Source of the DNA: Calothrix membranacea FACHB-236
GTDB taxonomy: Bacteria; Cyanobacteriota; Cyanobacteriia; Cyanobacteriales; Nostocaceae
Assembly: GCF_014696315.1 (NCBI RefSeq)
Contig: NZ_JACJPX010000059.1
Span: 1 to 51,679, forward strand
DNA length: 51,679 nt
Reading direction: 5' to 3'
Below are positions 1 to 51,679 of this stretch, piece by piece. Each line of letters opens with the position of its first letter. Within the stretch, counting starts at the first letter, position 1. A program made the position numbers and the translations under genes. The notes beneath the pieces are model-generated. The model saw nothing but the letters and a program-made list of their open reading frames with translations. It was not told the origin of the DNA and did no database searches.

Positions 1-480
1 TATTGCTTGGCAGCCGTCGGCTGGCACAAACTCACACCCCCCTACAACGATTATCATTCTTATTCGGTTTCATATTTAATTCTATGAAAGTCCTGTGTAG
101 TGCAGTGTTGAGGAATTCCAGCTTGATTCTCGCTCTTTAATATTTAGATGCGTTTGCCCTAGGAGTAGAACCGACCAAGCCAATAGACTCACCAGCTTTA
201 GTGTGTGTAATTATACTAAATTTATACATAATTTTTAGGAGATTTAGGTAGGCTGTGCTAGACAAAAAAGCTGAATCTCAAAATTTGTTTGACAGGTGTT
301 ATTGATACTTAGTATTTGCCAATAAAACTTAACCAAATCTATCTCTTAACCTAGATTAAATTTATTTTTAACCTATATATCATAAATAGATCAAATTAGC
401 TTGAGCAAGACGCAATTCCGAGATAGTAGATTCAGTATAAAGAATTTATTACAAATAATTTTATCAGGGTACAGACTGTT
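1..480. other. Intergenic region upstream of ppk
   Basis: No credible reading frame was found here. The left edge may be the 5' flank of a gene lying further left, but none of it is visible. The part nearest ppk is AT-rich and carries the Pho box listed separately. A further single half site (CTTAACCA, 328-335) lies 17 bp before that box and is out of its 11-bp phase. Confidence 0.5.
345..374 (+). promoter_or_regulatory. Pho box upstream of ppk
   Basis: Three octamers at exact 11-bp spacing: CTTAACCT (345-352), TTAAATTT (356-363) and TTTAACCT (367-374). The cyanobacterial PhoB (SphR) site is known as tandem PyTTAAPyPy(T/A) octamers separated by 3 bp; the first and third match fully and the middle one is degenerate. 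It ends about 106 bp before the ppk start, so phosphate-starvation control of ppk is a reasonable inference. Confidence 0.75.
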
Positions 481-2619
481 ATGGGTAAAACTAAAAAGAA
501 TCACAAAGATATTAATTTTAATAAGTCTCAGTATTATTTTAATCGTGAACTTAGCTGGCTAGAATTTAATCGTCGAGTTTTATATGAGGCTTTAGATCCC
601 CGCACTCCATTATTAGAAAGATTAAAATTTACTGCTATCTTCAGTTCTAATTTAGATGAATTCTTTATGGTGCGTGTAGCATTTCTTAAAGAACAAGTTA
701 AAGCACAGTTAAGCCAGCAAAGTATTGATGGACGCACGCCACAACAACAATTAGAAGAAATCTATCAATGCCTACATCCAATTGTAATGGAACAGCATCG
801 TTACTTTGAGGAAGTGCTACGCAAGGAAATGACATCGCATGGTATTTACCTTTTGAATTACATTGATATTACTCCCGAACAGCATAGTTACCTGCAACAA
901 ATATTTCAAAAAAAGATTTTTCCAGTTCTGACTCCTCTATCAGTTGATCCTAGCCATCCTTTCCCATTAATGGCTAATCTCAGCTTGAATTTAGCCGTGG
1001 TAGTCAAAGCTCCCAACACCGGAGAAGAAAAGTTTGCCAGAGTCAAAGTCCCAAATATTCTACCGCGTTTTATTTCCTTACCTCAAGAATTACAGTTAAA
1101 TAATGGCAAGTCAAATTATTGGACAGGTGTTGCTATCGAGCAAGTGATTGCTCACAATTTAGAAGCTTTATTTCCAGGGATGATTATTAAGGAATATCAT
1201 CTCTTCCGTCTCACTCGTGATGCTGATTTAGAATTAGCAGAAGATGAAGCTGATGATTTGTTATTAGCAATTCAGCAAGAATTACGCAAGCGTCACTTTG
1301 GTGGTTCTGCGGTGCGATTAGAAATACAACCATCAATGCCTCACTCAGTTAAACAGATGTTGATGGCAGAAATGGAACTAACTAAGAGTGATATTTATGA
1401 AATAGACGGCTTATTAAATTTGAAAGATTTAATGTCGTTTATGAAGTTGTCCTTGCCTAACTTAAAAGATCCAAATTGGACACCAGTTATTCCACCTCGT
1501 TTACGTCACTTCCATCAACCTAGTAAATTCGCCAATCTAGATGGAGAAGCAAGCAATATTTTTGCTGTGATTCAGCAAAAAGACTTGCTAGTACATCATC
1601 CCTACGAATCTTTTAGCGGTTCTGTCGAATTATTTATTGCTCAAGCTGCTCGCGATCCTCATGTATTAGCGATTAAGATGACACTTTATCGCACCTCTGG
1701 AGATTCTGAAATTATCAGTTCTCTAATTACTGCTGCTGAAAGTGGTAAACAAGTTGCAGCAATTGTCGAACTTAAAGCCCGTTTTGATGAAGAAAATAAT
1801 ATCACTTGGGCTACTAAATTAGAAAAATCTGGTGTACATGTAGTCTATGGATTAGTAGGACTCAAGACGCATACTAAAATTGTGTTAGTGGTGCGTCAAG
1901 AAGGAGAAGAAATCCGGCGTTATGTCCACATCGGTACCGGAAATTATAATGCCAAAACAGCCAACTTATATACAGATGTAGGATTACTAAGCTGTCGAGA
2001 AGATTTAGGAGCAGATTTAACTGATTTATTTAATTATTTAACAGGCTATTCCTGCCAAGAATCTTACCGCAAGTTGCTAGTATCTCCAGTCAGTATGCGT
2101 ACTGGTATTATTGACTTAATTCACAGAGAAATCACACATTGCAAAAACGGCAATAAAGGCCATATTATCGCGAAAATGAATTCTTTAGTTGATGCCGAAA
2201 TTATTGCCGCTCTCTACGAAGCTTCTCAAGCTGGGGTAAAAATTGACTTAATTATCCGAGGCATTTGTTGTTTACGTCCCGGAGTGCCCGAAATTAGTGA
2301 AAATATCCGTGTTATTAGTATTATCGGTAGGTTTTTAGAACATTCGCGGATATTTCACTTTTATAATAATGAACAAAATGAAGTATATATTGGTAGTGCA
2401 GATTGGATGCCACGGAATTTAGATCGTCGGGTAGAGGCTGTTACCCCAATTGACGATACTGATATTATCCAAAATTTAAAAAATATTCTCGAAATAATGT
2501 TACAAGATAATCGCCAAGCTTGGGAACTACAAGCAGACGGTTCTTATATTCAACTTCAACCTGCTGCAGATGAGCCAGAACAAAGTGCTCAAAATATTCT
2601 GATGAAAAAGATAAATTAA
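481..2619 (+). CDS. ppk1: Polyphosphate kinase 1
   Basis: PPK1 reversibly transfers the gamma-phosphate of ATP onto polyphosphate and so builds the phosphate store. The 712-residue protein has the usual PPK1 length. It opens with the N-terminal signature around residues 18-30 (YFNRELSWLEFNRRV). The two catalytic histidines of the phospholipase-D-like halves are visible: His464 in LKTHTKI, expected to be the phosphorylated residue, and His621 in EHSRIFHFY. The tail after about residue 690 is short and polar. The ATG at 481 is the natural start; its ribosome-binding site is weak. It appears monocistronic, flanked by a Pho box upstream and a palindromic repeat 42 bp downstream of the stop. Confidence 0.97.
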   Translation: MGKTKKNHKDINFNKSQYYFNRELSWLEFNRRVLYEALDPRTPLLERLKFTAIFSSNLDEFFMVRVAFLKEQVKAQLSQQSIDGRTPQQQLEEIYQCLHPIVMEQHRYFEEVLRKEMTSHGIYLLNYIDITPEQHSYLQQIFQKKIFPVLTPLSVDPSHPFPLMANLSLNLAVVVKAPNTGEEKFARVKVPNILPRFISLPQELQLNNGKSNYWTGVAIEQVIAHNLEALFPGMIIKEYHLFRLTRDADLELAEDEADDLLLAIQQELRKRHFGGSAVRLEIQPSMPHSVKQMLMAEMELTKSDIYEIDGLLNLKDLMSFMKLSLPNLKDPNWTPVIPPRLRHFHQPSKFANLDGEASNIFAVIQQKDLLVHHPYESFSGSVELFIAQAARDPHVLAIKMTLYRTSGDSEIISSLITAAESGKQVAAIVELKARFDEENNITWATKLEKSGVHVVYGLVGLKTHTKIVLVVRQEGEEIRRYVHIGTGNYNAKTANLYTDVGLLSCREDLGADLTDLFNYLTGYSCQESYRKLLVSPVSMRTGIIDLIHREITHCKNGNKGHIIAKMNSLVDAEIIAALYEASQAGVKIDLIIRGICCLRPGVPEISENIRVISIIGRFLEHSRIFHFYNNEQNEVYIGSADWMPRNLDRRVEAVTPIDDTDIIQNLKNILEIMLQDNRQAWELQADGSYIQLQPAADEPEQSAQNILMKKIN

Positions 2620-2660
2620 ATCAGGAAACTCCAGAAAATAAATTATTTCGCTTTGAGCCA

Positions 2661-2700
2661 TTGACTGTTGACTGTTAACAGTCAACAGTCAACAGTTAAC
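2661..2700. repeat. Palindromic short tandem repeat (TTGACTGT type)
   Basis: Positions 2661-2692 form a perfect 32-bp palindrome built from heptamers (TTGACTG repeated, then its complement), followed by another AACAGTTAAC. It is a member of the repeat family scattered through this window (see findings). It lies just after ppk and could fold as a hairpin that stabilises or ends the transcript, though no clear T-run follows. Confidence 0.8.
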
Positions 2701-2840
2701 AAAATAATTTTTCCTGTAGGGATCGTAAGTAATTGTAGCGCCTGTATCTTTTTTAAATTAGTCGCTTCAAAGTACTCTAATTTAGGTACTAAATGCTGAA
2801 TACAGCAAAGTGCTTTCTAGGGTGCAACCAGGTGATAGCC

Positions 2841-3134
2841 ATGCAGTTAAAATACGACTTGTTCTTCTGGCATAAAGAATTAACTGAAGAGCAAATATGG
2901 GCATATTTTGGTTATGGTTCTTCAGATGATTCAGAGAACCACCAAGATGTAATGGATATCCAAATTCCAGACAGTACATTAGAACATGAGATAGAAATTA
3001 ACTCGAAGTGTGATGTTGAATTTAGTAATAATCCTGCTAAACAATCTAGTGAGCAGCAAAGGAGCAATATAGATTTAAATCCAAAAAAACAACCCAGAAG
3101 GCAACGTAGAAGCAAACCCAACGTATTAATATAA
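2841..3134 (+). CDS. Small hypothetical protein, polar with basic C-terminus
   Basis: A 97-residue protein of unknown function. The start was set at the ATG at 2841 because AGGTGA stands six bases before it; an upstream in-frame ATG at 2793 lacks a ribosome-binding site. The N-terminus is aromatic (MQLKYDLFFWHKE, then ELTEEQIWAYFGYG). The middle is acidic (SSDDSE, TLEHEIEI). The last 20 residues are strongly basic (KKQPRRQRRSKP). There is no signal peptide or membrane segment. No domain is recognised; the charged ends suggest a nucleic acid or protein contact, but this is only a guess. It sits alone between ppk and the DUF2252 gene. Confidence 0.55.
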   Translation: MQLKYDLFFWHKELTEEQIWAYFGYGSSDDSENHQDVMDIQIPDSTLEHEIEINSKCDVEFSNNPAKQSSEQQRSNIDLNPKKQPRRQRRSKPNVLI

Positions 3135-3238
3135 TTTAGCAATATTTTTAGACGATTTTAGGTTAATCAATTTAGGCATTTGAGATTGTTTAACTTACGC
3201 TGTTTTACAGCGATAAATTCGAGAGCATTTCTAGCGAT

Positions 3239-3268
3239 AGGTTAAGAAATGGTTGTTGAATAATTAGC
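3239..3268. promoter_or_regulatory. Weak Pho-box-like repeats upstream of the DUF2252 gene
   Basis: AGGTTAAG (3239-3246) is a full Pho octamer in inverted orientation. TGGTTGTT follows at 11-bp spacing (3250-3257) and a poor third copy at 3261-3268. The site ends about 57 bp before the start codon. Only one copy is a good match, so this is tentative. Confidence 0.3.
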
Positions 3269-3324
3269 AGCTTCTACAGTAATCTAGCAAACATCAATTT
3301 ATTTACCCTCATGAGTAATTGAAT

Positions 3325-4698
3325 ATGTTAAAGCCTATATTAGGGATTTTTACCTCTGCAATCCTCACTTTCGGATTTGCATCTATAGCTATTGCTGCAA
3401 CTTCCCGTCCTAGTTGGGTAGAAAATGAAATTTATCAATACAATCATCCGTTTGCTGCTCAACTAACTCAAGAATTAGCAACAAAGATGCAAAAAATGGC
3501 TGTTAGTCCGTTCGCCTTTTATCGGGGAACATCTCACATCTTTTATCGTGATATGCAGACATTACCAAGTTCAGCATTTGTTAACTCTGCTACCACAGCC
3601 ATCTGGTTAGAGGGAGATATGCATATGCAGAATCTTGGCGGGATGAGAGATAACAATGGCAATAATGTATTTGACACCACAGATTTTGATGAAGGTTATT
3701 TAGGCCCCTACGTTTGGGATTTGCGACGAATGGCAGTATCCATTCTTTTAGCAGCTAAAGAAAATGGTCTCAGTTCCTCTGACGCTCAAGATGTTGTCCG
3801 TAATTTTTTAGATACTTATCTCAACAAGATGAGTGACTTTAAAGGCACAAATGACGAATTGTCTTATCGTTTAGAAACTAGTAATACCAACGGTGTAGTT
3901 AAGGATGTAATTCAAGCGGCTGCAAACAAAAGCCGTTCAAGCTTATTGAGCAAGTACACATTGGTTAATAATAATGGCGATCGCGTCTTTCAAACAACTT
4001 CCGAATTGCAACCTCTATCTAGCAGTACCTACTCAAATATTGCTGCTGCAATGAGTAGTTATATCGCTTCAATTCCTAGTAGTAAGCGCTACATTAATAG
4101 TTACTACAATCTTAAAGATATTCGCCTGAAATTAGGTTCGGGAACTGGTAGTCTGGGTAGATATCGATATTTCTTGCTGATTGAAGGCCCCACTTCTGCA
4201 ACCGACGACGATCGCATTTTAGAAATGAAGCAAGAAACTAGTAGCGCAGTTGCGATCGCAGTTCCGGGTTTGTTGTCGAGTTCTGTATATAGCAACGATG
4301 AAGGCGCAAGAGTGACAATCGCAATGAAGGCCATGCTTGCTAATACCGATCCTTTAGTTGGCTACACTACAGTCAATAACATACCCTTCATGCTGCATGA
4401 GAAATCCCCTTACCAAGAGGACTTTGATTACACCTTGCTCACAACCAAAACGAAATTTATGGATGCGATGGGTTATGCAGGAAAAGTTGTAGCCAAAAAT
4501 CATGCTATATCTGATCAAGATTATAATGCTGCGATCGTTCCTTACAGTGTAGACAAACAAGTCACAGATATTGTGAGTGGTAATAAAGCTGCATTTAAGA
4601 ATGAAATTGTCAATTTTGCCATAGACTATGCAACGCAGGTTGAATACGACTATGCCAGTTTTGTTGATTCTTATAATCGAGGCGTGCCACTTTACTAA
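3325..4698 (+). CDS. Secreted DUF2252 family protein
   Basis: A 457-residue DUF2252 protein. Typical family segments are seen: the FYRGTSHIFYRD stretch, WLEGDMHMQNLGG, DTTDFDEGYLGPYVWDLRRM and a late AKNHAISDQDY region. DUF2252 proteins are related in fold to protein kinase/APH-like enzymes, but their activity is not established. The first 25 or so residues form a clear signal peptide ending near AIAATS, so this copy is exported, which is unusual for a presumed ATP-using fold. The start is taken at the ATG at 3325; an in-frame TTG lies two codons earlier. A weak Pho-like repeat precedes it, which would fit the phosphate-related neighbours. Confidence 0.85.
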   Translation: MLKPILGIFTSAILTFGFASIAIAATSRPSWVENEIYQYNHPFAAQLTQELATKMQKMAVSPFAFYRGTSHIFYRDMQTLPSSAFVNSATTAIWLEGDMHMQNLGGMRDNNGNNVFDTTDFDEGYLGPYVWDLRRMAVSILLAAKENGLSSSDAQDVVRNFLDTYLNKMSDFKGTNDELSYRLETSNTNGVVKDVIQAAANKSRSSLLSKYTLVNNNGDRVFQTTSELQPLSSSTYSNIAAAMSSYIASIPSSKRYINSYYNLKDIRLKLGSGTGSLGRYRYFLLIEGPTSATDDDRILEMKQETSSAVAIAVPGLLSSSVYSNDEGARVTIAMKAMLANTDPLVGYTTVNNIPFMLHEKSPYQEDFDYTLLTTKTKFMDAMGYAGKVVAKNHAISDQDYNAAIVPYSVDKQVTDIVSGNKAAFKNEIVNFAIDYATQVEYDYASFVDSYNRGVPLY

Positions 4699-4777
4699 AA
4701 ATTAAACACATGAGCCGATGTTAGTAGGACTCATTTACTGATTTATTAACTGAATTGCATAATTACTCCATAGATAT

Positions 4778-4809
4778 TTGACCGGTTACAGTTAACTGTG
4801 AACGGTCAA
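4778..4809. repeat. Palindromic short tandem repeat
   Basis: An imperfect 32-bp palindrome: TTGACCGG at one end, AACGGTCAA at the other, with ACAGTTAACTGT at the centre. It is the same family as the repeat at 2661 and lies 80 bp after the DUF2252 gene. Confidence 0.75.
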
Positions 4810-4942
4810 CAATATTAAATATGCTTTTTTAAAAAATGTGGAAAAACTTTTTATTTATGAATTTAATCGAAACATAAAGTTGATTTAAACAAGCGAGTAA
4901 ATAACATAGTTATGTAAACTCGCTGAGATTAAATTGCTTGGT

Positions 4943-5437
4943 ATGCGCGTACTTATCATCATTAGTGTAGGCTTCTTGCTATCTCTAGGACTGAATTTAC
5001 CTGCAATGTCTGAATACCCTCTAGAGACAGCACAATTGTTTGCTAATAATAACTTGAATTTCAGACGATTAAAATTTAATCGTAATTTGTGGAATCAGCA
5101 AAATATTCTCAACTATCGTTATACATTTAGCAATGGTTGCTTCTGTATACCTGACGCTAGAGGGCCAGTAGTAATTGAAGTACGTAATGGTCAAACAGTT
5201 TCTATTACTTCTGTTGCTACTGGACAACCAGTTGATCCGCAATTTTTTCAAAACTATAATACAATTCCCAAACTATTTAATGTGATTCAGGATGCCATTA
5301 ATAGAAAAGCTTCTAGCCTGAATGTTAAATATGATAATAGGTTGGGATATCCAACTCAAATCGATATAGATTATAACGCTCAAATAGCTGACGAAGAAAT
5401 ATATCTGACAATTGAGAATTTTCAGATTATTCAATAG
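4943..5437 (+). CDS. Secreted DUF6174 family protein
   Basis: A 164-residue protein with an N-terminal signal peptide (residues 1 to about 22, hydrophobic run VLIIISVGFLLSLGLNL). The mature part matches the DUF6174 pattern: NYRYTFSNGCFC, RGPVVIEVRNGQTVSI, then LFNVIQDAI, and near the end GYPTQIDIDYNAQIADEEI. The family's function is unknown. The two cysteines in the CFC motif may form a disulfide or hold a ligand. The ATG at 4943 is preferred over the TTG at 4934. It is separated by 245 bp from the DUF2252 gene and by about 200 bp from the next gene, so it is probably transcribed alone. Confidence 0.75.
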   Translation: MRVLIIISVGFLLSLGLNLPAMSEYPLETAQLFANNNLNFRRLKFNRNLWNQQNILNYRYTFSNGCFCIPDARGPVVIEVRNGQTVSITSVATGQPVDPQFFQNYNTIPKLFNVIQDAINRKASSLNVKYDNRLGYPTQIDIDYNAQIADEEIYLTIENFQIIQ

Positions 5438-5638
5438 ATAATCAGCTATTTTGACTTCATGTCTAAGCAATTAGAAAGCTCCTTACCATTTTCTGGACTA
5501 GCTTTCTATTTAAATAATTTGTTTATTTTTACTACTTAGATTTTTAATAATAAACATCTAAAGCGTATACCTTACTCGTTAACTCTTAAATATCTATCTT
5601 GCTCCTGATTTTTTTTACTAATCTCAAGGAGAAACCAA

Positions 5639-6752
5639 ATGCTTTTTAAAAAGTTTGTTCTGATGCTTGTGGGAGTAATTTTAGCAATATTAGTTAGCAG
5701 TTTTACAGAATTAAAAGTAATTGCTCAATCTCCTAGCGATTTAGATTTAGCTCTTTACCATGCGCCAATTCACTATCAAGATACAGATAGCACTAAGTAC
5801 AGCGGAGATTATATTACAAAGTTTAACTATGATGGAGATTGGCGCGGGACAAATAATTGGGACAATCTTCAACTCTTTGCGTTGAACGCTCATGCTTACT
5901 ATTCTGTAGTCGAGACTTGTACTCATTGGTTCATTACATATTCTTTTTTTCATCCACAAGACTGGACAGACATTCCCTTCGACCAAGAGCATGAAAATGA
6001 TTTAGAGGGGGAATTGGCGATCGTTCGCAAGGATGGTTCAACCTTTGGTAAGCTTGAAGGTATTGTGACTGCATTCCATAGAGATCTCTACTCATATACC
6101 CCATCTGCTAGCTCTTTGCGAAGTGGTGCAGAAAATATTGATGGGACGCTCACCATGAGCAACTATAACGGTTCTCTACATCAATTGACGACTCAGGAAG
6201 CTAAAGGTCATGGACTAAAAGCTTGGCCATATGCGGGGAATTTTGAAGGAGCCAGCAGTGAGGATGGGATTATTTACTATCCTTCTACAACTACTTCTGA
6301 AGTTCCTGCGTCTGGAAATGACCGGGATGTCAAATATTTGTTGCTTGATGTATTTGCTGCTAGTGGAATGTGGCAGCATCAATTAGATGAAGCCTCTGTA
6401 TTAAGTTCCACTGCATTGACCTACGCTGGTTGGGGAACTTTCAAGGGTGACTCTAGTGGTAGCTGTGGTGCTGGTACACCAACTTTGTAGTAATAATTCC
6501 GCTAATACACCTTGGGGTTGGGATGATTCTAATGATGGTGCAGTATATAAAGGTGAAATGGCTTTAGACCCAGCTCATCTAACTGATGTTTACTTTGATG
6601 GTCTTGGTAATTTTGACACAACCTACATCCGTAACCGATTTATTCAGAATTTAAGAGATAGGGGCTATAATTCAGCCAATCTTCCTCTAGGCTGGCCTAC
6701 TCAACTCAATCTTAATTCTCTGATTGGTAAGCTTAAAACCCAATGTTTCTAA
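5639..6752 (+). pseudogene. Secreted protein of unknown family, interrupted by a frameshift
   Basis: The first frame (5639-6490, 283 residues) starts with a strong AAGGAG and a signal peptide ending near KVIAQS. The mature part is rich in Trp, Tyr and His (THWFITYSFFHPQDW, DQEHENDLEGEL). It stops abruptly after GSCGAGTPTL. A second frame, open from about 6447 to 6752, continues in the same style (NTPWGWDDSNDGAVYKGEM, TTYIRNRFIQNLRDRGYNS) and has no start of its own. The two frames together would make a protein of about 370 residues, so a one-base indel between about 6470 and 6490 is likely. It may be a true mutation or a sequencing error; no slippery run typical of programmed shifts is evident. 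No family was recognised with confidence. Confidence 0.7.
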
Positions 6753-6763
6753 ATGCATTGTTT

Positions 6764-7165
6764 ATGATTGAAGAAATTACTAAAAAACTCAGGCAAGCTT
6801 CTGATAATTTGCTAATGATTAGTGAATCAGAATATCCCTTTGAAGTTTTTTTATGGTCTGGGCAAAGTAAACAATCTCTAACAAATCAAAAGCTTTTACA
6901 GTTAACAGGTCATACTCAAGATACAGCAATTGAAATTGTAGAATTAGACTATTTCTTGAGGAATTATTCTCAAGAGCAAGAATGGCACGATGAAATTCAA
7001 AAACAAAATGTTCAAAAGTTTCAGTTACTCATTAAGACACTCAAAGATAATTTGACCGATATTAAAGTTTATCGTTTAGGTACAGTGAATATTGATGTCT
7101 ATATTGTTGGTCAAACTCTTTCTCAAGAATTAACCGGAATTTCAACAAAAGTTGTGGAGACCTAG
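6764..7165 (+). CDS. nuiA: Nuclease A inhibitor NuiA
   Basis: NuiA is the cytosolic inhibitor of the sugar-non-specific nuclease NucA in Anabaena. This 133-residue protein matches it along its length: QASDNLLMISESEYPFEVF near the N-terminus, QLTGHTQDTAIEIVELD, KVYRLGTVNIDVYIVGQT, and the C-terminus GISTKVVET. In the Anabaena complex, as I recall it, Glu24 and the C-terminal Thr of NuiA contact the nuclease Arg93 and catalytic metal. The equivalents here are Glu21 and Thr133, so it should be active. The start at 6764 was chosen because it gives the family length (135 in Anabaena); an ATG at 6743 would add seven residues. It converges on nucA, with a shared terminator between. Confidence 0.93.
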   Translation: MIEEITKKLRQASDNLLMISESEYPFEVFLWSGQSKQSLTNQKLLQLTGHTQDTAIEIVELDYFLRNYSQEQEWHDEIQKQNVQKFQLLIKTLKDNLTDIKVYRLGTVNIDVYIVGQTLSQELTGISTKVVET

Positions 7166-7177
7166 TTAAAAAATCAC

Positions 7178-7205
7178 AAGCCTGTCTATATTTGTAGACA
7201 GGCTT
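7178..7205. terminator. Bidirectional terminator between nuiA and nucA
   Basis: An 11-bp perfect stem (AAGCCTGTCTA with TAGACAGGCTT) and a six-base loop. T-rich sequence follows on the plus strand and A-rich sequence precedes it, so it can end transcripts from both converging genes. Confidence 0.85.
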
Positions 7206-7224
7206 TAGTTTTAATTAATAACCT

Positions 7225-8070
7225 TTACAAAGTATCAACTCTCGCCTCAATTGTACTTTGAACAGATGTAGAGACATTAGAAAGCAAATTGTAACCAGTG
7301 GTCAATTCAATAGAATCAACACTAACTCTGTAATTTTTCCAATTTGCAGTTCTCACACCTTGTGTATTAGGCGTATTGACAGCAATTACTCTTGTACTAT
7401 TAGTTACACTACTAGCTCCAGAATTTGGCCTATCTAAGACTACAATTACCTTCCAAATTCTGGACGGGACTGTAACATTACCATTAGCTATTGTGGTTTT
7501 TGTTCCATTTGATCCTGTTCCACCGGTGCCATAAGAACCAGAAATAATGTAAAGCCCTTTACCTTGATTGACCACCAAATCTCTACAATAATTTTCTAGA
7601 TTTGCCCATAATCCCTGATTATTATCAGGTGATTGGGGGATGATATTGGTCATTAAAAATGTAGCTGAGTTATTGGCGATTGTATTTGTTCTATCTGCGG
7701 AGGGAGTCATGTGGCCACGGTCAAAACCACTGCCTGTATAATCAGACGAACTGACTCGATAGCAAGATGAAGGTAATGTAGTATCTGCACGAAAATCATC
7801 TTGGCGAGGTGCATTACCTAACCATGATGAATTTAATTGCCAACTTACCCAATTTGGTGTCCCTCGATAGCAGTTATAAGAAACCGCATACTGAGGTTTA
7901 CTTAATAAATAATTATTGTAACTATTGCCAGCACCGCTAGGATTTCCCATAGTCAAATGAACACTTGAAGTTTGGGCTGTGATGGGCTTTAGCAAATAAT
8001 TAAGCAGAGTCAAAACTACTGTTGTACTAGTAATCGATATAACAGAGACGGAAATTTTGGACTTCTTCAT
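7225..8070 (-). CDS. nucA: DNA/RNA non-specific endonuclease, NucA type
   Basis: A 281-residue secreted nuclease of the beta-beta-alpha-metal family that degrades DNA and RNA. Residues 1 to about 33 form a signal peptide. The mature part carries the DRGH motif (residues 117-120, catalytic His120), the Mg-binding Asn151 in DNNQGLW and Glu159 in the following helix. These match His124, Asn155 and Glu163 of Anabaena NucA with a constant offset of four. Arg89 (NAPRQDDFR) matches the Arg93 targeted by NuiA. The cognate inhibitor gene converges on it from the left, which protects the cell before export. The upstream region has a long perfect palindrome but no clear Pho box. Confidence 0.95.
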   Translation of the reverse strand: MKKSKISVSVISITSTTVVLTLLNYLLKPITAQTSSVHLTMGNPSGAGNSYNNYLLSKPQYAVSYNCYRGTPNWVSWQLNSSWLGNAPRQDDFRADTTLPSSCYRVSSSDYTGSGFDRGHMTPSADRTNTIANNSATFLMTNIIPQSPDNNQGLWANLENYCRDLVVNQGKGLYIISGSYGTGGTGSNGTKTTIANGNVTVPSRIWKVIVVLDRPNSGASSVTNSTRVIAVNTPNTQGVRTANWKNYRVSVDSIELTTGYNLLSNVSTSVQSTIEARVDTL

Positions 8071-8114
8071 TTGTTTAAAACTGGTTCAATTATTTCTGTA
8101 TAAATTACAGAAAT

Positions 8115-8145
8115 GAGTTAAATTTTGACAGTCAAAATTTAACTC
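8115..8145. promoter_or_regulatory. 31-bp perfect palindrome between nucA and the metallophosphoesterase gene
   Basis: Two 15-bp arms (GAGTTAAATTTTGAC and its complement) flank a single central A. It lies 45 bp upstream of the nucA start. There is no following T-run, and it lies between divergent genes, so an operator is more likely than a terminator. The arm contains TTAAATTT, close to a Pho octamer, but the spacing is not 11 bp. Confidence 0.55.
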
Positions 8146-8274
8146 TACGTTTAATAAACGAAAGTAAAGAATATATAAAGATGTTATTAAAATAAATCTC
8201 TGTCAACGGTTAACTTCAATAACCCTTGTGTAGTGTTTTGCAAATCATTACTTTAATAATTGAATTTTGCTACA

Positions 8275-8304
8275 CATAACCTATTCATAACCTATCTATT
8301 ATTG
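8275..8304 (+). promoter_or_regulatory. Pho box upstream of the secreted metallophosphoesterase
   Basis: Two identical octamers CATAACCT (8275-8282 and 8286-8293) are followed in phase by TATTATTG (8297-8304). The 11-bp period is exact. Each good copy differs from CTTAACCT by one base. It ends 95 bp before the start codon, the same position relative to the gene as in ppk. Confidence 0.6.
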
Positions 8305-8399
8305 ACAATCCGGTAGGCTAAAATTCCTGACTCAAATGCTATGGGTAAAAACTAATTGCCTAAAATGCATCTGCAGATTCAAAAATAGTTGAGGGTATC

Positions 8400-9521
8400 A
8401 TGAAAAAGCTTGGCTACTCAATGCTTCAACGTATTGTTACTACAGGTTTACTGCGGAATATTTGTTTACTCGGTCTGACTTTACCTTTCCTTGCATCTGC
8501 TACGAGTTTGGTAATTGCTGGAGAGAATGAGAATGAAAATAGGAATGCGCCCTATACAATCGGACTCTGGGGCGATTTACCCTACTCCGAAGCGCAGGAG
8601 GTTGGCGTAAATAGACTAATCGAAGACATGAATTCCCAGAGACTTAGTTTTACCGTCCATGATGGCGATCTCAAAGCGGGTTCTAACAGTCTTTGCGATA
8701 ATGCTCTATATGCCAAAGCTCTTAACTACTTCAACTCCCTAGAAGCACCAGCAGCTTTCACACCAGGTGATAACGATTGGACTGACTGCGATCGCCCTTC
8801 CAGTGGTGGATATAACTCTCTCGAACGCCTTGACTATGAGCGGATGTTATTCTTCAGCAAGAATTTTTCTCTAGGACAGCGTCGGTTAGCCCAAGAAGTT
8901 CAGAAAGAGCCTCTATGTCTTGGTGTGAAGGGCCCAATGCCTTGTGTAGAAAACCGTCGTTGGACAGTTGGTAGGGTTACTTATGGGACGCTTAATATCC
9001 AGGGTTCCTGCAATAATTTATGCGATACCGCACCCGATCCACAAGAGTACAAAGCGCGAAATGCGGCCAATATTGCATGGATGAAAGAGACATTTAGAGT
9101 AGCAAAAGAACGCAAATCGGCGGCGGTGATGTTGATTTCTCAAGCAAATCCAGGCTGGGATTTGAGCGATCCTACCAGAGCACCTCTACGCGATCCCAAG
9201 ACACTTGTACAAACCGATGGACAACCTGATGGTTTCAAGGACTTTTTATTAGCGTTACGCGATGAGGTAATTGCGTTCCGTAAGCCAGTGGCCTATGTTC
9301 ATGGTGACTCGCATTATTACCGTATTGACAAGCCATTTTTAGATGCTCAAGGTAGAAGGCTCGAGAACTTTACTCGCGTTGAGACATTTGGTAATAATCA
9401 GGCGAACGGCACTAATGACGTACAGTGGATCAAAGTTACTGTTGATCCTCGTAGTCGAGAAGTATTTTCTTATCAGCCACAGATTGTTCCTAGCAATCGA
9501 GTAGCGGTTCCGGCTCCGTAA
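8400..9521 (+). CDS. Secreted calcineurin-like metallophosphoesterase
   Basis: A 373-residue exported protein. A hydrophobic signal (LLRNICLLGLTLPFLASATS) precedes a metallophosphoesterase domain. The metal ligands can be followed in order: GLWGDLPYS, FTVHDGDLKAG, FTPGDNDWTDC and YVHGDSHYYRID. The usual GNHE motif is replaced by GDND, as in a subgroup of secreted phosphatases. There are several paired cysteines (CDNALY, CDRP, CLGV, CVEN, CNNLC), consistent with disulfides outside the cytoplasm. The substrate is not evident. With a Pho box upstream and nucA beside it, release of phosphate from extracellular phosphoesters is the likely role. Confidence 0.85.
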   Translation: MKKLGYSMLQRIVTTGLLRNICLLGLTLPFLASATSLVIAGENENENRNAPYTIGLWGDLPYSEAQEVGVNRLIEDMNSQRLSFTVHDGDLKAGSNSLCDNALYAKALNYFNSLEAPAAFTPGDNDWTDCDRPSSGGYNSLERLDYERMLFFSKNFSLGQRRLAQEVQKEPLCLGVKGPMPCVENRRWTVGRVTYGTLNIQGSCNNLCDTAPDPQEYKARNAANIAWMKETFRVAKERKSAAVMLISQANPGWDLSDPTRAPLRDPKTLVQTDGQPDGFKDFLLALRDEVIAFRKPVAYVHGDSHYYRIDKPFLDAQGRRLENFTRVETFGNNQANGTNDVQWIKVTVDPRSREVFSYQPQIVPSNRVAVPAP

Positions 9522-9574
9522 TAAGGATTGTGTTAAGTTAGCTATTACCGCTGCCAAGTAAGCCAAAATTTGAA

Positions 9575-9594
9575 GAGACGCGATTAATCGCGTC
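9575..9594. terminator. Palindromic hairpin after the phosphoesterase gene
   Basis: AGACGCGATT followed directly by AATCGCGTCT, a perfect 20-bp palindrome 54 bp after the stop. The sequence is a common dispersed palindrome in Nostoc-type genomes, so it may be a repeat that has been put to use as a terminator. Confidence 0.5.
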
Positions 9595-10137
9595 TGTACA
9601 CAAAAGTCAAAATAATTTTATTCTAGAAATCCGCTCTTCTCAGGTTAAATAAATTGATAAAACAAATTTGAGCAGTATGGAATTCCCTCAAGGAATCTAA
9701 TATCTCTGCTGAGAATAAAAATTTGTATTTATTCATGTGGTCTGCAAAATGGTCAGATGAAGCTCTTGATAACCAGAATTTCAATTATGAGATATTGCAC
9801 TACATCAATTTTCCCTATCAACTACTAAATCAATTGCAGAACGTAGGATGCGTTTGACAGGCTACTGATTATCTGATGTACTGAATAAGTTGTTTGGAAA
9901 CTCAATTCACTTTTGGATAAATATAATCAAGATGAGAATAATAAAAGTGCTTGATAATGTTTAAAACTCATCAAGCACTAAAAATAGCTGAAAATTTTGG
10001 CATTTATCATAAACATCATACAGTCTTATATGTGTGAAATAAAGCGATTATATAGTAATCAAGAAAATAATTTCTATCAAAACCTTGCTTAATTTTGCTA
10101 TGTAATTTACCTTTCTAGACTATATATGATATCTATG

Positions 10138-10290
10138 CTTTAGTTCTTTATATTCTGGTTAAGCTTTCTTTTTTTACGAAGTAAAACCCATACTCATGAG
10201 GTATGGGCTTTGTTAGGGATTTATATGTAAGAGGAAAGAAATCCTACACAAAGTCACTCTTTAACCTTTGTAGGATAGTTCTTTTTTATA
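10138..10290 (+). ncRNA. Candidate structured RNA, copy 1
   Basis: Begins with TTTAGTTCTTTATATTCTGG and contains a hairpin CCCATAC/GTATGGG (10187-10207), then a long stem ATCCTACACAAAG/CTTTGTAGGAT (10241-10276) followed by a T-run (10280-10287). The order of hairpin, terminator-like stem and T-run resembles a small RNA. A related copy starts about 180 bp further on. Transcription has not been shown; this rests on structure and duplication only. Confidence 0.35.
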
Positions 10291-10317
10291 CATTACAAAT
10301 AGTATATAAGTAATTAC

Positions 10318-10510
10318 TTTAGTTCGTTATATCCTGGTTAAGCTTTGTCTTTTTCTGAAAAGTATTGCTCGCTCATTAAAGCTTAAACATAAATAACCCA
10401 AACCTGCTAATGAGGTATGGGCTTGGGTAATTATAGCTATGAGATATAGAAGAAGAACGTCCTATGTAGTTATTATTTAACTCTCTAGGACATTGTGTTT
10501 TTGTCTTCTA
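10318..10510 (+). ncRNA. Candidate structured RNA, copy 2
   Basis: Shares the opening of copy 1 with few changes (TTTAGTTCGTTATATCCTGG, then TTAAGCTTT) and the block GAGGTATGGGCTT. The first stem is different (ACCCAA/TTGGGT, 10396-10428). The last stem is GTCCTA/TAGGAC (10459-10491), again followed by T-rich sequence. The arms differ between copies while pairing is kept, which argues that the structure matters. Confidence 0.35.
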
Positions 10511-11039
10511 TGAATATATAAGATTGATTTCTGAAATAAGTTATCTTTTGGTTAATTCTTTTTTATATGTTGCAAAGACTAATTGAGTATTAGATATTAG
10601 GGTATAAAAAACATACAGCAGATTTCATGTTTATGAGGTACAGCAACTAATTGAAAAAAGTAATGAGTAATAAGTCGTGAGTAATAAGTAAATTTCCTAC
10701 TCATTACTCATTACTCATGATGTACCTCACTTACGTCAAAAGCGCTGTAACTCCATAGGAATATACATTTGATTGTCCGGTTAATATGACTATATACAAG
10801 GGATTTCTCTAACAAGTTAATAAGCTAATGCACGTCTAAATTGCATAACTACTAATCAAGGCTGTTAACGGTCAACTGTCCTCACAATGGATTGTGCAAC
10901 TTAAAAGCAGAATACCTTAAAAGATTAATTCTTGAAGCGATCGCCTGATTAGACGAAGCATAAAAAGGTATATATCCTAACAACCAAATATAGAATTTTA
11001 AGCTTGGTAATAAAACTTATTGTCACCATTTATTTATAT

Positions 11040-11127
11040 GGATCGCCTGAGCGTGGATTCCAAAGCCAAATTTTGTTGTCAGAACTACAACTAGCGAGGA
11101 TTGTACCATCAGGGCTGATAGCTCCTT
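11040..11127 (-). pseudogene. WD40-repeat gene fragment
   Basis: The minus strand reads AISPDGTILASCSSDNK then IWLWNPRSGD, a single typical WD40 repeat. There is no start, no stop in phase and no neighbouring repeat, so this is the remnant of a larger WD40 protein gene. Confidence 0.7.
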
Positions 11128-11259
11128 CTACCAAGATTTGCACCAGCGATCACTCAAGTCAATGACGCTTGGCAAGAGATTGTAACAGAAGCCAAGGCTG
11201 AACTTGCCGAAAAGCCGATGAAGTCAGCTCAACCCATAGAAAGCAACTTTCTATCTTAA
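11128..11259 (+). pseudogene. C-terminal fragment of a DUF5132-like gene
   Basis: The plus strand reads VNDAWQEIVTEAKAELAEKP and ends in a stop at 11257-11259. This matches the conserved tail of DUF5132 proteins (a W-E/Q-D/E-hydrophobic-V-x-E-A-K-A-E pattern). The N-terminal part is missing, and WD40-derived sequence abuts it on the left in the opposite orientation. Confidence 0.55.
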
Positions 11260-11367
11260 ATTTGGAAAGAGAATGCAACAAATGAATAAGGACACAAACC
11301 ATTTTGTGTCCTTCATATAATTTATTTGATTAAACAATGCCAAGGAATCACCACAGCCAAATTAGTG

Positions 11368-11610
11368 TTAATTATCAAATTGGAGATTCCCCGTTTCTAG
11401 AGACTCATTGACATCATCTAGTTGTTGCAAAAGTGTTTTGATTTGTGTATATGCCTCTAGACAGTGGATTTTACCTCCAGTTTCTAGGCAACAGATATAA
11501 TCGACCTTATTGGCAAATTCTTGTAATGTGGCACTAAATAACAGATTTTGTGCCACATTATCGCCATGATTGTAACTGCTGGAATCTAACAACTCTTGTT
11601 TACCTGTCAT
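11368..11610 (-). CDS. DUF7219-like small protein
   Basis: An 80-residue protein. The central part (LQEFANKVDYICCLETGGKI followed by EAYTQIKTLLQQLDD) fits a small cyanobacterial family (DUF7219) whose role is unknown. The start at 11610 is chosen because GAGGG stands 8 bases before it; an in-frame ATG twelve codons upstream has no such site. It is a standalone gene between the fragments of two DUF5132 genes. No signal peptide or membrane segment is seen. Confidence 0.65.
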   Translation of the reverse strand: MTGKQELLDSSSYNHGDNVAQNLLFSATLQEFANKVDYICCLETGGKIHCLEAYTQIKTLLQQLDDVNESLETGNLQFDN

Positions 11611-11777
11611 TGTTTTGCCCTCATTCAGCAATAAATATCTTGACAATCTCTATATATTGATAGAGTAAGGGTGTAGTGTAAATGTGGTATCTATTACAAA
11701 ATTAACACAGCGTTTGAGTAGATTGAGTTTCTTATTTTCGACCCAAGCCTAATATGTGTTGATTGGATTTGCTGTGA

Positions 11778-11982
11778 CTAAGATGATGAGGTAGGCTCAT
11801 TATTAGTTTCTGGAGTTGGTTTTATTGCTATAGGTTGGTTAGATTCAGCCAGTTCTGCTATCATGTCTTCCCAACTTTCACCAAGTTATGCTAACACGCC
11901 TCGGCTTTTTTCATAGGCGACAATCCCACCTTTAATTAAAGACTTGGCTATTGGTTTTCCAATTCCAGCTGCAATGTATATA
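11778..11982 (-). pseudogene. DUF5132-like gene, truncated and stopped
   Basis: The minus strand reads YIAAGIGKPIAKSLIKGGIV, then AYEKSRGVLA, a stop codon (TAA), then LGESWEDMIAELAESNQPIA and a terminal stop at 11778. The KPIAKSLIKGG block and the SWEDMIAEL tail are the two hallmarks of DUF5132 proteins. An in-frame stop and a missing N-terminus show that it is dead. Confidence 0.7.
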
Positions 11983-12033
11983 ATTTACGCCTCAAAATTG
12001 ATTTATTACGAGGATTTAATATTACATTTATCT

Positions 12034-12193
12034 CAATACCTTAGCCAAAATAAGAGGATGAAGAGAGGCCCGATGTAATAGACTTATTGTCTTCAATACC
12101 TTCGCCAAAAAAAGAGTATGAACAAAGAGGACTGATGTAGTAAAGATCGGCTGGAATCGTTAAAAAATGACCAAATAAAAAATACCACCTTTT
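12034..12193. repeat. Two extra copies of the IS left end
   Basis: CAATACCTTAGCCAAAA at 12034 and CAATACCTTCGCCAAAA at 12094 closely match the left inverted repeat at 12194 (CAATACTGTGGCCAAAA). The similarity extends about 55 bp inward through AAGAGG and a GATGTARTAGA-like block. Each copy is a solitary end. Confidence 0.7.
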
Positions 12194-13643
12194 CAATACT
12201 GTGGCCAAAAAAAGAGTATAAAAAGAGGGCTGATGTAGTAGAGTTATAGTCTTGCAAAACCACAACTCGAAAGCCACACACAGCCCATGTTCAACATCCT
12301 AGCACTGTTGCAATGCCTACTGCCAGAAATAAAAGTGACGACGATGCGGCAGTTGAGCCAAATTATCATAGCCATGTTAGCCATGAGCGGACGAGTCACA
12401 ATGTTGGGAATATGCCGTTGGGCGGAAACTGGTGGTAGTTATCGGACAGTGAGGAGATTCTTTCATACAGTCATACCGTGGGCAACGGTGTTCTGGGTGT
12501 TTTTTCGGCGGCATTTGTTTTGTCCAAATGATGTTTATTTGTTGGCAGGAGACGAAGTAGTAATAAGCAAAGCCGGAAAAAATACCTATGGATTAGATAG
12601 GTTCTTTTCCAGTCTAATAAGTAAACCAATATCGGGTCTTTCTTTCTTTACATTATCATTAGTAAGTGTTCAACAAAGACACTCATTTCCGATTCAAATA
12701 GAACAGGTAATCAAGAGCGATGGAGAAAAAGGTATTGTATCACCAAGTCCAGAAATAAAAACTCAAGAAAAGCGTGGGCGCGGACGACCAAAAGGGAGTA
12801 AGAACAAAAATAAACAGGAAGTGGTTTTTACAGATGAATTACTAAGAATTCAGAAGATGATTAATCAGCTATTTAAGTTAATAGCTAACTTTATTCCCCT
12901 CACTTACTTAGTCGTAGATGGTCATTTTGGGAACAATAACGCTTTACAGATGGCTAGGCAGGTAAAGTTACACATAATTTCCAAGTTACGCCACGATGCG
13001 GCATTATATATACCTTATCAAAATCCTGACCCCAATCATCGTTCTCGTCGTAAATACGGTGATAAGCTGGACTGGCGTAATATTCCCCAAGAATATTTGC
13101 GTCAAATTAGTATTGAGTCAGATATCCTTGCCTGTACTTATCAAGCTACTTTACTGCACAAAGAATTCGCCCAGCCTCTGAATGTAGTGATTTTGGTAAA
13201 AACCAATCTGAATACTCATGCTCGCAGTCACATAATTCTGTTTTCTAGTGACCTAACTTTATCATATGAGAAAATAATCGACTACTATAAACTGCGCTTC
13301 CAAATCGAATTTAATTTTCGTGATGCCAAACAATTTTGGGGCTTGGAAGATTTTATGAATAGGGGTCAAACGGCGGTAACTAATGCTGCCAATCTTTCTT
13401 TTTTCATGGTCAATTTATCCCATTATCTTTTAGCTCAGTTTCGTGAAAACAATCCCGGTTCTGGCATTGTTGATCTTCGGGCTTACTGTCGGGGTTTTCG
13501 ATATGTTCGGGAAATGTTAAAAATGCTTCCGCAACAGCCAGATCCTATTTTATTAGCCCAGATTTTTGCCAAGCTCACCTCTCTTGGTCGTATTCACAAT
13601 GCTTCTACAGCCGTTGAACCCTCTTAATTTGGCTACAGTATTG
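12194..13643 (+). mobile_element. IS4-superfamily insertion sequence, about 1.45 kb
   Basis: The left end CAATACTGTGGCCAAA (12194) pairs with the right end, whose complement is CAATACTGTAGCCAAA (ending at 13643); the 16-bp arms differ at one position. One transposase gene fills the element. No clear direct repeat flanks the ends, and the left flank consists of two more copies of the left end, so the true boundary could lie further left. Confidence 0.75.
12287..13627 (+). CDS. IS4-superfamily DDE transposase
   Basis: A 446-residue transposase that cuts and rejoins the IS ends. The catalytic residues can be seen: the first Asp in LLAGDEVVISKAG, the second in YLVVDGHFGNNN, and Glu in the family signature YYKLRFQIEFNFRDAKQFWG, which fits Y-x2-R-x3-E-x6-K. 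A basic linker (KRGRGRPKGSKNKNK) lies between the first and second Asp. The frame is intact and full length, so the element may still move. The start at 12287 is the first ATG, 93 bp inside the left end. It has no operon partners. Confidence 0.9.
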   Translation: MFNILALLQCLLPEIKVTTMRQLSQIIIAMLAMSGRVTMLGICRWAETGGSYRTVRRFFHTVIPWATVFWVFFRRHLFCPNDVYLLAGDEVVISKAGKNTYGLDRFFSSLISKPISGLSFFTLSLVSVQQRHSFPIQIEQVIKSDGEKGIVSPSPEIKTQEKRGRGRPKGSKNKNKQEVVFTDELLRIQKMINQLFKLIANFIPLTYLVVDGHFGNNNALQMARQVKLHIISKLRHDAALYIPYQNPDPNHRSRRKYGDKLDWRNIPQEYLRQISIESDILACTYQATLLHKEFAQPLNVVILVKTNLNTHARSHIILFSSDLTLSYEKIIDYYKLRFQIEFNFRDAKQFWGLEDFMNRGQTAVTNAANLSFFMVNLSHYLLAQFRENNPGSGIVDLRAYCRGFRYVREMLKMLPQQPDPILLAQIFAKLTSLGRIHNASTAVEPS

Positions 13644-13722
13644 TTATCTGTTAAATAATTTCTCACGTATGGTTCCGGATTGCAATAGCTGTAACTCATT
13701 CTTGAAAAATATTCCCCATGCC

Positions 13723-13755
13723 AAAAACTTCATCCCCTTGTGGGTGGAGTTTTTT
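13723..13755. terminator. Hairpin terminator after the IS
   Basis: AAAACTTCATCCC pairs with GGGTGGAGTTTT (12 pairs, two of them G-U) around a short loop, and T-rich sequence follows on the plus strand. It lies between the transposase gene and the converging histidine kinase gene and may serve both. Confidence 0.65.
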
Positions 13756-13833
13756 ATTATTGGCTACATGCTTTGGGTCAACAATAGAGCATTTATAGCT
13801 ATAATCTCCGTCAAATAACCTACAGATGAGTTT

Positions 13834-15750
13834 TTAATTTTGTGTTTTAATTGGTAACAAAATTGCAAACTCTGTTCCTTGCCCAACTTCCGAAGCCAAT
13901 TCTATTCTACCTTTATGCTTGTCGATTATCTGATAGCAGATGCTTAGACCTAGACCAGTACCTTTACCGACTGGTTTAGTTGTGAAGAAAGGGTCAAACA
14001 ACTTATTTCTAATCTCTGGCGGAATGCCAGGGCCATTATCTCTAATCCCTACCTTAATATAAGTATCATCTAACTTGGATGTTTCTATAAAAATGTGTTT
14101 ACTAGTTTGAGATTCTAATTCTAATAAAGCATCTATGGCATTACTCAAAATATTCATAAATACCTGATTAATTTGAGATGGATAGCATTCAACTAAAGGT
14201 AAATCTCTATAGTTTGTTAAAACTTTAATATCTGATTTAATTCTGTGAGATAAAATTAATAGTGTATTGTCAATACCTTCATGAATATCTACTTCTTTAA
14301 TATCGGCTTCATCTAATCGAGAAAAATTACGCAAAGATAACACAATTTCTCGAATACGTTCAGCACCTATTTTCATAGAATCTAGCAAATTTAATAAGTC
14401 TTTCTTGAGGAAATTCAAATCAATATCTTCTATTCTCTCTTTTATAATGCAGTTAGATTCTGGATATTGTTGCTCGTATAAATTTACAAGGTTGAGTAAA
14501 TCTTGAATATACTCATCTGCACATCGAATATTTCCATAAATGAAGTTAATAGGATTATTAATTTCATGTGCTACACCTGCAACCATTTGTCCCAAAGACG
14601 ACATTTTTTCTGTTTGAATTAATTGTGCCTGAGTTGCTTTTAAGTCTTGGAGTGCTTGTTTTAGTTCCTGAGTTCGTTCTTCTACTCTTTGTTCTAAAGT
14701 TTGGTGTGAATGTTGAAGTTCTTGAGTTCGTTCTTCTACTCTTTGCTCTAAATGTTGACGAGCCAACTCTAATTCCTGAGTGTAATCTCCTACCCATCCT
14801 ACTAATTGATTAAGTGAGGTAGCTAATGTTCCTACTTCATCTTTGCTAGTGACATTAGCTCTTAGTTGAAAATTAGACTCTTGGATAATTTTTCTAGCAA
14901 CTTGAGTAACTACTTCTAAGGGATGGGCAATTAACTTACTAGTATATAGTGCAAGTGCCGCTGCGATCGCAGATGACAAAATCATACTGCCAAAAATAAC
15001 TTTAATCCGCAGTTTTTGAACATTCTCAAAGCTTGTATTGGCTTGCTGCTTTTGAATTTCAGCTTGTCCTATAAGTCGAATCAACTCGTCTGAAAGTTGC
15101 TCAAATTGTACAGAAAGGTTAATTTTTTTTTCCTCTTTAAATAAAAAAAATAATTGTTCTTGATAATCTGATTTTGCTTTCGGCGATAATTGATTTTTTT
15201 CAATTTGCTGCCAGTAAAACTGGACTATTTGATTGTATATCTCTATATTTTTCTGATAACTTTTCAATAAGTTTAAAATTTCTGCACTGTTTAATGCTAA
15301 GTCATTAGGATAAGCATGGATAAATTTTTCTATCTCCAATAACTGCTGATTAACTTGACTAAGTTCATCGAGGAACTTATTTTTTTCAAATTCTAACCAG
15401 ACAGAATCATCTAATACAGTAACTAATCTTTGCGGATGTAATCTGATTCTCGTTACTGCATTTTCTAAATCTTTGAGTAAATATTGCTGCTGATAGGATA
15501 AATTTAACTGCTTTTGGGCATTTGTTTCATATTGTGCTGCATGTAACAAACCAGTTATCGTACCAATAAAACCAATGCTAATAGCTACAGTATAACCATA
15601 ACTAATCTTTTGAGCAATATTCCAGCTATTACTTAAATTGCTAAACCAGAGAGAAATTCTTTTAACAGGCTTTCTTTTAATAACTGCCATTAACTTAGAA
15701 TCAATACTCTTATAAAAAGCTTCCTTGTCCAATTTTTTGATAAACTTCAC
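13834..15750 (-). CDS. Membrane sensor histidine kinase
   Basis: A 638-residue sensor kinase. There are two membrane helices (about residues 50-70 and 250-270) around an extracytoplasmic region of about 180 residues, then a HAMP segment ([16 protein letters not shown]). A coiled coil with two copies of [12 protein letters not shown] follows, then the H-box [15 protein letters not shown] and a complete ATPase domain ([28 protein letters not shown]). No receiver domain and no response regulator are seen nearby. The gene overlaps the end of the PhnD-like lipoprotein gene by 41 bp, so the two are almost certainly cotranscribed; the lipoprotein may deliver the signal to the sensor domain. The annotated start is GTG; an ATG 20 codons downstream is an alternative. 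Confidence 0.9.
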
Positions 15751-16597
15751 GAATCATATTATAGTCAGCATCATTTGCTGAAATAAATTTAGCATCTTTA
15801 TACTTTTGGTTAGCTTGAGCTGTTAAAAGGCTTTGGATTAGTTTATCTTGATGCTCAAACATACGGGCTCGTACATCTTCTACAAAGCTAGATGCCAGTA
15901 GGTTACTAGCAACAAATATATCACCTGGGAGTAATGGGCCTTTTAGGATGATAGAAAAATCCTTTTCCGACAACCCTTCAGCTTCTAAGATATTATGGTA
16001 TCGATCAAATGAGGTTGCCCAAGCATCCACTTCACCTTTTTTTAAAGCTTTTGCTCCTTGATCGTCTAACAAGACAATTTTTAAGTCAGTATTTGGATTC
16101 AACCCAGCATCTATTACTAGTTTTGTAGGAGCAATATGGCCAGAGGTTGAGCCAATTTTTCGCATAGCAATTGTTTTACCTCTCAATTGAGCTAATGATT
16201 TAATTTTGCTATCTGCACGAACAACAAATATGGGATGATAGTTATTACGCCTGATAGCAATTATTGGGATAGCCTTAGCTCTGGAATTTAAAATTAAGTA
16301 TTCTGAAGGGCCTGCAAATACAATGTCTACCTTTCCTGACAGTAATGCAGGCGCTGCCGCTGTAGGATTTTCTACAGGAAAAAAATCAATTTTTATGCCT
16401 AATATTTCTTCTAATACAGCCCGGAATGCTCCATAATCTCGTTGTAAATCTTCAATTCCAGCAACATCGGTAACTGTAAAATTTAATTTTTTAGGTGATG
16501 ATATTGCCAAGTTACCTGAATTATTTTTCGGATTAGTTCCTGTTGTACAGCCAGCAATAAATAATAGCGAATACCAAAGTATATTTCGCCGTTTCAT
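15710..16597 (-). CDS. PhnD-type phosphate/phosphonate-binding lipoprotein
   Basis: A 295-residue periplasmic binding protein of the PhnD family, which binds phosphonates, phosphite or related oxyanions. The N-terminus has a lipobox (LLFIAGC, Cys at residue 16). Family hallmarks follow: DYGAFRAVLEEILGIKIDFF, PALLSGKVDIVFAGPSEYLI, and the ligand-site SGHIAPTKLVIDAG. There is no ABC ATPase or permease beside it. Its 3' end overlaps a sensor kinase gene, so it probably works as a receptor feeding that kinase rather than as a transporter part. A Pho-like box lies upstream on the same strand. Confidence 0.9.
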   Translation of the reverse strand: MKRRNILWYSLLFIAGCTTGTNPKNNSGNLAISSPKKLNFTVTDVAGIEDLQRDYGAFRAVLEEILGIKIDFFPVENPTAAAPALLSGKVDIVFAGPSEYLILNSRAKAIPIIAIRRNNYHPIFVVRADSKIKSLAQLRGKTIAMRKIGSTSGHIAPTKLVIDAGLNPNTDLKIVLLDDQGAKALKKGEVDAWATSFDRYHNILEAEGLSEKDFSIILKGPLLPGDIFVASNLLASSFVEDVRARMFEHQDKLIQSLLTAQANQKYKDAKFISANDADYNMIREVYQKIGQGSFL

Positions 16598-16767
16598 ATA
16601 TTTAAAAAATATTAGAATGAAAGAAAAATAATATTAACTATTTCACTTGTTAAGTATATTGTTTTTTTATAGCTAAAACTTCTGTGTATTTACGCAAATT
16701 TATTGCATATATGTAGAAAATTTTTAGATATTAAAAAATACTTTGATTATTTGGTTTATGTATTTAC

Positions 16768-16797
16768 ATAACTTTGTAAGATTAAGAAAAGGTTATT
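16768..16797 (-). promoter_or_regulatory. Pho-box-like array for the PhnD/kinase operon
   Basis: Read on the minus strand: AATAACCT, three bases, CTTAATCT, three bases, then a poor AAAGTTAT, at exact 11-bp spacing. The first two copies are near matches to the Pho octamer. It lies about 170 bp upstream of the lipoprotein start. Confidence 0.45.
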
Positions 16798-16890
16798 AAT
16801 TGCAACCTTTAACAACTTCGACTCATAAGTTTTGCCATCAATGCAAGTATCATTAGCCAATTAATTACAAACATTTCCCCGCTATAAAAT

Positions 16891-16931
16891 CTACCTTTTG
16901 AAGTAACCTGACCTTACCTTTTTCTTAACCA
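16891..16931 (+). promoter_or_regulatory. Pho box upstream of the YncE/phosphoesterase gene
   Basis: Four octamers at exact 11-bp spacing: CTACCTTT (16891), AGTAACCT (16902), CTTACCTT (16913) and CTTAACCA (16924). The last is a full match. It ends 54 bp before the start codon. Confidence 0.65.
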
Positions 16932-16985
16932 AAACAAAAGAGAATCTGCACTGTAGGCGAGAAATTTGATGTTTGAGAGAAGCAA

Positions 16986-19900
16986 ATGCGAAATTTCAAG
17001 CGTAAACGATATCTTCTACTCAGCCTCCTAGTAGCAGCAGTAGTTGTAATAAGTGGTATACAGTTAGCTAGTGCTGTATTGGCTAATAACCCTGTAGGTG
17101 AGCTTCCTGAAGGTGGGGCATTGTTACCTACAGGTCAAATAATCACGCCCGCAGCAGCCCCAGGCTCAACTTTTGCAGCCTTAAAAACAGGTTTGCGTAC
17201 AGATAATAATGCTGATGCTGCTGAAGCTGTAACTACAGCCCTCAGCCCAGATGGTAAAACTTTACTAGTGCTAACTAGTGGCTATAACCAGAATTTCAAG
17301 AATGAAAAGACTGGTGCAGATTTAACTTATCCTGTGTTAGACCCGTTAACCGGCAAACCCAGTAGTATCAACACCCGAAAAGCAGAATGGGTGTTTGTCT
17401 ACGATGTCAGCAATGGTAAGTTGGTCAAACGGCAGCAGATCAACATTCCCAATACCTACAATGGTTTAGCGTGGGCAAAAGATGGTACACGCTTTTATGT
17501 ATCAGGAGGCATTGACGATCGCATTTATGTTTATGCCTTAAATAGCGGTAACTATGTACCTGATGCTCCTTTTATTCTTCTAGGTCATAATTCTAATCAA
17601 ACGGCTCCTCTTCCTAGCTACGATGGTGGTTTGTTGAAAAACACCCCAGCAGATGCTCTAGCAACCGGAGCAGTTGTAGCTGGTCTTGCAGTTAGTCAAG
17701 ATGGTAATACTTTAGTAGCTGCAAATTTTGAAAATGACTCCATCTCTATTGTGAATACTGCTACCCGTCAGGTAATCAGAGAAATTAAATTCTTTGTACC
17801 TGGAGGTAAAGAAGCAACAGGGGAATTTCCTTTTGATGTTGCTCTTAAAAGTACAAGCAATGGTGCAGCAGCGAAAGTCTTTATTAGTAGCCAGCGAGAT
17901 AACGAAGTGCTAGCTGTTGGTATTGCTTCTGGGGAAATCACTCGTATTCCAGTAGGTAGCCAGCCAAACAAGATACTACTGTCGCGTGACCAAAATCGGC
18001 TGTATGTAGCTAACGGTAATAGCGACTCAGTTTCAGTGATTGACACCAACGGTAATACTGTTGTTGAGACTATCTCGCTATCTCGTCCTCGAGATCAATA
18101 CAAGGGTGCAAATCCTAACTCATTGGCTCTTAGCCCAGATGAACGCACATTGTATGTGACCTTAGGCGGGGAAAACGCTGTTGCTGTCGTAGACTTGCGG
18201 CCCGGTCGGGTGAGTGGACGTATACCAACAGGTTGGTATCCTAATTCTGTAAGTGTTAGTCGAGACGGTCAAACACTCTACGTAGTCAATGCCAAGAGTA
18301 ATTCCGGCCCCAACCCCTCAAATAGCCGCACAACTGCAGCCGGAACAGCTCGTAACACCACGTTTAGAAATGAGTACAATTGGGCCTTAGAAAAAGCTGG
18401 AATTTCAGTAATTCCAGTTCCCAGACGCGGAACCTTAGCAAGACTTTCCGACCAAGTAGACAGAAATAACGGTTTTGACAATCGTCGTCCAGACCGGATG
18501 ATGAAGTTTCTCCAGAAAAAAATTAAGCACGTTATCTATGTAGTTAAAGAAAACCGCACCTATGACCAAGTACTTGGAGATTTACCTGTTGGTAATGGTG
18601 ATCCCGCACTAACTTTATTTCCCCAAGCTATTTCACCCAACCATCACAAACTAGCACTGGACTTTGTAACTTTTGATAACTTCTACGATTCTGGTGAGTC
18701 AAGTGGTGTGGGCTGGAACTGGTCAACTTATGCACGAACTACAGATTACACTGAAAAAACTCAGTCGGTACTGTATGGTAATGCTGGGTTTAATGGTCTG
18801 ACCTACGACTATGAAGGTCTGAATCGTAACATCAACATCGTTCTCCCACAAACATCCTCTAATCCTTCGCAATTTATTACAAGGGTAACCGGAGTTTTAG
18901 ATCCCTCTGGTCAATCTGCGATTTTGCCTGGGGATAGGGATGTCAATGCTCCCGAAGGTGATGGTGAAATTACACCAAATACAATTGGTGGTTTTCTTTG
19001 GGATACTGCATTACGTGCTGGTAAGACTGTACGTAATTACGGTTTCTTCGTTGACGGTAACTACAGCACTGCTCAAGTAGATCCTACTAAACCAGATCCC
19101 ACCAATCCACTTTACATTCCCATTACTCCCAACCCTGCTGCTGATAATATTCCTCAAGCTGTAGCAGCTAAAACTGTATTGTTGGATAAAACTGACATCT
19201 ACTTCCGGGGTTACGACCAAAAGAATGCAGATATCTATCTCTATAATGAGTGGGTACGAGACATTGATAGATATTTAGCGAGGAATGAACTGCCTAACTT
19301 ATCGTTGGTACGTTTACCACACGACCACTTTGGAGACTTTAACAACGCTGTGGCTGGTTTAAATACAGCCCCACTGCAAATGGCAGATAATGATTATGCA
19401 GTTGGTCTACTCGTAGAAAAAATCTCCAAATCTCCGCTTTGGAAAGATACTGCGATCGTGATCATTGAGGATGATTGCCAAAATGGCCCCGATCATGTTG
19501 ATAGTCATCGCTCGATCGCCTACATTATTTCTCCTTACACCAAGCGCAATGCCTTAATCAGCACTAACTACACTACTGTTAGCATACTGCGAACAATAGA
19601 AGACTTACTGGGTATTGACTATTTAGGGATGAATGATGCTAATGCCAAGCCGATGTCAGATGCATTCAGCAAAAAACCCAACTTTACCCCTTATACAGCC
19701 GTTGTACCTGGCAATTTATGCGCCAATCCTGTAGATCCAAATCTTGTACCAGCTTGTAAGGATTCTAATGTAGACAAGACTACTGCCATTCCATCCCTGC
19801 ATAACAAACAGTGGTGGGCACAAGCAACTAAGGATTTCTATTTTGAGGTTGAAGATAAGTTAGATCCTGAACAATTCAACCGCGTACTTTGGACTGGTAT

Positions 19901-20021
19901 TAAAGGTGAAGATTTGCCTTATCCCACAGAACGCAATCATCTTGACCTCCGTCAAAATCGGGCTGAATTGCTCGATAAATGGCATTTAAGTTCAAATTAC
20001 CTCACTGCCCAAGCAAACTAA
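16986..20021 (+). CDS. Secreted YncE-like beta-propeller/phosphoesterase fusion
   Basis: A 1011-residue exported enzyme. Residues 1 to about 34 are a signal peptide. Residues 70-480 form a YncE-type beta-propeller, seen as repeated blades (ALSPDGKTLLVLTSG, AVSQDGNTLVAANFENDSI, LSRDQNRLYVANGNSDSVSV, ALSPDERTLYVTLGGENAV). From about residue 510 a phosphoesterase/alkaline phosphatase-like domain begins with KHVIYVVKENRTYDQVLGDL; Asn-Arg-Thr is the usual nucleophile region. Metal ligands include IIEDDCQNGPDHVDSHR. The family covers phospholipase C and acid phosphatases, so the exact substrate is open. The Pho box upstream supports a role in phosphate release. A 40-bp palindrome follows the stop. 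Confidence 0.9.
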   Translation: MRNFKRKRYLLLSLLVAAVVVISGIQLASAVLANNPVGELPEGGALLPTGQIITPAAAPGSTFAALKTGLRTDNNADAAEAVTTALSPDGKTLLVLTSGYNQNFKNEKTGADLTYPVLDPLTGKPSSINTRKAEWVFVYDVSNGKLVKRQQINIPNTYNGLAWAKDGTRFYVSGGIDDRIYVYALNSGNYVPDAPFILLGHNSNQTAPLPSYDGGLLKNTPADALATGAVVAGLAVSQDGNTLVAANFENDSISIVNTATRQVIREIKFFVPGGKEATGEFPFDVALKSTSNGAAAKVFISSQRDNEVLAVGIASGEITRIPVGSQPNKILLSRDQNRLYVANGNSDSVSVIDTNGNTVVETISLSRPRDQYKGANPNSLALSPDERTLYVTLGGENAVAVVDLRPGRVSGRIPTGWYPNSVSVSRDGQTLYVVNAKSNSGPNPSNSRTTAAGTARNTTFRNEYNWALEKAGISVIPVPRRGTLARLSDQVDRNNGFDNRRPDRMMKFLQKKIKHVIYVVKENRTYDQVLGDLPVGNGDPALTLFPQAISPNHHKLALDFVTFDNFYDSGESSGVGWNWSTYARTTDYTEKTQSVLYGNAGFNGLTYDYEGLNRNINIVLPQTSSNPSQFITRVTGVLDPSGQSAILPGDRDVNAPEGDGEITPNTIGGFLWDTALRAGKTVRNYGFFVDGNYSTAQVDPTKPDPTNPLYIPITPNPAADNIPQAVAAKTVLLDKTDIYFRGYDQKNADIYLYNEWVRDIDRYLARNELPNLSLVRLPHDHFGDFNNAVAGLNTAPLQMADNDYAVGLLVEKISKSPLWKDTAIVIIEDDCQNGPDHVDSHRSIAYIISPYTKRNALISTNYTTVSILRTIEDLLGIDYLGMNDANAKPMSDAFSKKPNFTPYTAVVPGNLCANPVDPNLVPACKDSNVDKTTAIPSLHNKQWWAQATKDFYFEVEDKLDPEQFNRVLWTGIKGEDLPYPTERNHLDLRQNRAELLDKWHLSSNYLTAQAN

Positions 20022-20028
20022 TGAATAG

Positions 20029-20068
20029 TTGTGGTGCATGAAAAATATATATTTTTCATGCACCACAA
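20029..20068. terminator. 40-bp perfect palindrome after the phosphoesterase gene
   Basis: TTGTGGTGCATGAAAAATAT is followed directly by its complement, starting 8 bp after the stop codon. The long stem (20 bp if cruciform) with AT-rich flanks fits a strong terminator or transcript-stabilising hairpin. Confidence 0.8.
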
Positions 20069-20307
20069 AAATTTGTAATAAAAATTTTAGTTTGTGAAAT
20101 ATCCAAATCTCTATCATTATTTTCCGGTTAAAGGTACAATAGTGATACGAAATAGTAAAGTTTTAAAGGGTAAATTTTCATCTTTTACTCCAAATAATTT
20201 TCAATTTCAAAATTAACTATCATATTACTAAATATCCTTGTATAAAGATTGGTATTTTTTTGCTTTATTGCTATAAAAATAAATAGTCTATTAGCAAGAT
20301 CATCAAA

Positions 20308-21900
20308 ATGTTAGTTCCTCCAGAGAATCATCAACAAGAATTACTTAATTCTCAATCTGATAATTCTTTATTAGAAGTAGACTCTGATGAATCAGAATTA
20401 CGGATAGCAGAATTAGTAGGTTTGTCAGTAGAAGCTTTATCTGTTGATGCTGGGGTAGTAGCAGAATCAACTCAACGGCAAACATCTTTATCTCAACCTT
20501 CAGAAATTAAAACTGAGCAATCATTATCATCTAATCCCTTTGCTAAGTTAGGCTTAGTTGGTACTGCTACTTTAGCTGTAGTATTAATTGCTGGTGGATT
20601 TTTAACGCAGTTGATGAATAGTAATAATCAACCAGCAGAAAAAAATAATACTGTTTCTCTAGAAATTGAAAAACCAACCGCAACAGAACCGAGTTCTCAA
20701 TATTTAGAGGGAAACATAGAAAACCTAAAAACAAAATTAGCCCTCCAAGAACAATTAGAGACTGTAAAATCAGCACAACAAGAGTTAAGAGGTGTAAAAC
20801 TCAAATCAACTTCTCAGCCAGATGTTTCTGGAAAGCGACAAACGGTGAGCGAAAGAATCCCAACACCGATGTCAACAGTTTACGTACCTCGAATAGTTAC
20901 AGTTGAGCGTGTTATTAGAACTCCTAATTATCAACCAAAACCTCTGGTTCAAGCTTCACTAATACCCCAACCAATAAGTAGAAAACCAACACCTCAACCA
21001 TTAATCAAGATAACTCCATCACCTACACCAAAATCACTCCCAGAAGGTACAAATTCACCACAATTAAGTAACGATAAACAAGCGGCTGTAACTCCTCAAC
21101 CTACTAGTCCGCCTAATGTTAATATCAATACTCGAAAATACCAAGAAGATGACGAAGATTCACAAAGCTCAATCAATTCTCAGCCTGAATCCACGCCTAA
21201 ACAACAACCTTCTGCGATGAACCAAGGAGTACAGCAGAGTCCAAAATCTGTAGCAGTTGGTAGTCGTGCAAAAGCTGTGTTGGCAACAGCGATATTTGGT
21301 GAGACGATGAAGTCTAAAAATAACGATGAAGATGGCGATGACAACAATATATTTGTAGTTCGTTTAACAGAACCCTTAAAAGCTGTAGATGGTGCGATCG
21401 CTATTCCTGCTAATACTGAATTTTTAGTACAAATTCGCTCGCTTTCGGAACAAGGTTTGCTACAACTCAAGGTGAGCAAAATGATTGTCTCAACCAATGG
21501 CAACCTGACAGAAAAAAGTTTAGCAGAAAATGCGATTACGATTCATGCACCTCAAGGTACACCTATAATTGCCAGCCAATTTCCCAATCGAGGTGGATCT
21601 ATTTTCAGTATGGATTTAGGGCTATTTGTCTTAGGTGGTGTTGGTAAAGCCGCAGAGTTAGTTAACCGTAGTGAGTCGCAAGTTGTCACTACAACTGCGG
21701 GTGGTACTATTGTTAGCAATAACAACCCCGATCGTAATATCTCGGCTGGACTTGTAGAAGGTGGGATAAATACAGTAGTTCCCCAAATTGTCCAACGTAA
21801 TCAACAAGCAATTTCCCAAATGAGTCAACGAACTAATGTTTGGTTTCTCAAAGCTGGGACAGCAGTGGAAATTTATGTTAATCAAGCTATGCAATTTTAG
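20308..21900 (+). CDS. VirB10/TrbI-like single-pass membrane protein
   Basis: A 530-residue protein. A cytoplasmic N-terminus of about 80 residues is followed by one membrane helix (LVGTATLAVVLIAGGFLTQL). A long low-complexity linker rich in Pro, Gln, Ser and Thr spans about residues 110-310. The C-terminal domain (about 310-530) resembles VirB10/TrbI: VGSRAKAVLATAIFGE, LKAVDGAIAIPANTEFLVQI, and the last segment VWFLKAGTAVEIYVNQAMQF. VirB10 proteins bridge the two membranes in type IV secretion and conjugation systems. No other type IV gene is nearby; lone copies like this are found in cyanobacteria and may act in pilus or envelope functions. It stands alone. Confidence 0.75.
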   Translation: MLVPPENHQQELLNSQSDNSLLEVDSDESELRIAELVGLSVEALSVDAGVVAESTQRQTSLSQPSEIKTEQSLSSNPFAKLGLVGTATLAVVLIAGGFLTQLMNSNNQPAEKNNTVSLEIEKPTATEPSSQYLEGNIENLKTKLALQEQLETVKSAQQELRGVKLKSTSQPDVSGKRQTVSERIPTPMSTVYVPRIVTVERVIRTPNYQPKPLVQASLIPQPISRKPTPQPLIKITPSPTPKSLPEGTNSPQLSNDKQAAVTPQPTSPPNVNINTRKYQEDDEDSQSSINSQPESTPKQQPSAMNQGVQQSPKSVAVGSRAKAVLATAIFGETMKSKNNDEDGDDNNIFVVRLTEPLKAVDGAIAIPANTEFLVQIRSLSEQGLLQLKVSKMIVSTNGNLTEKSLAENAITIHAPQGTPIIASQFPNRGGSIFSMDLGLFVLGGVGKAAELVNRSESQVVTTTAGGTIVSNNNPDRNISAGLVEGGINTVVPQIVQRNQQAISQMSQRTNVWFLKAGTAVEIYVNQAMQF

Positions 21901-21997
21901 CTAATTGGAAATATATAGGGAAGATTTGTTGACGGTTGACGGTTGATTGTTATTTTCAGAAAAATATCTCGCTGAGGTAAGTTGGGGAGTAAAGATG

Positions 21998-22034
21998 AAA
22001 GGGTAAGGGGAAAGGTTGTTTATCCTTTACCCTT
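21998..22034. terminator. Terminator between converging genes
   Basis: AAAGGGTAAGGG (21998-22009) pairs with CCTTTACCCTTT (22023-22034) with one mismatch and T-rich sequence on the plus strand. It serves the VirB10-like gene and possibly the converging membrane protein gene. Confidence 0.7.
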
Positions 22035-22050
22035 TTTCCACATTGCTAGA

Positions 22051-22788
22051 TTAACTGACAATTTCTTCTGGTTTCTGTAAACCAACTCGCCAACGCAAAA
22101 GCAATGCAGAAATCGCCATTAAGCAACCCCAAGCAAAAGGTAACCAGACAATTGCCCAGTCGCCACCGGGTAATTCTAGATTTAATCCTTCACTTAGCCA
22201 GTAAATACCAAATCCCATCAGCAGCATAGCGGCGGTAAATTTCATCGGCTTGACAGGTACTTGATTGAGTGGGGTACGGAATAAAAATGCTACCACAACC
22301 AAACCAAATGCTGCGGCGGTAGCACCGCCAACTGCTTCTAGCCATTTGCTACCAGCAGCGCCTAAGGTAACAACTGCGATCGCAACTTCTACACTATCTA
22401 ACAGCGCACTTTTAAAGGTAGTCACCACAGCAAACCAGTTCCAGCCGGGTTGACTACCTTCTTTAGTTAGTTCGGCTTCTAGTTTGTCTTCATCATCTTT
22501 GCGCTTTTTGGGGATACCTGCGTAATACTTGATGATTGAACGTGTCCACCCTTGCCCAAAAGCTAGTAAAAAACCACCCGCGACAATTCTCAGGATATCT
22601 ACGGGGATGAGTGTCAAACTTTTACCCAAAATTAGGGAGACTAGCAAGGTTAAACCGATACCGCTACCTGCACCAACTAAAGCATTCTGCCAACCTGCTA
22701 ACCTACCAACAACAAGAACTATACCCAAAATCTCTACTAATTCAATTAGAGAACCAGCAAAACTAGCCAGAAAAATTTCCCAATTCAT
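22051..22788 (-). CDS. Multi-pass membrane protein, COG4280-like
   Basis: A 245-residue protein with about six or seven membrane helices. Two acidic helix motifs stand out in the two halves: SLIELVEILGIVLVVGR near residue 15 and ALLDSVEVAIAVVTLG near residue 130. Such paired, buried acidic residues in repeated halves are typical of cation transporters, but the family (COG4280, predicted membrane protein) is not characterised. A charged cytoplasmic loop (KKRKDDEDKLEAELTKEG) separates the halves. It lies 52 bp downstream of the ABC ATPase gene on the same strand, so it may be the last gene of the iron importer operon and act in metal handling. Confidence 0.7.
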   Translation of the reverse strand: MNWEIFLASFAGSLIELVEILGIVLVVGRLAGWQNALVGAGSGIGLTLLVSLILGKSLTLIPVDILRIVAGGFLLAFGQGWTRSIIKYYAGIPKKRKDDEDKLEAELTKEGSQPGWNWFAVVTTFKSALLDSVEVAIAVVTLGAAGSKWLEAVGGATAAAFGLVVVAFLFRTPLNQVPVKPMKFTAAMLLMGFGIYWLSEGLNLELPGGDWAIVWLPFAWGCLMAISALLLRWRVGLQKPEEIVS

Positions 22789-22840
22789 GAACTATAATTC
22801 CTTTGATTTATGAATGATTGCGTTGCCCCCATTGCTAGTT

Positions 22841-23884
22841 TCAGCAATGAGGAAATAATCTCAACGTTTGTCTTTTAACAAACAGCTGCACCCTTGTACC
22901 AATTGGTAATTCTAAGGAGGATCTTATGCGTGCATATAGCTTTTTTCCTGAGGTAGTCCGTAAACAGTAGCGGTACTCATGGCCTAAAAAGTGGCGTGCG
23001 GCGATCGCCACTGCACCATTGTTATCAGGTTGTAAAGTGATATCTTCTTCACGGATCATCAAATCTCCTTTATCTTCTTCAGGATTTTGATTTGGGAGAG
23101 AAAAGCATCCGATTTCTGTTTCCCAGAGATCACCTCTGCGTTTAGCACTAATAAAATTGGTTTGGCTGACAAACTCAGCCACAAACCGAGAAGCAGGTTG
23201 AGTATAAATTTCTCTTGGTGTGCCGATTTGTTCAATTGTGCCTTGGTGCATCACAGCTACTAGATCAGCGATCGCTAGTGCTTCTTGCTGGTCGTGGGTG
23301 ACAAAAATACCAGAAATTCCCTGCTTTTTCAGAATTTCTGAGACTTCTTCTCGCAAGCGCGATCGCACTTGCACATCTAAATTACTAAGTGGTTCATCTA
23401 ATAGCAGCAGTTTAGGCTGTGGTGCTAACGCACGGGCTAAAGCTACCCGTTGTTGCTGACCTCCAGAAAGTTCATGAGGATAGCGTTTTTCTAATCCTGT
23501 TAATCCAACCAGTTCCAACAACTGAGATACTTGTTCTTGGCGCATTCTCGCTTTTACAGACCGTAAGCCAAAAGCAATATTCTCTGCCACAGATAAATGT
23601 GGAAATAAAGCATAGTCTTGAAATACCATGCCAATTTGTCGCTGTTCTGGTGTTAGCCAATGACCATTACCTGCAACTAACTTTCCAGCTATTTCTACGG
23701 TTCCTATTTGTGGTGATTCAAACCCAGCAATTATCCGCAGGAGCGTAGTTTTTCCACATCCAGAAGGCCCAAGTAATCCTAATATATTTCCTGGCGCTAA
23801 TACTAAACTTACTCCAAGCACAGATGGAACTGTCATTTGGGAAAACTGAAGTGTGACATTCTCCAAGCGTAAAATTGCTAACAT
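22841..23884 (-). CDS. futC: Fe3+-type ABC transporter ATPase
   Basis: A 347-residue ATPase that would power the importer encoded just upstream. Walker A is GPSGCGKTT, the Q-loop lies in MVFQDYALFP, the signature is LSGGQQQRVALARAL, Walker B is LLLLDEPLSNLD and the H-loop is FVTHDQQEALA. The C-terminal 110 residues form the regulatory TOBE-type domain seen in FbpC/FutC. It follows the permease gene by 47 bp on the same strand. The symbol follows the cyanobacterial Fut system by analogy; other trivalent-metal or thiamine-type substrates cannot be excluded. Confidence 0.85.
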   Translation of the reverse strand: MLAILRLENVTLQFSQMTVPSVLGVSLVLAPGNILGLLGPSGCGKTTLLRIIAGFESPQIGTVEIAGKLVAGNGHWLTPEQRQIGMVFQDYALFPHLSVAENIAFGLRSVKARMRQEQVSQLLELVGLTGLEKRYPHELSGGQQQRVALARALAPQPKLLLLDEPLSNLDVQVRSRLREEVSEILKKQGISGIFVTHDQQEALAIADLVAVMHQGTIEQIGTPREIYTQPASRFVAEFVSQTNFISAKRRGDLWETEIGCFSLPNQNPEEDKGDLMIREEDITLQPDNNGAVAIAARHFLGHEYRYCLRTTSGKKLYARIRSSLELPIGTRVQLFVKRQTLRLFPHC

Positions 23885-23931
23885 AAGTTATTTGTTATTG
23901 GTCATTGGTCATTGGTCATTTGTCAAATTCC
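23885..23931. repeat. ATTGGTC heptamer repeat between permease and ATPase genes
   Basis: Three to four contiguous copies of a heptamer (ATTGGTC) fill the 47-bp gap within the importer operon. This is a second class of short tandem repeat, different from the GTTGACTGTTAAC class. Confidence 0.75.
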
Positions 23932-25614
23932 CTAATCAACCTCCCGTTGCAAACTCCGACGTGCTTCTATGGAAAGTGTTTTGTAACGGCTTTGAGACAA
24001 TACCAATAATGTGGAACTCATGGAAATCACTAGGATAAATATTGCAGCAGCTGCAGCATCGCTGTAGGAAACACTTTCGGTTGCTTTCCAAATATGTGTG
24101 GCTAAGGTACTGAAGCCAATGGGTGCTAATAATAAGGTTGCTGGTAATTCCCTAATGGCGGTGAGGAAGACTAACGCGGCTCCCCCCAAAACTCCCGGAA
24201 GCACTAGCGGTAAAGTTATAGCTGTGAAAGTCTGCCAAGGTGTTCGTCCTAAAATTCGGGCAGATTCTTCTGATTGGGGATTCACTTGTAAAAGAGAACT
24301 CCGCACTGTGCCTATAGATTGAGAGACAAATAATACTATGTATGCAAATATCAGCATAGGCAAAGTCTGATATACCCAGGGTAAGTAATTAGCTCCCCAA
24401 AATACCAACGATATGGCGACAACAATTCCTGGTAAACCAAAGCCAATATAACTACAACGCTCAATGACCGTGGTAAAGCGGCTAGGAAAACGTACCGAGA
24501 GGATAGCTACAGGTAAGGCGCAAACCGTGGCTGCGATCGCAGCTAATCCAGCTGCTAATATTGAGTGCCAAGCTAATTGCAGGAGTTTTGGTAAAGCTAC
24601 AATTTCACTGACACCTGTAGTTGTTAAACCCCGCACTAGCCAGAAGCAAGTCACACTGATTGGTAAGACTAAACTTAGGCAAGTTACAAGACAACAAAAT
24701 AAAATTGCTGGGAGTTTCCATGCACCTAGGCGAACTAACGCAGATGAACTCAACAACCTCATGTGACGGCTGTAATAAGCAGCACGCGATCGCGCTTTGT
24801 GTTCCAACCACAAAACCAGCAATACCACACAAACTAACATCAACCCCAATGCTGCTGCTTGATGGCGATCAAATGTATATCTGTATTGCAGGAAAATTGC
24901 CCTGGTAAAGGTATCAAACCGCATTACAGAAGTTGTGCCAAAATCTTGCAAGGCATTTAACGCTACTAATAATCCTCCGGCGACAATGGACGGACGGAGA
25001 ATCGGTAGCACAATCCGCAAAAAAGTTTGGCGTTGATTGTACCCTAAACTTTTAGCAGCTTCTTCCATTGCTGGGTCAATACCTTGCAACCCTGCTTGCA
25101 CACTCAACAATATATAAGGATAGGAAAATAAAGTCAGTCCTAAAATTGCTCCTGTCCAACCATAGATTTCTGGTAATTCCTGCACTCCTAAAGGTTCTAG
25201 CCACAGTTGCAACCAACTACCTTTGGGGCCAAAAGCGGCAATCAAAGCGAAACTACCTACATAATCGGGTATTGCTAGGGGTAAAGTGGTAGCAATCAGC
25301 CAAAATCGTCGCCCAGGTAAATCAGTTCGCAAGGTGAGAAATGCTAATGGTAAGGCGATCGCTATTGCCAACATCGTGCTAGCCGCAGCCACGCCTAAAC
25401 TATTGCACAACAACATTAGGGTACGAGGACGCGATACCAAAGCCCATAACTTATCTGTACCTAAACCAGCCGTGCGGATGATTAAGTAAGCTAAGGGTAA
25501 AGCGATCGCCATTGCTGTGAATCCTCCCATAGTTAAAAGAAACCAAGGCGGGCGATCGCTCCTGGGAGAATAGACACTGCGAACGATTGTGAACGGTGGC
25601 GGACTGAAGTTCAT
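23932..25614 (-). CDS. futB: Fe3+-type ABC transporter permease, two fused domains
   Basis: A 560-residue permease with about twelve membrane helices in two homologous halves, as in FbpB/FutB. Each half has the cytoplasmic loop that docks the ATPase: EEAAKSLGYNQRQTFLRIVLP near residue 190 and EESARILGRTPWQTFTAITLP near residue 455. The start at 25614 begins MNFSPPPFTIVRSVYS, with no competing start. It sits between the binding-protein gene (122 bp upstream) and the ATPase gene, forming one minus-strand operon. Confidence 0.88.
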   Translation of the reverse strand: MNFSPPPFTIVRSVYSPRSDRPPWFLLTMGGFTAMAIALPLAYLIIRTAGLGTDKLWALVSRPRTLMLLCNSLGVAAASTMLAIAIALPLAFLTLRTDLPGRRFWLIATTLPLAIPDYVGSFALIAAFGPKGSWLQLWLEPLGVQELPEIYGWTGAILGLTLFSYPYILLSVQAGLQGIDPAMEEAAKSLGYNQRQTFLRIVLPILRPSIVAGGLLVALNALQDFGTTSVMRFDTFTRAIFLQYRYTFDRHQAAALGLMLVCVVLLVLWLEHKARSRAAYYSRHMRLLSSSALVRLGAWKLPAILFCCLVTCLSLVLPISVTCFWLVRGLTTTGVSEIVALPKLLQLAWHSILAAGLAAIAATVCALPVAILSVRFPSRFTTVIERCSYIGFGLPGIVVAISLVFWGANYLPWVYQTLPMLIFAYIVLFVSQSIGTVRSSLLQVNPQSEESARILGRTPWQTFTAITLPLVLPGVLGGAALVFLTAIRELPATLLLAPIGFSTLATHIWKATESVSYSDAAAAAIFILVISMSSTLLVLSQSRYKTLSIEARRSLQREVD

Positions 25615-25697
25615 GAGCGACTAAGACTTTTGCACTTGTGGCTGATATATGCAAACAAGATAGGAGCAGCGATTACGCTTTTAAATTAGATCTTTCC

Positions 25698-25718
25698 AGT
25701 CAACCGTCAACCGTCAAC
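25698..25718. repeat. Short tandem repeat (CAACCGT type)
   Basis: Three contiguous copies of a CAACCGT-type heptamer in the gap between the importer's binding-protein and permease genes. It belongs to the same family as the repeat at 2661. Confidence 0.75.
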
Positions 25719-25736
25719 CCCACCTTATCTTTTGAT

Positions 25737-26747
25737 TTACAACAAACCAGCTTCTTGCAGTAAGGCAAGTGTTCCCTTGAGGTCGGATAATTTACTGAGA
25801 TCCATTTGGGGAGATTGCAACTTATTTAATGGCATTTGCTGTTGTGCTACAGGAATCCCTCTGACCAAAGGATATTCGTAAAACTGTTGAGTCAGGTACT
25901 TTTGCACTTCTGGTCTCAGCATATAAGCGATAAACTTCTCTGCATCGCTTTTCTGGTCAGTGGTATTTAGCACTGCTAAACCTGCAACATTAATTAACGC
26001 ACCAGCATCACCTTTTGTATGGTGAATTGCAACCGGAAAATTAGGATTAGTTTTGGTAAATCGATACAGGTAATAGTTATTGACTAAACCCAGGGCGATT
26101 TCTCCTTTACCCAAAGCTTCAACAATGGCGCTATTACCGCTATAAGCTTTGGCTTGATTGTTTTTCATGGCTTTTAACCACTCTAAGGTTTTTTGATCCC
26201 CCTGCATTAAACGCATTGCGGTTACAAATGATTGAAACGAGCCGTTAGTCGGAGACCAGCCTACTTTACCCCGCCACTTGGGATCAGTCAGTTGCATAAC
26301 ACTGGTGGGAAGTTCGTTCTTTTTCACCAGTTTGGTGTTGTAATCAATCACCCGCGCCCGCCCGGAGATCCCAATCCATTGACCTGCAGGAGAGCGAAAT
26401 TTTTGATCGACTTGATTTAGTAGCTTACTTGGTAAAGGTACTGTTCTTCCTTCTTTGGCGACAGCACCCAAAGATCCAGCATCCTGAGCATAAAAAATAT
26501 CTGCTCGGCTATTTTTACCTTCTTCAATGAGAGCGATCGCTAATTCTGTTGAGTCACCATAGCGGACTTCAATTGGTATCCCCAAATCTTTTTTCGCCTT
26601 TTCAATTAGGGGAGCCATGATTTTTTCTTCTCGCCCCGAATAAATTGTTAAGGTTTTTGACTGAGCTAATGCTGAAGTTTTCACCCCCAAGCCGACAAAT
26701 ATACCTGCTAGTAAAAATGAGATTTGTCCTACTCGAATTGGCATCAT
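25737..26747 (-). CDS. futA: Fe3+-type periplasmic binding protein
   Basis: A 336-residue substrate-binding protein. A signal peptide covers about residues 1-29 (ISFLLAGIFVGLGV then ALAQS). The mature protein starts LTIYSGREEKIMAPL, where the Tyr is a usual iron ligand. The double tyrosine in GLVNNYYLYRF matches the Fe3+-binding Tyr pair of FbpA/FutA proteins. The start at 26747 is preferred because AAGG lies just upstream and a signal peptide then begins properly; an in-frame TTG at 26801 would add 18 residues. It is the first gene of the importer operon. A Pho-like repeat, rather than an obvious Fur site, lies upstream, which is odd. Confidence 0.85.
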   Translation of the reverse strand: MMPIRVGQISFLLAGIFVGLGVKTSALAQSKTLTIYSGREEKIMAPLIEKAKKDLGIPIEVRYGDSTELAIALIEEGKNSRADIFYAQDAGSLGAVAKEGRTVPLPSKLLNQVDQKFRSPAGQWIGISGRARVIDYNTKLVKKNELPTSVMQLTDPKWRGKVGWSPTNGSFQSFVTAMRLMQGDQKTLEWLKAMKNNQAKAYSGNSAIVEALGKGEIALGLVNNYYLYRFTKTNPNFPVAIHHTKGDAGALINVAGLAVLNTTDQKSDAEKFIAYMLRPEVQKYLTQQFYEYPLVRGIPVAQQQMPLNKLQSPQMDLSKLSDLKGTLALLQEAGLL

Positions 26748-27165
26748 ACAACTAACCTTCGATGATGAATTAGAGACAAATATTCTGCAAAATTGTGTCA
26801 ATTGATAAACATGTGTTACTTATCAACTTTTTTGAGTAATTAAAGGTTAGGTTAAGGGATGATTTAGTTTAAATTTAGGTAATCAAGAGATTAAATTGGC
26901 TAGATACCAGGACTTTTAAGCCTATTTTTAGGCTATATCTCTAAAAATTTTAGAACATAAATATTTTACTATTGTTCAATAAAAAGCAACAACCAACGCT
27001 GCAATACTTGGCTTCTAATTTAAAATCAACAGATAAGCTATTCCACTAAAACTTGCCTAATATTGTTAATTGTTGACTGTTAACGGTTAACAAATTCTAC
27101 AATTAATCCTGCAATGGATATGTGTTTTAGCTGATTAGTTAATGATGCTTCCAAGGAAAAATAAC
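26748..27165. other. Divergent intergenic region before the RiPP island
   Basis: No gene. It carries the Pho-like repeats at 26838-26867, an AT-rich stretch, a GTTGACTGTTAACGG repeat at 27071-27091 and the ribosome-binding site of the first precursor (AAGGA, 27153-27157). Confidence 0.5.
26838..26867 (-). promoter_or_regulatory. Pho-box-like repeats upstream of the iron-type importer
   Basis: Read on the minus strand: CTAAATCA, then CTTAACCT (26849-26856, full match), then CTTTAATT, at exact 11-bp spacing. It lies about 100 bp upstream of the chosen start. The middle copy is perfect and the others are partial. Confidence 0.4.
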
Positions 27166-27426
27166 ATGGAAAAGCGCAAAAGCAGCTACCACGGTCATTT
27201 AGAAATTAATAGCCTAATTGATGATGCTGTCAATAATGCGATCGCCCGCCGGAATGAAAGCTTAAATTCTGAAGATGCTTTGTTAGATGTATCTGCTGAA
27301 GAAGCTAAAAATGTTGCAGGTGGTTTAACATCTGCAAAAACAATTGGTTTAATTGCTAAACCCCCGATTATTCTCGGACGCATCATTACAACAGGCATCA
27401 TCATAGCTCCCACTGAAACTATTTAG
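27166..27426 (+). CDS. Candidate RiPP precursor, double-glycine leader (not Nif11)
   Basis: An 86-residue peptide. The start at 27166 is set by AAGGA eight bases upstream. Residues 1-53 look like a leader: charged, with LLDVSAEEAKNVAGG ending at a Gly-Gly pair (52-53) that a C39 peptidase would cleave. The 33-residue core is hydrophobic and Thr/Ile/Pro-rich (IAKPPIILGRIITTGIIIAP) and has no Cys, Tyr or Trp. The leader is not Nif11-like. It opens a run of four plus-strand genes followed by the radical SAM gene, so it is probably another substrate of this island. Which enzyme acts on it is not evident. Confidence 0.7.
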   Translation: MEKRKSSYHGHLEINSLIDDAVNNAIARRNESLNSEDALLDVSAEEAKNVAGGLTSAKTIGLIAKPPIILGRIITTGIIIAPTETI

Positions 27427-27457
27427 CCAGAAGATTTTTGTTGCTGAGGCTAAATTG

Positions 27458-27895
27458 ATGGAAAATATTGCTGTTGATAAAACTACACTTTGCCCCAGCG
27501 CTAGACCTGAATCTGAGGATAGTGTAGTTTTCGGCATCATCAGTGGAACAGTGGCAGAACCCCGTGTGGCTTATTTAAAACAGCCACAACAACTCACAGA
27601 TGAACTGATAGCTAAAGCTAGTCCCGTTACACCATCTGAAATTTTTCGTACAGCTGCACCTTGTGCCACAAAAGGTTGTCAGCATTTTGATGGACAAGAT
27701 TGTCGTTTAGCTACACGCATTGTAGAAAAATTACCTGCGATCGCACAAGAATTACCCCCTTGTTCTATCCGCCGAGATTGTCGGTGGTGGAAGCAGGAAG
27801 GTAAGGCTGCTTGTATGCGTTGTCCGCAAGTAATTACAGATAACTATAATGCCTCTGAACTAGCAATTGAAGTAGCAATGCCAACTGCTATTTAA
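27458..27895 (+). CDS. Cys-rich protein of the RiPP cluster, possible Fe-S protein
   Basis: A 145-residue soluble protein of unknown function. The start is at the ATG at 27458, preceded by GAGG. The C-terminal half carries seven cysteines spaced C-x4-C-x7-C, then C-x5-C-x10-C-x2-C (PCATKGCQHFDGQDC and ending CMRCPQV), plus one near residue 11. This spacing suggests one or two iron-sulfur clusters or zinc. The motif CRWWKQEGKAACMRCP is distinctive. It lies between precursor genes and 19 bp ahead of the first Nif11 precursor, so it is probably cotranscribed with them. A role as electron donor or partner of the radical SAM enzyme is a guess based on position. Confidence 0.7.
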   Translation: MENIAVDKTTLCPSARPESEDSVVFGIISGTVAEPRVAYLKQPQQLTDELIAKASPVTPSEIFRTAAPCATKGCQHFDGQDCRLATRIVEKLPAIAQELPPCSIRRDCRWWKQEGKAACMRCPQVITDNYNASELAIEVAMPTAI

Positions 27896-27914
27896 GTAAT
27901 CTCAGGAGCAGATT

Positions 27915-28223
27915 ATGTCTTTAGAAAATGTTAGAGCTTTCTATGAAAGACTAGCATCTGATGAAGCTTTTCGTACCCAAATTCAAGAGGTGGAAAGCAA
28001 AGAAGCTGGTAGAGAAATTTTGCACAATGCTGGTTTTAATTTTACCAAAGAAGAGTTTGAAGAATACACGGCTCAATTATTAGAATCCGAAAATGAACTG
28101 CAAGATGTAGATGCCACAGAACTTGCATCTGTTGTGGGCGGATTAGTTGGGTTGTATCCCAGACTTTTCTTAATTTATGGTGCGCCTAGTGGTCTTTGGA
28201 ATTACACCAATATCTTGTTTTAA
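27915..28223 (+). CDS. Nif11-leader RiPP precursor 1 (one IYG motif)
   Basis: A 102-residue precursor. Residues 1-76 are a Nif11-type leader (MSLENVRAFYERLASDEAFR, then AGFNFTKEEFEEY, ending ELASVVGG with Gly75-Gly76). The 26-residue core holds LYP (80-82) and IYG (87-89), then a Trp and a further Tyr. Nif11-leader peptides are substrates of RiPP enzymes and are cleaved after Gly-Gly. In PlpX-type splicease systems the enzyme removes tyramine from an X-Tyr-Gly site, leaving an alpha-keto-beta-amino acid. IYG is such a site. A strong AGGAG precedes the start. It is a paralogue of the next gene, with near-identical leader and different core. Confidence 0.85.
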   Translation: MSLENVRAFYERLASDEAFRTQIQEVESKEAGREILHNAGFNFTKEEFEEYTAQLLESENELQDVDATELASVVGGLVGLYPRLFLIYGAPSGLWNYTNILF

Positions 28224-28288
28224 TCAAGCAAAATCTGCTTTTTAACTGGAATGACTTGTAAATAGCAATTACTGCAAGGAATTAGTTT

Positions 28289-28639
28289 ATGTCTTTAGAA
28301 AATGTCAGAGACTTTTACAAAAAGCTCGCAAATGATGAGGCTTTTCGTAATCAAATGCAAGCTGTTGAAAGTAAAGATGAATGTAGCCAAGTTGTCAAGA
28401 ATGCTGGCTTTAATTTCACTCAAGAAGAGTTTGAAGAATATACAACTCAATTAATAGAATCAAACGCTAACGAAAACGATCTGCAAGATTTAGGAGAAAA
28501 AGAATTAGAAGCAGTTTTTGGTGGCATTTTGGGCAAGCCTATTATACAGCCTTTATATGGAGTGATTGTGTGGCCTCCTATTAAATGGCCGCCTATTGTA
28601 CAGCCTTTATATGGGGTTGTGACAACCACTGATATATAA
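28289..28639 (+). CDS. Nif11-leader RiPP precursor 2 (two PLYG motifs)
   Basis: A 116-residue precursor. The leader (1-79, ending EAVFGG) is Nif11-type and very like that of precursor 1. The 37-residue core contains an internal repeat: QPLYGVIVWPP then WPPIVQPLYGVV, placing two LYG sites at residues 89-91 and 107-109, 18 residues apart. Two identical cleavage contexts suggest two keto-beta-leucine residues in one product if the neighbouring radical SAM enzyme is a splicease. AAGGA precedes the start. A palindromic repeat and a weak hairpin lie between this gene and the enzyme gene. Confidence 0.88.
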   Translation: MSLENVRDFYKKLANDEAFRNQMQAVESKDECSQVVKNAGFNFTQEEFEEYTTQLIESNANENDLQDLGEKELEAVFGGILGKPIIQPLYGVIVWPPIKWPPIVQPLYGVVTTTDI

Positions 28640-28641
28640 CG

Positions 28642-28685
28642 TTGTGGACTGTTGACTGTTGACTGCTAACTGTTAACAGTCCACA
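28642..28685. repeat. Palindromic short tandem repeat after precursor 2
   Basis: Ends TTGTGGACTGTT and AACAGTCCACAA are complementary; the interior is GACTGTTGACTG-type heptamers. It starts 2 bp after the precursor stop and could form a hairpin that protects the precursor transcript. Confidence 0.75.
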
Positions 28686-28704
28686 ATTTTAGATTATGGA
28701 TTAA

Positions 28705-28753
28705 CCTCTCCTCGTAAAGAAGAGGCTTAAATATTGAATTTTTTTGTTTTTTT
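28705..28753 (+). terminator. Possible attenuator between precursor and enzyme genes
   Basis: A short stem CCTCT/AGAGG (28705-28725), then an AT-rich stretch with a T-run (28738-28753). The stem is only five pairs, so this is weak. A leaky stop here would explain how precursor is made in excess of the enzyme, as is common in RiPP operons. Confidence 0.3.
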
Positions 28754-28885
28754 CTTCGTAAACCCAGAGGCTTGAAACCATTTTTTGGATTCTAGATTGA
28801 GATTTAATCCAAAATCTAAAATCCAAAATTGTCTCGGTCAACAGTTAACAATTTTTATAAAACTTAATTGAGGGAGTTGACTCTA

Positions 28886-30142
28886 ATGGCCTATCGCAGA
28901 ATTAGTTATGCGGTTTGGGAAATTACCTTAAAGTGCAACCTTGCTTGTCAGCACTGTGGTTCTCGCGCTGGTCATACAAGAACACAAGAATTATCTACCG
29001 CCGAAGCCTTGGATTTAGTTAAACAAATGGCGGACGTTGGGATTACAGAAGTAACATTAATTGGTGGTGAAGCTTTTCTGCGTCCTGATTGGCTAGAGAT
29101 TGCCAAAGCCATTAACAAAGCTGGAATGCTTTGTGGGATGACCACTGGGGGCTATGGTATTACTCTAGACACAGCACACAAAATGAAGGAAGCAGGAATT
29201 AATGTAGTTTCTGTGTCTGTTGATGGCTTAGAGACAACTCACGATCGCATCCGTGGTAGACAAGGTTCATGGCAATGGGCATTTAAAACCATGAGTCACC
29301 TCAAGCAAGCAGGAATTTCCTTTGGTTGCAATACCCAAATTAATCGCCTATCTGCACCAGAATTTCCCCGTATTTATGAATATCTGCGCGATGCGGGAAT
29401 CTTTGCTTGGCAAATTCAATTAACTGTACCAATGGGGAATGCAGCCGATAATAATGAAATTTTACTGCAACCCTATGAATTACTGGATGTATACCCCATG
29501 ATTGCCCGTGTTGCTCAACGAGCCAAGCGAGAAGGTGTACAGTTACAGCCAGGAAATAATATCGGCTACTATGGCCCCTATGAGCGATTTTTACGGGGTG
29601 GTGATGCTTGGTCGTTTTGGCAAGGTTGCAGTGCGGGATTGTCGGCTTTAGGTATTGAAGCGGATGGCGCAATTAAAGGTTGTCCCTCACTGCCAACTAC
29701 AGCTTACACTGGGGGAAATATCCGCGATCGCTCTTTACGCAGCATCATTGAAGAAACCGAAGAACTGCGGTTTAACTTAGGCGCTGGTACTCCCAAAGGT
29801 ACAGAACATTTATGGGGTTTCTGCAAAACTTGCGAATTTGCTGAACTCTGTCGAGGTGGTTGCAGTTGGACTGCACATGTCTTTTTTGATAAGCGAGGTA
29901 ACAATCCCTACTGTCATCATCGCGCCCTAACTCAACAAAAACAAGGCATCCGCGAGAGAGTATTTCTGCAACGCCAAGCAGACGGAAATCCTTTTGATAA
30001 TGGAGAGTTTGCTTTGATTGAGGAACCAATTAATCATCCTTGGCCAGAAAACGATCCATTACATTTTACTGCTGACCGCATTCAATGGCCAGAAGGTTGG
30101 CAAGAAGAATTAGAGTTAGTCCCATCTTTGGCAAAAGTTTAA
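28886..30142 (+). CDS. Radical SAM/SPASM RiPP enzyme, candidate splicease
   Basis: A 418-residue radical SAM enzyme. The cluster motif is CNLACQHC (Cys17, Cys21, Cys24). SAM-site features follow (TLIGGEAFLRPDW, VSVDGLETTHDRIRG). A SPASM region carries auxiliary-cluster cysteines (CSAGLSALGIEADGAIKGCPS, then FCKTCEFAELCRGGCSW and YCHH). This is the layout of Nif11-peptide radical SAM maturases, the group that includes PlpX, which excises tyramine at X-Tyr-Gly. The match of Tyr-Gly motifs in both Nif11 precursors supports that role here; epimerase or cross-linking chemistry cannot be ruled out. The start is the ATG at 28886 with GAGGGAG upstream. Confidence 0.88.
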   Translation: MAYRRISYAVWEITLKCNLACQHCGSRAGHTRTQELSTAEALDLVKQMADVGITEVTLIGGEAFLRPDWLEIAKAINKAGMLCGMTTGGYGITLDTAHKMKEAGINVVSVSVDGLETTHDRIRGRQGSWQWAFKTMSHLKQAGISFGCNTQINRLSAPEFPRIYEYLRDAGIFAWQIQLTVPMGNAADNNEILLQPYELLDVYPMIARVAQRAKREGVQLQPGNNIGYYGPYERFLRGGDAWSFWQGCSAGLSALGIEADGAIKGCPSLPTTAYTGGNIRDRSLRSIIEETEELRFNLGAGTPKGTEHLWGFCKTCEFAELCRGGCSWTAHVFFDKRGNNPYCHHRALTQQKQGIRERVFLQRQADGNPFDNGEFALIEEPINHPWPENDPLHFTADRIQWPEGWQEELELVPSLAKV

Positions 30143-30297
30143 CTCATCGAAGGCGGAGGGAAACCCACTCTCTTTAACACCGTTAACTGATGACTGTTAA
30201 CCGTCAACCGTCAACGTGAAATCCTATCCCCGGAGGCTGGGATGAGCTTAACTTGTTTTTTATCCGTTAATACAGATTAAATTGCCATACAAATAAT

Positions 30298-30474
30298 ATG
30301 CCCACTGATTATTTACCTCCAGCAGAATCATCTCCTAATCAATCTCCAGATGAGTTAGAATCTCAAGAACCTTTGTTACCTCGTTTAGCTTGGAATAGTC
30401 AAATCGCTTATTTACGAGTTGTTTTTAAAGCAAAAAAAGCTTTAGACCGCATTGAGAAGGAAGCATTTGGTTGA
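30298..30474 (+). CDS. Small protein downstream of the radical SAM gene
   Basis: A 58-residue open frame that reads MPTDYLPPAESSPNQSPDE, then LPRLAWNSQIAYLRVVFKAK and ends KALDRIEKEAFG. The first half is acidic and Pro-rich, the second an amphipathic, probably helical, segment. No domain is recognised. Splicease clusters are reported to contain a small partner protein (PlpY); this could be one by position only. A GTTAACCGTCAACCG-type repeat separates it from the enzyme gene. No good ribosome-binding site is seen. Confidence 0.5.
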   Translation: MPTDYLPPAESSPNQSPDELESQEPLLPRLAWNSQIAYLRVVFKAKKALDRIEKEAFG

Positions 30475-30607
30475 TTGTTGACGGTTCAAAGTTAACGGTC
30501 ATAGAATTTGAAAATTTGCGGAAAGTTGAGCTAGTGAGCCCTTACACCCATGAAAATCTCTCTTTCCAGTCAACTGTCAAAACTATTCACTGTCTATTTT
30601 CTCTGTA

Positions 30608-30913
30608 GCAACTTCTGCTTTATCTAAAGCAACTTTTGCTTTAACGTTTACAGGTTTTGCTCAAGCTAAAGCAGCTTTTGCTTTAACGTTTCCGTGTTTC
30701 GCGCAAGCCAGAGCAGCTTTTATTTTAACATTTCCGTGTTTCGCGCAAGCCAGAGCAGCTTTTGTTTTAACGTTTACAGGTTTTGCTCAAGCTAAAGCAG
30801 CTTTTGCTTTAACGTTTCCGTGTTTCGCGCAAGCTAAAGCAGCTTTTGCTTTAACGTTTCCGTGTTTCGCGCAAGCCAGAGCAGCTTTTGCTTTGACATT
30901 TTCGTGTTTCGCT
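30608..30913. repeat. Array of seven 42-bp tandem repeats
   Basis: A 21-bp half unit (30608-30628) is followed by seven contiguous 42-bp units starting at 30629, 30671, 30713, 30755, 30797, 30839 and 30881 (the last degenerate). Two unit types occur, differing in a block near the middle. All lengths are multiples of three. One plus-strand frame (AALTFPCFAQA-like) is open throughout but lacks a start. The minus-strand frame reads AKHGNVKAKAALA-like units and ends with a natural-looking C-terminus (KAEVATEKIDSE, stop near 30590) but has TGA stops in one unit type. It is probably a decayed repeat-protein gene on the minus strand. Confidence 0.8.
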
Positions 30914-30948
30914 GATCAAATCAGCCCCCAATGAACACCAATAAATTG

Positions 30949-31683
30949 TTAATGCACAGTTGAATTGTGCAGCCAAACTTGAAAAAGAGATTCTAAAATA
31001 TTTTCCCTAGCTGAATTAGTTAACTCAGGATGTAACCACTTTTCAACTCTTAAAATGTGATGCCCAAGTTTGGTAGATACTGGCCCAATTAATTCTCCTG
31101 CTACAGTATCGGTAATGGCTTGCACAATTTCTGGCATCAATTCTACTAGCAATCGCACGCCCACAAAACCGCCATTTTCTTGAGATTGTTTACCTTTTGA
31201 ATACTCTACAGCCAGGGCAGCAAAAGAAGTATTTTCTTGTTCAATTAAATGCACAATTTTTACAGCATCAGACAAATCTGGTACTAATATCTGAGATAGC
31301 ATAACTCGTCGATAGCGATCGCGGTTATTCATGTAATCAGCATCGACTTCCATTCCAAAGAGATATTCTTTCAGCTTTTTGGTCAGCAGTTCAATTTTGA
31401 TCCCTAAAGACCAATCTTCCACAGAAATTCGCTGCTGAGATAGCCAGTTGAGGGTTTCTGATGCGCCCAAAAGCTTATATTCTAAACGAAATGCATCTCC
31501 AGCTCCTTGTAATTCTGCATCGCTAACTGTAATTTCAAACTTCTCGCAAGCCCTTAAGACTATGCTATCTCGTTCTGCTTTAGCACCAATATCAGCAATT
31601 TGGTGAGTACGGCGCAGGTAAGCCAAAATTTCTGCATCTGTCGCCGGGGAAATTGATGAAGCTTTTCTCTGGCTTTGTACCAT
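30949..31683 (-). CDS. Parvulin-type peptidyl-prolyl isomerase
   Basis: A 244-residue protein of the SurA/PpiC type. The N-terminal helical part is chaperone-like; the parvulin domain covers about residues 130-225, with RVMLSQILVPDLSDAVKIV, FAALAVEYSKGKQSQENGG, and LIGPVSTKLGHHILRVEKW. There is no signal peptide, so it should be cytosolic. Such isomerases often accompany HlyD/C39 ABC exporters in cyanobacterial peptide clusters. Here it may help fold or present precursor peptides. AAGGA precedes the start. It is the last intact gene of a long minus-strand run. A paralogue lies at 36818-37585. Confidence 0.85.
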   Translation of the reverse strand: MVQSQRKASSISPATDAEILAYLRRTHQIADIGAKAERDSIVLRACEKFEITVSDAELQGAGDAFRLEYKLLGASETLNWLSQQRISVEDWSLGIKIELLTKKLKEYLFGMEVDADYMNNRDRYRRVMLSQILVPDLSDAVKIVHLIEQENTSFAALAVEYSKGKQSQENGGFVGVRLLVELMPEIVQAITDTVAGELIGPVSTKLGHHILRVEKWLHPELTNSARENILESLFQVWLHNSTVH

Positions 31684-31703
31684 GAATTTATCCTTTGTTG
31701 AAG

Positions 31704-31786
31704 GTTGACTGTTGACTGTTAACAGGAAACCAAAATCGGCTAAACTTTCTGCAAAATCTAAAATCCAAAATCTAAAATCTAAAATT
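31704..31786. repeat. Two adjacent short tandem repeats
   Basis: A GTTGACTGTTGACTGTTAAC-type repeat (31704-31725) is followed by four copies of a heptamer-like AAAATCT/AAAATCC repeat (about 31750-31786). The AAAATCC class also occurs at about 28800-28830. Confidence 0.65.
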
Positions 31787-31813
31787 GTAAAGGGTGGGTA
31801 ACCCTCGACTCTA

Positions 31814-32827
31814 CTATCGGTAAATCAACTTTTCTGGGGGAATCTCACCAATTTTTAGGCAATCGCGGTGTAAATCTCCGTAGAGATTGAGGTATTCTAT
31901 TTCATCAGTAGTTAGTTTACCTTGTTGTACAGATGCGATCGCGGCATCAATTTCTCCTCGATGCTGCAAACCCATAAGACAAACATCAACACAGTTTTGA
32001 GATAAGGAGTAGCGGTATAAATCTGGTACATGAGGTCGCCAGCAATTATCAGGTAAACTAGCTGGAGGTTCCCACAATGCACCAGAATGGGAACCTGTAG
32101 ATTTAAAAGTAACAATCCCCGGACGCTGGGAATCTGCGGCGTTTAAGCAATTAAAAACTTGATGTTGCGCCGAACGGTGAGCTACATTATGACGCACCAT
32201 CACCACATCTAACAAAGGGCTATTTAACCACTGATGCGCTAAATTGAGGTCATGGAAAGAAGCCCCAATATAGCGGACTGCTCCCATTTTTTTCAACCGT
32301 TCCGAAACACCAAATACTCTTTCAATTGTGCGCTGATAAACGCTATTTGCACCTCTTAAATCTGGAGAAAGCTGTAAGCAATTATTCAAGGCTGAATGAT
32401 CATTTTCTCCCACCCAACCCCAATGTAGGATATCAATGTAATCAATGCCCAATTCTTGAAACTGGTCGAATAAAGCTGAAAGGATGATTTCTGGATTTTT
32501 AATATAAGTGACTGTTGCTAGTACAACTTTCTCCCGCACCGAAGAACCACGTCCACAAAGTTGACGCAAAGCATCAGCCATTGAACGGTACAAAAAATGA
32601 TGTAAATCGCTAGAGTAAAAAAAATAATTAATTCCTTGCTCAAAAGCGTAAAGCGTATCTTCGCTAGAAATCGCCCCTCCACCACCTAAACCCAAACAAC
32701 TTACTGTTAAATCAGTTCGCCCTAGTTGGCGATAAAAAGGAATATCTGATTCCGGGAATTTTGCGATTAATGGTTGTGATTCGCCTAGCAGAGTTGTTGA
32801 TTGTCCAGATAAATCGGCTATACGCAT
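31814..32827 (-). CDS. Aldo/keto reductase family protein
   Basis: A 337-residue NADPH-type oxidoreductase with the (beta/alpha)8 pattern: YRQLGRTDLTVSCLGLGGGG at the start, DYIDILHWGWVGE, then MGAVRYIGASFHDLNLA and CVDVCLMGLQHRGEIDAAI near the end. The start at 32827 (MRIADLSGQ) is chosen because the region further upstream is not protein-like. The usual catalytic tetrad Tyr seems to lie in INYFFYSSDLHH. The neighbours are RiPP tailoring genes, so it may reduce a keto or dehydro group on a peptide. This is inference from context. In class V lanthipeptides a different enzyme family reduces dehydroalanine to D-Ala. Confidence 0.8.
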   Translation of the reverse strand: MRIADLSGQSTTLLGESQPLIAKFPESDIPFYRQLGRTDLTVSCLGLGGGGAISSEDTLYAFEQGINYFFYSSDLHHFLYRSMADALRQLCGRGSSVREKVVLATVTYIKNPEIILSALFDQFQELGIDYIDILHWGWVGENDHSALNNCLQLSPDLRGANSVYQRTIERVFGVSERLKKMGAVRYIGASFHDLNLAHQWLNSPLLDVVMVRHNVAHRSAQHQVFNCLNAADSQRPGIVTFKSTGSHSGALWEPPASLPDNCWRPHVPDLYRYSLSQNCVDVCLMGLQHRGEIDAAIASVQQGKLTTDEIEYLNLYGDLHRDCLKIGEIPPEKLIYR

Positions 32828-32988
32828 AATTTCACTGAGGTATAAATCAATACTTTTATTTAAAAATAAATTGACAACAAAACAATAATTTTGGAGGGGG
32901 TTTGGGGGACGCAACCGTCACCCAATCGGGGGTTTGGGGGATTCTCCCCCAATTGAGTTAGCTGTTTCCACAACTGACAAATCAATCA

Positions 32989-34155
32989 CTAATTATCTTC
33001 TCTGAACTGTATTGGGGTATAAATGTCCTCTGAGTTAGCGTTTAAGTAAGGATTTGCTAATTTCACCCCTAAAGCCGCAAATTCTTCTAAAATTAAATTG
33101 ATTCTCGTATCTGCGGACTCATCACCTAATCGTTGCGCTGCTAACAACCCATTGCTGATAATCTGACAGCGATGCATGCCAAAACTTTCTTGCTCCGAAA
33201 ATTTATGATTTGGTTCTTCTGCAAGTCCTAATCCTGGTGCGAGAAACTTGGTAAATAAAGGTATTTCTCTGCGGAAATGGCAGCGCTGTTGAGCATACAC
33301 TGTATGTAATACTTGGTGCACTAATTCATAATGGCAGCGCTCAAAATAGAGAACACCAGAATCAAAGCGGGTATAGTCTGCTGGGTTGTAGAGAACTTTA
33401 AAAGAAAAGACGATTGCAGCTGCATTCAGTTGCTCGGTTAAACTTTTCATGACAGGCGGTGCGCCTTCAGGAGCTAAGTTAAAATAAACTCGCACTAGCT
33501 GAGAATGCTTGCTGTGCTGTCGGTTACTATCTGTTCCCCCATTCCCAACAGCTACATAAAAGCCATTTTGAATCAGATTTTTTGGCAAGCGAATCGCCAC
33601 AATATCGCCAATATTAGCAGATTGTTCTGGGCATTGCAGATGGCGATCGCGGTTAATATGTAGTTTCAATCCGCCTTTCGTCACAACCAGACTACCATCA
33701 ATTTCTCGCTTTAATACCTGCCAACCGGGGTCAAAATAACCTGCGCCTGTATTACTTTCATGTAAGCGCTGATAAAATTCCCAATCTACACCCAGTAAAG
33801 TATTATTTTCTAAATTTTGTTGCAACAACAAATTGCTGGAACTTTCTCCTAAAGCTAAAGTATTTCGCAGGGAACCATTATAATAAATGCCGTAGATAAA
33901 GCTGCGTAATTGCAGACTTAAATACTTAGTTTGCAGTTCTAAAGGTACATTTTGAAACCGCGTCACCACTTCTTCTGGTAACTCTAAAGGCTTGTATGCA
34001 GGATGACAGATAGAGAAATTAGATTGAAACTGAATATTGCGTGCAATGTCTTGAATTGCATTCAGTGCATTCTGGGGAGCATCAACTAATAATCGATGTT
34101 GCAGAGAATCTAGTAATTGCATAAAAAATTTGGTTAAATAACAAGATTCAGACAT
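32989..34155 (-). CDS. HopA1-family protein, probable Ser/Thr dehydratase lyase partner
   Basis: A 388-residue HopA1 (T3SS effector HopA1) family protein. Typical segments are seen: YGIYYNGSLRN, TGAGYFDPGW, the repeated basic stretch LHINRDRHLQ, RVYFNLAPEGAPPVMKSLT, FSFKVLYNPADYTRFDSGVL and the late APGLGLAEEPNH with SFGMHRCQI. In class V lanthipeptides (LxmY) and thioamitides (TvaD), HopA1 proteins eliminate phosphate from Ser/Thr phosphorylated by an APH-like kinase. The kinase gene here lies 45 bp upstream on the same strand, so both halves of such a pair are present. The start at 34155 is the first ATG; an ATG at 34122 is an alternative. Confidence 0.88.
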   Translation of the reverse strand: MSESCYLTKFFMQLLDSLQHRLLVDAPQNALNAIQDIARNIQFQSNFSICHPAYKPLELPEEVVTRFQNVPLELQTKYLSLQLRSFIYGIYYNGSLRNTLALGESSSNLLLQQNLENNTLLGVDWEFYQRLHESNTGAGYFDPGWQVLKREIDGSLVVTKGGLKLHINRDRHLQCPEQSANIGDIVAIRLPKNLIQNGFYVAVGNGGTDSNRQHSKHSQLVRVYFNLAPEGAPPVMKSLTEQLNAAAIVFSFKVLYNPADYTRFDSGVLYFERCHYELVHQVLHTVYAQQRCHFRREIPLFTKFLAPGLGLAEEPNHKFSEQESFGMHRCQIISNGLLAAQRLGDESADTRINLILEEFAALGVKLANPYLNANSEDIYTPIQFREDN

Positions 34156-34200
34156 CAATCAACTTGGGATTTTTAAGGGTAAAATTATCCAATCCCAAAT

Positions 34201-35385
34201 CTACAATTTTAAATCTAAAATTCTTGGAGAATGGCTTGCTTGCATCAATTCCGATTCTGTCATACCAAACACCGTTGATATCGCTTGTTCTGGACGACAC
34301 AGCAAAGATTTGGCAACTTGCAACATACAAATACCCATATTGCCAAAGGATTTTTGATATTGAATCATTGCCTGAATCTGTTGAATTAAAGCCAATCCAG
34401 CAAACTGAATAGCAAGTTTTAAAAAGTCTGGACGATGCTCTATAATTTCTGGAAATTTCCGAAAATAAGCTTTAATAAAAGCTGTAATTGAAGGTTGGAG
34501 ATATTCTAAAGGTACTATAGCTAGGCGCAACGCTTCTTGAATATCTAGAGATTGGCTAATTACTAAACTACTCAGCCATATTTGCAGATAGCTAGCAATC
34601 ATGGTTCCCAAATCATAAGCAGGATCTCCCCAAGCAGAGCGTTCCCAGTCTATGATCCGAATTGTACCCGCACTATCTAAGGATTCCTCCCAGCCATTAC
34701 GCAGTAAAATGTTATTTAACTTCAAGTCATTGTGAGTTAAACAGCAAGGCTTATAAGCTTGAGAAAGTTGTGCTATTCCTTGACCAAGACTGTCATAACG
34801 CTGGTAAAGTACAAAAAACTTGAGAGCATCTGCAGGAACCAAACCAAATATTTCTGGTTCAACGCGCTCTAAACCCAGGGTAAAATTAGGAGATGGTAAA
34901 TTTGCTTGCTCACCCAAACTATCAACAAGAAATTCCTGGTATTTTTGATTATTAATGGTGGTGCGATGTACAGTTGCTAAGATTCCGGCAATTAAGGTAG
35001 CAACTTCAGGCGGAAAAATATTTGTTTTGATGTAAAAATCGTTTAAATCACGATAATCACTCAGGTAATTGAAAACAATGATTGAATCATAAGCATTAAA
35101 ATGTACAGCTTCCGAAAGCGACGAACGAAGACATCTCAACTCAGGAAATTTTTGTAGTAACTCTTGAATGCGCCATTCCTTAACAAACTCACCAGCAGTT
35201 TTTCCATCTGGGGTGCGTCGTTCTTGCTTAACTAAAAGCTGAGAGCCATTCTGCCACTTTAATAATAAATTAAAGTTTTTCGCAACCTTAATTTCAATAC
35301 TGCTGGGTGGTTTTTCTCGGTGACAGAGTTTGTGTGTAACTAAATAATCAAAAACGTTTTGAGAACTTAAAGAAAATGTCATCAT
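34201..35385 (-). CDS. APH-like kinase, probable RiPP Ser/Thr kinase (LxmK/TvaC-like)
   Basis: A 394-residue protein of the aminoglycoside phosphotransferase/choline kinase fold. The catalytic loop CLTHNDLKLNNILL places Asp220 as base and Asn225 as metal ligand; the second metal site is IRIIDWERSAWGDPAYDLG (Asp246). The N-lobe Lys is probably in LLVKQERRTPDGK. Paired with the HopA1 gene, it matches the kinase half of class V lanthipeptide and thioamitide dehydratases, which phosphorylates Ser/Thr of the precursor. It starts 7 bp after the stop of the small membrane protein gene, so the genes form one transcript. Confidence 0.85.
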   Translation of the reverse strand: MMTFSLSSQNVFDYLVTHKLCHREKPPSSIEIKVAKNFNLLLKWQNGSQLLVKQERRTPDGKTAGEFVKEWRIQELLQKFPELRCLRSSLSEAVHFNAYDSIIVFNYLSDYRDLNDFYIKTNIFPPEVATLIAGILATVHRTTINNQKYQEFLVDSLGEQANLPSPNFTLGLERVEPEIFGLVPADALKFFVLYQRYDSLGQGIAQLSQAYKPCCLTHNDLKLNNILLRNGWEESLDSAGTIRIIDWERSAWGDPAYDLGTMIASYLQIWLSSLVISQSLDIQEALRLAIVPLEYLQPSITAFIKAYFRKFPEIIEHRPDFLKLAIQFAGLALIQQIQAMIQYQKSFGNMGICMLQVAKSLLCRPEQAISTVFGMTESELMQASHSPRILDLKL

Positions 35386-35392
35386 TTATTCT

Positions 35393-35647
35393 CTATCTAG
35401 CAACGTAATCTCTGTGTAACTGAAGCAAAAATAAACTCACAAAACCAATCATTGTAGCCCAAGCCAAAATCACATCTGGTCGGTTCAAATTGCTCATATT
35501 AGAAGAACCAACTTTATTAACTAGAAATGTTGCCGATCCATAGCATAGCCACACACCAGCAGCTAGATAGTCAGATAATATTAAAAATGTCATACCTATA
35601 AGTAAAGCAACCACAGACATAACAGAAGGAAAGTCATTGAAATTCAT
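35393..35647 (-). CDS. Small membrane protein, possible immunity protein
   Basis: An 84-residue protein with three hydrophobic segments (VMSVVALLIGMTFLILSDYL, AAGVWLCYGSATFLV, VILAWATMIGFVSLFLLQL). The second of two adjacent ATGs is chosen because a strong GGAGG stands five bases before it. No family is recognised. Its place between the Cys-free precursors and the kinase gene, and its membrane nature, fit an immunity or transport accessory role, but this is inference. Confidence 0.65.
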   Translation of the reverse strand: MNFNDFPSVMSVVALLIGMTFLILSDYLAAGVWLCYGSATFLVNKVGSSNMSNLNRPDVILAWATMIGFVSLFLLQLHRDYVAR

Positions 35648-35757
35648 CATAACCTCCGCGCAAGTTAAGGCTAAATATCGAGAAAAGCAATCATCACTCT
35701 CAAAACAAGATAAACTATAGTAATCATCAATGGTTCGTAAAAGCTTGCATAAAGGTT

Positions 35758-35793
35758 TGTTAACTGTTAACCGTCAACCGTCAACAGTCAACA
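35758..35793. repeat. Short tandem repeat upstream of the small membrane protein gene
   Basis: GTTAACTGTTAACCGTCAAC-type heptamers, about 36 bp, in the gap between the membrane protein gene and the precursor at 35868. Same family as the repeat at 2661. Confidence 0.75.
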
Positions 35794-35867
35794 AACTTAA
35801 ATCAGATTGCTATAGTAAATGAACAGACAATTTTTTTGATGTATTACTGTCTATTCAATTAAATTTT

Positions 35868-36083
35868 TTAGAAAAACTTGTTCTTAAGTTCAGTAGCGAT
35901 TTTACTCAAGTTGTAGCTTAGTACAAAAGCACCGCTAACTGCAAGAGAGCCAGCAACAGTTGGAGTGATACCACCTTTAGCAGCATCTAACTCATCATGA
36001 GAAAGCTCATTGAGATAAGTTTCATCATCAAAAAATAGCTCAGAACCAGCTACTCTGATATCTTGAATGTTAATTATTGACAT
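35868..36083 (-). CDS. Double-glycine precursor peptide B, Cys-free core
   Basis: A 71-residue peptide. The leader (1-38) contains the block VAGSELFFDDETYLNELSHD and ends AAKGG. The 33-residue core has four Ser and three Thr, no Cys, and an amphipathic basic tail (KIATELKNKFF). GGAG precedes the start. The leader shares the pattern G-S-(D/E)-L-F-x-D-x-E with precursor A, so both should be recognised by the same enzymes or exporter. It lies just ahead of the membrane protein, kinase and HopA1 genes. Without Cys it cannot form lanthionine, so the expected changes are dehydrated Ser/Thr. It could also be an unmodified class II bacteriocin. Confidence 0.85.
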   Translation of the reverse strand: MSIINIQDIRVAGSELFFDDETYLNELSHDELDAAKGGITPTVAGSLAVSGAFVLSYNLSKIATELKNKFF

Positions 36084-36147
36084 GATTTTTCTCCGTTATC
36101 TTGAGTGATTTAATTTGAGGGATAATTTGGTTGAGAGTCTATCTCAA

Positions 36148-36351
36148 TTACCAATAAATGATGGCACCAACAATACCACCAGCAACAGCAGCACCAATAA
36201 ACCACTTAGTAGCAATAGTAGTAATTAATGGTGATGCTCCACCGTTGATTTCAGCGAGTTCGCTATCAGTCAATGCATCCATAAAGCTCTCAGCATCCAT
36301 GAATAAATCAGAGCCAAGTGGACGAAGATTAGAAACTGTAATGGAAGCCAT
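36148..36351 (-). CDS. Double-glycine precursor peptide A, Cys-free core with glycine zipper
   Basis: A 67-residue peptide. The leader (1-38) reads LRPLGSDLFMDAESFMDAL and ends AEINGG. The 29-residue core starts ASPLITTIATKW and continues as a glycine-zipper membrane helix (FIGAAVAGGIVGAIIYW). It has one Ser and three Thr, all within ten residues of the cleavage site, and no Cys. AGGAG precedes the start. Together with precursor B, 64 bp downstream, it could form a two-peptide product. It opens the minus-strand modification operon. Confidence 0.87.
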   Translation of the reverse strand: MASITVSNLRPLGSDLFMDAESFMDALTDSELAEINGGASPLITTIATKWFIGAAVAGGIVGAIIYW

Positions 36352-36817
36352 TTGAACACTCCTAACAATTTTAGTTTTTAGTGATTGCTGGAAATTAACC
36401 AGGTTATTGTTTAATTCCAGTTTTATTTTCTATAAATAAAACCCATAAAACAAGCATTTAAAATCTTATAAATGGATATAACTGTTACAGTTGTTTTATT
36501 TACATAATTGATTGCTCTAGGCTGAATTTAGGAGCATATTGACTACTTTACTTATCTAACTAAATAGTAATCAAGCATAAACATAGAGATAAGCCATACA
36601 AAACTGCATCATTTTTGTTCATTATTTAAAAGTAAATGACTGATTAAACAGCCAAATTCCCAAAGTTGTAGGATGCGTTATGCGAAGCTAACGCATCTTT
36701 TAATGAACCTAAAATGTAAAAATCACTTTTAAGCATTGACGGTTAACTGTGAACAGTCAACCGTCAACAAACTTCATCCCAATAACTTATGTTTGAAGTT
36801 CCCTTACACTCTTGTAT
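36352..36817. other. Intergenic region between precursor A and the isomerase gene
   Basis: No gene found on either strand. It holds a dispersed palindrome (GGATGCGTT ... AACGCATC, about 36670-36697) and an imperfect palindrome of the TTGACGGTTAACTGTGAACA class (36736-36767). The AT-rich part just upstream of precursor A should hold its promoter. Confidence 0.5.
36736..36767. repeat. Palindromic short tandem repeat
   Basis: Begins TTGACGGTTAACTG and ends CAGTCAACCGTCAA; a 32-bp imperfect palindrome almost identical in layout to 4778-4809. It lies after the isomerase gene. Confidence 0.75.
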
Positions 36818-37585
36818 TCATTTACTGAGTGGAAATGGAGTCTGTACACCCGGAATCAACACATCCACTTCTACTTGCTGAATTTGTTGTTTTAGCCATT
36901 CATTAAATAAATCTAAGAGTATCTGATAACGCAACTTATTATCTAATTCAGTTTTCAGAATTTCCTCAACTAAAATTAGATGTACTCCTTGAGAGGTAAT
37001 GATTGGTTTTAGAACTTGAGGAGGAGTAGCAGCAAAAACAGCAGCAGAAATTTCTGCACTCAAATCTTGGCGACGCACTAACCCGCAATATCCTCCCTTA
37101 CGCCGTAACTCTGTATCTTGAATATATTTATGCGCCACATCATAATAACTCATTTCACCTTCTTGAATAAGGTAGAAAAGTTCTAATGCTAAATCTTCAT
37201 CATCTAAGACAAATTCATAAATAACAGCACCGGTATAAGCTAGTTGATGTTCAAAATAATAAGGTTCAACTTTATTAGCTAAGAGGCTGGTAGTTAACTT
37301 GCCAGAAATCACAGTACCATATACTATTTCTTCAAAATCATCGAGAGAAAGACCATGTTTTTCTAACCACAACCAAGTCTCATCTGCACTATCAAGATGA
37401 TTACTTAACCTAATTTGATCCGCCACCTTTTGCAATTCTTCAACCTCTACTGTGAGACCAGCTGCTTCCGCAGCAGCTATAATCACCTTGCGGCTGACAA
37501 TCTGCTCAATGATTTCGGGTATTTTGCAAGATAGCTTAACTTGATGCAAAATATCTTCGCTAGTAATAGTAATGGTTTGCGACAT
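36818..37585 (-). CDS. Parvulin-type peptidyl-prolyl isomerase, exporter-linked
   Basis: A 255-residue SurA/PpiC-type protein. The N-terminal helical part (ILHQVKLSCKIPEIIEQIVS) precedes a parvulin-like region of about residues 120-215 with YYDVAHKYIQDTELRRKGGY, CGLVRRQDLSAEISAAVF and LKPIITSQGVHLILVEEIL. No signal peptide. It is a distant paralogue of the protein at 30949. It lies 57 bp downstream of the HlyD gene on the same strand, an arrangement common for cyanobacterial peptide exporters, and may keep precursors export-ready. AGGA precedes the start. Confidence 0.87.
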   Translation of the reverse strand: MSQTITITSEDILHQVKLSCKIPEIIEQIVSRKVIIAAAEAAGLTVEVEELQKVADQIRLSNHLDSADETWLWLEKHGLSLDDFEEIVYGTVISGKLTTSLLANKVEPYYFEHQLAYTGAVIYEFVLDDEDLALELFYLIQEGEMSYYDVAHKYIQDTELRRKGGYCGLVRRQDLSAEISAAVFAATPPQVLKPIITSQGVHLILVEEILKTELDNKLRYQILLDLFNEWLKQQIQQVEVDVLIPGVQTPFPLSK

Positions 37586-37641
37586 GGTTTATTCCTATTT
37601 TATTTGTAAATAAAACTCTCAAAATTAGGCGATAGGCAATG

Positions 37642-39171
37642 CTATAATTGCACACCACCCTGTTGCAACTTCTTAAACGGATCGAGTAGAAAATCAATAA
37701 TCCGGCGCTGGCGCACAATTACTTCTGCTGTTGCTGTATCTCCTGGATTTAAGGATATACATTTATTCCCAGAGACAATACAATTATTTTTTAAGCTAAT
37801 TTCTAAGTTATAAGCTGCGACTTTACCATTAGGCGTATCAATCTCTGTAGTAGTAGGTGAAATTTTAATTAACTCACCTGAAACCACACCATAATCCTGA
37901 AATGGATAAGCATCAAATTTTATTTTTACGGGTAATCCTGTTTGCAAAAAACCACTTTCACTAGTTGCCATTTGCGCCCGAATTATTAACGGTGAATCTA
38001 GAGGCGCAATTTCTGCTACCATTGTGCCAGATTGCACCACAGAGCCAGCTTTTTGAATTGGTAACTGAAACAGTTTACCACTGACTGGGGCTTTTATTTC
38101 TCGTTGTCCCATCTGAAAATTTAACGATGCAATCTGACTTTTACTTTGAGCAATTTCTGCTTGTAGAGACGTAATTTCTGTCTCTAAACTTTTCTGCTGC
38201 TCTGTAATTTTTAGCACAGCTAATTGACCAGAACGGGTTAAAGTCTGATAACCTCTTTCTTGCTCTTTGAGCCGCAATTGTGCTTGTGCAATATCAGCAT
38301 TAGCTTGGCGAAGATTGCGCTCATAACTACTCTGTTGTTCTGCTAAACGTAACTTAGCTTGTGCAATATCGGATTTACTTTGCTCATATAACTTTTGCTT
38401 GTCTTTAGCCAAATCTTGCTTTTCCACAAGGTTAATTTCTGGAATAATTCCTTCTCTTTTCAGCTTTTGATAACGTTCTACCTCTCTGTGACTACTTGCT
38501 AAAGTACTTGCCATTAAATTACTCACAGTTTGGCTATGCTCAAGAGTTTGCCGTGCTTGATTGACTTGAGATAGTTTCTCATCTTTTTGTAAATCATAGG
38601 CATTTTTTAAAGTAAAAATATTCTGTCTTGCTTGGTCAACTTGAGCTTGCTTTTCTAACTGTTGAGATTGATTTTGTTGTTGCTGGGTTGTCAAAGAGAC
38701 AATTAACTGATTTTTAGCTGAATTTAACTGTGAAAGCCGATTTAATTGTCCTTCTAATTTATCTTGAGCTTGACGCAATTCTGCTTTGACTAATTCCGAT
38801 TCTAACAGCAATAAACTTTGCCCAGCTTTCACTGCATCGCCTTCTTTCACGAGAATTTCGGCAACTGTTCCAGCCACAGGAGCATCAAGTTTAATTGTTT
38901 TATCTATAGGCTCAATTCTGCCTCTAGCAGTACCAGTTTCATCTACCTTAGATAATGCTGCCCAAGGTAAGATAATTGATACAAAAATCACTAAAAAATA
39001 TAGTAATCCTCTTGTCCAAACTTGAGGTAAGCTTTCAAGGGATTCTTTGGTTATTTCCGACCAATCATCTTTTGTTGTTACTGGTGGTGGGGCTTGAGGT
39101 GGTAAATTATCTGGATGGGATACATCTTCTATGAATGGATTTTTTACCCGTCCATTTAATACATCTGTCAT
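37642..39171 (-). CDS. HlyD-family membrane fusion protein
   Basis: A 509-residue periplasmic adaptor that links the ABC exporter to an outer-membrane channel. The order is: cytoplasmic N-terminus, one membrane helix (GLLYFLVIFVSIILPWAAL, about residues 55-75), lipoyl half (LDAPVAGTVAEILVKEGDAV), a long Gln-rich coiled-coil hairpin (about residues 130-360), the second lipoyl half (IKAPVSGKLFQLPI) and a beta-barrel (LIIRAQMATSESG). It is 66 bp downstream of the ABC exporter gene and is cotranscribed with it. An outer-membrane TolC-like gene is not in the window. Confidence 0.93.
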   Translation of the reverse strand: MTDVLNGRVKNPFIEDVSHPDNLPPQAPPPVTTKDDWSEITKESLESLPQVWTRGLLYFLVIFVSIILPWAALSKVDETGTARGRIEPIDKTIKLDAPVAGTVAEILVKEGDAVKAGQSLLLLESELVKAELRQAQDKLEGQLNRLSQLNSAKNQLIVSLTTQQQQNQSQQLEKQAQVDQARQNIFTLKNAYDLQKDEKLSQVNQARQTLEHSQTVSNLMASTLASSHREVERYQKLKREGIIPEINLVEKQDLAKDKQKLYEQSKSDIAQAKLRLAEQQSSYERNLRQANADIAQAQLRLKEQERGYQTLTRSGQLAVLKITEQQKSLETEITSLQAEIAQSKSQIASLNFQMGQREIKAPVSGKLFQLPIQKAGSVVQSGTMVAEIAPLDSPLIIRAQMATSESGFLQTGLPVKIKFDAYPFQDYGVVSGELIKISPTTTEIDTPNGKVAAYNLEISLKNNCIVSGNKCISLNPGDTATAEVIVRQRRIIDFLLDPFKKLQQGGVQL

Positions 39172-39237
39172 GAGTTTGCTTGCTCAGAATTTTTACATGA
39201 GGATATTAGTAAAAAATGGGCATTGACCACCCTATTT

Positions 39238-41988
39238 TTAAGATACACCTTGCAATTGCTGTTGATTTAGATAAAAGTAATGCCCTCGCTTCGCCATTAG
39301 TTCTGCATGAGTTCCGCTTTCAATTAATATGCCTTTATCTAGTACCAAAATCATATCTGCATTTTGTACAGTAGAAAGGCGATGAGCAATTACTAAAGTA
39401 GTTCTTCCCTTGAGGATTGTATTCAAATTTTGCTGAATAATCCTTTCTGATTCTGTATCTAAATGGGAAGTAGCCTCATCTAATATTAGCAATCGGGGAT
39501 TACCTAATAAGGCTCTAGCAATAGCTATTCGTTGACGTTGTCCACCAGATAATAAGCCGCCACCTTCACCAATTTGGGTTTCATATCCCATTGGTAATTT
39601 CTTAATAAAATCATCAGCACCCGCTAATTTTGCGGCTTCGATAACTTCGGTTAAAGGTACACCGGGATGTCCTAAGCTAATATTTTCGCGAATTGTACCG
39701 CCAAATAAAAAGGTATCTTGGTCAACTACCCCAACTTCTTGGCGTAAGGAACGTAGAGAAATGCTGGTAATATCCTGCCCATCAATTAAAACTTTACCAT
39801 CCGTAGGCGGATATAAGCCTAAAACCAACTTAGAAATAGTTGTTTTCCCAGAGCCACTACGCCCAACTAGCGCTACCATTTGCCCAGGCTTTACTTCAAA
39901 GCTGAGGTTTTCTAAGATATTAATATCACTCTCTGGATGATAGCGAAATGTGACATTTTCAAAGCGAATATTGCCTTGAATATATGGTAAACTTTGCCGT
40001 GCCTGGTGTTGTAAATCTTCCTCTGGTTCAGCATCCAGAACATCATTAATGCGTTCGACTGCAATCACTACTTCCTGGAATTGGTTCCACAATACAATTA
40101 AGCGTTGGAAAGGTGTAATAATATTGCCTAACAGCATATTAAAAGCCACCAACTGCCCAATAGTTAACTGATTTTCAATTACTAAATGTGCGCCAAACCA
40201 TAACAAGGCTGTGGTTACTACTGCTTCAATGGTATTGCTGAAGATTTGCAAGCGATTGCTAATAACTTGCCCGGAAAAGTTAGTTCTAATTTCTTTATTT
40301 AATAACTCTTCCCAATGCCAACGCACTGTATGTTCTACTGCCGTAGCTTTCACAGTCCGGACTCCAGTGAGAGCTTCGATTAAGTAACTACTTTCATTAG
40401 CTACAGCATTAAAGATTTCACGGGAAATTCTTTGTAAAAAAGGCGTGGCAATTAATGCTAATAAAGCAAACGGCGGTACAATTACCAGCACGAGTAACGC
40501 CATCTTCCAACTGTACCAAAACATTAATCCTACATAGATAAATACTGTGAGTAAATCTAGGAAAATGGATAATGCTTCACCAGAAAGAAAGCGTTGAATT
40601 TTTCGGTTTTCTTGGACGCGGGAGATGATATCTCCTACATAACGAGACTCAAAGAAACTTAAGGGTAAGCGCAGGGTATGGCGAATAAAACCAACGATTA
40701 ATGCTAGATCTATGCGATTAGCTGTGTGATCAAGCAGATATTGCCTTAACCCGGTCATCGCTACCCGGAAAAGACTAAAAATCAGCAATCCGATACCGAC
40801 GGCAGTTAATGTGAGTTGCGATCGCTGTACAACTACTCGGTCTAAAATTAACTGGGTAAAAAGTGGTGTAATCAGCCCAAATATCTGAATGAATACCGAA
40901 GCAATAAATACTTCCAGCATTACCAAACCATGAGGCTTGAGTAATTCAAAGAATTGCCAAAAGGGGGTAGAGGTTTCTTTGGCATCTTTGAGCATAGCTG
41001 TGGGTTGTAGCAGCAATGTATAACCAGTCCAGCCAGCTTGAAACTCTGCGTGACTGAGGGTGCGTTGACCAATTCCTGGGTCGGCAACAATGACCTGTTT
41101 CGGGGTAATTTCGTAGACTACGATGTAATGTTTGCCTTCCCAATGAACAATTGCAGGTAATTTTTGCTTGGCTAACTGATTCAGACTCGCCTTGACAGGT
41201 CTAGTTGCAAAGCCTAAGCTTTCCGCCGTTGTTAATAAACCCCGCAACGATGCACCATTGCGGTCTACATTGGCAATATCCCGCAAACGATTGACACTAA
41301 AGCGTTTCCCCCAATAGCGAGACACCATCACCAAACAAGCTGCACCGCAGTCTGAGGCGCTTTGCTGGGCGAAAAATGGATAGCGGCGAGTCACCCGTTG
41401 CCATAAATGCCCAACTTGCTGGGTAGGTTTGGGAAAATAGGCTTTACTAATCTTTTTTTGTGGTGGTTCTGGGGTAGAGATTGCAGAAATAGCTGTTTGA
41501 TGATTTAGAGTTGATGCGTAGGCGTAGCCCGTCGTAGACATCGCAGTTACAGCAAAATTATCTGGTTCTACTTGTAGAGAATTACGAGATAGTGCTTGTT
41601 GCCATAGATGTTCTTGAATTTGGGAATAATTAGCCATCAATCGCTGCAACAATTCACCCGGAACAAAGCACAACTGCAAATTCATCGAAGCTCTAGCAGC
41701 ATAAGATTTTAACTTAGCTTTCGGGAACAAGGTAAATTCCCCAAATGCACTTCCCAACTCCAAAGTCGTAATTAACTCACCTGCTTCATTGAGCAACCTC
41801 ACCTTACCAGCAAGCACAATGTAAATACCAGGTTCAACGTCAGTTCCTTGCCAAAATTTACCCACTTTGGGGTTGATAAATTTAAATTGTGGCAGACAGC
41901 GTTGAAATTCTACCTCGGAAAGCGAATATCCCAAAATATTGCTGAACTGTTCTAGAGACACTAACGGATCTGATAGATTTTGCACCAT
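39238..41988 (-). CDS. cNMP-domain/C39-peptidase ABC exporter
   Basis: A 916-residue peptidase-containing exporter. Residues 1-140 form a cyclic-nucleotide-binding-like domain (GIYIVLAGKVRLLNEAGEL, GSAFGEFTLFP). After a linker comes the C39 peptidase (about 205-330) with catalytic Cys214 in SDCGAACLVM, His287 in GKHYIVVYE and Asp303 in VADPG. The membrane domain spans about 350-620. The nucleotide-binding domain has GRSGSGKTT, LLSGGQRQRIAIARAL and LLILDEATSHLD. C39 domains cut leaders after Gly-Gly, and five such precursors lie in this island. The architecture is like HetC. The linker encodes a dispersed DNA repeat (residues 149-161). It heads the exporter part of the operon. Confidence 0.95.
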   Translation of the reverse strand: MVQNLSDPLVSLEQFSNILGYSLSEVEFQRCLPQFKFINPKVGKFWQGTDVEPGIYIVLAGKVRLLNEAGELITTLELGSAFGEFTLFPKAKLKSYAARASMNLQLCFVPGELLQRLMANYSQIQEHLWQQALSRNSLQVEPDNFAVTAMSTTGYAYASTLNHQTAISAISTPEPPQKKISKAYFPKPTQQVGHLWQRVTRRYPFFAQQSASDCGAACLVMVSRYWGKRFSVNRLRDIANVDRNGASLRGLLTTAESLGFATRPVKASLNQLAKQKLPAIVHWEGKHYIVVYEITPKQVIVADPGIGQRTLSHAEFQAGWTGYTLLLQPTAMLKDAKETSTPFWQFFELLKPHGLVMLEVFIASVFIQIFGLITPLFTQLILDRVVVQRSQLTLTAVGIGLLIFSLFRVAMTGLRQYLLDHTANRIDLALIVGFIRHTLRLPLSFFESRYVGDIISRVQENRKIQRFLSGEALSIFLDLLTVFIYVGLMFWYSWKMALLVLVIVPPFALLALIATPFLQRISREIFNAVANESSYLIEALTGVRTVKATAVEHTVRWHWEELLNKEIRTNFSGQVISNRLQIFSNTIEAVVTTALLWFGAHLVIENQLTIGQLVAFNMLLGNIITPFQRLIVLWNQFQEVVIAVERINDVLDAEPEEDLQHQARQSLPYIQGNIRFENVTFRYHPESDINILENLSFEVKPGQMVALVGRSGSGKTTISKLVLGLYPPTDGKVLIDGQDITSISLRSLRQEVGVVDQDTFLFGGTIRENISLGHPGVPLTEVIEAAKLAGADDFIKKLPMGYETQIGEGGGLLSGGQRQRIAIARALLGNPRLLILDEATSHLDTESERIIQQNLNTILKGRTTLVIAHRLSTVQNADMILVLDKGILIESGTHAELMAKRGHYFYLNQQQLQGVS
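41513..41544. repeat. Dispersed repeat inside the exporter gene
   Basis: GATGCGTAGGCGTAGCCC followed by GTCGTAGACATCGC, a repeat common in Nostoc-type genomes, lies in frame in the linker between the cNMP-like and peptidase domains and encodes roughly AMSTTGYAYAS. It adds residues without breaking the frame. Confidence 0.7.
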
Positions 41989-42613
41989 GAATCTCTGAGT
42001 CTGTTCCTAATTTTGCAAAGTTAAGAGGCAAAAATTCAGCTTTATCTGCTATATTTGCGGCTTTGAGGTCGCCAATTAAAATTTTGGCATTATTGGTTTT
42101 TTCTGCTGTTATATTCTCAGCAATGCTAGCTTTTGGTCGAATTGATAACCCCATTTGCTTCAGCAATCGATTGATGTGATGACCGCTGACTTTAATCCCC
42201 AATTCTTTCGCTAACTGTTGACTCAACCAGTTACCTGTCCAACGCCGAAAAGAATAGCCGTAATCACGAGGGCTATGACTCACAAGTTCTTTTAAACGTT
42301 CTAAATATTCTTCATTTACTGCTTTAGGACGACCAATTGCACAATCTTGCCATTGATGTGCCATTCCAGTACGTGCTATATGCATCCAATGCCTAGCGGT
42401 TGCTGGACAGCATCCCAACGTCTGACAAATTATGGTTTGAGATTTTCCTTCATCTGTCAGTAACATAATTTCAATCCGCTGACGGTAAGATTCAGGTAGA
42501 TTTTCTTGTAAACTCTTTTGCAAAATTTTGCGCTGAAAAGGTGTTAAACATAAACATTTTCCATCAAAGTTACCCGAATATTTAGTGCCAGTTTCTGTTT
42601 GGTAGTACGTCAT
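41882..42613 (-). CDS. Helix-turn-helix protein, possible cluster regulator
   Basis: A 243-residue protein. The N-terminal half has a helix-turn-helix (SQTIICQTLGCCPATARHWM, residues about 58-77), then a second winged-helix-like region resembling the DNA-binding part of IS630-type transposases (YGYSFRRWTGNWLSQQLAKE, then GHHINRLLKQMGLSIR). There is no catalytic DDE domain, so it is a regulator made from a transposase DNA-binding part, or a truncated transposase. Its last 36 codons overlap the exporter gene start by 107 bp in another frame, an unusually long overlap; the true stop may be earlier if a frameshift exists. Position suggests control of the exporter operon. Confidence 0.7.
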   Translation of the reverse strand: MTYYQTETGTKYSGNFDGKCLCLTPFQRKILQKSLQENLPESYRQRIEIMLLTDEGKSQTIICQTLGCCPATARHWMHIARTGMAHQWQDCAIGRPKAVNEEYLERLKELVSHSPRDYGYSFRRWTGNWLSQQLAKELGIKVSGHHINRLLKQMGLSIRPKASIAENITAEKTNNAKILIGDLKAANIADKAEFLPLNFAKLGTDSEIHGAKSIRSVSVSRTVQQYFGIFAFRGRISTLSATI

Positions 42614-43113
42614 ATCTAACTAGCTATCTTCTAAGGTTCTCGGTGAGTAAGTCGAGTTCTATCATCGCTCATTCATAAATCAATTGAGATTTAAAAGAGC
42701 TTTATCCTTGCAAAATTGTTTGATAATTACTAGTTAAATCCAGATGACTGCATATTGATTGCAGTCTTAATTCTACCTTTCAAGCATTACTTTTAAGGCA
42801 AGTATAAGTCCAGTATTGATAGCTCATGATAGAAGACATGTAAGTATTTACTCCGCTTGTATTTAAGAAACTTAATATATTAACAATTAGAAATACTTTA
42901 AAGTAAAGGGATGGTTAAAGAGTAATTGTTTACTGTTTAAAAATTTGTTGTTTATATTTAAATTAATGAATATAAGAAATGGTTAAGAATCATCAATATT
43001 CAATATTTATTGAGAGGTATTAAAAAAATATAAAGTAATTGTGAAATTTGAAGAGGCGGTATAGCTATGTTGCTATACCGCCTCCGTTCATGTGGTTAAC
43101 TTCATAAATAGAA
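42614..43113. other. Intergenic region upstream of the exporter operon
   Basis: No gene. The part near 42613 should contain the exporter operon promoter. A weak Pho-like array (minus strand TTTAAACA, AACAATTA, TTTAACCA at 11-bp spacing, 42912-42941) and the terminator of the nuclease gene (43053-43084) lie here. Confidence 0.5.
43053..43084 (-). terminator. Terminator of the extracellular nuclease gene
   Basis: A 13-bp perfect stem (GAGGCGGTATAGC with GCTATACCGCCTC) and six-base loop, 30 bp after the nuclease stop. On the minus strand it is followed by TTCAAATTTCAC. Confidence 0.85.
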
Positions 43114-46100
43114 TTATACCGTCACGAAATCAACCGCTGTAATTAAGTTTGTTTGAACGCCAATTAAAGTCGCCAGTAGCTCATTTGTTTCTGTAACGCG
43201 GATCAGGGTGTTGTTGGCATTGCCTTGGATCGTCAGTTGACCGAATGTGAGACTACCGGACAGAGCAATCAAGTCTGTGCTGTCTTTGAAGTCCTGAATC
43301 GTATCTGAGCCTGCGCCAATTGCCAATACAAAGCGATCGCTGCCACTACCACCAAGCAGCGTATCCTGTCCCTGACCGCCATCTAGCCAGTCATCGCCAT
43401 TGCCACCGTTGAGGATATCGTTACTAACCTGACCAAGCAAAATGTCATTGCCATTGCCACCGTTGAGGGTGTCGTTGCCATTGCTGCCGCTGAGGGTGTC
43501 GTTGCCATTACCGCCATTGAGTTCATCTCTGCCAGAGGTGCCAGTAAGGGTATCTTCTTTGTTGCTACCATTAAACACGCTGAGGGTACTAGTCAATTCT
43601 GCGCCGATGAGAACGGGGTCGTGATCTGAGGAACGATAGGGGGTTGGCTGATATAGTCCAGGGGGGTTAAATTCTTGGTTATAATCCAGAATTCTGGGTT
43701 CGTCGGCGTTGATATGCCATTCAGTTGCTCCGGTTATCTGAGTACTTAGGCTGGCAGTACTCAGAGCATGATCTAGTCTTCCAGACTGCCCATCAAAGAC
43801 ATAAGAGTAGGGGTTTTGAATATATCTGCCGAGTTCATCTACCAGTCCGCCATTTCTCAGCACATCGATGGGATCTTCTTCGCCATAGGCATTAAGATCC
43901 CCAAGGACTAATACATCGCTGTCTCCTGTCGTGGTCTTCAGCTGATTGACAAAACCAAGCAAGGCTTCTGCCTGTTGAACTCGCGTGAAATTAAAAGCAC
44001 CCTGTCCATCACCCTGGTCTGCATCTGCCCCTGTGCTTGTACCGCTCTTTGACTTGAAATGATTAATTACAGGGGTAAAAGTCTCGCCGTTGGAGTTCAG
44101 CACAAAGGTCTGAGCAACAGGTTGGCGATTGTAAACAGCGTCAGGATCGCTGAGAGAAGAACCAACTGGGGTGACTGTTCCTGGCTTGTAAATAAAGGCA
44201 ACTTTAATTTCGTCAGTCCCTACCCCTGTGGCAGGATCGCGAATGTAGTCATAGACTTTTGTACCTAAAAATGTATTCAGCCGATCGACCAGTTCCGCGA
44301 TCGCAGATTCAGTTCCATCGCCATCATTCTCAACTTCAATTAAACCCACCACATTGGCATCGAGAGATGCGATCGCGCTAACAATCTTGGCACTTTGTCG
44401 CTCAAACTCTGCCAAGTTTGTAGCTCCCCGCGAGGTCGGAAAGCCTCCACCCATACCGTCGCCATTGAAGTAGTTCAGTACGTTAAAGCTAGCAACCTTA
44501 ACGTTACCACCCACCGCTTCGGGTGCAGCCGTCCGAGGATTAGAATCGACAAAATTGGGTGTTACTATGGGTTGCAGTCGGTAGCTACCAAATCCAAAGC
44601 CCAGCACACCTGTAAGCGATGTAACTGTACTGCCCACGCGCAGCGTGCCGTCCTGATTTACAAAGGGGACAGTTGCCGGATTCTGGGTGTTGCTGCCATC
44701 GTCGAGTAGAATTTCACGCAGGTTGTTTGTGTTTTGCTGTTGTGTGACTGCTGCAACATTATTTTCGTCGTTCTCGGTTTCAGCAGTGGGAATATCGGTA
44801 GGATCGAGGAAATTTGTGGGGTTAAACAACCGTCCTTCTGAAGACAGCAACACCTCGCCAAACCGACCCAGGTTAAAGTTTTCAGTGACCGTCAAGGTTT
44901 CGGGGAAGGTGACTAACATTCCCTCATAGCGTTCTAGGTCTGTCGTTGCGGTGACAGGCAGATCAACTGCTATAGGAGCAATTGAGCCTGAACCCACCAC
45001 AGTCAGTCCGTTAATATTGCTAATCTGAGTTTGATTAAAGTTTTCTCCAACTATTCCAGTCAGCCGCACCGTCTGACCCACACTCACGTCTATACTGTTA
45101 GGCGCAAAGATAAAGATACCATCTGAGGTTGCAGCATCGCCATCGCCAACAGCCTCCTGCACAAAAAAGCCATTCAGCCGACTGCTACCCTGAAAGTCTC
45201 CCACAACAACTGCTTCGATTGTCACCGTCTGGCCGACCTGAGAACTGGCTGTACCACTGCCTTGAATTTCGTAAATCTTGCTGAGAGCAACATCATTGTC
45301 AATGATATTAACGTTGATGTTGGGAATAGGTGTAAGTGTGTTGGAGTATGCCGCATCAGAACTGCTGGCGATCGCATGGGTAATCACTCCTGTATGAGCA
45401 GATGTTTCTACATCTAAGTCATTTACCGCTCTGACAGTAATTGTTTGGGGATTGGTATCCGTCAAGCTGAGGGTGACAGAGTTAAAGAAATTTGTTCCAT
45501 CTGTACTTATTTGCGTTTCGCCATCGGCGGCGATCGCTATATTTACAGCATCCGTTGGTGTAGTCTTGAGAGCGATCGTGTAAATATCAGTTGTCTCACC
45601 CTGTTCATTCACCTCGGTACTGTTACCAGATTGAGTGATAATTACTCCTGCGCCAGTTCCGGGATTCGCAGTGTAGCTTCCCAATCCATCAAAGGTATCA
45701 GTAGCAAAGCCATCCCACTGCAAACTCGGATCAAACGCATCATTAGGATTGGTATCGCCAGTAGTAATACTACTTTTGCGCCGTAGGGTATTGTCTGCGG
45801 TGCTGGTTAGACCAGTTCCCCACTCAGTACCGGGATCAAAGCCAATCTGACCAATCGAATCAAGGATTGTCCCACTTGCGCCGCCTTGGCGCAGCACGAT
45901 CGTATCATCTCCATTAAACCAACCCGCACCGTTGGTCTGGTCTGCCTGTGCCAAAATCGTTGCGTTGGCGCTGCTTTGCGCTAGCACAAATATATCACCA
46001 GGAGCAATTGTGCCTGTTAAAGCAATGGTTAATCCTGCCGTATTACTGCCATTAAAGTAGAACTGAACCACATAGTTTCCAGCGGTTAAATCAATCGCCG

Positions 46101-46176
46101 CACCTGTGCCGTTAAAAATTTCTAGGGCTTTATTGTTGCTGCTACCCTCAATATATTCTGAGAAAAGTAATGCCAT
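43114..46176 (-). CDS. ExeM/NucH-type extracellular nuclease with RTX tail
   Basis: A 1020-residue secreted nuclease. Domains in order: a lamin-tail-like domain (residues 1-170, MALLFSEYIEGSSNNKALEI), a Calx-beta-like stretch, an OB-fold-like region near 300-400 (KIYEIQGSGTASSQVGQTV), an endonuclease/exonuclease/phosphatase domain near 550-870 (VKVASFNVLNYFNGD, GLIEVENDGDG, VINHFKSKSG, LVLGDLNAYGEEDP, SSDHDPVLI) and RTX calcium-binding nonapeptides near 890-960 (NGGNGNDTLSGSNGNDTL). No N-terminal signal peptide; the RTX tail points to type I secretion. It lies about 190 bp downstream of phoD on the same strand. Release of phosphate from environmental DNA is the likely role. Confidence 0.93.
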   Translation of the reverse strand: MALLFSEYIEGSSNNKALEIFNGTGAAIDLTAGNYVVQFYFNGSNTAGLTIALTGTIAPGDIFVLAQSSANATILAQADQTNGAGWFNGDDTIVLRQGGASGTILDSIGQIGFDPGTEWGTGLTSTADNTLRRKSSITTGDTNPNDAFDPSLQWDGFATDTFDGLGSYTANPGTGAGVIITQSGNSTEVNEQGETTDIYTIALKTTPTDAVNIAIAADGETQISTDGTNFFNSVTLSLTDTNPQTITVRAVNDLDVETSAHTGVITHAIASSSDAAYSNTLTPIPNINVNIIDNDVALSKIYEIQGSGTASSQVGQTVTIEAVVVGDFQGSSRLNGFFVQEAVGDGDAATSDGIFIFAPNSIDVSVGQTVRLTGIVGENFNQTQISNINGLTVVGSGSIAPIAVDLPVTATTDLERYEGMLVTFPETLTVTENFNLGRFGEVLLSSEGRLFNPTNFLDPTDIPTAETENDENNVAAVTQQQNTNNLREILLDDGSNTQNPATVPFVNQDGTLRVGSTVTSLTGVLGFGFGSYRLQPIVTPNFVDSNPRTAAPEAVGGNVKVASFNVLNYFNGDGMGGGFPTSRGATNLAEFERQSAKIVSAIASLDANVVGLIEVENDGDGTESAIAELVDRLNTFLGTKVYDYIRDPATGVGTDEIKVAFIYKPGTVTPVGSSLSDPDAVYNRQPVAQTFVLNSNGETFTPVINHFKSKSGTSTGADADQGDGQGAFNFTRVQQAEALLGFVNQLKTTTGDSDVLVLGDLNAYGEEDPIDVLRNGGLVDELGRYIQNPYSYVFDGQSGRLDHALSTASLSTQITGATEWHINADEPRILDYNQEFNPPGLYQPTPYRSSDHDPVLIGAELTSTLSVFNGSNKEDTLTGTSGRDELNGGNGNDTLSGSNGNDTLNGGNGNDILLGQVSNDILNGGNGDDWLDGGQGQDTLLGGSGSDRFVLAIGAGSDTIQDFKDSTDLIALSGSLTFGQLTIQGNANNTLIRVTETNELLATLIGVQTNLITAVDFVTV

Positions 46177-46301
46177 TGGAATCTCCGTAAAATTTGCAGA
46201 TTTCAGGTCAAGCGATCAGGTGAAAGGACATCATTAACGAATTCAAGCTAGACGCTCATGTAATAAATCAGACAACAAGGACATGAAGATTTCTCTTCTT
46301 A

Positions 46302-46328
46302 GTCAATAGTTAACCGTCAACAGTCAAC
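46302..46328. repeat. Short tandem repeat between phoD and the nuclease gene
   Basis: GTCAATAGTTAACCGTCAAC followed by AGTCAAC; same family as the repeat at 2661. Confidence 0.7.
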
Positions 46329-46369
46329 ATTATTTTTAAGCTAGGCGTTGCATCTAGCAGATTTGCCTG

Positions 46370-47959
46370 TTATGCCTTTTGGGCACCTGGGCGGCCATTC
46401 TCCACCACAAAAGAAGCAAAAGTGTATACAGGTGCATCTGAACGGCTCACAGTTGTCACAATACGCAGATCGGTCTGCCAACGCTCATAGTTAAGGTTGA
46501 CTCGGAAGTAGCCGCGGCGATCGCCGTCAAAAAACTTGATGTGTGGGTTTTCTGGAATCATCGGGCCATAGTAGGGGCCGTAGACATTTGCATCACCATT
46601 GCTAGAAATTGAGGGAGTCACAAACTCAGTCGCAATTGTGGGAGAGTTAGCCTTGAAGTCAAGCTTGAGGTCATTGACAAATGTAGAGTGCCAATCTCCA
46701 GTAATCACAACTGGGTTAGATATCCCACGATTAGCGATGTGGCTTAAAACACGGTTACGTGCAAGGGGATATCCGTCCCATGAGTCGTTCCAAAAGATTT
46801 CGCCTGACCCGATTTTATGATCTAGTTCTGCCATCAGCACCTGTTGGGCAAGTATATTCCAACGTGCTTGAGAACGGTTAAGACCATCAAGCAGCCAGCG
46901 TTCCTGCTGAGTACCAAGCATAGTTTTCGATGGATCTAGCGCTGCTGGGCAACGGGGTGTTTCACCGTCACCGCATGGCTGATCGCTGCGGTACTGGCGG
47001 CTATCAAGTACGCTAAACTCAGCCAGATTACCGAAGGTCAACCGCTGGTATAGTCGCATATCTGCCCCCTTGGGTCGGGAAAATTCCCGCAGTGGCATAT
47101 GCTCATAATAAGCCTGATAAGCAGCTGCACGCCTTTTGAGAAACTGTTTGACTGGATCGTTGTTTTCTGAAATCTCATCAGTATAGTCATTTTCAACTTC
47201 GTGGTCGTCCCAGGTGACTGTGAAGGGAAATAAGGCATGAGCTTTTTGTAAATCTGGGTCAGTTTTATATAAAGCATATCGAAGGCGGTATTGCTCAAGC
47301 GTATTTGTTTCTTTCCTGAACTCCTCAGGTAAAGATACATTGCGTACACCACCTGTCGTAGGGATGCCGTATTCGTAAATGTAGTCACCCAAGTGGAAAA
47401 CCAAGTCTAAATCTTCTTCAGCTAGGCGACGATAAGCCGAATAGTAACCATCCTCCCACTTTTGACAAGTGACAAATGCAAAGTTGAGTTGATTTAACCT
47501 AGTGCCAATAGCTGGAGCAGTACGGGTACGACCAATCGGACTAACTTCATTGCCTACCTTGAATTGATACCAATACCAACGGTTAGGGTCTAAACCACGT
47601 ACATCCACATGAATAGAATGCGCCAATTCAGGGGTTGCCATTGCCACGCCCCCTAGCACAACTTTTCTCATGTTTTCGTCCTTAGCAACTTGCCACTGCA
47701 CTGGCACATTCACATAGGGCATACCACCGGCATTCAATGGATCTGGAGCCAGCCGCGTCCATAGCACTACACTATCTGGTAAGGGATCGCCAGAAGCAAC
47801 ACCAAGGCTAAAGGGGTACCCGGAAAATTTTGGCTGTGCTACAACTCTATGAGTCCAAAGACTGGCAATAGTGCCTGCAGTCACTGTCCCAGCAACCAGC
47901 AAAAACCGTCGCCGCTTTGCTTTAGTAGATAGCAAGCGCTCGAAATTAACATGCTCCAT
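46370..47959 (-). CDS. phoD: PhoD-family alkaline phosphatase, Tat-exported
   Basis: A 529-residue phosphodiesterase/alkaline phosphatase. The N-terminus has a twin-arginine signal (KAKRRRFLLVAGTVTAGTIA). The PhoD N-terminal domain (YPFSLGVASGDPLPDSVVLW) is followed by the metallophosphatase core with metal ligands in VFHLGDYIYEYG, VTWDDHEVENDY, SVLDSRQYRSDQPCG and PVVITGDWHSTFVNDLK. PhoD releases phosphate from monoesters and diesters outside the cytoplasmic membrane and uses Fe3+/Ca2+. Three TTAA-containing octamers at 11-bp spacing lie upstream, a likely Pho box. The nuclease gene follows on the same strand, a logical pair: DNA is cut, then phosphate removed. Confidence 0.95.
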   Translation of the reverse strand: MEHVNFERLLSTKAKRRRFLLVAGTVTAGTIASLWTHRVVAQPKFSGYPFSLGVASGDPLPDSVVLWTRLAPDPLNAGGMPYVNVPVQWQVAKDENMRKVVLGGVAMATPELAHSIHVDVRGLDPNRWYWYQFKVGNEVSPIGRTRTAPAIGTRLNQLNFAFVTCQKWEDGYYSAYRRLAEEDLDLVFHLGDYIYEYGIPTTGGVRNVSLPEEFRKETNTLEQYRLRYALYKTDPDLQKAHALFPFTVTWDDHEVENDYTDEISENNDPVKQFLKRRAAAYQAYYEHMPLREFSRPKGADMRLYQRLTFGNLAEFSVLDSRQYRSDQPCGDGETPRCPAALDPSKTMLGTQQERWLLDGLNRSQARWNILAQQVLMAELDHKIGSGEIFWNDSWDGYPLARNRVLSHIANRGISNPVVITGDWHSTFVNDLKLDFKANSPTIATEFVTPSISSNGDANVYGPYYGPMIPENPHIKFFDGDRRGYFRVNLNYERWQTDLRIVTTVSRSDAPVYTFASFVVENGRPGAQKA

Positions 47960-48461
47960 AACAATCCTTGTTGATATTTCTACAAAAAAGAGTAGAAAAG
48001 TGAAATAATAACGAATTTGTTGTTAACCAGATTAATTATCAAATCGTGTTTAATTAAGGCTTAAGAAGTTATTAATAAATGAGCCTGATTATTTCGATGT
48101 GGGAAGCGGCAGACCCTTCCTCTCAATTTTTGTATTAATGTGGGTTCGTCTGCTAAGTGAAATCGAATGAACGCAAGGATAAGTGTGCTGTCGTTCAACA
48201 AATTATTTGTCGCCTTAACAAATTAATGTTCTCCTATCAGAAACTACCAAACTCAAATCACCTCAATAAGTTGTATTTTTTTGAGCATTCCTCACAAAGC
48301 GCGAATTAGAGAGCACATTAATAATTGAAAACCTTAAATCCTATGGGTTTCTCTTGCGATTAAATCAATCTGTTAAGTCGGCATATAATCTGTTAATCGA
48401 CAAATGTTAAAAAGATTAATTGTGTTGAGAGTTTGAGAATACCAATAAAAGTGAAGAAGGT
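47960..48461. other. Intergenic region upstream of phoD
   Basis: No gene was found on either strand. The Pho-like array (48047-48078) is the only recognised element. The remainder is AT-rich with no notable structure. Confidence 0.5.
48047..48078 (-). promoter_or_regulatory. Pho-box-like array upstream of phoD
   Basis: On the minus strand TTAA cores occur at exact 11-bp spacing (plus coordinates 48072, 48061 and 48050), giving ATTAATAA, CTTAAGCC and ATTAAACA. The middle copy is closest to the consensus. It lies about 90 bp upstream of the start codon. Confidence 0.5.
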
Positions 48462-48692
48462 TTATAGTATAGATTTATTACGTTGGCGCTCTAAAAACGT
48501 TACTACTTCTAAAGGGGTACAGAGTATTTGGGGTACATCGCCAACAATTAATAGCCATCTTTCTTCATCAGCTATCCGCAATTTCCATCGTTCTTGAGGA
48601 TTTTGAGGCAAAATAACAGACTTTCCATAACTATCAAATTCGCAGTTAAATCCCCAAGCTTGCGCTTTCTTAAGAAGCTTTTTTTTATCCAT
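48462..48692 (-). CDS. Small hypothetical protein
   Basis: A 76-residue soluble protein of unknown function. It is basic at the N-terminus (MDKKKLLKKAQAWGFNCEFD) and has an alternating hydrophobic pattern (KLRIADEERWLLIVGDVPQI) that suggests a small alpha/beta fold. No signal peptide or membrane segment. Similar small proteins are common in cyanobacteria, but I recognise no domain. It stands alone, with phoD downstream on the same strand. Confidence 0.6.
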   Translation of the reverse strand: MDKKKLLKKAQAWGFNCEFDSYGKSVILPQNPQERWKLRIADEERWLLIVGDVPQILCTPLEVVTFLERQRNKSIL

Positions 48693-48836
48693 TTTTCTCG
48701 CAGTTTTTTACATAATGCCATAAGCTTTTTTGAGTGTCTAAATACAGTAATTCGCGTTCATTTACCCTTCAAGGTCTGAAGTTAGAACCAAGCATGATAT
48801 GAAGGTTCAATAAAAGCAGTCCCAAGCTTTTACGAA

Positions 48837-48986
48837 TCACCTGACGCTGTAACTGGTAGTAATGAGTTCAGCGATAAAATTAGTCAAGCGTGTGTAACCG
48901 TGCTGAGATAGCTGATGTTGTGGTAATACCGTCATCAAATCTCTAAAGGGAACAACCTCTAAAACTTTTTTATATTCATATTGCAA
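48837..48986 (-). pseudogene. Possible gene fragment of 49 codons
   Basis: The minus strand reads QYEYKKVLEVVPFRDLMTVL then PQHQLSQHGYTRLTNFIAEL before a stop at 48837. The composition is protein-like, but the only start is a TTG without a ribosome-binding site. It looks like the C-terminal remnant of a lost gene. No family is assigned. Confidence 0.35.
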
Positions 48987-49085
48987 CTACCATCATACTT
49001 AGGGATGAAATGTGATCGCATTGGGGAAGGTACATTAACAGCCAACAAGCCAAGCAATTTAAAATATTTGTTATTGTGGCATCTA

Positions 49086-49126
49086 AGGTTAATCAAAATT
49101 TAATTAAAGGTTAAATATTGGTTAAT
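49086..49126. promoter_or_regulatory. Four-copy Pho box (inverted) upstream of the Na/Pi symporter
   Basis: AGGTTAAT (49086), AATTTAAT (49097), AGGTTAAA (49108) and TGGTTAAT (49119) at exact 11-bp spacing. These are the complement of the CTTAACCT-type octamer, so the box is inverted relative to the gene. It ends about 370 bp before the start codon, so a long leader or a further promoter is expected. Confidence 0.65.
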
Positions 49127-49497
49127 AAAAATAGTAATTAACTAAAAAACCTTATTATAAATTTCTTTCTTAAGACACAAGGACGTTCCCTATGAAAGAG
49201 AGAAAATATATATAGTTTCTTGTTTAAAAGAAACTATAACTAGACAGCAATTTTGTCACAATGCCCAGCACTGATACACTATGCTAGTCAAAAAGAATCG
49301 TTTAAATCACAATTATTGTTCATAACAATCTGTAATTAAAAGTTTTTTGACCAAGTTTTAAAATTTATTTCATCCACATTAATAGTTGTTGATTTTTTTG
49401 AGAAATGAGAGGAGCAACTTCATTTTTTTTAGTTATTGCTCTCGTGTTTATTAGACTCATCCAACGTTTGAGTAAACCTAGCATTATTGAGGATATC

Positions 49498-50724
49498 ATG
49501 TTGTTATCACAGCAATTTCATCACAGAATACTCAAATTCCTGGTTACGGGTATTCTAGTGTTAACGCTTGTTATAGCGCCCTCGATAAGAGATAAAAACT
49601 TAGAATTTAGTCAGTCAATATCGGTGGCTGTAGCGCAAGAAATACAACAGAAAAATAACAGCGAGGTTAAAAAACCTACATCATCTTCCGCAGCGGGAAA
49701 TAATCAAAATAGTGAGAATGAAAGCAAACAAGAGGGACTAGATATTTTCAAAATAGCCACAGGAGCGCTAGCGGGACTGGTGCTATTTTTGTATGGTGTC
49801 ACGCGAATGGCTGAGGGGCTAAAAGCAATCGCAGGCGATCGCGCCAAAAATCTAATTAGCAAGTTTACAACCAATCGATATGCTGGAGTAGCTACTGGCA
49901 CGGTAGCCACCACAATATTAGATTCTTCTAGTGTCACGATTATCATTGTGATTGCAATGGTTAGCGCTGGATTGCTATCGTTTGTACAATCTCTTGGTGT
50001 GGTATTAGGTGCCAACATCGGTACGACCATCGGTGCTCAAATCGTTGCTTTTAAAATTAATGAGTATGCACCAATAGCAATGTTCGTTGGCTTGTTGTTA
50101 ATTCTTTTAGGGAAGACAGACCGTTGGAAGTCTGTTGGTTTGGTGGCATTAGGGATAGGCTTACTCTTTTTTGGGTTGGACACAATTGAGAATGCAATGG
50201 AACCATTCAAGGACTACCAACCGTTTCTTAAATGGATGGAAACCTTAGGAGACAATACGCTTTTAGGCGCTTTAGTAGGAGCATTATTTACAATTTTGAT
50301 TCAATCCTCCTCAGCTACTGTTGCCATTGTTGTGACCCTAGCTAGTCAAGGATTGGTTTCATTACCCGCAGGTGTTGCTTTGGTGTTGGGCGCTGAAGTT
50401 GGCACTTGCGCTGATACACTCGTGGCCACTCTTGGACGGGAACGTTCAGCAGTACGGACAGGTGTATTTCATTTGCTGTTTAATATTGTTTGCGCTGCTA
50501 TAGGGATTTTATTTGCCAGTCAATTAGCAGTAATTGCCCAGTGGGTTACTCAGATAGTCGGGACGGGGGATGATGTGGCTCGGGAAATTGCTAATGCACA
50601 GTTGATATTTAATCTAGCTGGTGTGGCGTTAGTCATCGGATTTTTGCCTTTGATTGCCCGTGGACTGGAACGGCTGATACCTGATAAAAAAGCAAATCAG
50701 CAACCCGAAGCTATCAAAGGTTAA
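49498..50724 (+). CDS. Na/Pi cotransporter family protein
   Basis: A 408-residue sodium/phosphate symporter of the NptA/PNaS type. The start at 49498 is chosen because GAGG stands seven bases before it; an upstream ATG at 49405 would add 31 residues. After an N-terminal hydrophobic segment and a polar stretch (KNNSEVKKPTSSSAAGNNQN), the two inverted repeats carry the family motifs: LDSSSVTIIIVIAMVSAG with GANIGTTIG, and LIQSSSATVAIVVTLASQG with GAEVGTCAD. About nine membrane helices. It would import phosphate freed by the secreted phosphatases and nucleases. A four-copy Pho array lies upstream and a strong terminator downstream. Confidence 0.92.
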   Translation: MLLSQQFHHRILKFLVTGILVLTLVIAPSIRDKNLEFSQSISVAVAQEIQQKNNSEVKKPTSSSAAGNNQNSENESKQEGLDIFKIATGALAGLVLFLYGVTRMAEGLKAIAGDRAKNLISKFTTNRYAGVATGTVATTILDSSSVTIIIVIAMVSAGLLSFVQSLGVVLGANIGTTIGAQIVAFKINEYAPIAMFVGLLLILLGKTDRWKSVGLVALGIGLLFFGLDTIENAMEPFKDYQPFLKWMETLGDNTLLGALVGALFTILIQSSSATVAIVVTLASQGLVSLPAGVALVLGAEVGTCADTLVATLGRERSAVRTGVFHLLFNIVCAAIGILFASQLAVIAQWVTQIVGTGDDVAREIANAQLIFNLAGVALVIGFLPLIARGLERLIPDKKANQQPEAIKG

Positions 50725-50765
50725 ATAATTGCAAGCATCTGTTCAATTAGCTGACTTTACTATTC

Positions 50766-50795
50766 AAAGGGCGAGAGAGTACATCTCGCCCTTTT
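50766..50795 (+). terminator. Terminator of the Na/Pi symporter gene
   Basis: AAAGGGCGAGA pairs with TCTCGCCCTTT around a short loop, followed by TTGATTATTT. It lies 42 bp after the stop. Confidence 0.88.
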
Positions 50796-51679
50796 GATTA
50801 TTTGGGACTGGTTAGATGCAATCAGTATCGTCATGATTTCACTTAAACACAGACTTCTCGCCCGAATCCTTCTTTTTCCTCCATTTAGCAACAGCTTTTT
50901 ATGCCATTGGCTTTCAAACGCCTTACAGAAATCATATACATGGCAGAATAAAGATTCTAAACTAAACATAGTACAGGTGCGGGATTTGACGTTATTTTCA
51001 GCTTACTACCTGTCTTTTTACTTATCCCGAACTCAGGTTAAGCAAAGTTTGTATGGTGACAAGCTCTTTCTCACAGTTTCTAGTGTACGCAGTGCATTAT
51101 GCCTACTTAGATATTGATATTTTGAGGAATCTTGGAAGGTAGCAAATACTCATAAGCTAATAACCTTTCGCTACTTTGATTACGTTGCCGAATTTGCTGC
51201 TCTATCGTGCTTGAGATGATGATGCGCCACAGACAGGAGTACCTAAACACTGCTTCACAAAATTATTAACGCTTGTGGAAAATTTTCCTCAACCGTCTTT
51301 TTGCAACAGAATGAATATGGTTAGCTGAGTTCCGGAAGTAAATAGGAACTCAACCGGAACTTTAACGCTCAAAACATAGACCTGACAAAGAAATTTAAGC
51401 GCTGCTTAATTACGTCTGGCTAATATCAAGATTTATGAAAACTGCAAAACCAGGCAAAATTACTTCAATACAACTTTTAGGTCAAATCAACACCCCACTG
51501 AATTCAAATCAGGTAGGGTTGGAATAAAACAAGCACAAAATCTGCCAACGAAAAGAAAAAGTACTATTCAACATCGCATAAGTAAGTCGGCATAAAAAAA
51601 CCAAACTATGTGAAGATAAGTAAATACGTAGAATATATCTACTAAGGTCACTTGTATATGGGCGCTCGTTTAAGGGTAT
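50796..51679. other. Right-end region without a supported gene
   Basis: An open frame at 50794-51117 starts in the terminator and lacks a ribosome-binding site, so it is not called. A 30-codon frame at 51435-51527 (MKTAKPGKITSIQLLGQ) may be a fragment. Nothing else is recognised. Confidence 0.45.

What the first reader, a model, noticed from the sequence alone, without database searches (positions are those of the whole stretch)
27166..42613. One island with two unrelated RiPP maturation systems and one exporter
Seen: two Nif11 precursors, a third plus-strand Gly-Gly precursor and a radical SAM/SPASM gene lie on the plus strand. Two more Gly-Gly precursors with an APH-like kinase and a HopA1 protein lie on the minus strand. 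Only one C39 exporter with HlyD is present. Known: radical SAM Nif11 enzymes and kinase/HopA1 pairs each belong to separate RiPP classes. Inference: the island makes at least two product types, or one peptide family is handled by both systems, with shared leader removal. I know of no described system combining these two.
Basis: partly seen in the sequence, partly recalled or inferred. Interest (0 to 1): 0.9.

Follow-up and report, generated by a model that had tools for sequence, protein, structure and literature searches.

The report
Composite cyanobacterial peptide island, one exporter
This stretch of a cyanobacterium's genome holds two different peptide-tailoring machines, possibly a third, beside a single exporter, and the same mix recurs in other cyanobacteria, which suggests modular islands that may make and ship several kinds of modified peptide.

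Summary

Co-occurrence is real but optional: of 110 examined regions (3.7-30 kb) around this radical SAM, 35 also hold kinase/HopA1 genes, in four families, 25 of them co-directional downstream. An AKR-like gene marking part of the kinase modules lies within 10 kb of the radical SAM in 19 of 67 cases (about 0.14 expected).

Each machine keeps its own precursors when the other is absent. Gly-Gly cores are Ser/Thr-rich where kinase/HopA1 is present (18.1% vs 7.4%) while leader Ser+Thr does not differ. This favours separate product lines sharing an exporter over one peptide processed twice. The kinase cassette was exchanged several times. No listing, abstract start or passage seen in eight full-text searches describes the combination. 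No chemistry was tested. New variant of a known kind, with a possible new RiPP pair (GGP1-CYSY) inside.

The parts
27166..27426 (+). GGP1: Gly-Gly leader peptide, core with KPPIILGRI; precursor-like partner of CYSY
   Evidence: relatives found by profile; a same-strand GGP1 lies within 1.5 kb of 60 of 63 CYSY genes
27458..27895 (+). CYSY: 145-aa protein with 8 invariant Cys (28 aligned), no Pfam or NCBIfam match at E 0.1
   Evidence: found in 94 of 217 family genomes
27915..28223 (+). Nif11 precursor 1, core with LIYGAP
   Evidence: PF07862 52.7 bits, TIGR03798 59.7 bits
28289..28639 (+). Nif11 precursor 2, core with two PLYGV motifs
   Evidence: PF07862 57.9 bits, TIGR03798 58.3 bits
28886..30142 (+). 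radical SAM/SPASM peptide maturase, predicted splicease (PlpX-like)
   Evidence: TIGR04103 847.5 bits, cut-off 725; PF04055 and PF13186; CxxxCxxC seen in the translation. ATG start chosen by eye inside an ORF that opens at 28868
30298..30474 (+). ORF58: small conserved protein directly after the radical SAM, at the PlpY position
   Evidence: relatives within 600 bp downstream on the same strand in 108 of 110 radical SAM regions; alignment
30624..30912 (.). 42-bp tandem repeat (6.9 copies) between the two convergent halves
30949..31683 (-). PpiC-type peptidyl-prolyl isomerase 2 (TIGR04500-like, below cut-off)
   Evidence: PF00639 45.3 bits; TIGR04500 56.8 bits, cut-off 180
31814..32827 (-). AKR-like protein lacking the usual catalytic tetrad
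   Evidence: PF00248 30.8 bits; 12 of 12 family members against 8 ordinary AKRs of the same genome; 27 of 27 at three of the positions
32989..34158 (-). HopA1/LanY-like phospho-Ser/Thr lyase; K254, R264, Y271 match the CaoY catalytic spacing
   Evidence: PF17914 195.3 bits; conservation; CaoY residues from PMC9486802 section 6
34201..35385 (-). APH/LanK-like kinase with HxDxxxxN and IDWE motifs
   Evidence: PF01636 36.9 bits, cut-off 23.2; LxmK model 80.2 bits against cut-off 315; conserved motif
35393..35650 (-). 85-aa membrane protein, candidate immunity protein (inference)
   Evidence: relatives in 8 of 35 two-module, 0 of 75 radical-SAM-only and 1 of 29 kinase-only regions
35868..36083 (-). 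GGB: Gly-Gly peptide, core 33 aa with 7 Ser/Thr, no Cys
36148..36351 (-). GGA: Gly-Gly peptide, core 29 aa with 4 Ser/Thr, no Cys; class IIb-bacteriocin-like
   Evidence: TIGR03949 25.5 bits, cut-off 21.5
36818..37585 (-). PpiC-type peptidyl-prolyl isomerase 1, next to the exporter
   Evidence: PF00639 35.3 bits
37642..39171 (-). HlyD-family adaptor
   Evidence: TIGR01843 235.5 bits, cut-off 208.65
39238..41988 (-). C39 peptidase/ABC exporter with N-terminal cNMP-binding domain
   Evidence: PF03412 139.8, PF00664 176.8, PF00005 132.1, PF00027 34.4 bits

Best explanation
The island is a composite, modular RiPP cluster. (1) The radical SAM enzyme with ORF58 splices tyramine out of X-Tyr-Gly sites in the two Nif11 precursors, leaving alpha-keto-beta-amino amides (spliceotides). 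(2) The APH-like kinase phosphorylates Ser/Thr in the cores of the GGA/GGB pair and the HopA1-like lyase eliminates phosphate, giving dehydrated residues; the AKR-like protein and a PpiC isomerase act on the same line, perhaps reducing or folding it. The product is a modified two-peptide bacteriocin-like pair rather than a lanthipeptide, since the cores here have no Cys and no cyclase gene was recognised. (3) GGP1 with CYSY is a third, unknown line. (4) The C39/HlyD exporter cleaves all these Gly-Gly leaders and ships the products. The kinase/HopA1 cassette and its peptides are swapped in and out of the island. Shown: genes, motifs, recurrence, core composition. Inferred: all chemistry, the substrate of each enzyme, shared export.
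For: Domains and catalytic motifs. 35 of 110 radical SAM regions carry kinase/HopA1 genes (34 both, 1 HopA1 only; full-length copies of both in 32); 25 co-directional downstream, 2 co-directional upstream, 8 opposite including the window. Among 24 co-directional loci with a kinase downstream, the gap from radical SAM to the nearest kinase (ORF58 lies inside it) is 164-738 bp in 18 and up to 2433 bp in the rest. AKR-like genes near this radical SAM in 19 of 67 cases against about 0.14 expected. Nif11 precursors of at least 85 aa: 162 of 171 have YG in the last 60 aa; GGP1 0 of 64 and GGA-type 11 of 121 in the last 40 aa. GGA-type cores: n=161 mean S+T 0.181 where kinase/HopA1 genes are in the region, n=27 mean 0.074 where not (one-sided p 5e-11; by locus 59 vs 16, p 1.6e-7); S+T, then T, then S are the strongest of the residues tested, and leader S+T does not differ (0.165 vs 0.168, p 0.71). 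23 of 29 kinase/HopA1 regions without this radical SAM still have GGA-type peptides.
Against: 75 of 110 radical SAM regions lack kinase/HopA1 genes, 48 of 67 AKR-like genes are not within 10 kb of the radical SAM, and the closest radical SAM relative found by name (L206) has no kinase pair in its 17 kb, so the modules do not need each other. Seven of 35 two-module regions show no HlyD or C39 peptidase domain in the fetched stretch (three of these are 17.6 kb or shorter), and the peptidase domain itself was within reach in only 8 of 35. HopA1 phylogeny shows several separate associations, which fits a hot spot around an exporter as well as functional coupling. The kinase scores far below the LxmK cut-off. 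The S/T comparison sets different peptides sharing a leader family side by side, rows are related, the negative set has only 27 peptides, and leader Thr and Ser taken singly do differ slightly in opposite directions (p 0.002 and 0.04). No expression or mass data exist here.
Confidence: 0.68

Rival explanations
1. Hot-spot neighbours: both RiPP systems are independently drawn to a C39/HlyD/PpiC exporter locus and have no coupling beyond sharing it or lying next to it.
For: HlyD or a C39 peptidase domain is in 28 of 35 two-module, 41 of 75 radical-SAM-only and 15 of 29 kinase-only regions. HopA1 of two-module regions is spread over the tree, at least 5 changes forced by starred branches. The window's HopA1 pairs with L125, while its radical SAM's same-genus kin L106 and L108 carry another HopA1 lineage.
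Against: Radical SAM followed by the kinase module on the same strand in 25 of 35; a supported 15-row HopA1 clade sampled only beside the radical SAM.
Confidence: 0.35
2. One peptide is modified by both systems (for example GGC, or a Nif11 peptide dehydrated as well as spliced).
For: Gene order is operon-like; a conserved peptide GGC (core near ISVIxVPxSEDIFAPSISFI) occurs in 8 of 35 two-module, 0 of 75 radical-SAM-only and 0 of 29 kinase-only regions, in 6 of the 8 between ORF58 and the kinase.
Against: A family-wide search found GGC in 8 of 217 genomes, one of them (G317) beside GGP1-CYSY-kinase-HopA1 with no radical SAM in the 12 kb read. GGC has no YG. Nif11 precursors look alike with and without the kinase pair. 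No GGC core was found in the window.
Confidence: 0.1
3. GGA/GGB are unmodified class IIb bacteriocins exported by the C39 transporter; kinase and HopA1 act on something else.
For: GGA reaches the class IIb model TIGR03949 (25.5 bits, cut-off 21.5). Regions without the kinase pair, such as L206, carry small Gly-Gly peptides in the same place.
Against: Those peptides are Ser/Thr-poor; the enrichment is in cores of regions with kinase/HopA1 genes.
Confidence: 0.15

Closest known systems
Spliceotide plp cluster of Pleurocapsa sp. PCC 7319 (PlpX/PlpY splicease; passages of PMC10533398 and PMC11002830)
   Same: SPASM radical SAM, Nif11-leader precursors with XYG motifs, small partner gene next to the radical SAM
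   Different: plp also has the epimerase PlpD and nitrile-hydratase-type leaders; here no second radical SAM is among the island proteins, and a GGP1-CYSY pair and a kinase/HopA1 cassette are added. PlpY is described as a truncated RRE; ORF58 could not be compared with it
Class V lanthipeptides, cacaoidin CaoK/CaoY (PMC9486802, sections 6 and 7 and passages read)
   Same: APH-like kinase plus HopA1-like lyase side by side; K219/R229/Y236 spacing of CaoY matches K254/R264/Y271
   Different: no Cys in the window's cores, no LanC, LanX or LanD gene recognised in the island; kinase far below the LxmK cut-off; AKR-like and PpiC partners instead
Thioamitide dehydratases (TvaC/TvaD; passage of PMC9486802)
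   Same: kinase/HopA1 dehydration of Ser/Thr
   Different: no thioamide-forming genes were recognised among the island proteins; Gly-Gly leaders and C39 export
Class IIb two-peptide bacteriocins (features recalled, model TIGR03949 tested)
   Same: Gly-Gly leaders, tandem peptide pairs, hydrophobic GxxxG-like cores, C39/HlyD export, small membrane protein nearby
   Different: Ser/Thr-rich cores tied to a kinase/lyase pair

Membership tests
Spliceotide maturation (PlpX type) | radical SAM/SPASM of TIGR04103 | tested here: met
   847.5 bits, cut-off 725. That PlpX (IPR026482) belongs to TIGR04103 is recalled, not tested
Spliceotide maturation (PlpX type) | Nif11- or nitrile-hydratase-leader precursor with X-Tyr-Gly core motif | tested here: met
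   both window precursors (IYG; LYG twice); 162 of 171 Nif11 precursors in radical SAM regions
Spliceotide maturation (PlpX type) | PlpY partner adjacent to PlpX | tested here: inconclusive
   ORF58 within 600 bp downstream in 108 of 110 regions; the PlpY sequence was not at hand for comparison
Spliceotide maturation (PlpX type) | tyramine excision | not testable with these tools
   needs co-expression and mass spectrometry
Class V lanthipeptide | LanK (PF01636) next to LanY (PF17914) | tested here: met
   36.9 bits (cut-off 23.2) and 195.3 bits (cut-off 22.7)
Class V lanthipeptide | kinase reaches the NCBIfam class V LxmK model | tested here: not met
   80.2 bits against 315
Class V lanthipeptide | Cys in the core for (methyl)lanthionine | tested here: not met
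   0 Cys in the GGA and GGB cores of the window; elsewhere 41 of 161 GGA-type cores in kinase-bearing regions have Cys, and 11 of 27 in the others
Class V lanthipeptide | cyclase genes (LanC for Vb; LanX and LanD for Va, passage of PMC12291118) | tested here: not met
   no such family among the Pfam/NCBIfam matches of the island proteins listed in parts; the single APH-like gene is the LanK counterpart
Class IIb bacteriocin | two-peptide Gly-Gly family model TIGR03949 | tested here: inconclusive
   GGA 25.5 bits meets 21.5, GGB 12.6 does not
Aldo/keto reductase | catalytic tetrad Asp/Tyr/Lys/His (recalled) | tested here: not met
   replaced in 12 of 12 family members; in 8 ordinary AKRs of the same genome Asp, Tyr and His stand in 8 of 8 and Lys in 7 of 8

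The most novel reading that the evidence does not exclude
The island is a plug-in RiPP platform with three lines behind one exporter: spliceotides, kinase/HopA1-dehydrated two-peptide bacteriocins modified by a tetrad-less AKR-like enzyme, and a new RiPP class in which the 8-Cys protein CYSY acts on GGP1 peptides; the three are released together as a cocktail.
Probability: 0.28. Interest if true: 0.8.

Novelty: new variant of a known kind. Interest (0 to 1): 0.62.

Why it matters
A recurring composite cluster would show that unrelated RiPP chemistries can be run as exchangeable cassettes on one export platform. That makes product cocktails, and whether spliced and dehydrated peptides act together, directly testable in Nostoc and relatives. 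It also gives natural with/without pairs (for example L207 against L206) for assigning substrates, a candidate new precursor-enzyme pair (GGP1-CYSY), and a conserved AKR-like RiPP protein that has lost the usual catalytic residues.

Tried and rejected
AlphaFold models of CYSY (mean pLDDT 41.6) and the AKR-like protein (43.7) were too poor; no fold search was run. PDB sequence searches gave nothing for the AKR-like protein (E 0.001) or the kinase (E 0.01), and 13 distant radical SAM sequences for the maturase.

GGC was first taken as a peptide confined to two-module regions and so as a possible substrate of both systems. A family-wide search (8 of 217 genomes) found one more copy beside GGP1-CYSY-kinase-HopA1, with no radical SAM in the 12 kb read, so that idea was dropped. 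One of the eight regions with GGC (L070) holds split kinase-side, HlyD and C39 reading frames and looks decayed, yet is counted among the 35. The two isomerases (PPI1, PPI2) could not be told apart by the iterated profiles and are not counted separately. A first exporter count (29 of 35, 48 of 75, 15 of 29) used a profile that also catches other ABC proteins; it was replaced by the stricter count (28, 41, 15). The GGP1 core motif PPx2-4GxI holds in only 35 of 57 GGP1 sequences in radical SAM regions and 1 of 7 elsewhere, so it is a tendency, not a definition. The scan of named genomes (best 80 of 216 kept) did not show Pleurocapsa PCC 7319, so ORF58 was not compared with PlpY. Of 108 radical SAM places in the family, regions of 88 were examined; 20 were not, one a near-duplicate contig and the rest lower in the ranking. 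In the S/T test peptides without GG/GA at positions 22-50, or with cores under 12 aa, and duplicates were dropped. The 28 chosen kinase-only regions were picked by hand from the stronger HopA1 matches, not at random.
Full report
WHAT IS THERE. The island runs from 27166 to 41988 in a genome of 8.81 Mb (164 contigs). Minus strand, in transcription order: C39-ABC exporter, HlyD, PpiC isomerase, the Gly-Gly pair GGA and GGB, an 85-aa membrane protein, APH-like kinase, HopA1-like protein, AKR-like protein and a second PpiC isomerase. One C39 peptidase domain and one HlyD are found in the whole window. A 42-bp tandem repeat (30624-30912) lies where the halves converge.

CATALYTIC INTEGRITY. The kinase has HxDxxxxN and IDWE motifs whose key residues are conserved in at least 93% of 64 homologues. 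The HopA1-like protein has K254, R264 and Y271, the same spacing as CaoY K219/R229/Y236, in 59, 63 and 59 of 65 homologues, and R223 in 60 of 65, one residue off the CaoY R187 spacing (CaoY residues and mutants read in section 6 of PMC9486802). The AKR-like protein has lost the usual tetrad: in 8 ordinary AKRs of the same genome Asp, Tyr and His stand in 8 of 8 and Lys in 7 of 8, whereas 12 of 12 members of this family show FFYSSDLH, ATV or its like and W-G instead (2 further control rows were dropped because the script picked wrong frames). C39, ABC and HlyD domains are present.

DO THE HALVES BELONG TOGETHER? In 243 genomes of the order, HopA1 occurs in 71 and the radical SAM over its cut-off in 24. 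I examined 110 regions of 3.7 to 30 kb (most 20 kb) around full-length radical SAM genes: 88 from the window's family, out of 108 places found there in 217 genomes, and 22 from other families of the order. Thirty-five carry kinase/HopA1 genes (31 of the 88, 4 of the 22; 34 have both, 32 both at full length), in four families (f1, f8, f18, f33). In 25 the module lies downstream on the same strand, in 2 upstream, and in 8, including the window, it is inverted. A partial radical SAM beside the pair (L071) and a decayed one (L072) were not counted. Without choosing by radical SAM, AKR-like genes, which mark part of the kinase modules, lie within 10 kb of this radical SAM in 19 of 67 cases against about 0.14 expected from random placement with 7.5-Mb genomes. 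But 75 of 110 radical SAM regions lack the pair, and the closest radical SAM relative found by name, Tolypothrix sp. FACHB-123 (95% identity, L206), has none in its 17 kb; small Ser/Thr-poor Gly-Gly peptides stand in its place. The combination is recurrent and facultative.

SEPARATE LINES OR ONE PEPTIDE? Nif11 precursors sit with the radical SAM whether or not the kinase pair is there (35 of 35 and 73 of 75 regions), and 162 of 171 have YG in the last 60 residues, mostly LYG or MYG, as in the PlpX/PlpY spliceotide system (passages of PMC10533398 and PMC11002830). GGA-type peptides sit with the kinase pair whether or not this radical SAM is there (35 of 35 and 23 of 29 regions), and profile hits to them also occur in 15 of 75 radical-SAM-only regions. 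Their cores average 18.1% Ser+Thr (n=161) against 7.4% (n=27) in regions without the pair, p 5e-11 by peptide and 1.6e-7 by locus. No other residue differs as much, and leader Ser+Thr does not differ, though leader Thr and Ser singly do, slightly and in opposite directions. Caveats: the rows are related, and the two sets are different cassettes sharing a leader family. In the window the cores hold 4 of 29 and 7 of 33 Ser/Thr and no Cys, so lanthionine rings are not expected here, though 41 of 161 such cores have Cys.

A THIRD MODULE. CYSY has a same-strand GGP1 within 1.5 kb in 60 of 63 cases. It occurs in 94 of 217 family genomes; 58 of 104 places lie within 10 kb of the radical SAM, 2 more near an AKR-like gene, and 44 near neither (HopA1 was not compared there because its listing was cut). 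In fetched regions it also stands beside the kinase module without this radical SAM (L072, L187, L190, L193, L194, L204, L295). GGP1 has no YG (0 of 64). This looks like an independent precursor-enzyme pair; what CYSY does is unknown.

EVOLUTION. On the radical SAM tree (111 rows) the kinase label needs 18 changes against a shuffled mean of 30.7. On the HopA1 tree (66 rows) the label 'beside the radical SAM' needs 10 changes, at least 5 forced by well-supported branches. The cassette has been exchanged.

MECHANISM. Most likely: radical SAM plus ORF58 splice Nif11 cores; kinase plus HopA1 dehydrate GGA/GGB; the AKR-like and PpiC proteins finish that line; the C39/HlyD exporter removes all Gly-Gly leaders and exports. 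Only the genes, motifs, recurrence and composition are shown. All chemistry and the shared export are inference.

KNOWN OR NEW. Each half works like a known system: spliceotide maturation and class V (LanK/LanY) dehydration. The kinase half is not filed as a class V lanthipeptide: LxmK cut-off, core Cys and cyclase genes are not met. Eight full-text searches of the held open-access library (three of them listed only part of their hits) showed no title or abstract start that points to the two halves in one cluster. Beyond listings I read sections 6 and 7 and passages of PMC9486802, and passages of PMC10533398, PMC11002830 and PMC12291118; PMC9486802 notes cyanobacterial type-B candidate precursors for LanK/LanY. 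Other listed papers were not opened and subscription papers are not held, so absence from print is not established.

Noticed in passing
30624-30912: 42-bp tandem repeat, 6.9 copies, between the two convergent halves; short heptamer runs also lie between genes (28643-28674, 35769-35792).
   Followed up: partly
41882-42613: IS630-type transposase fragment overlapping the start of the C39 gene; possible trace of a rearrangement.
   Followed up: no
31814-32827: AKR-like protein family with the catalytic tetrad replaced yet strongly conserved, in 58 of 217 family genomes.
   Followed up: partly
L068, L070, L106, L108, L119, L124, L131, L135, L295: GGC peptide with a conserved core (near ISVIxVPxSEDIFAPSISFI), in 6 of 8 two-module regions between ORF58 and the kinase; not found in the window.
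   Followed up: partly
L206:8811-10366: Ser/Thr-poor Gly-Gly peptides (CPICIPLL... and FIQFVAAFWLGYKIGKEIARLT types) occupy the place of the kinase cassette in the closest radical SAM relative found by name.
   Followed up: partly
43114-46176: ExeM/NucH-type extracellular nuclease with RTX calcium-binding repeats next to the island, followed by a PhoD phosphatase (46370-47959).
   Followed up: no
G000:C78 (L085), G000:C7 (L098), G000:C68 (L099): The same genome has a second TIGR04103 radical SAM locus and two more kinase/HopA1 pairs, each apart from the other system in the stretch read.
   Followed up: partly
L070: Microseira-type two-module region in which HopA1, AKR-like, HlyD and C39 reading frames are split: a decaying copy.
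   Followed up: no
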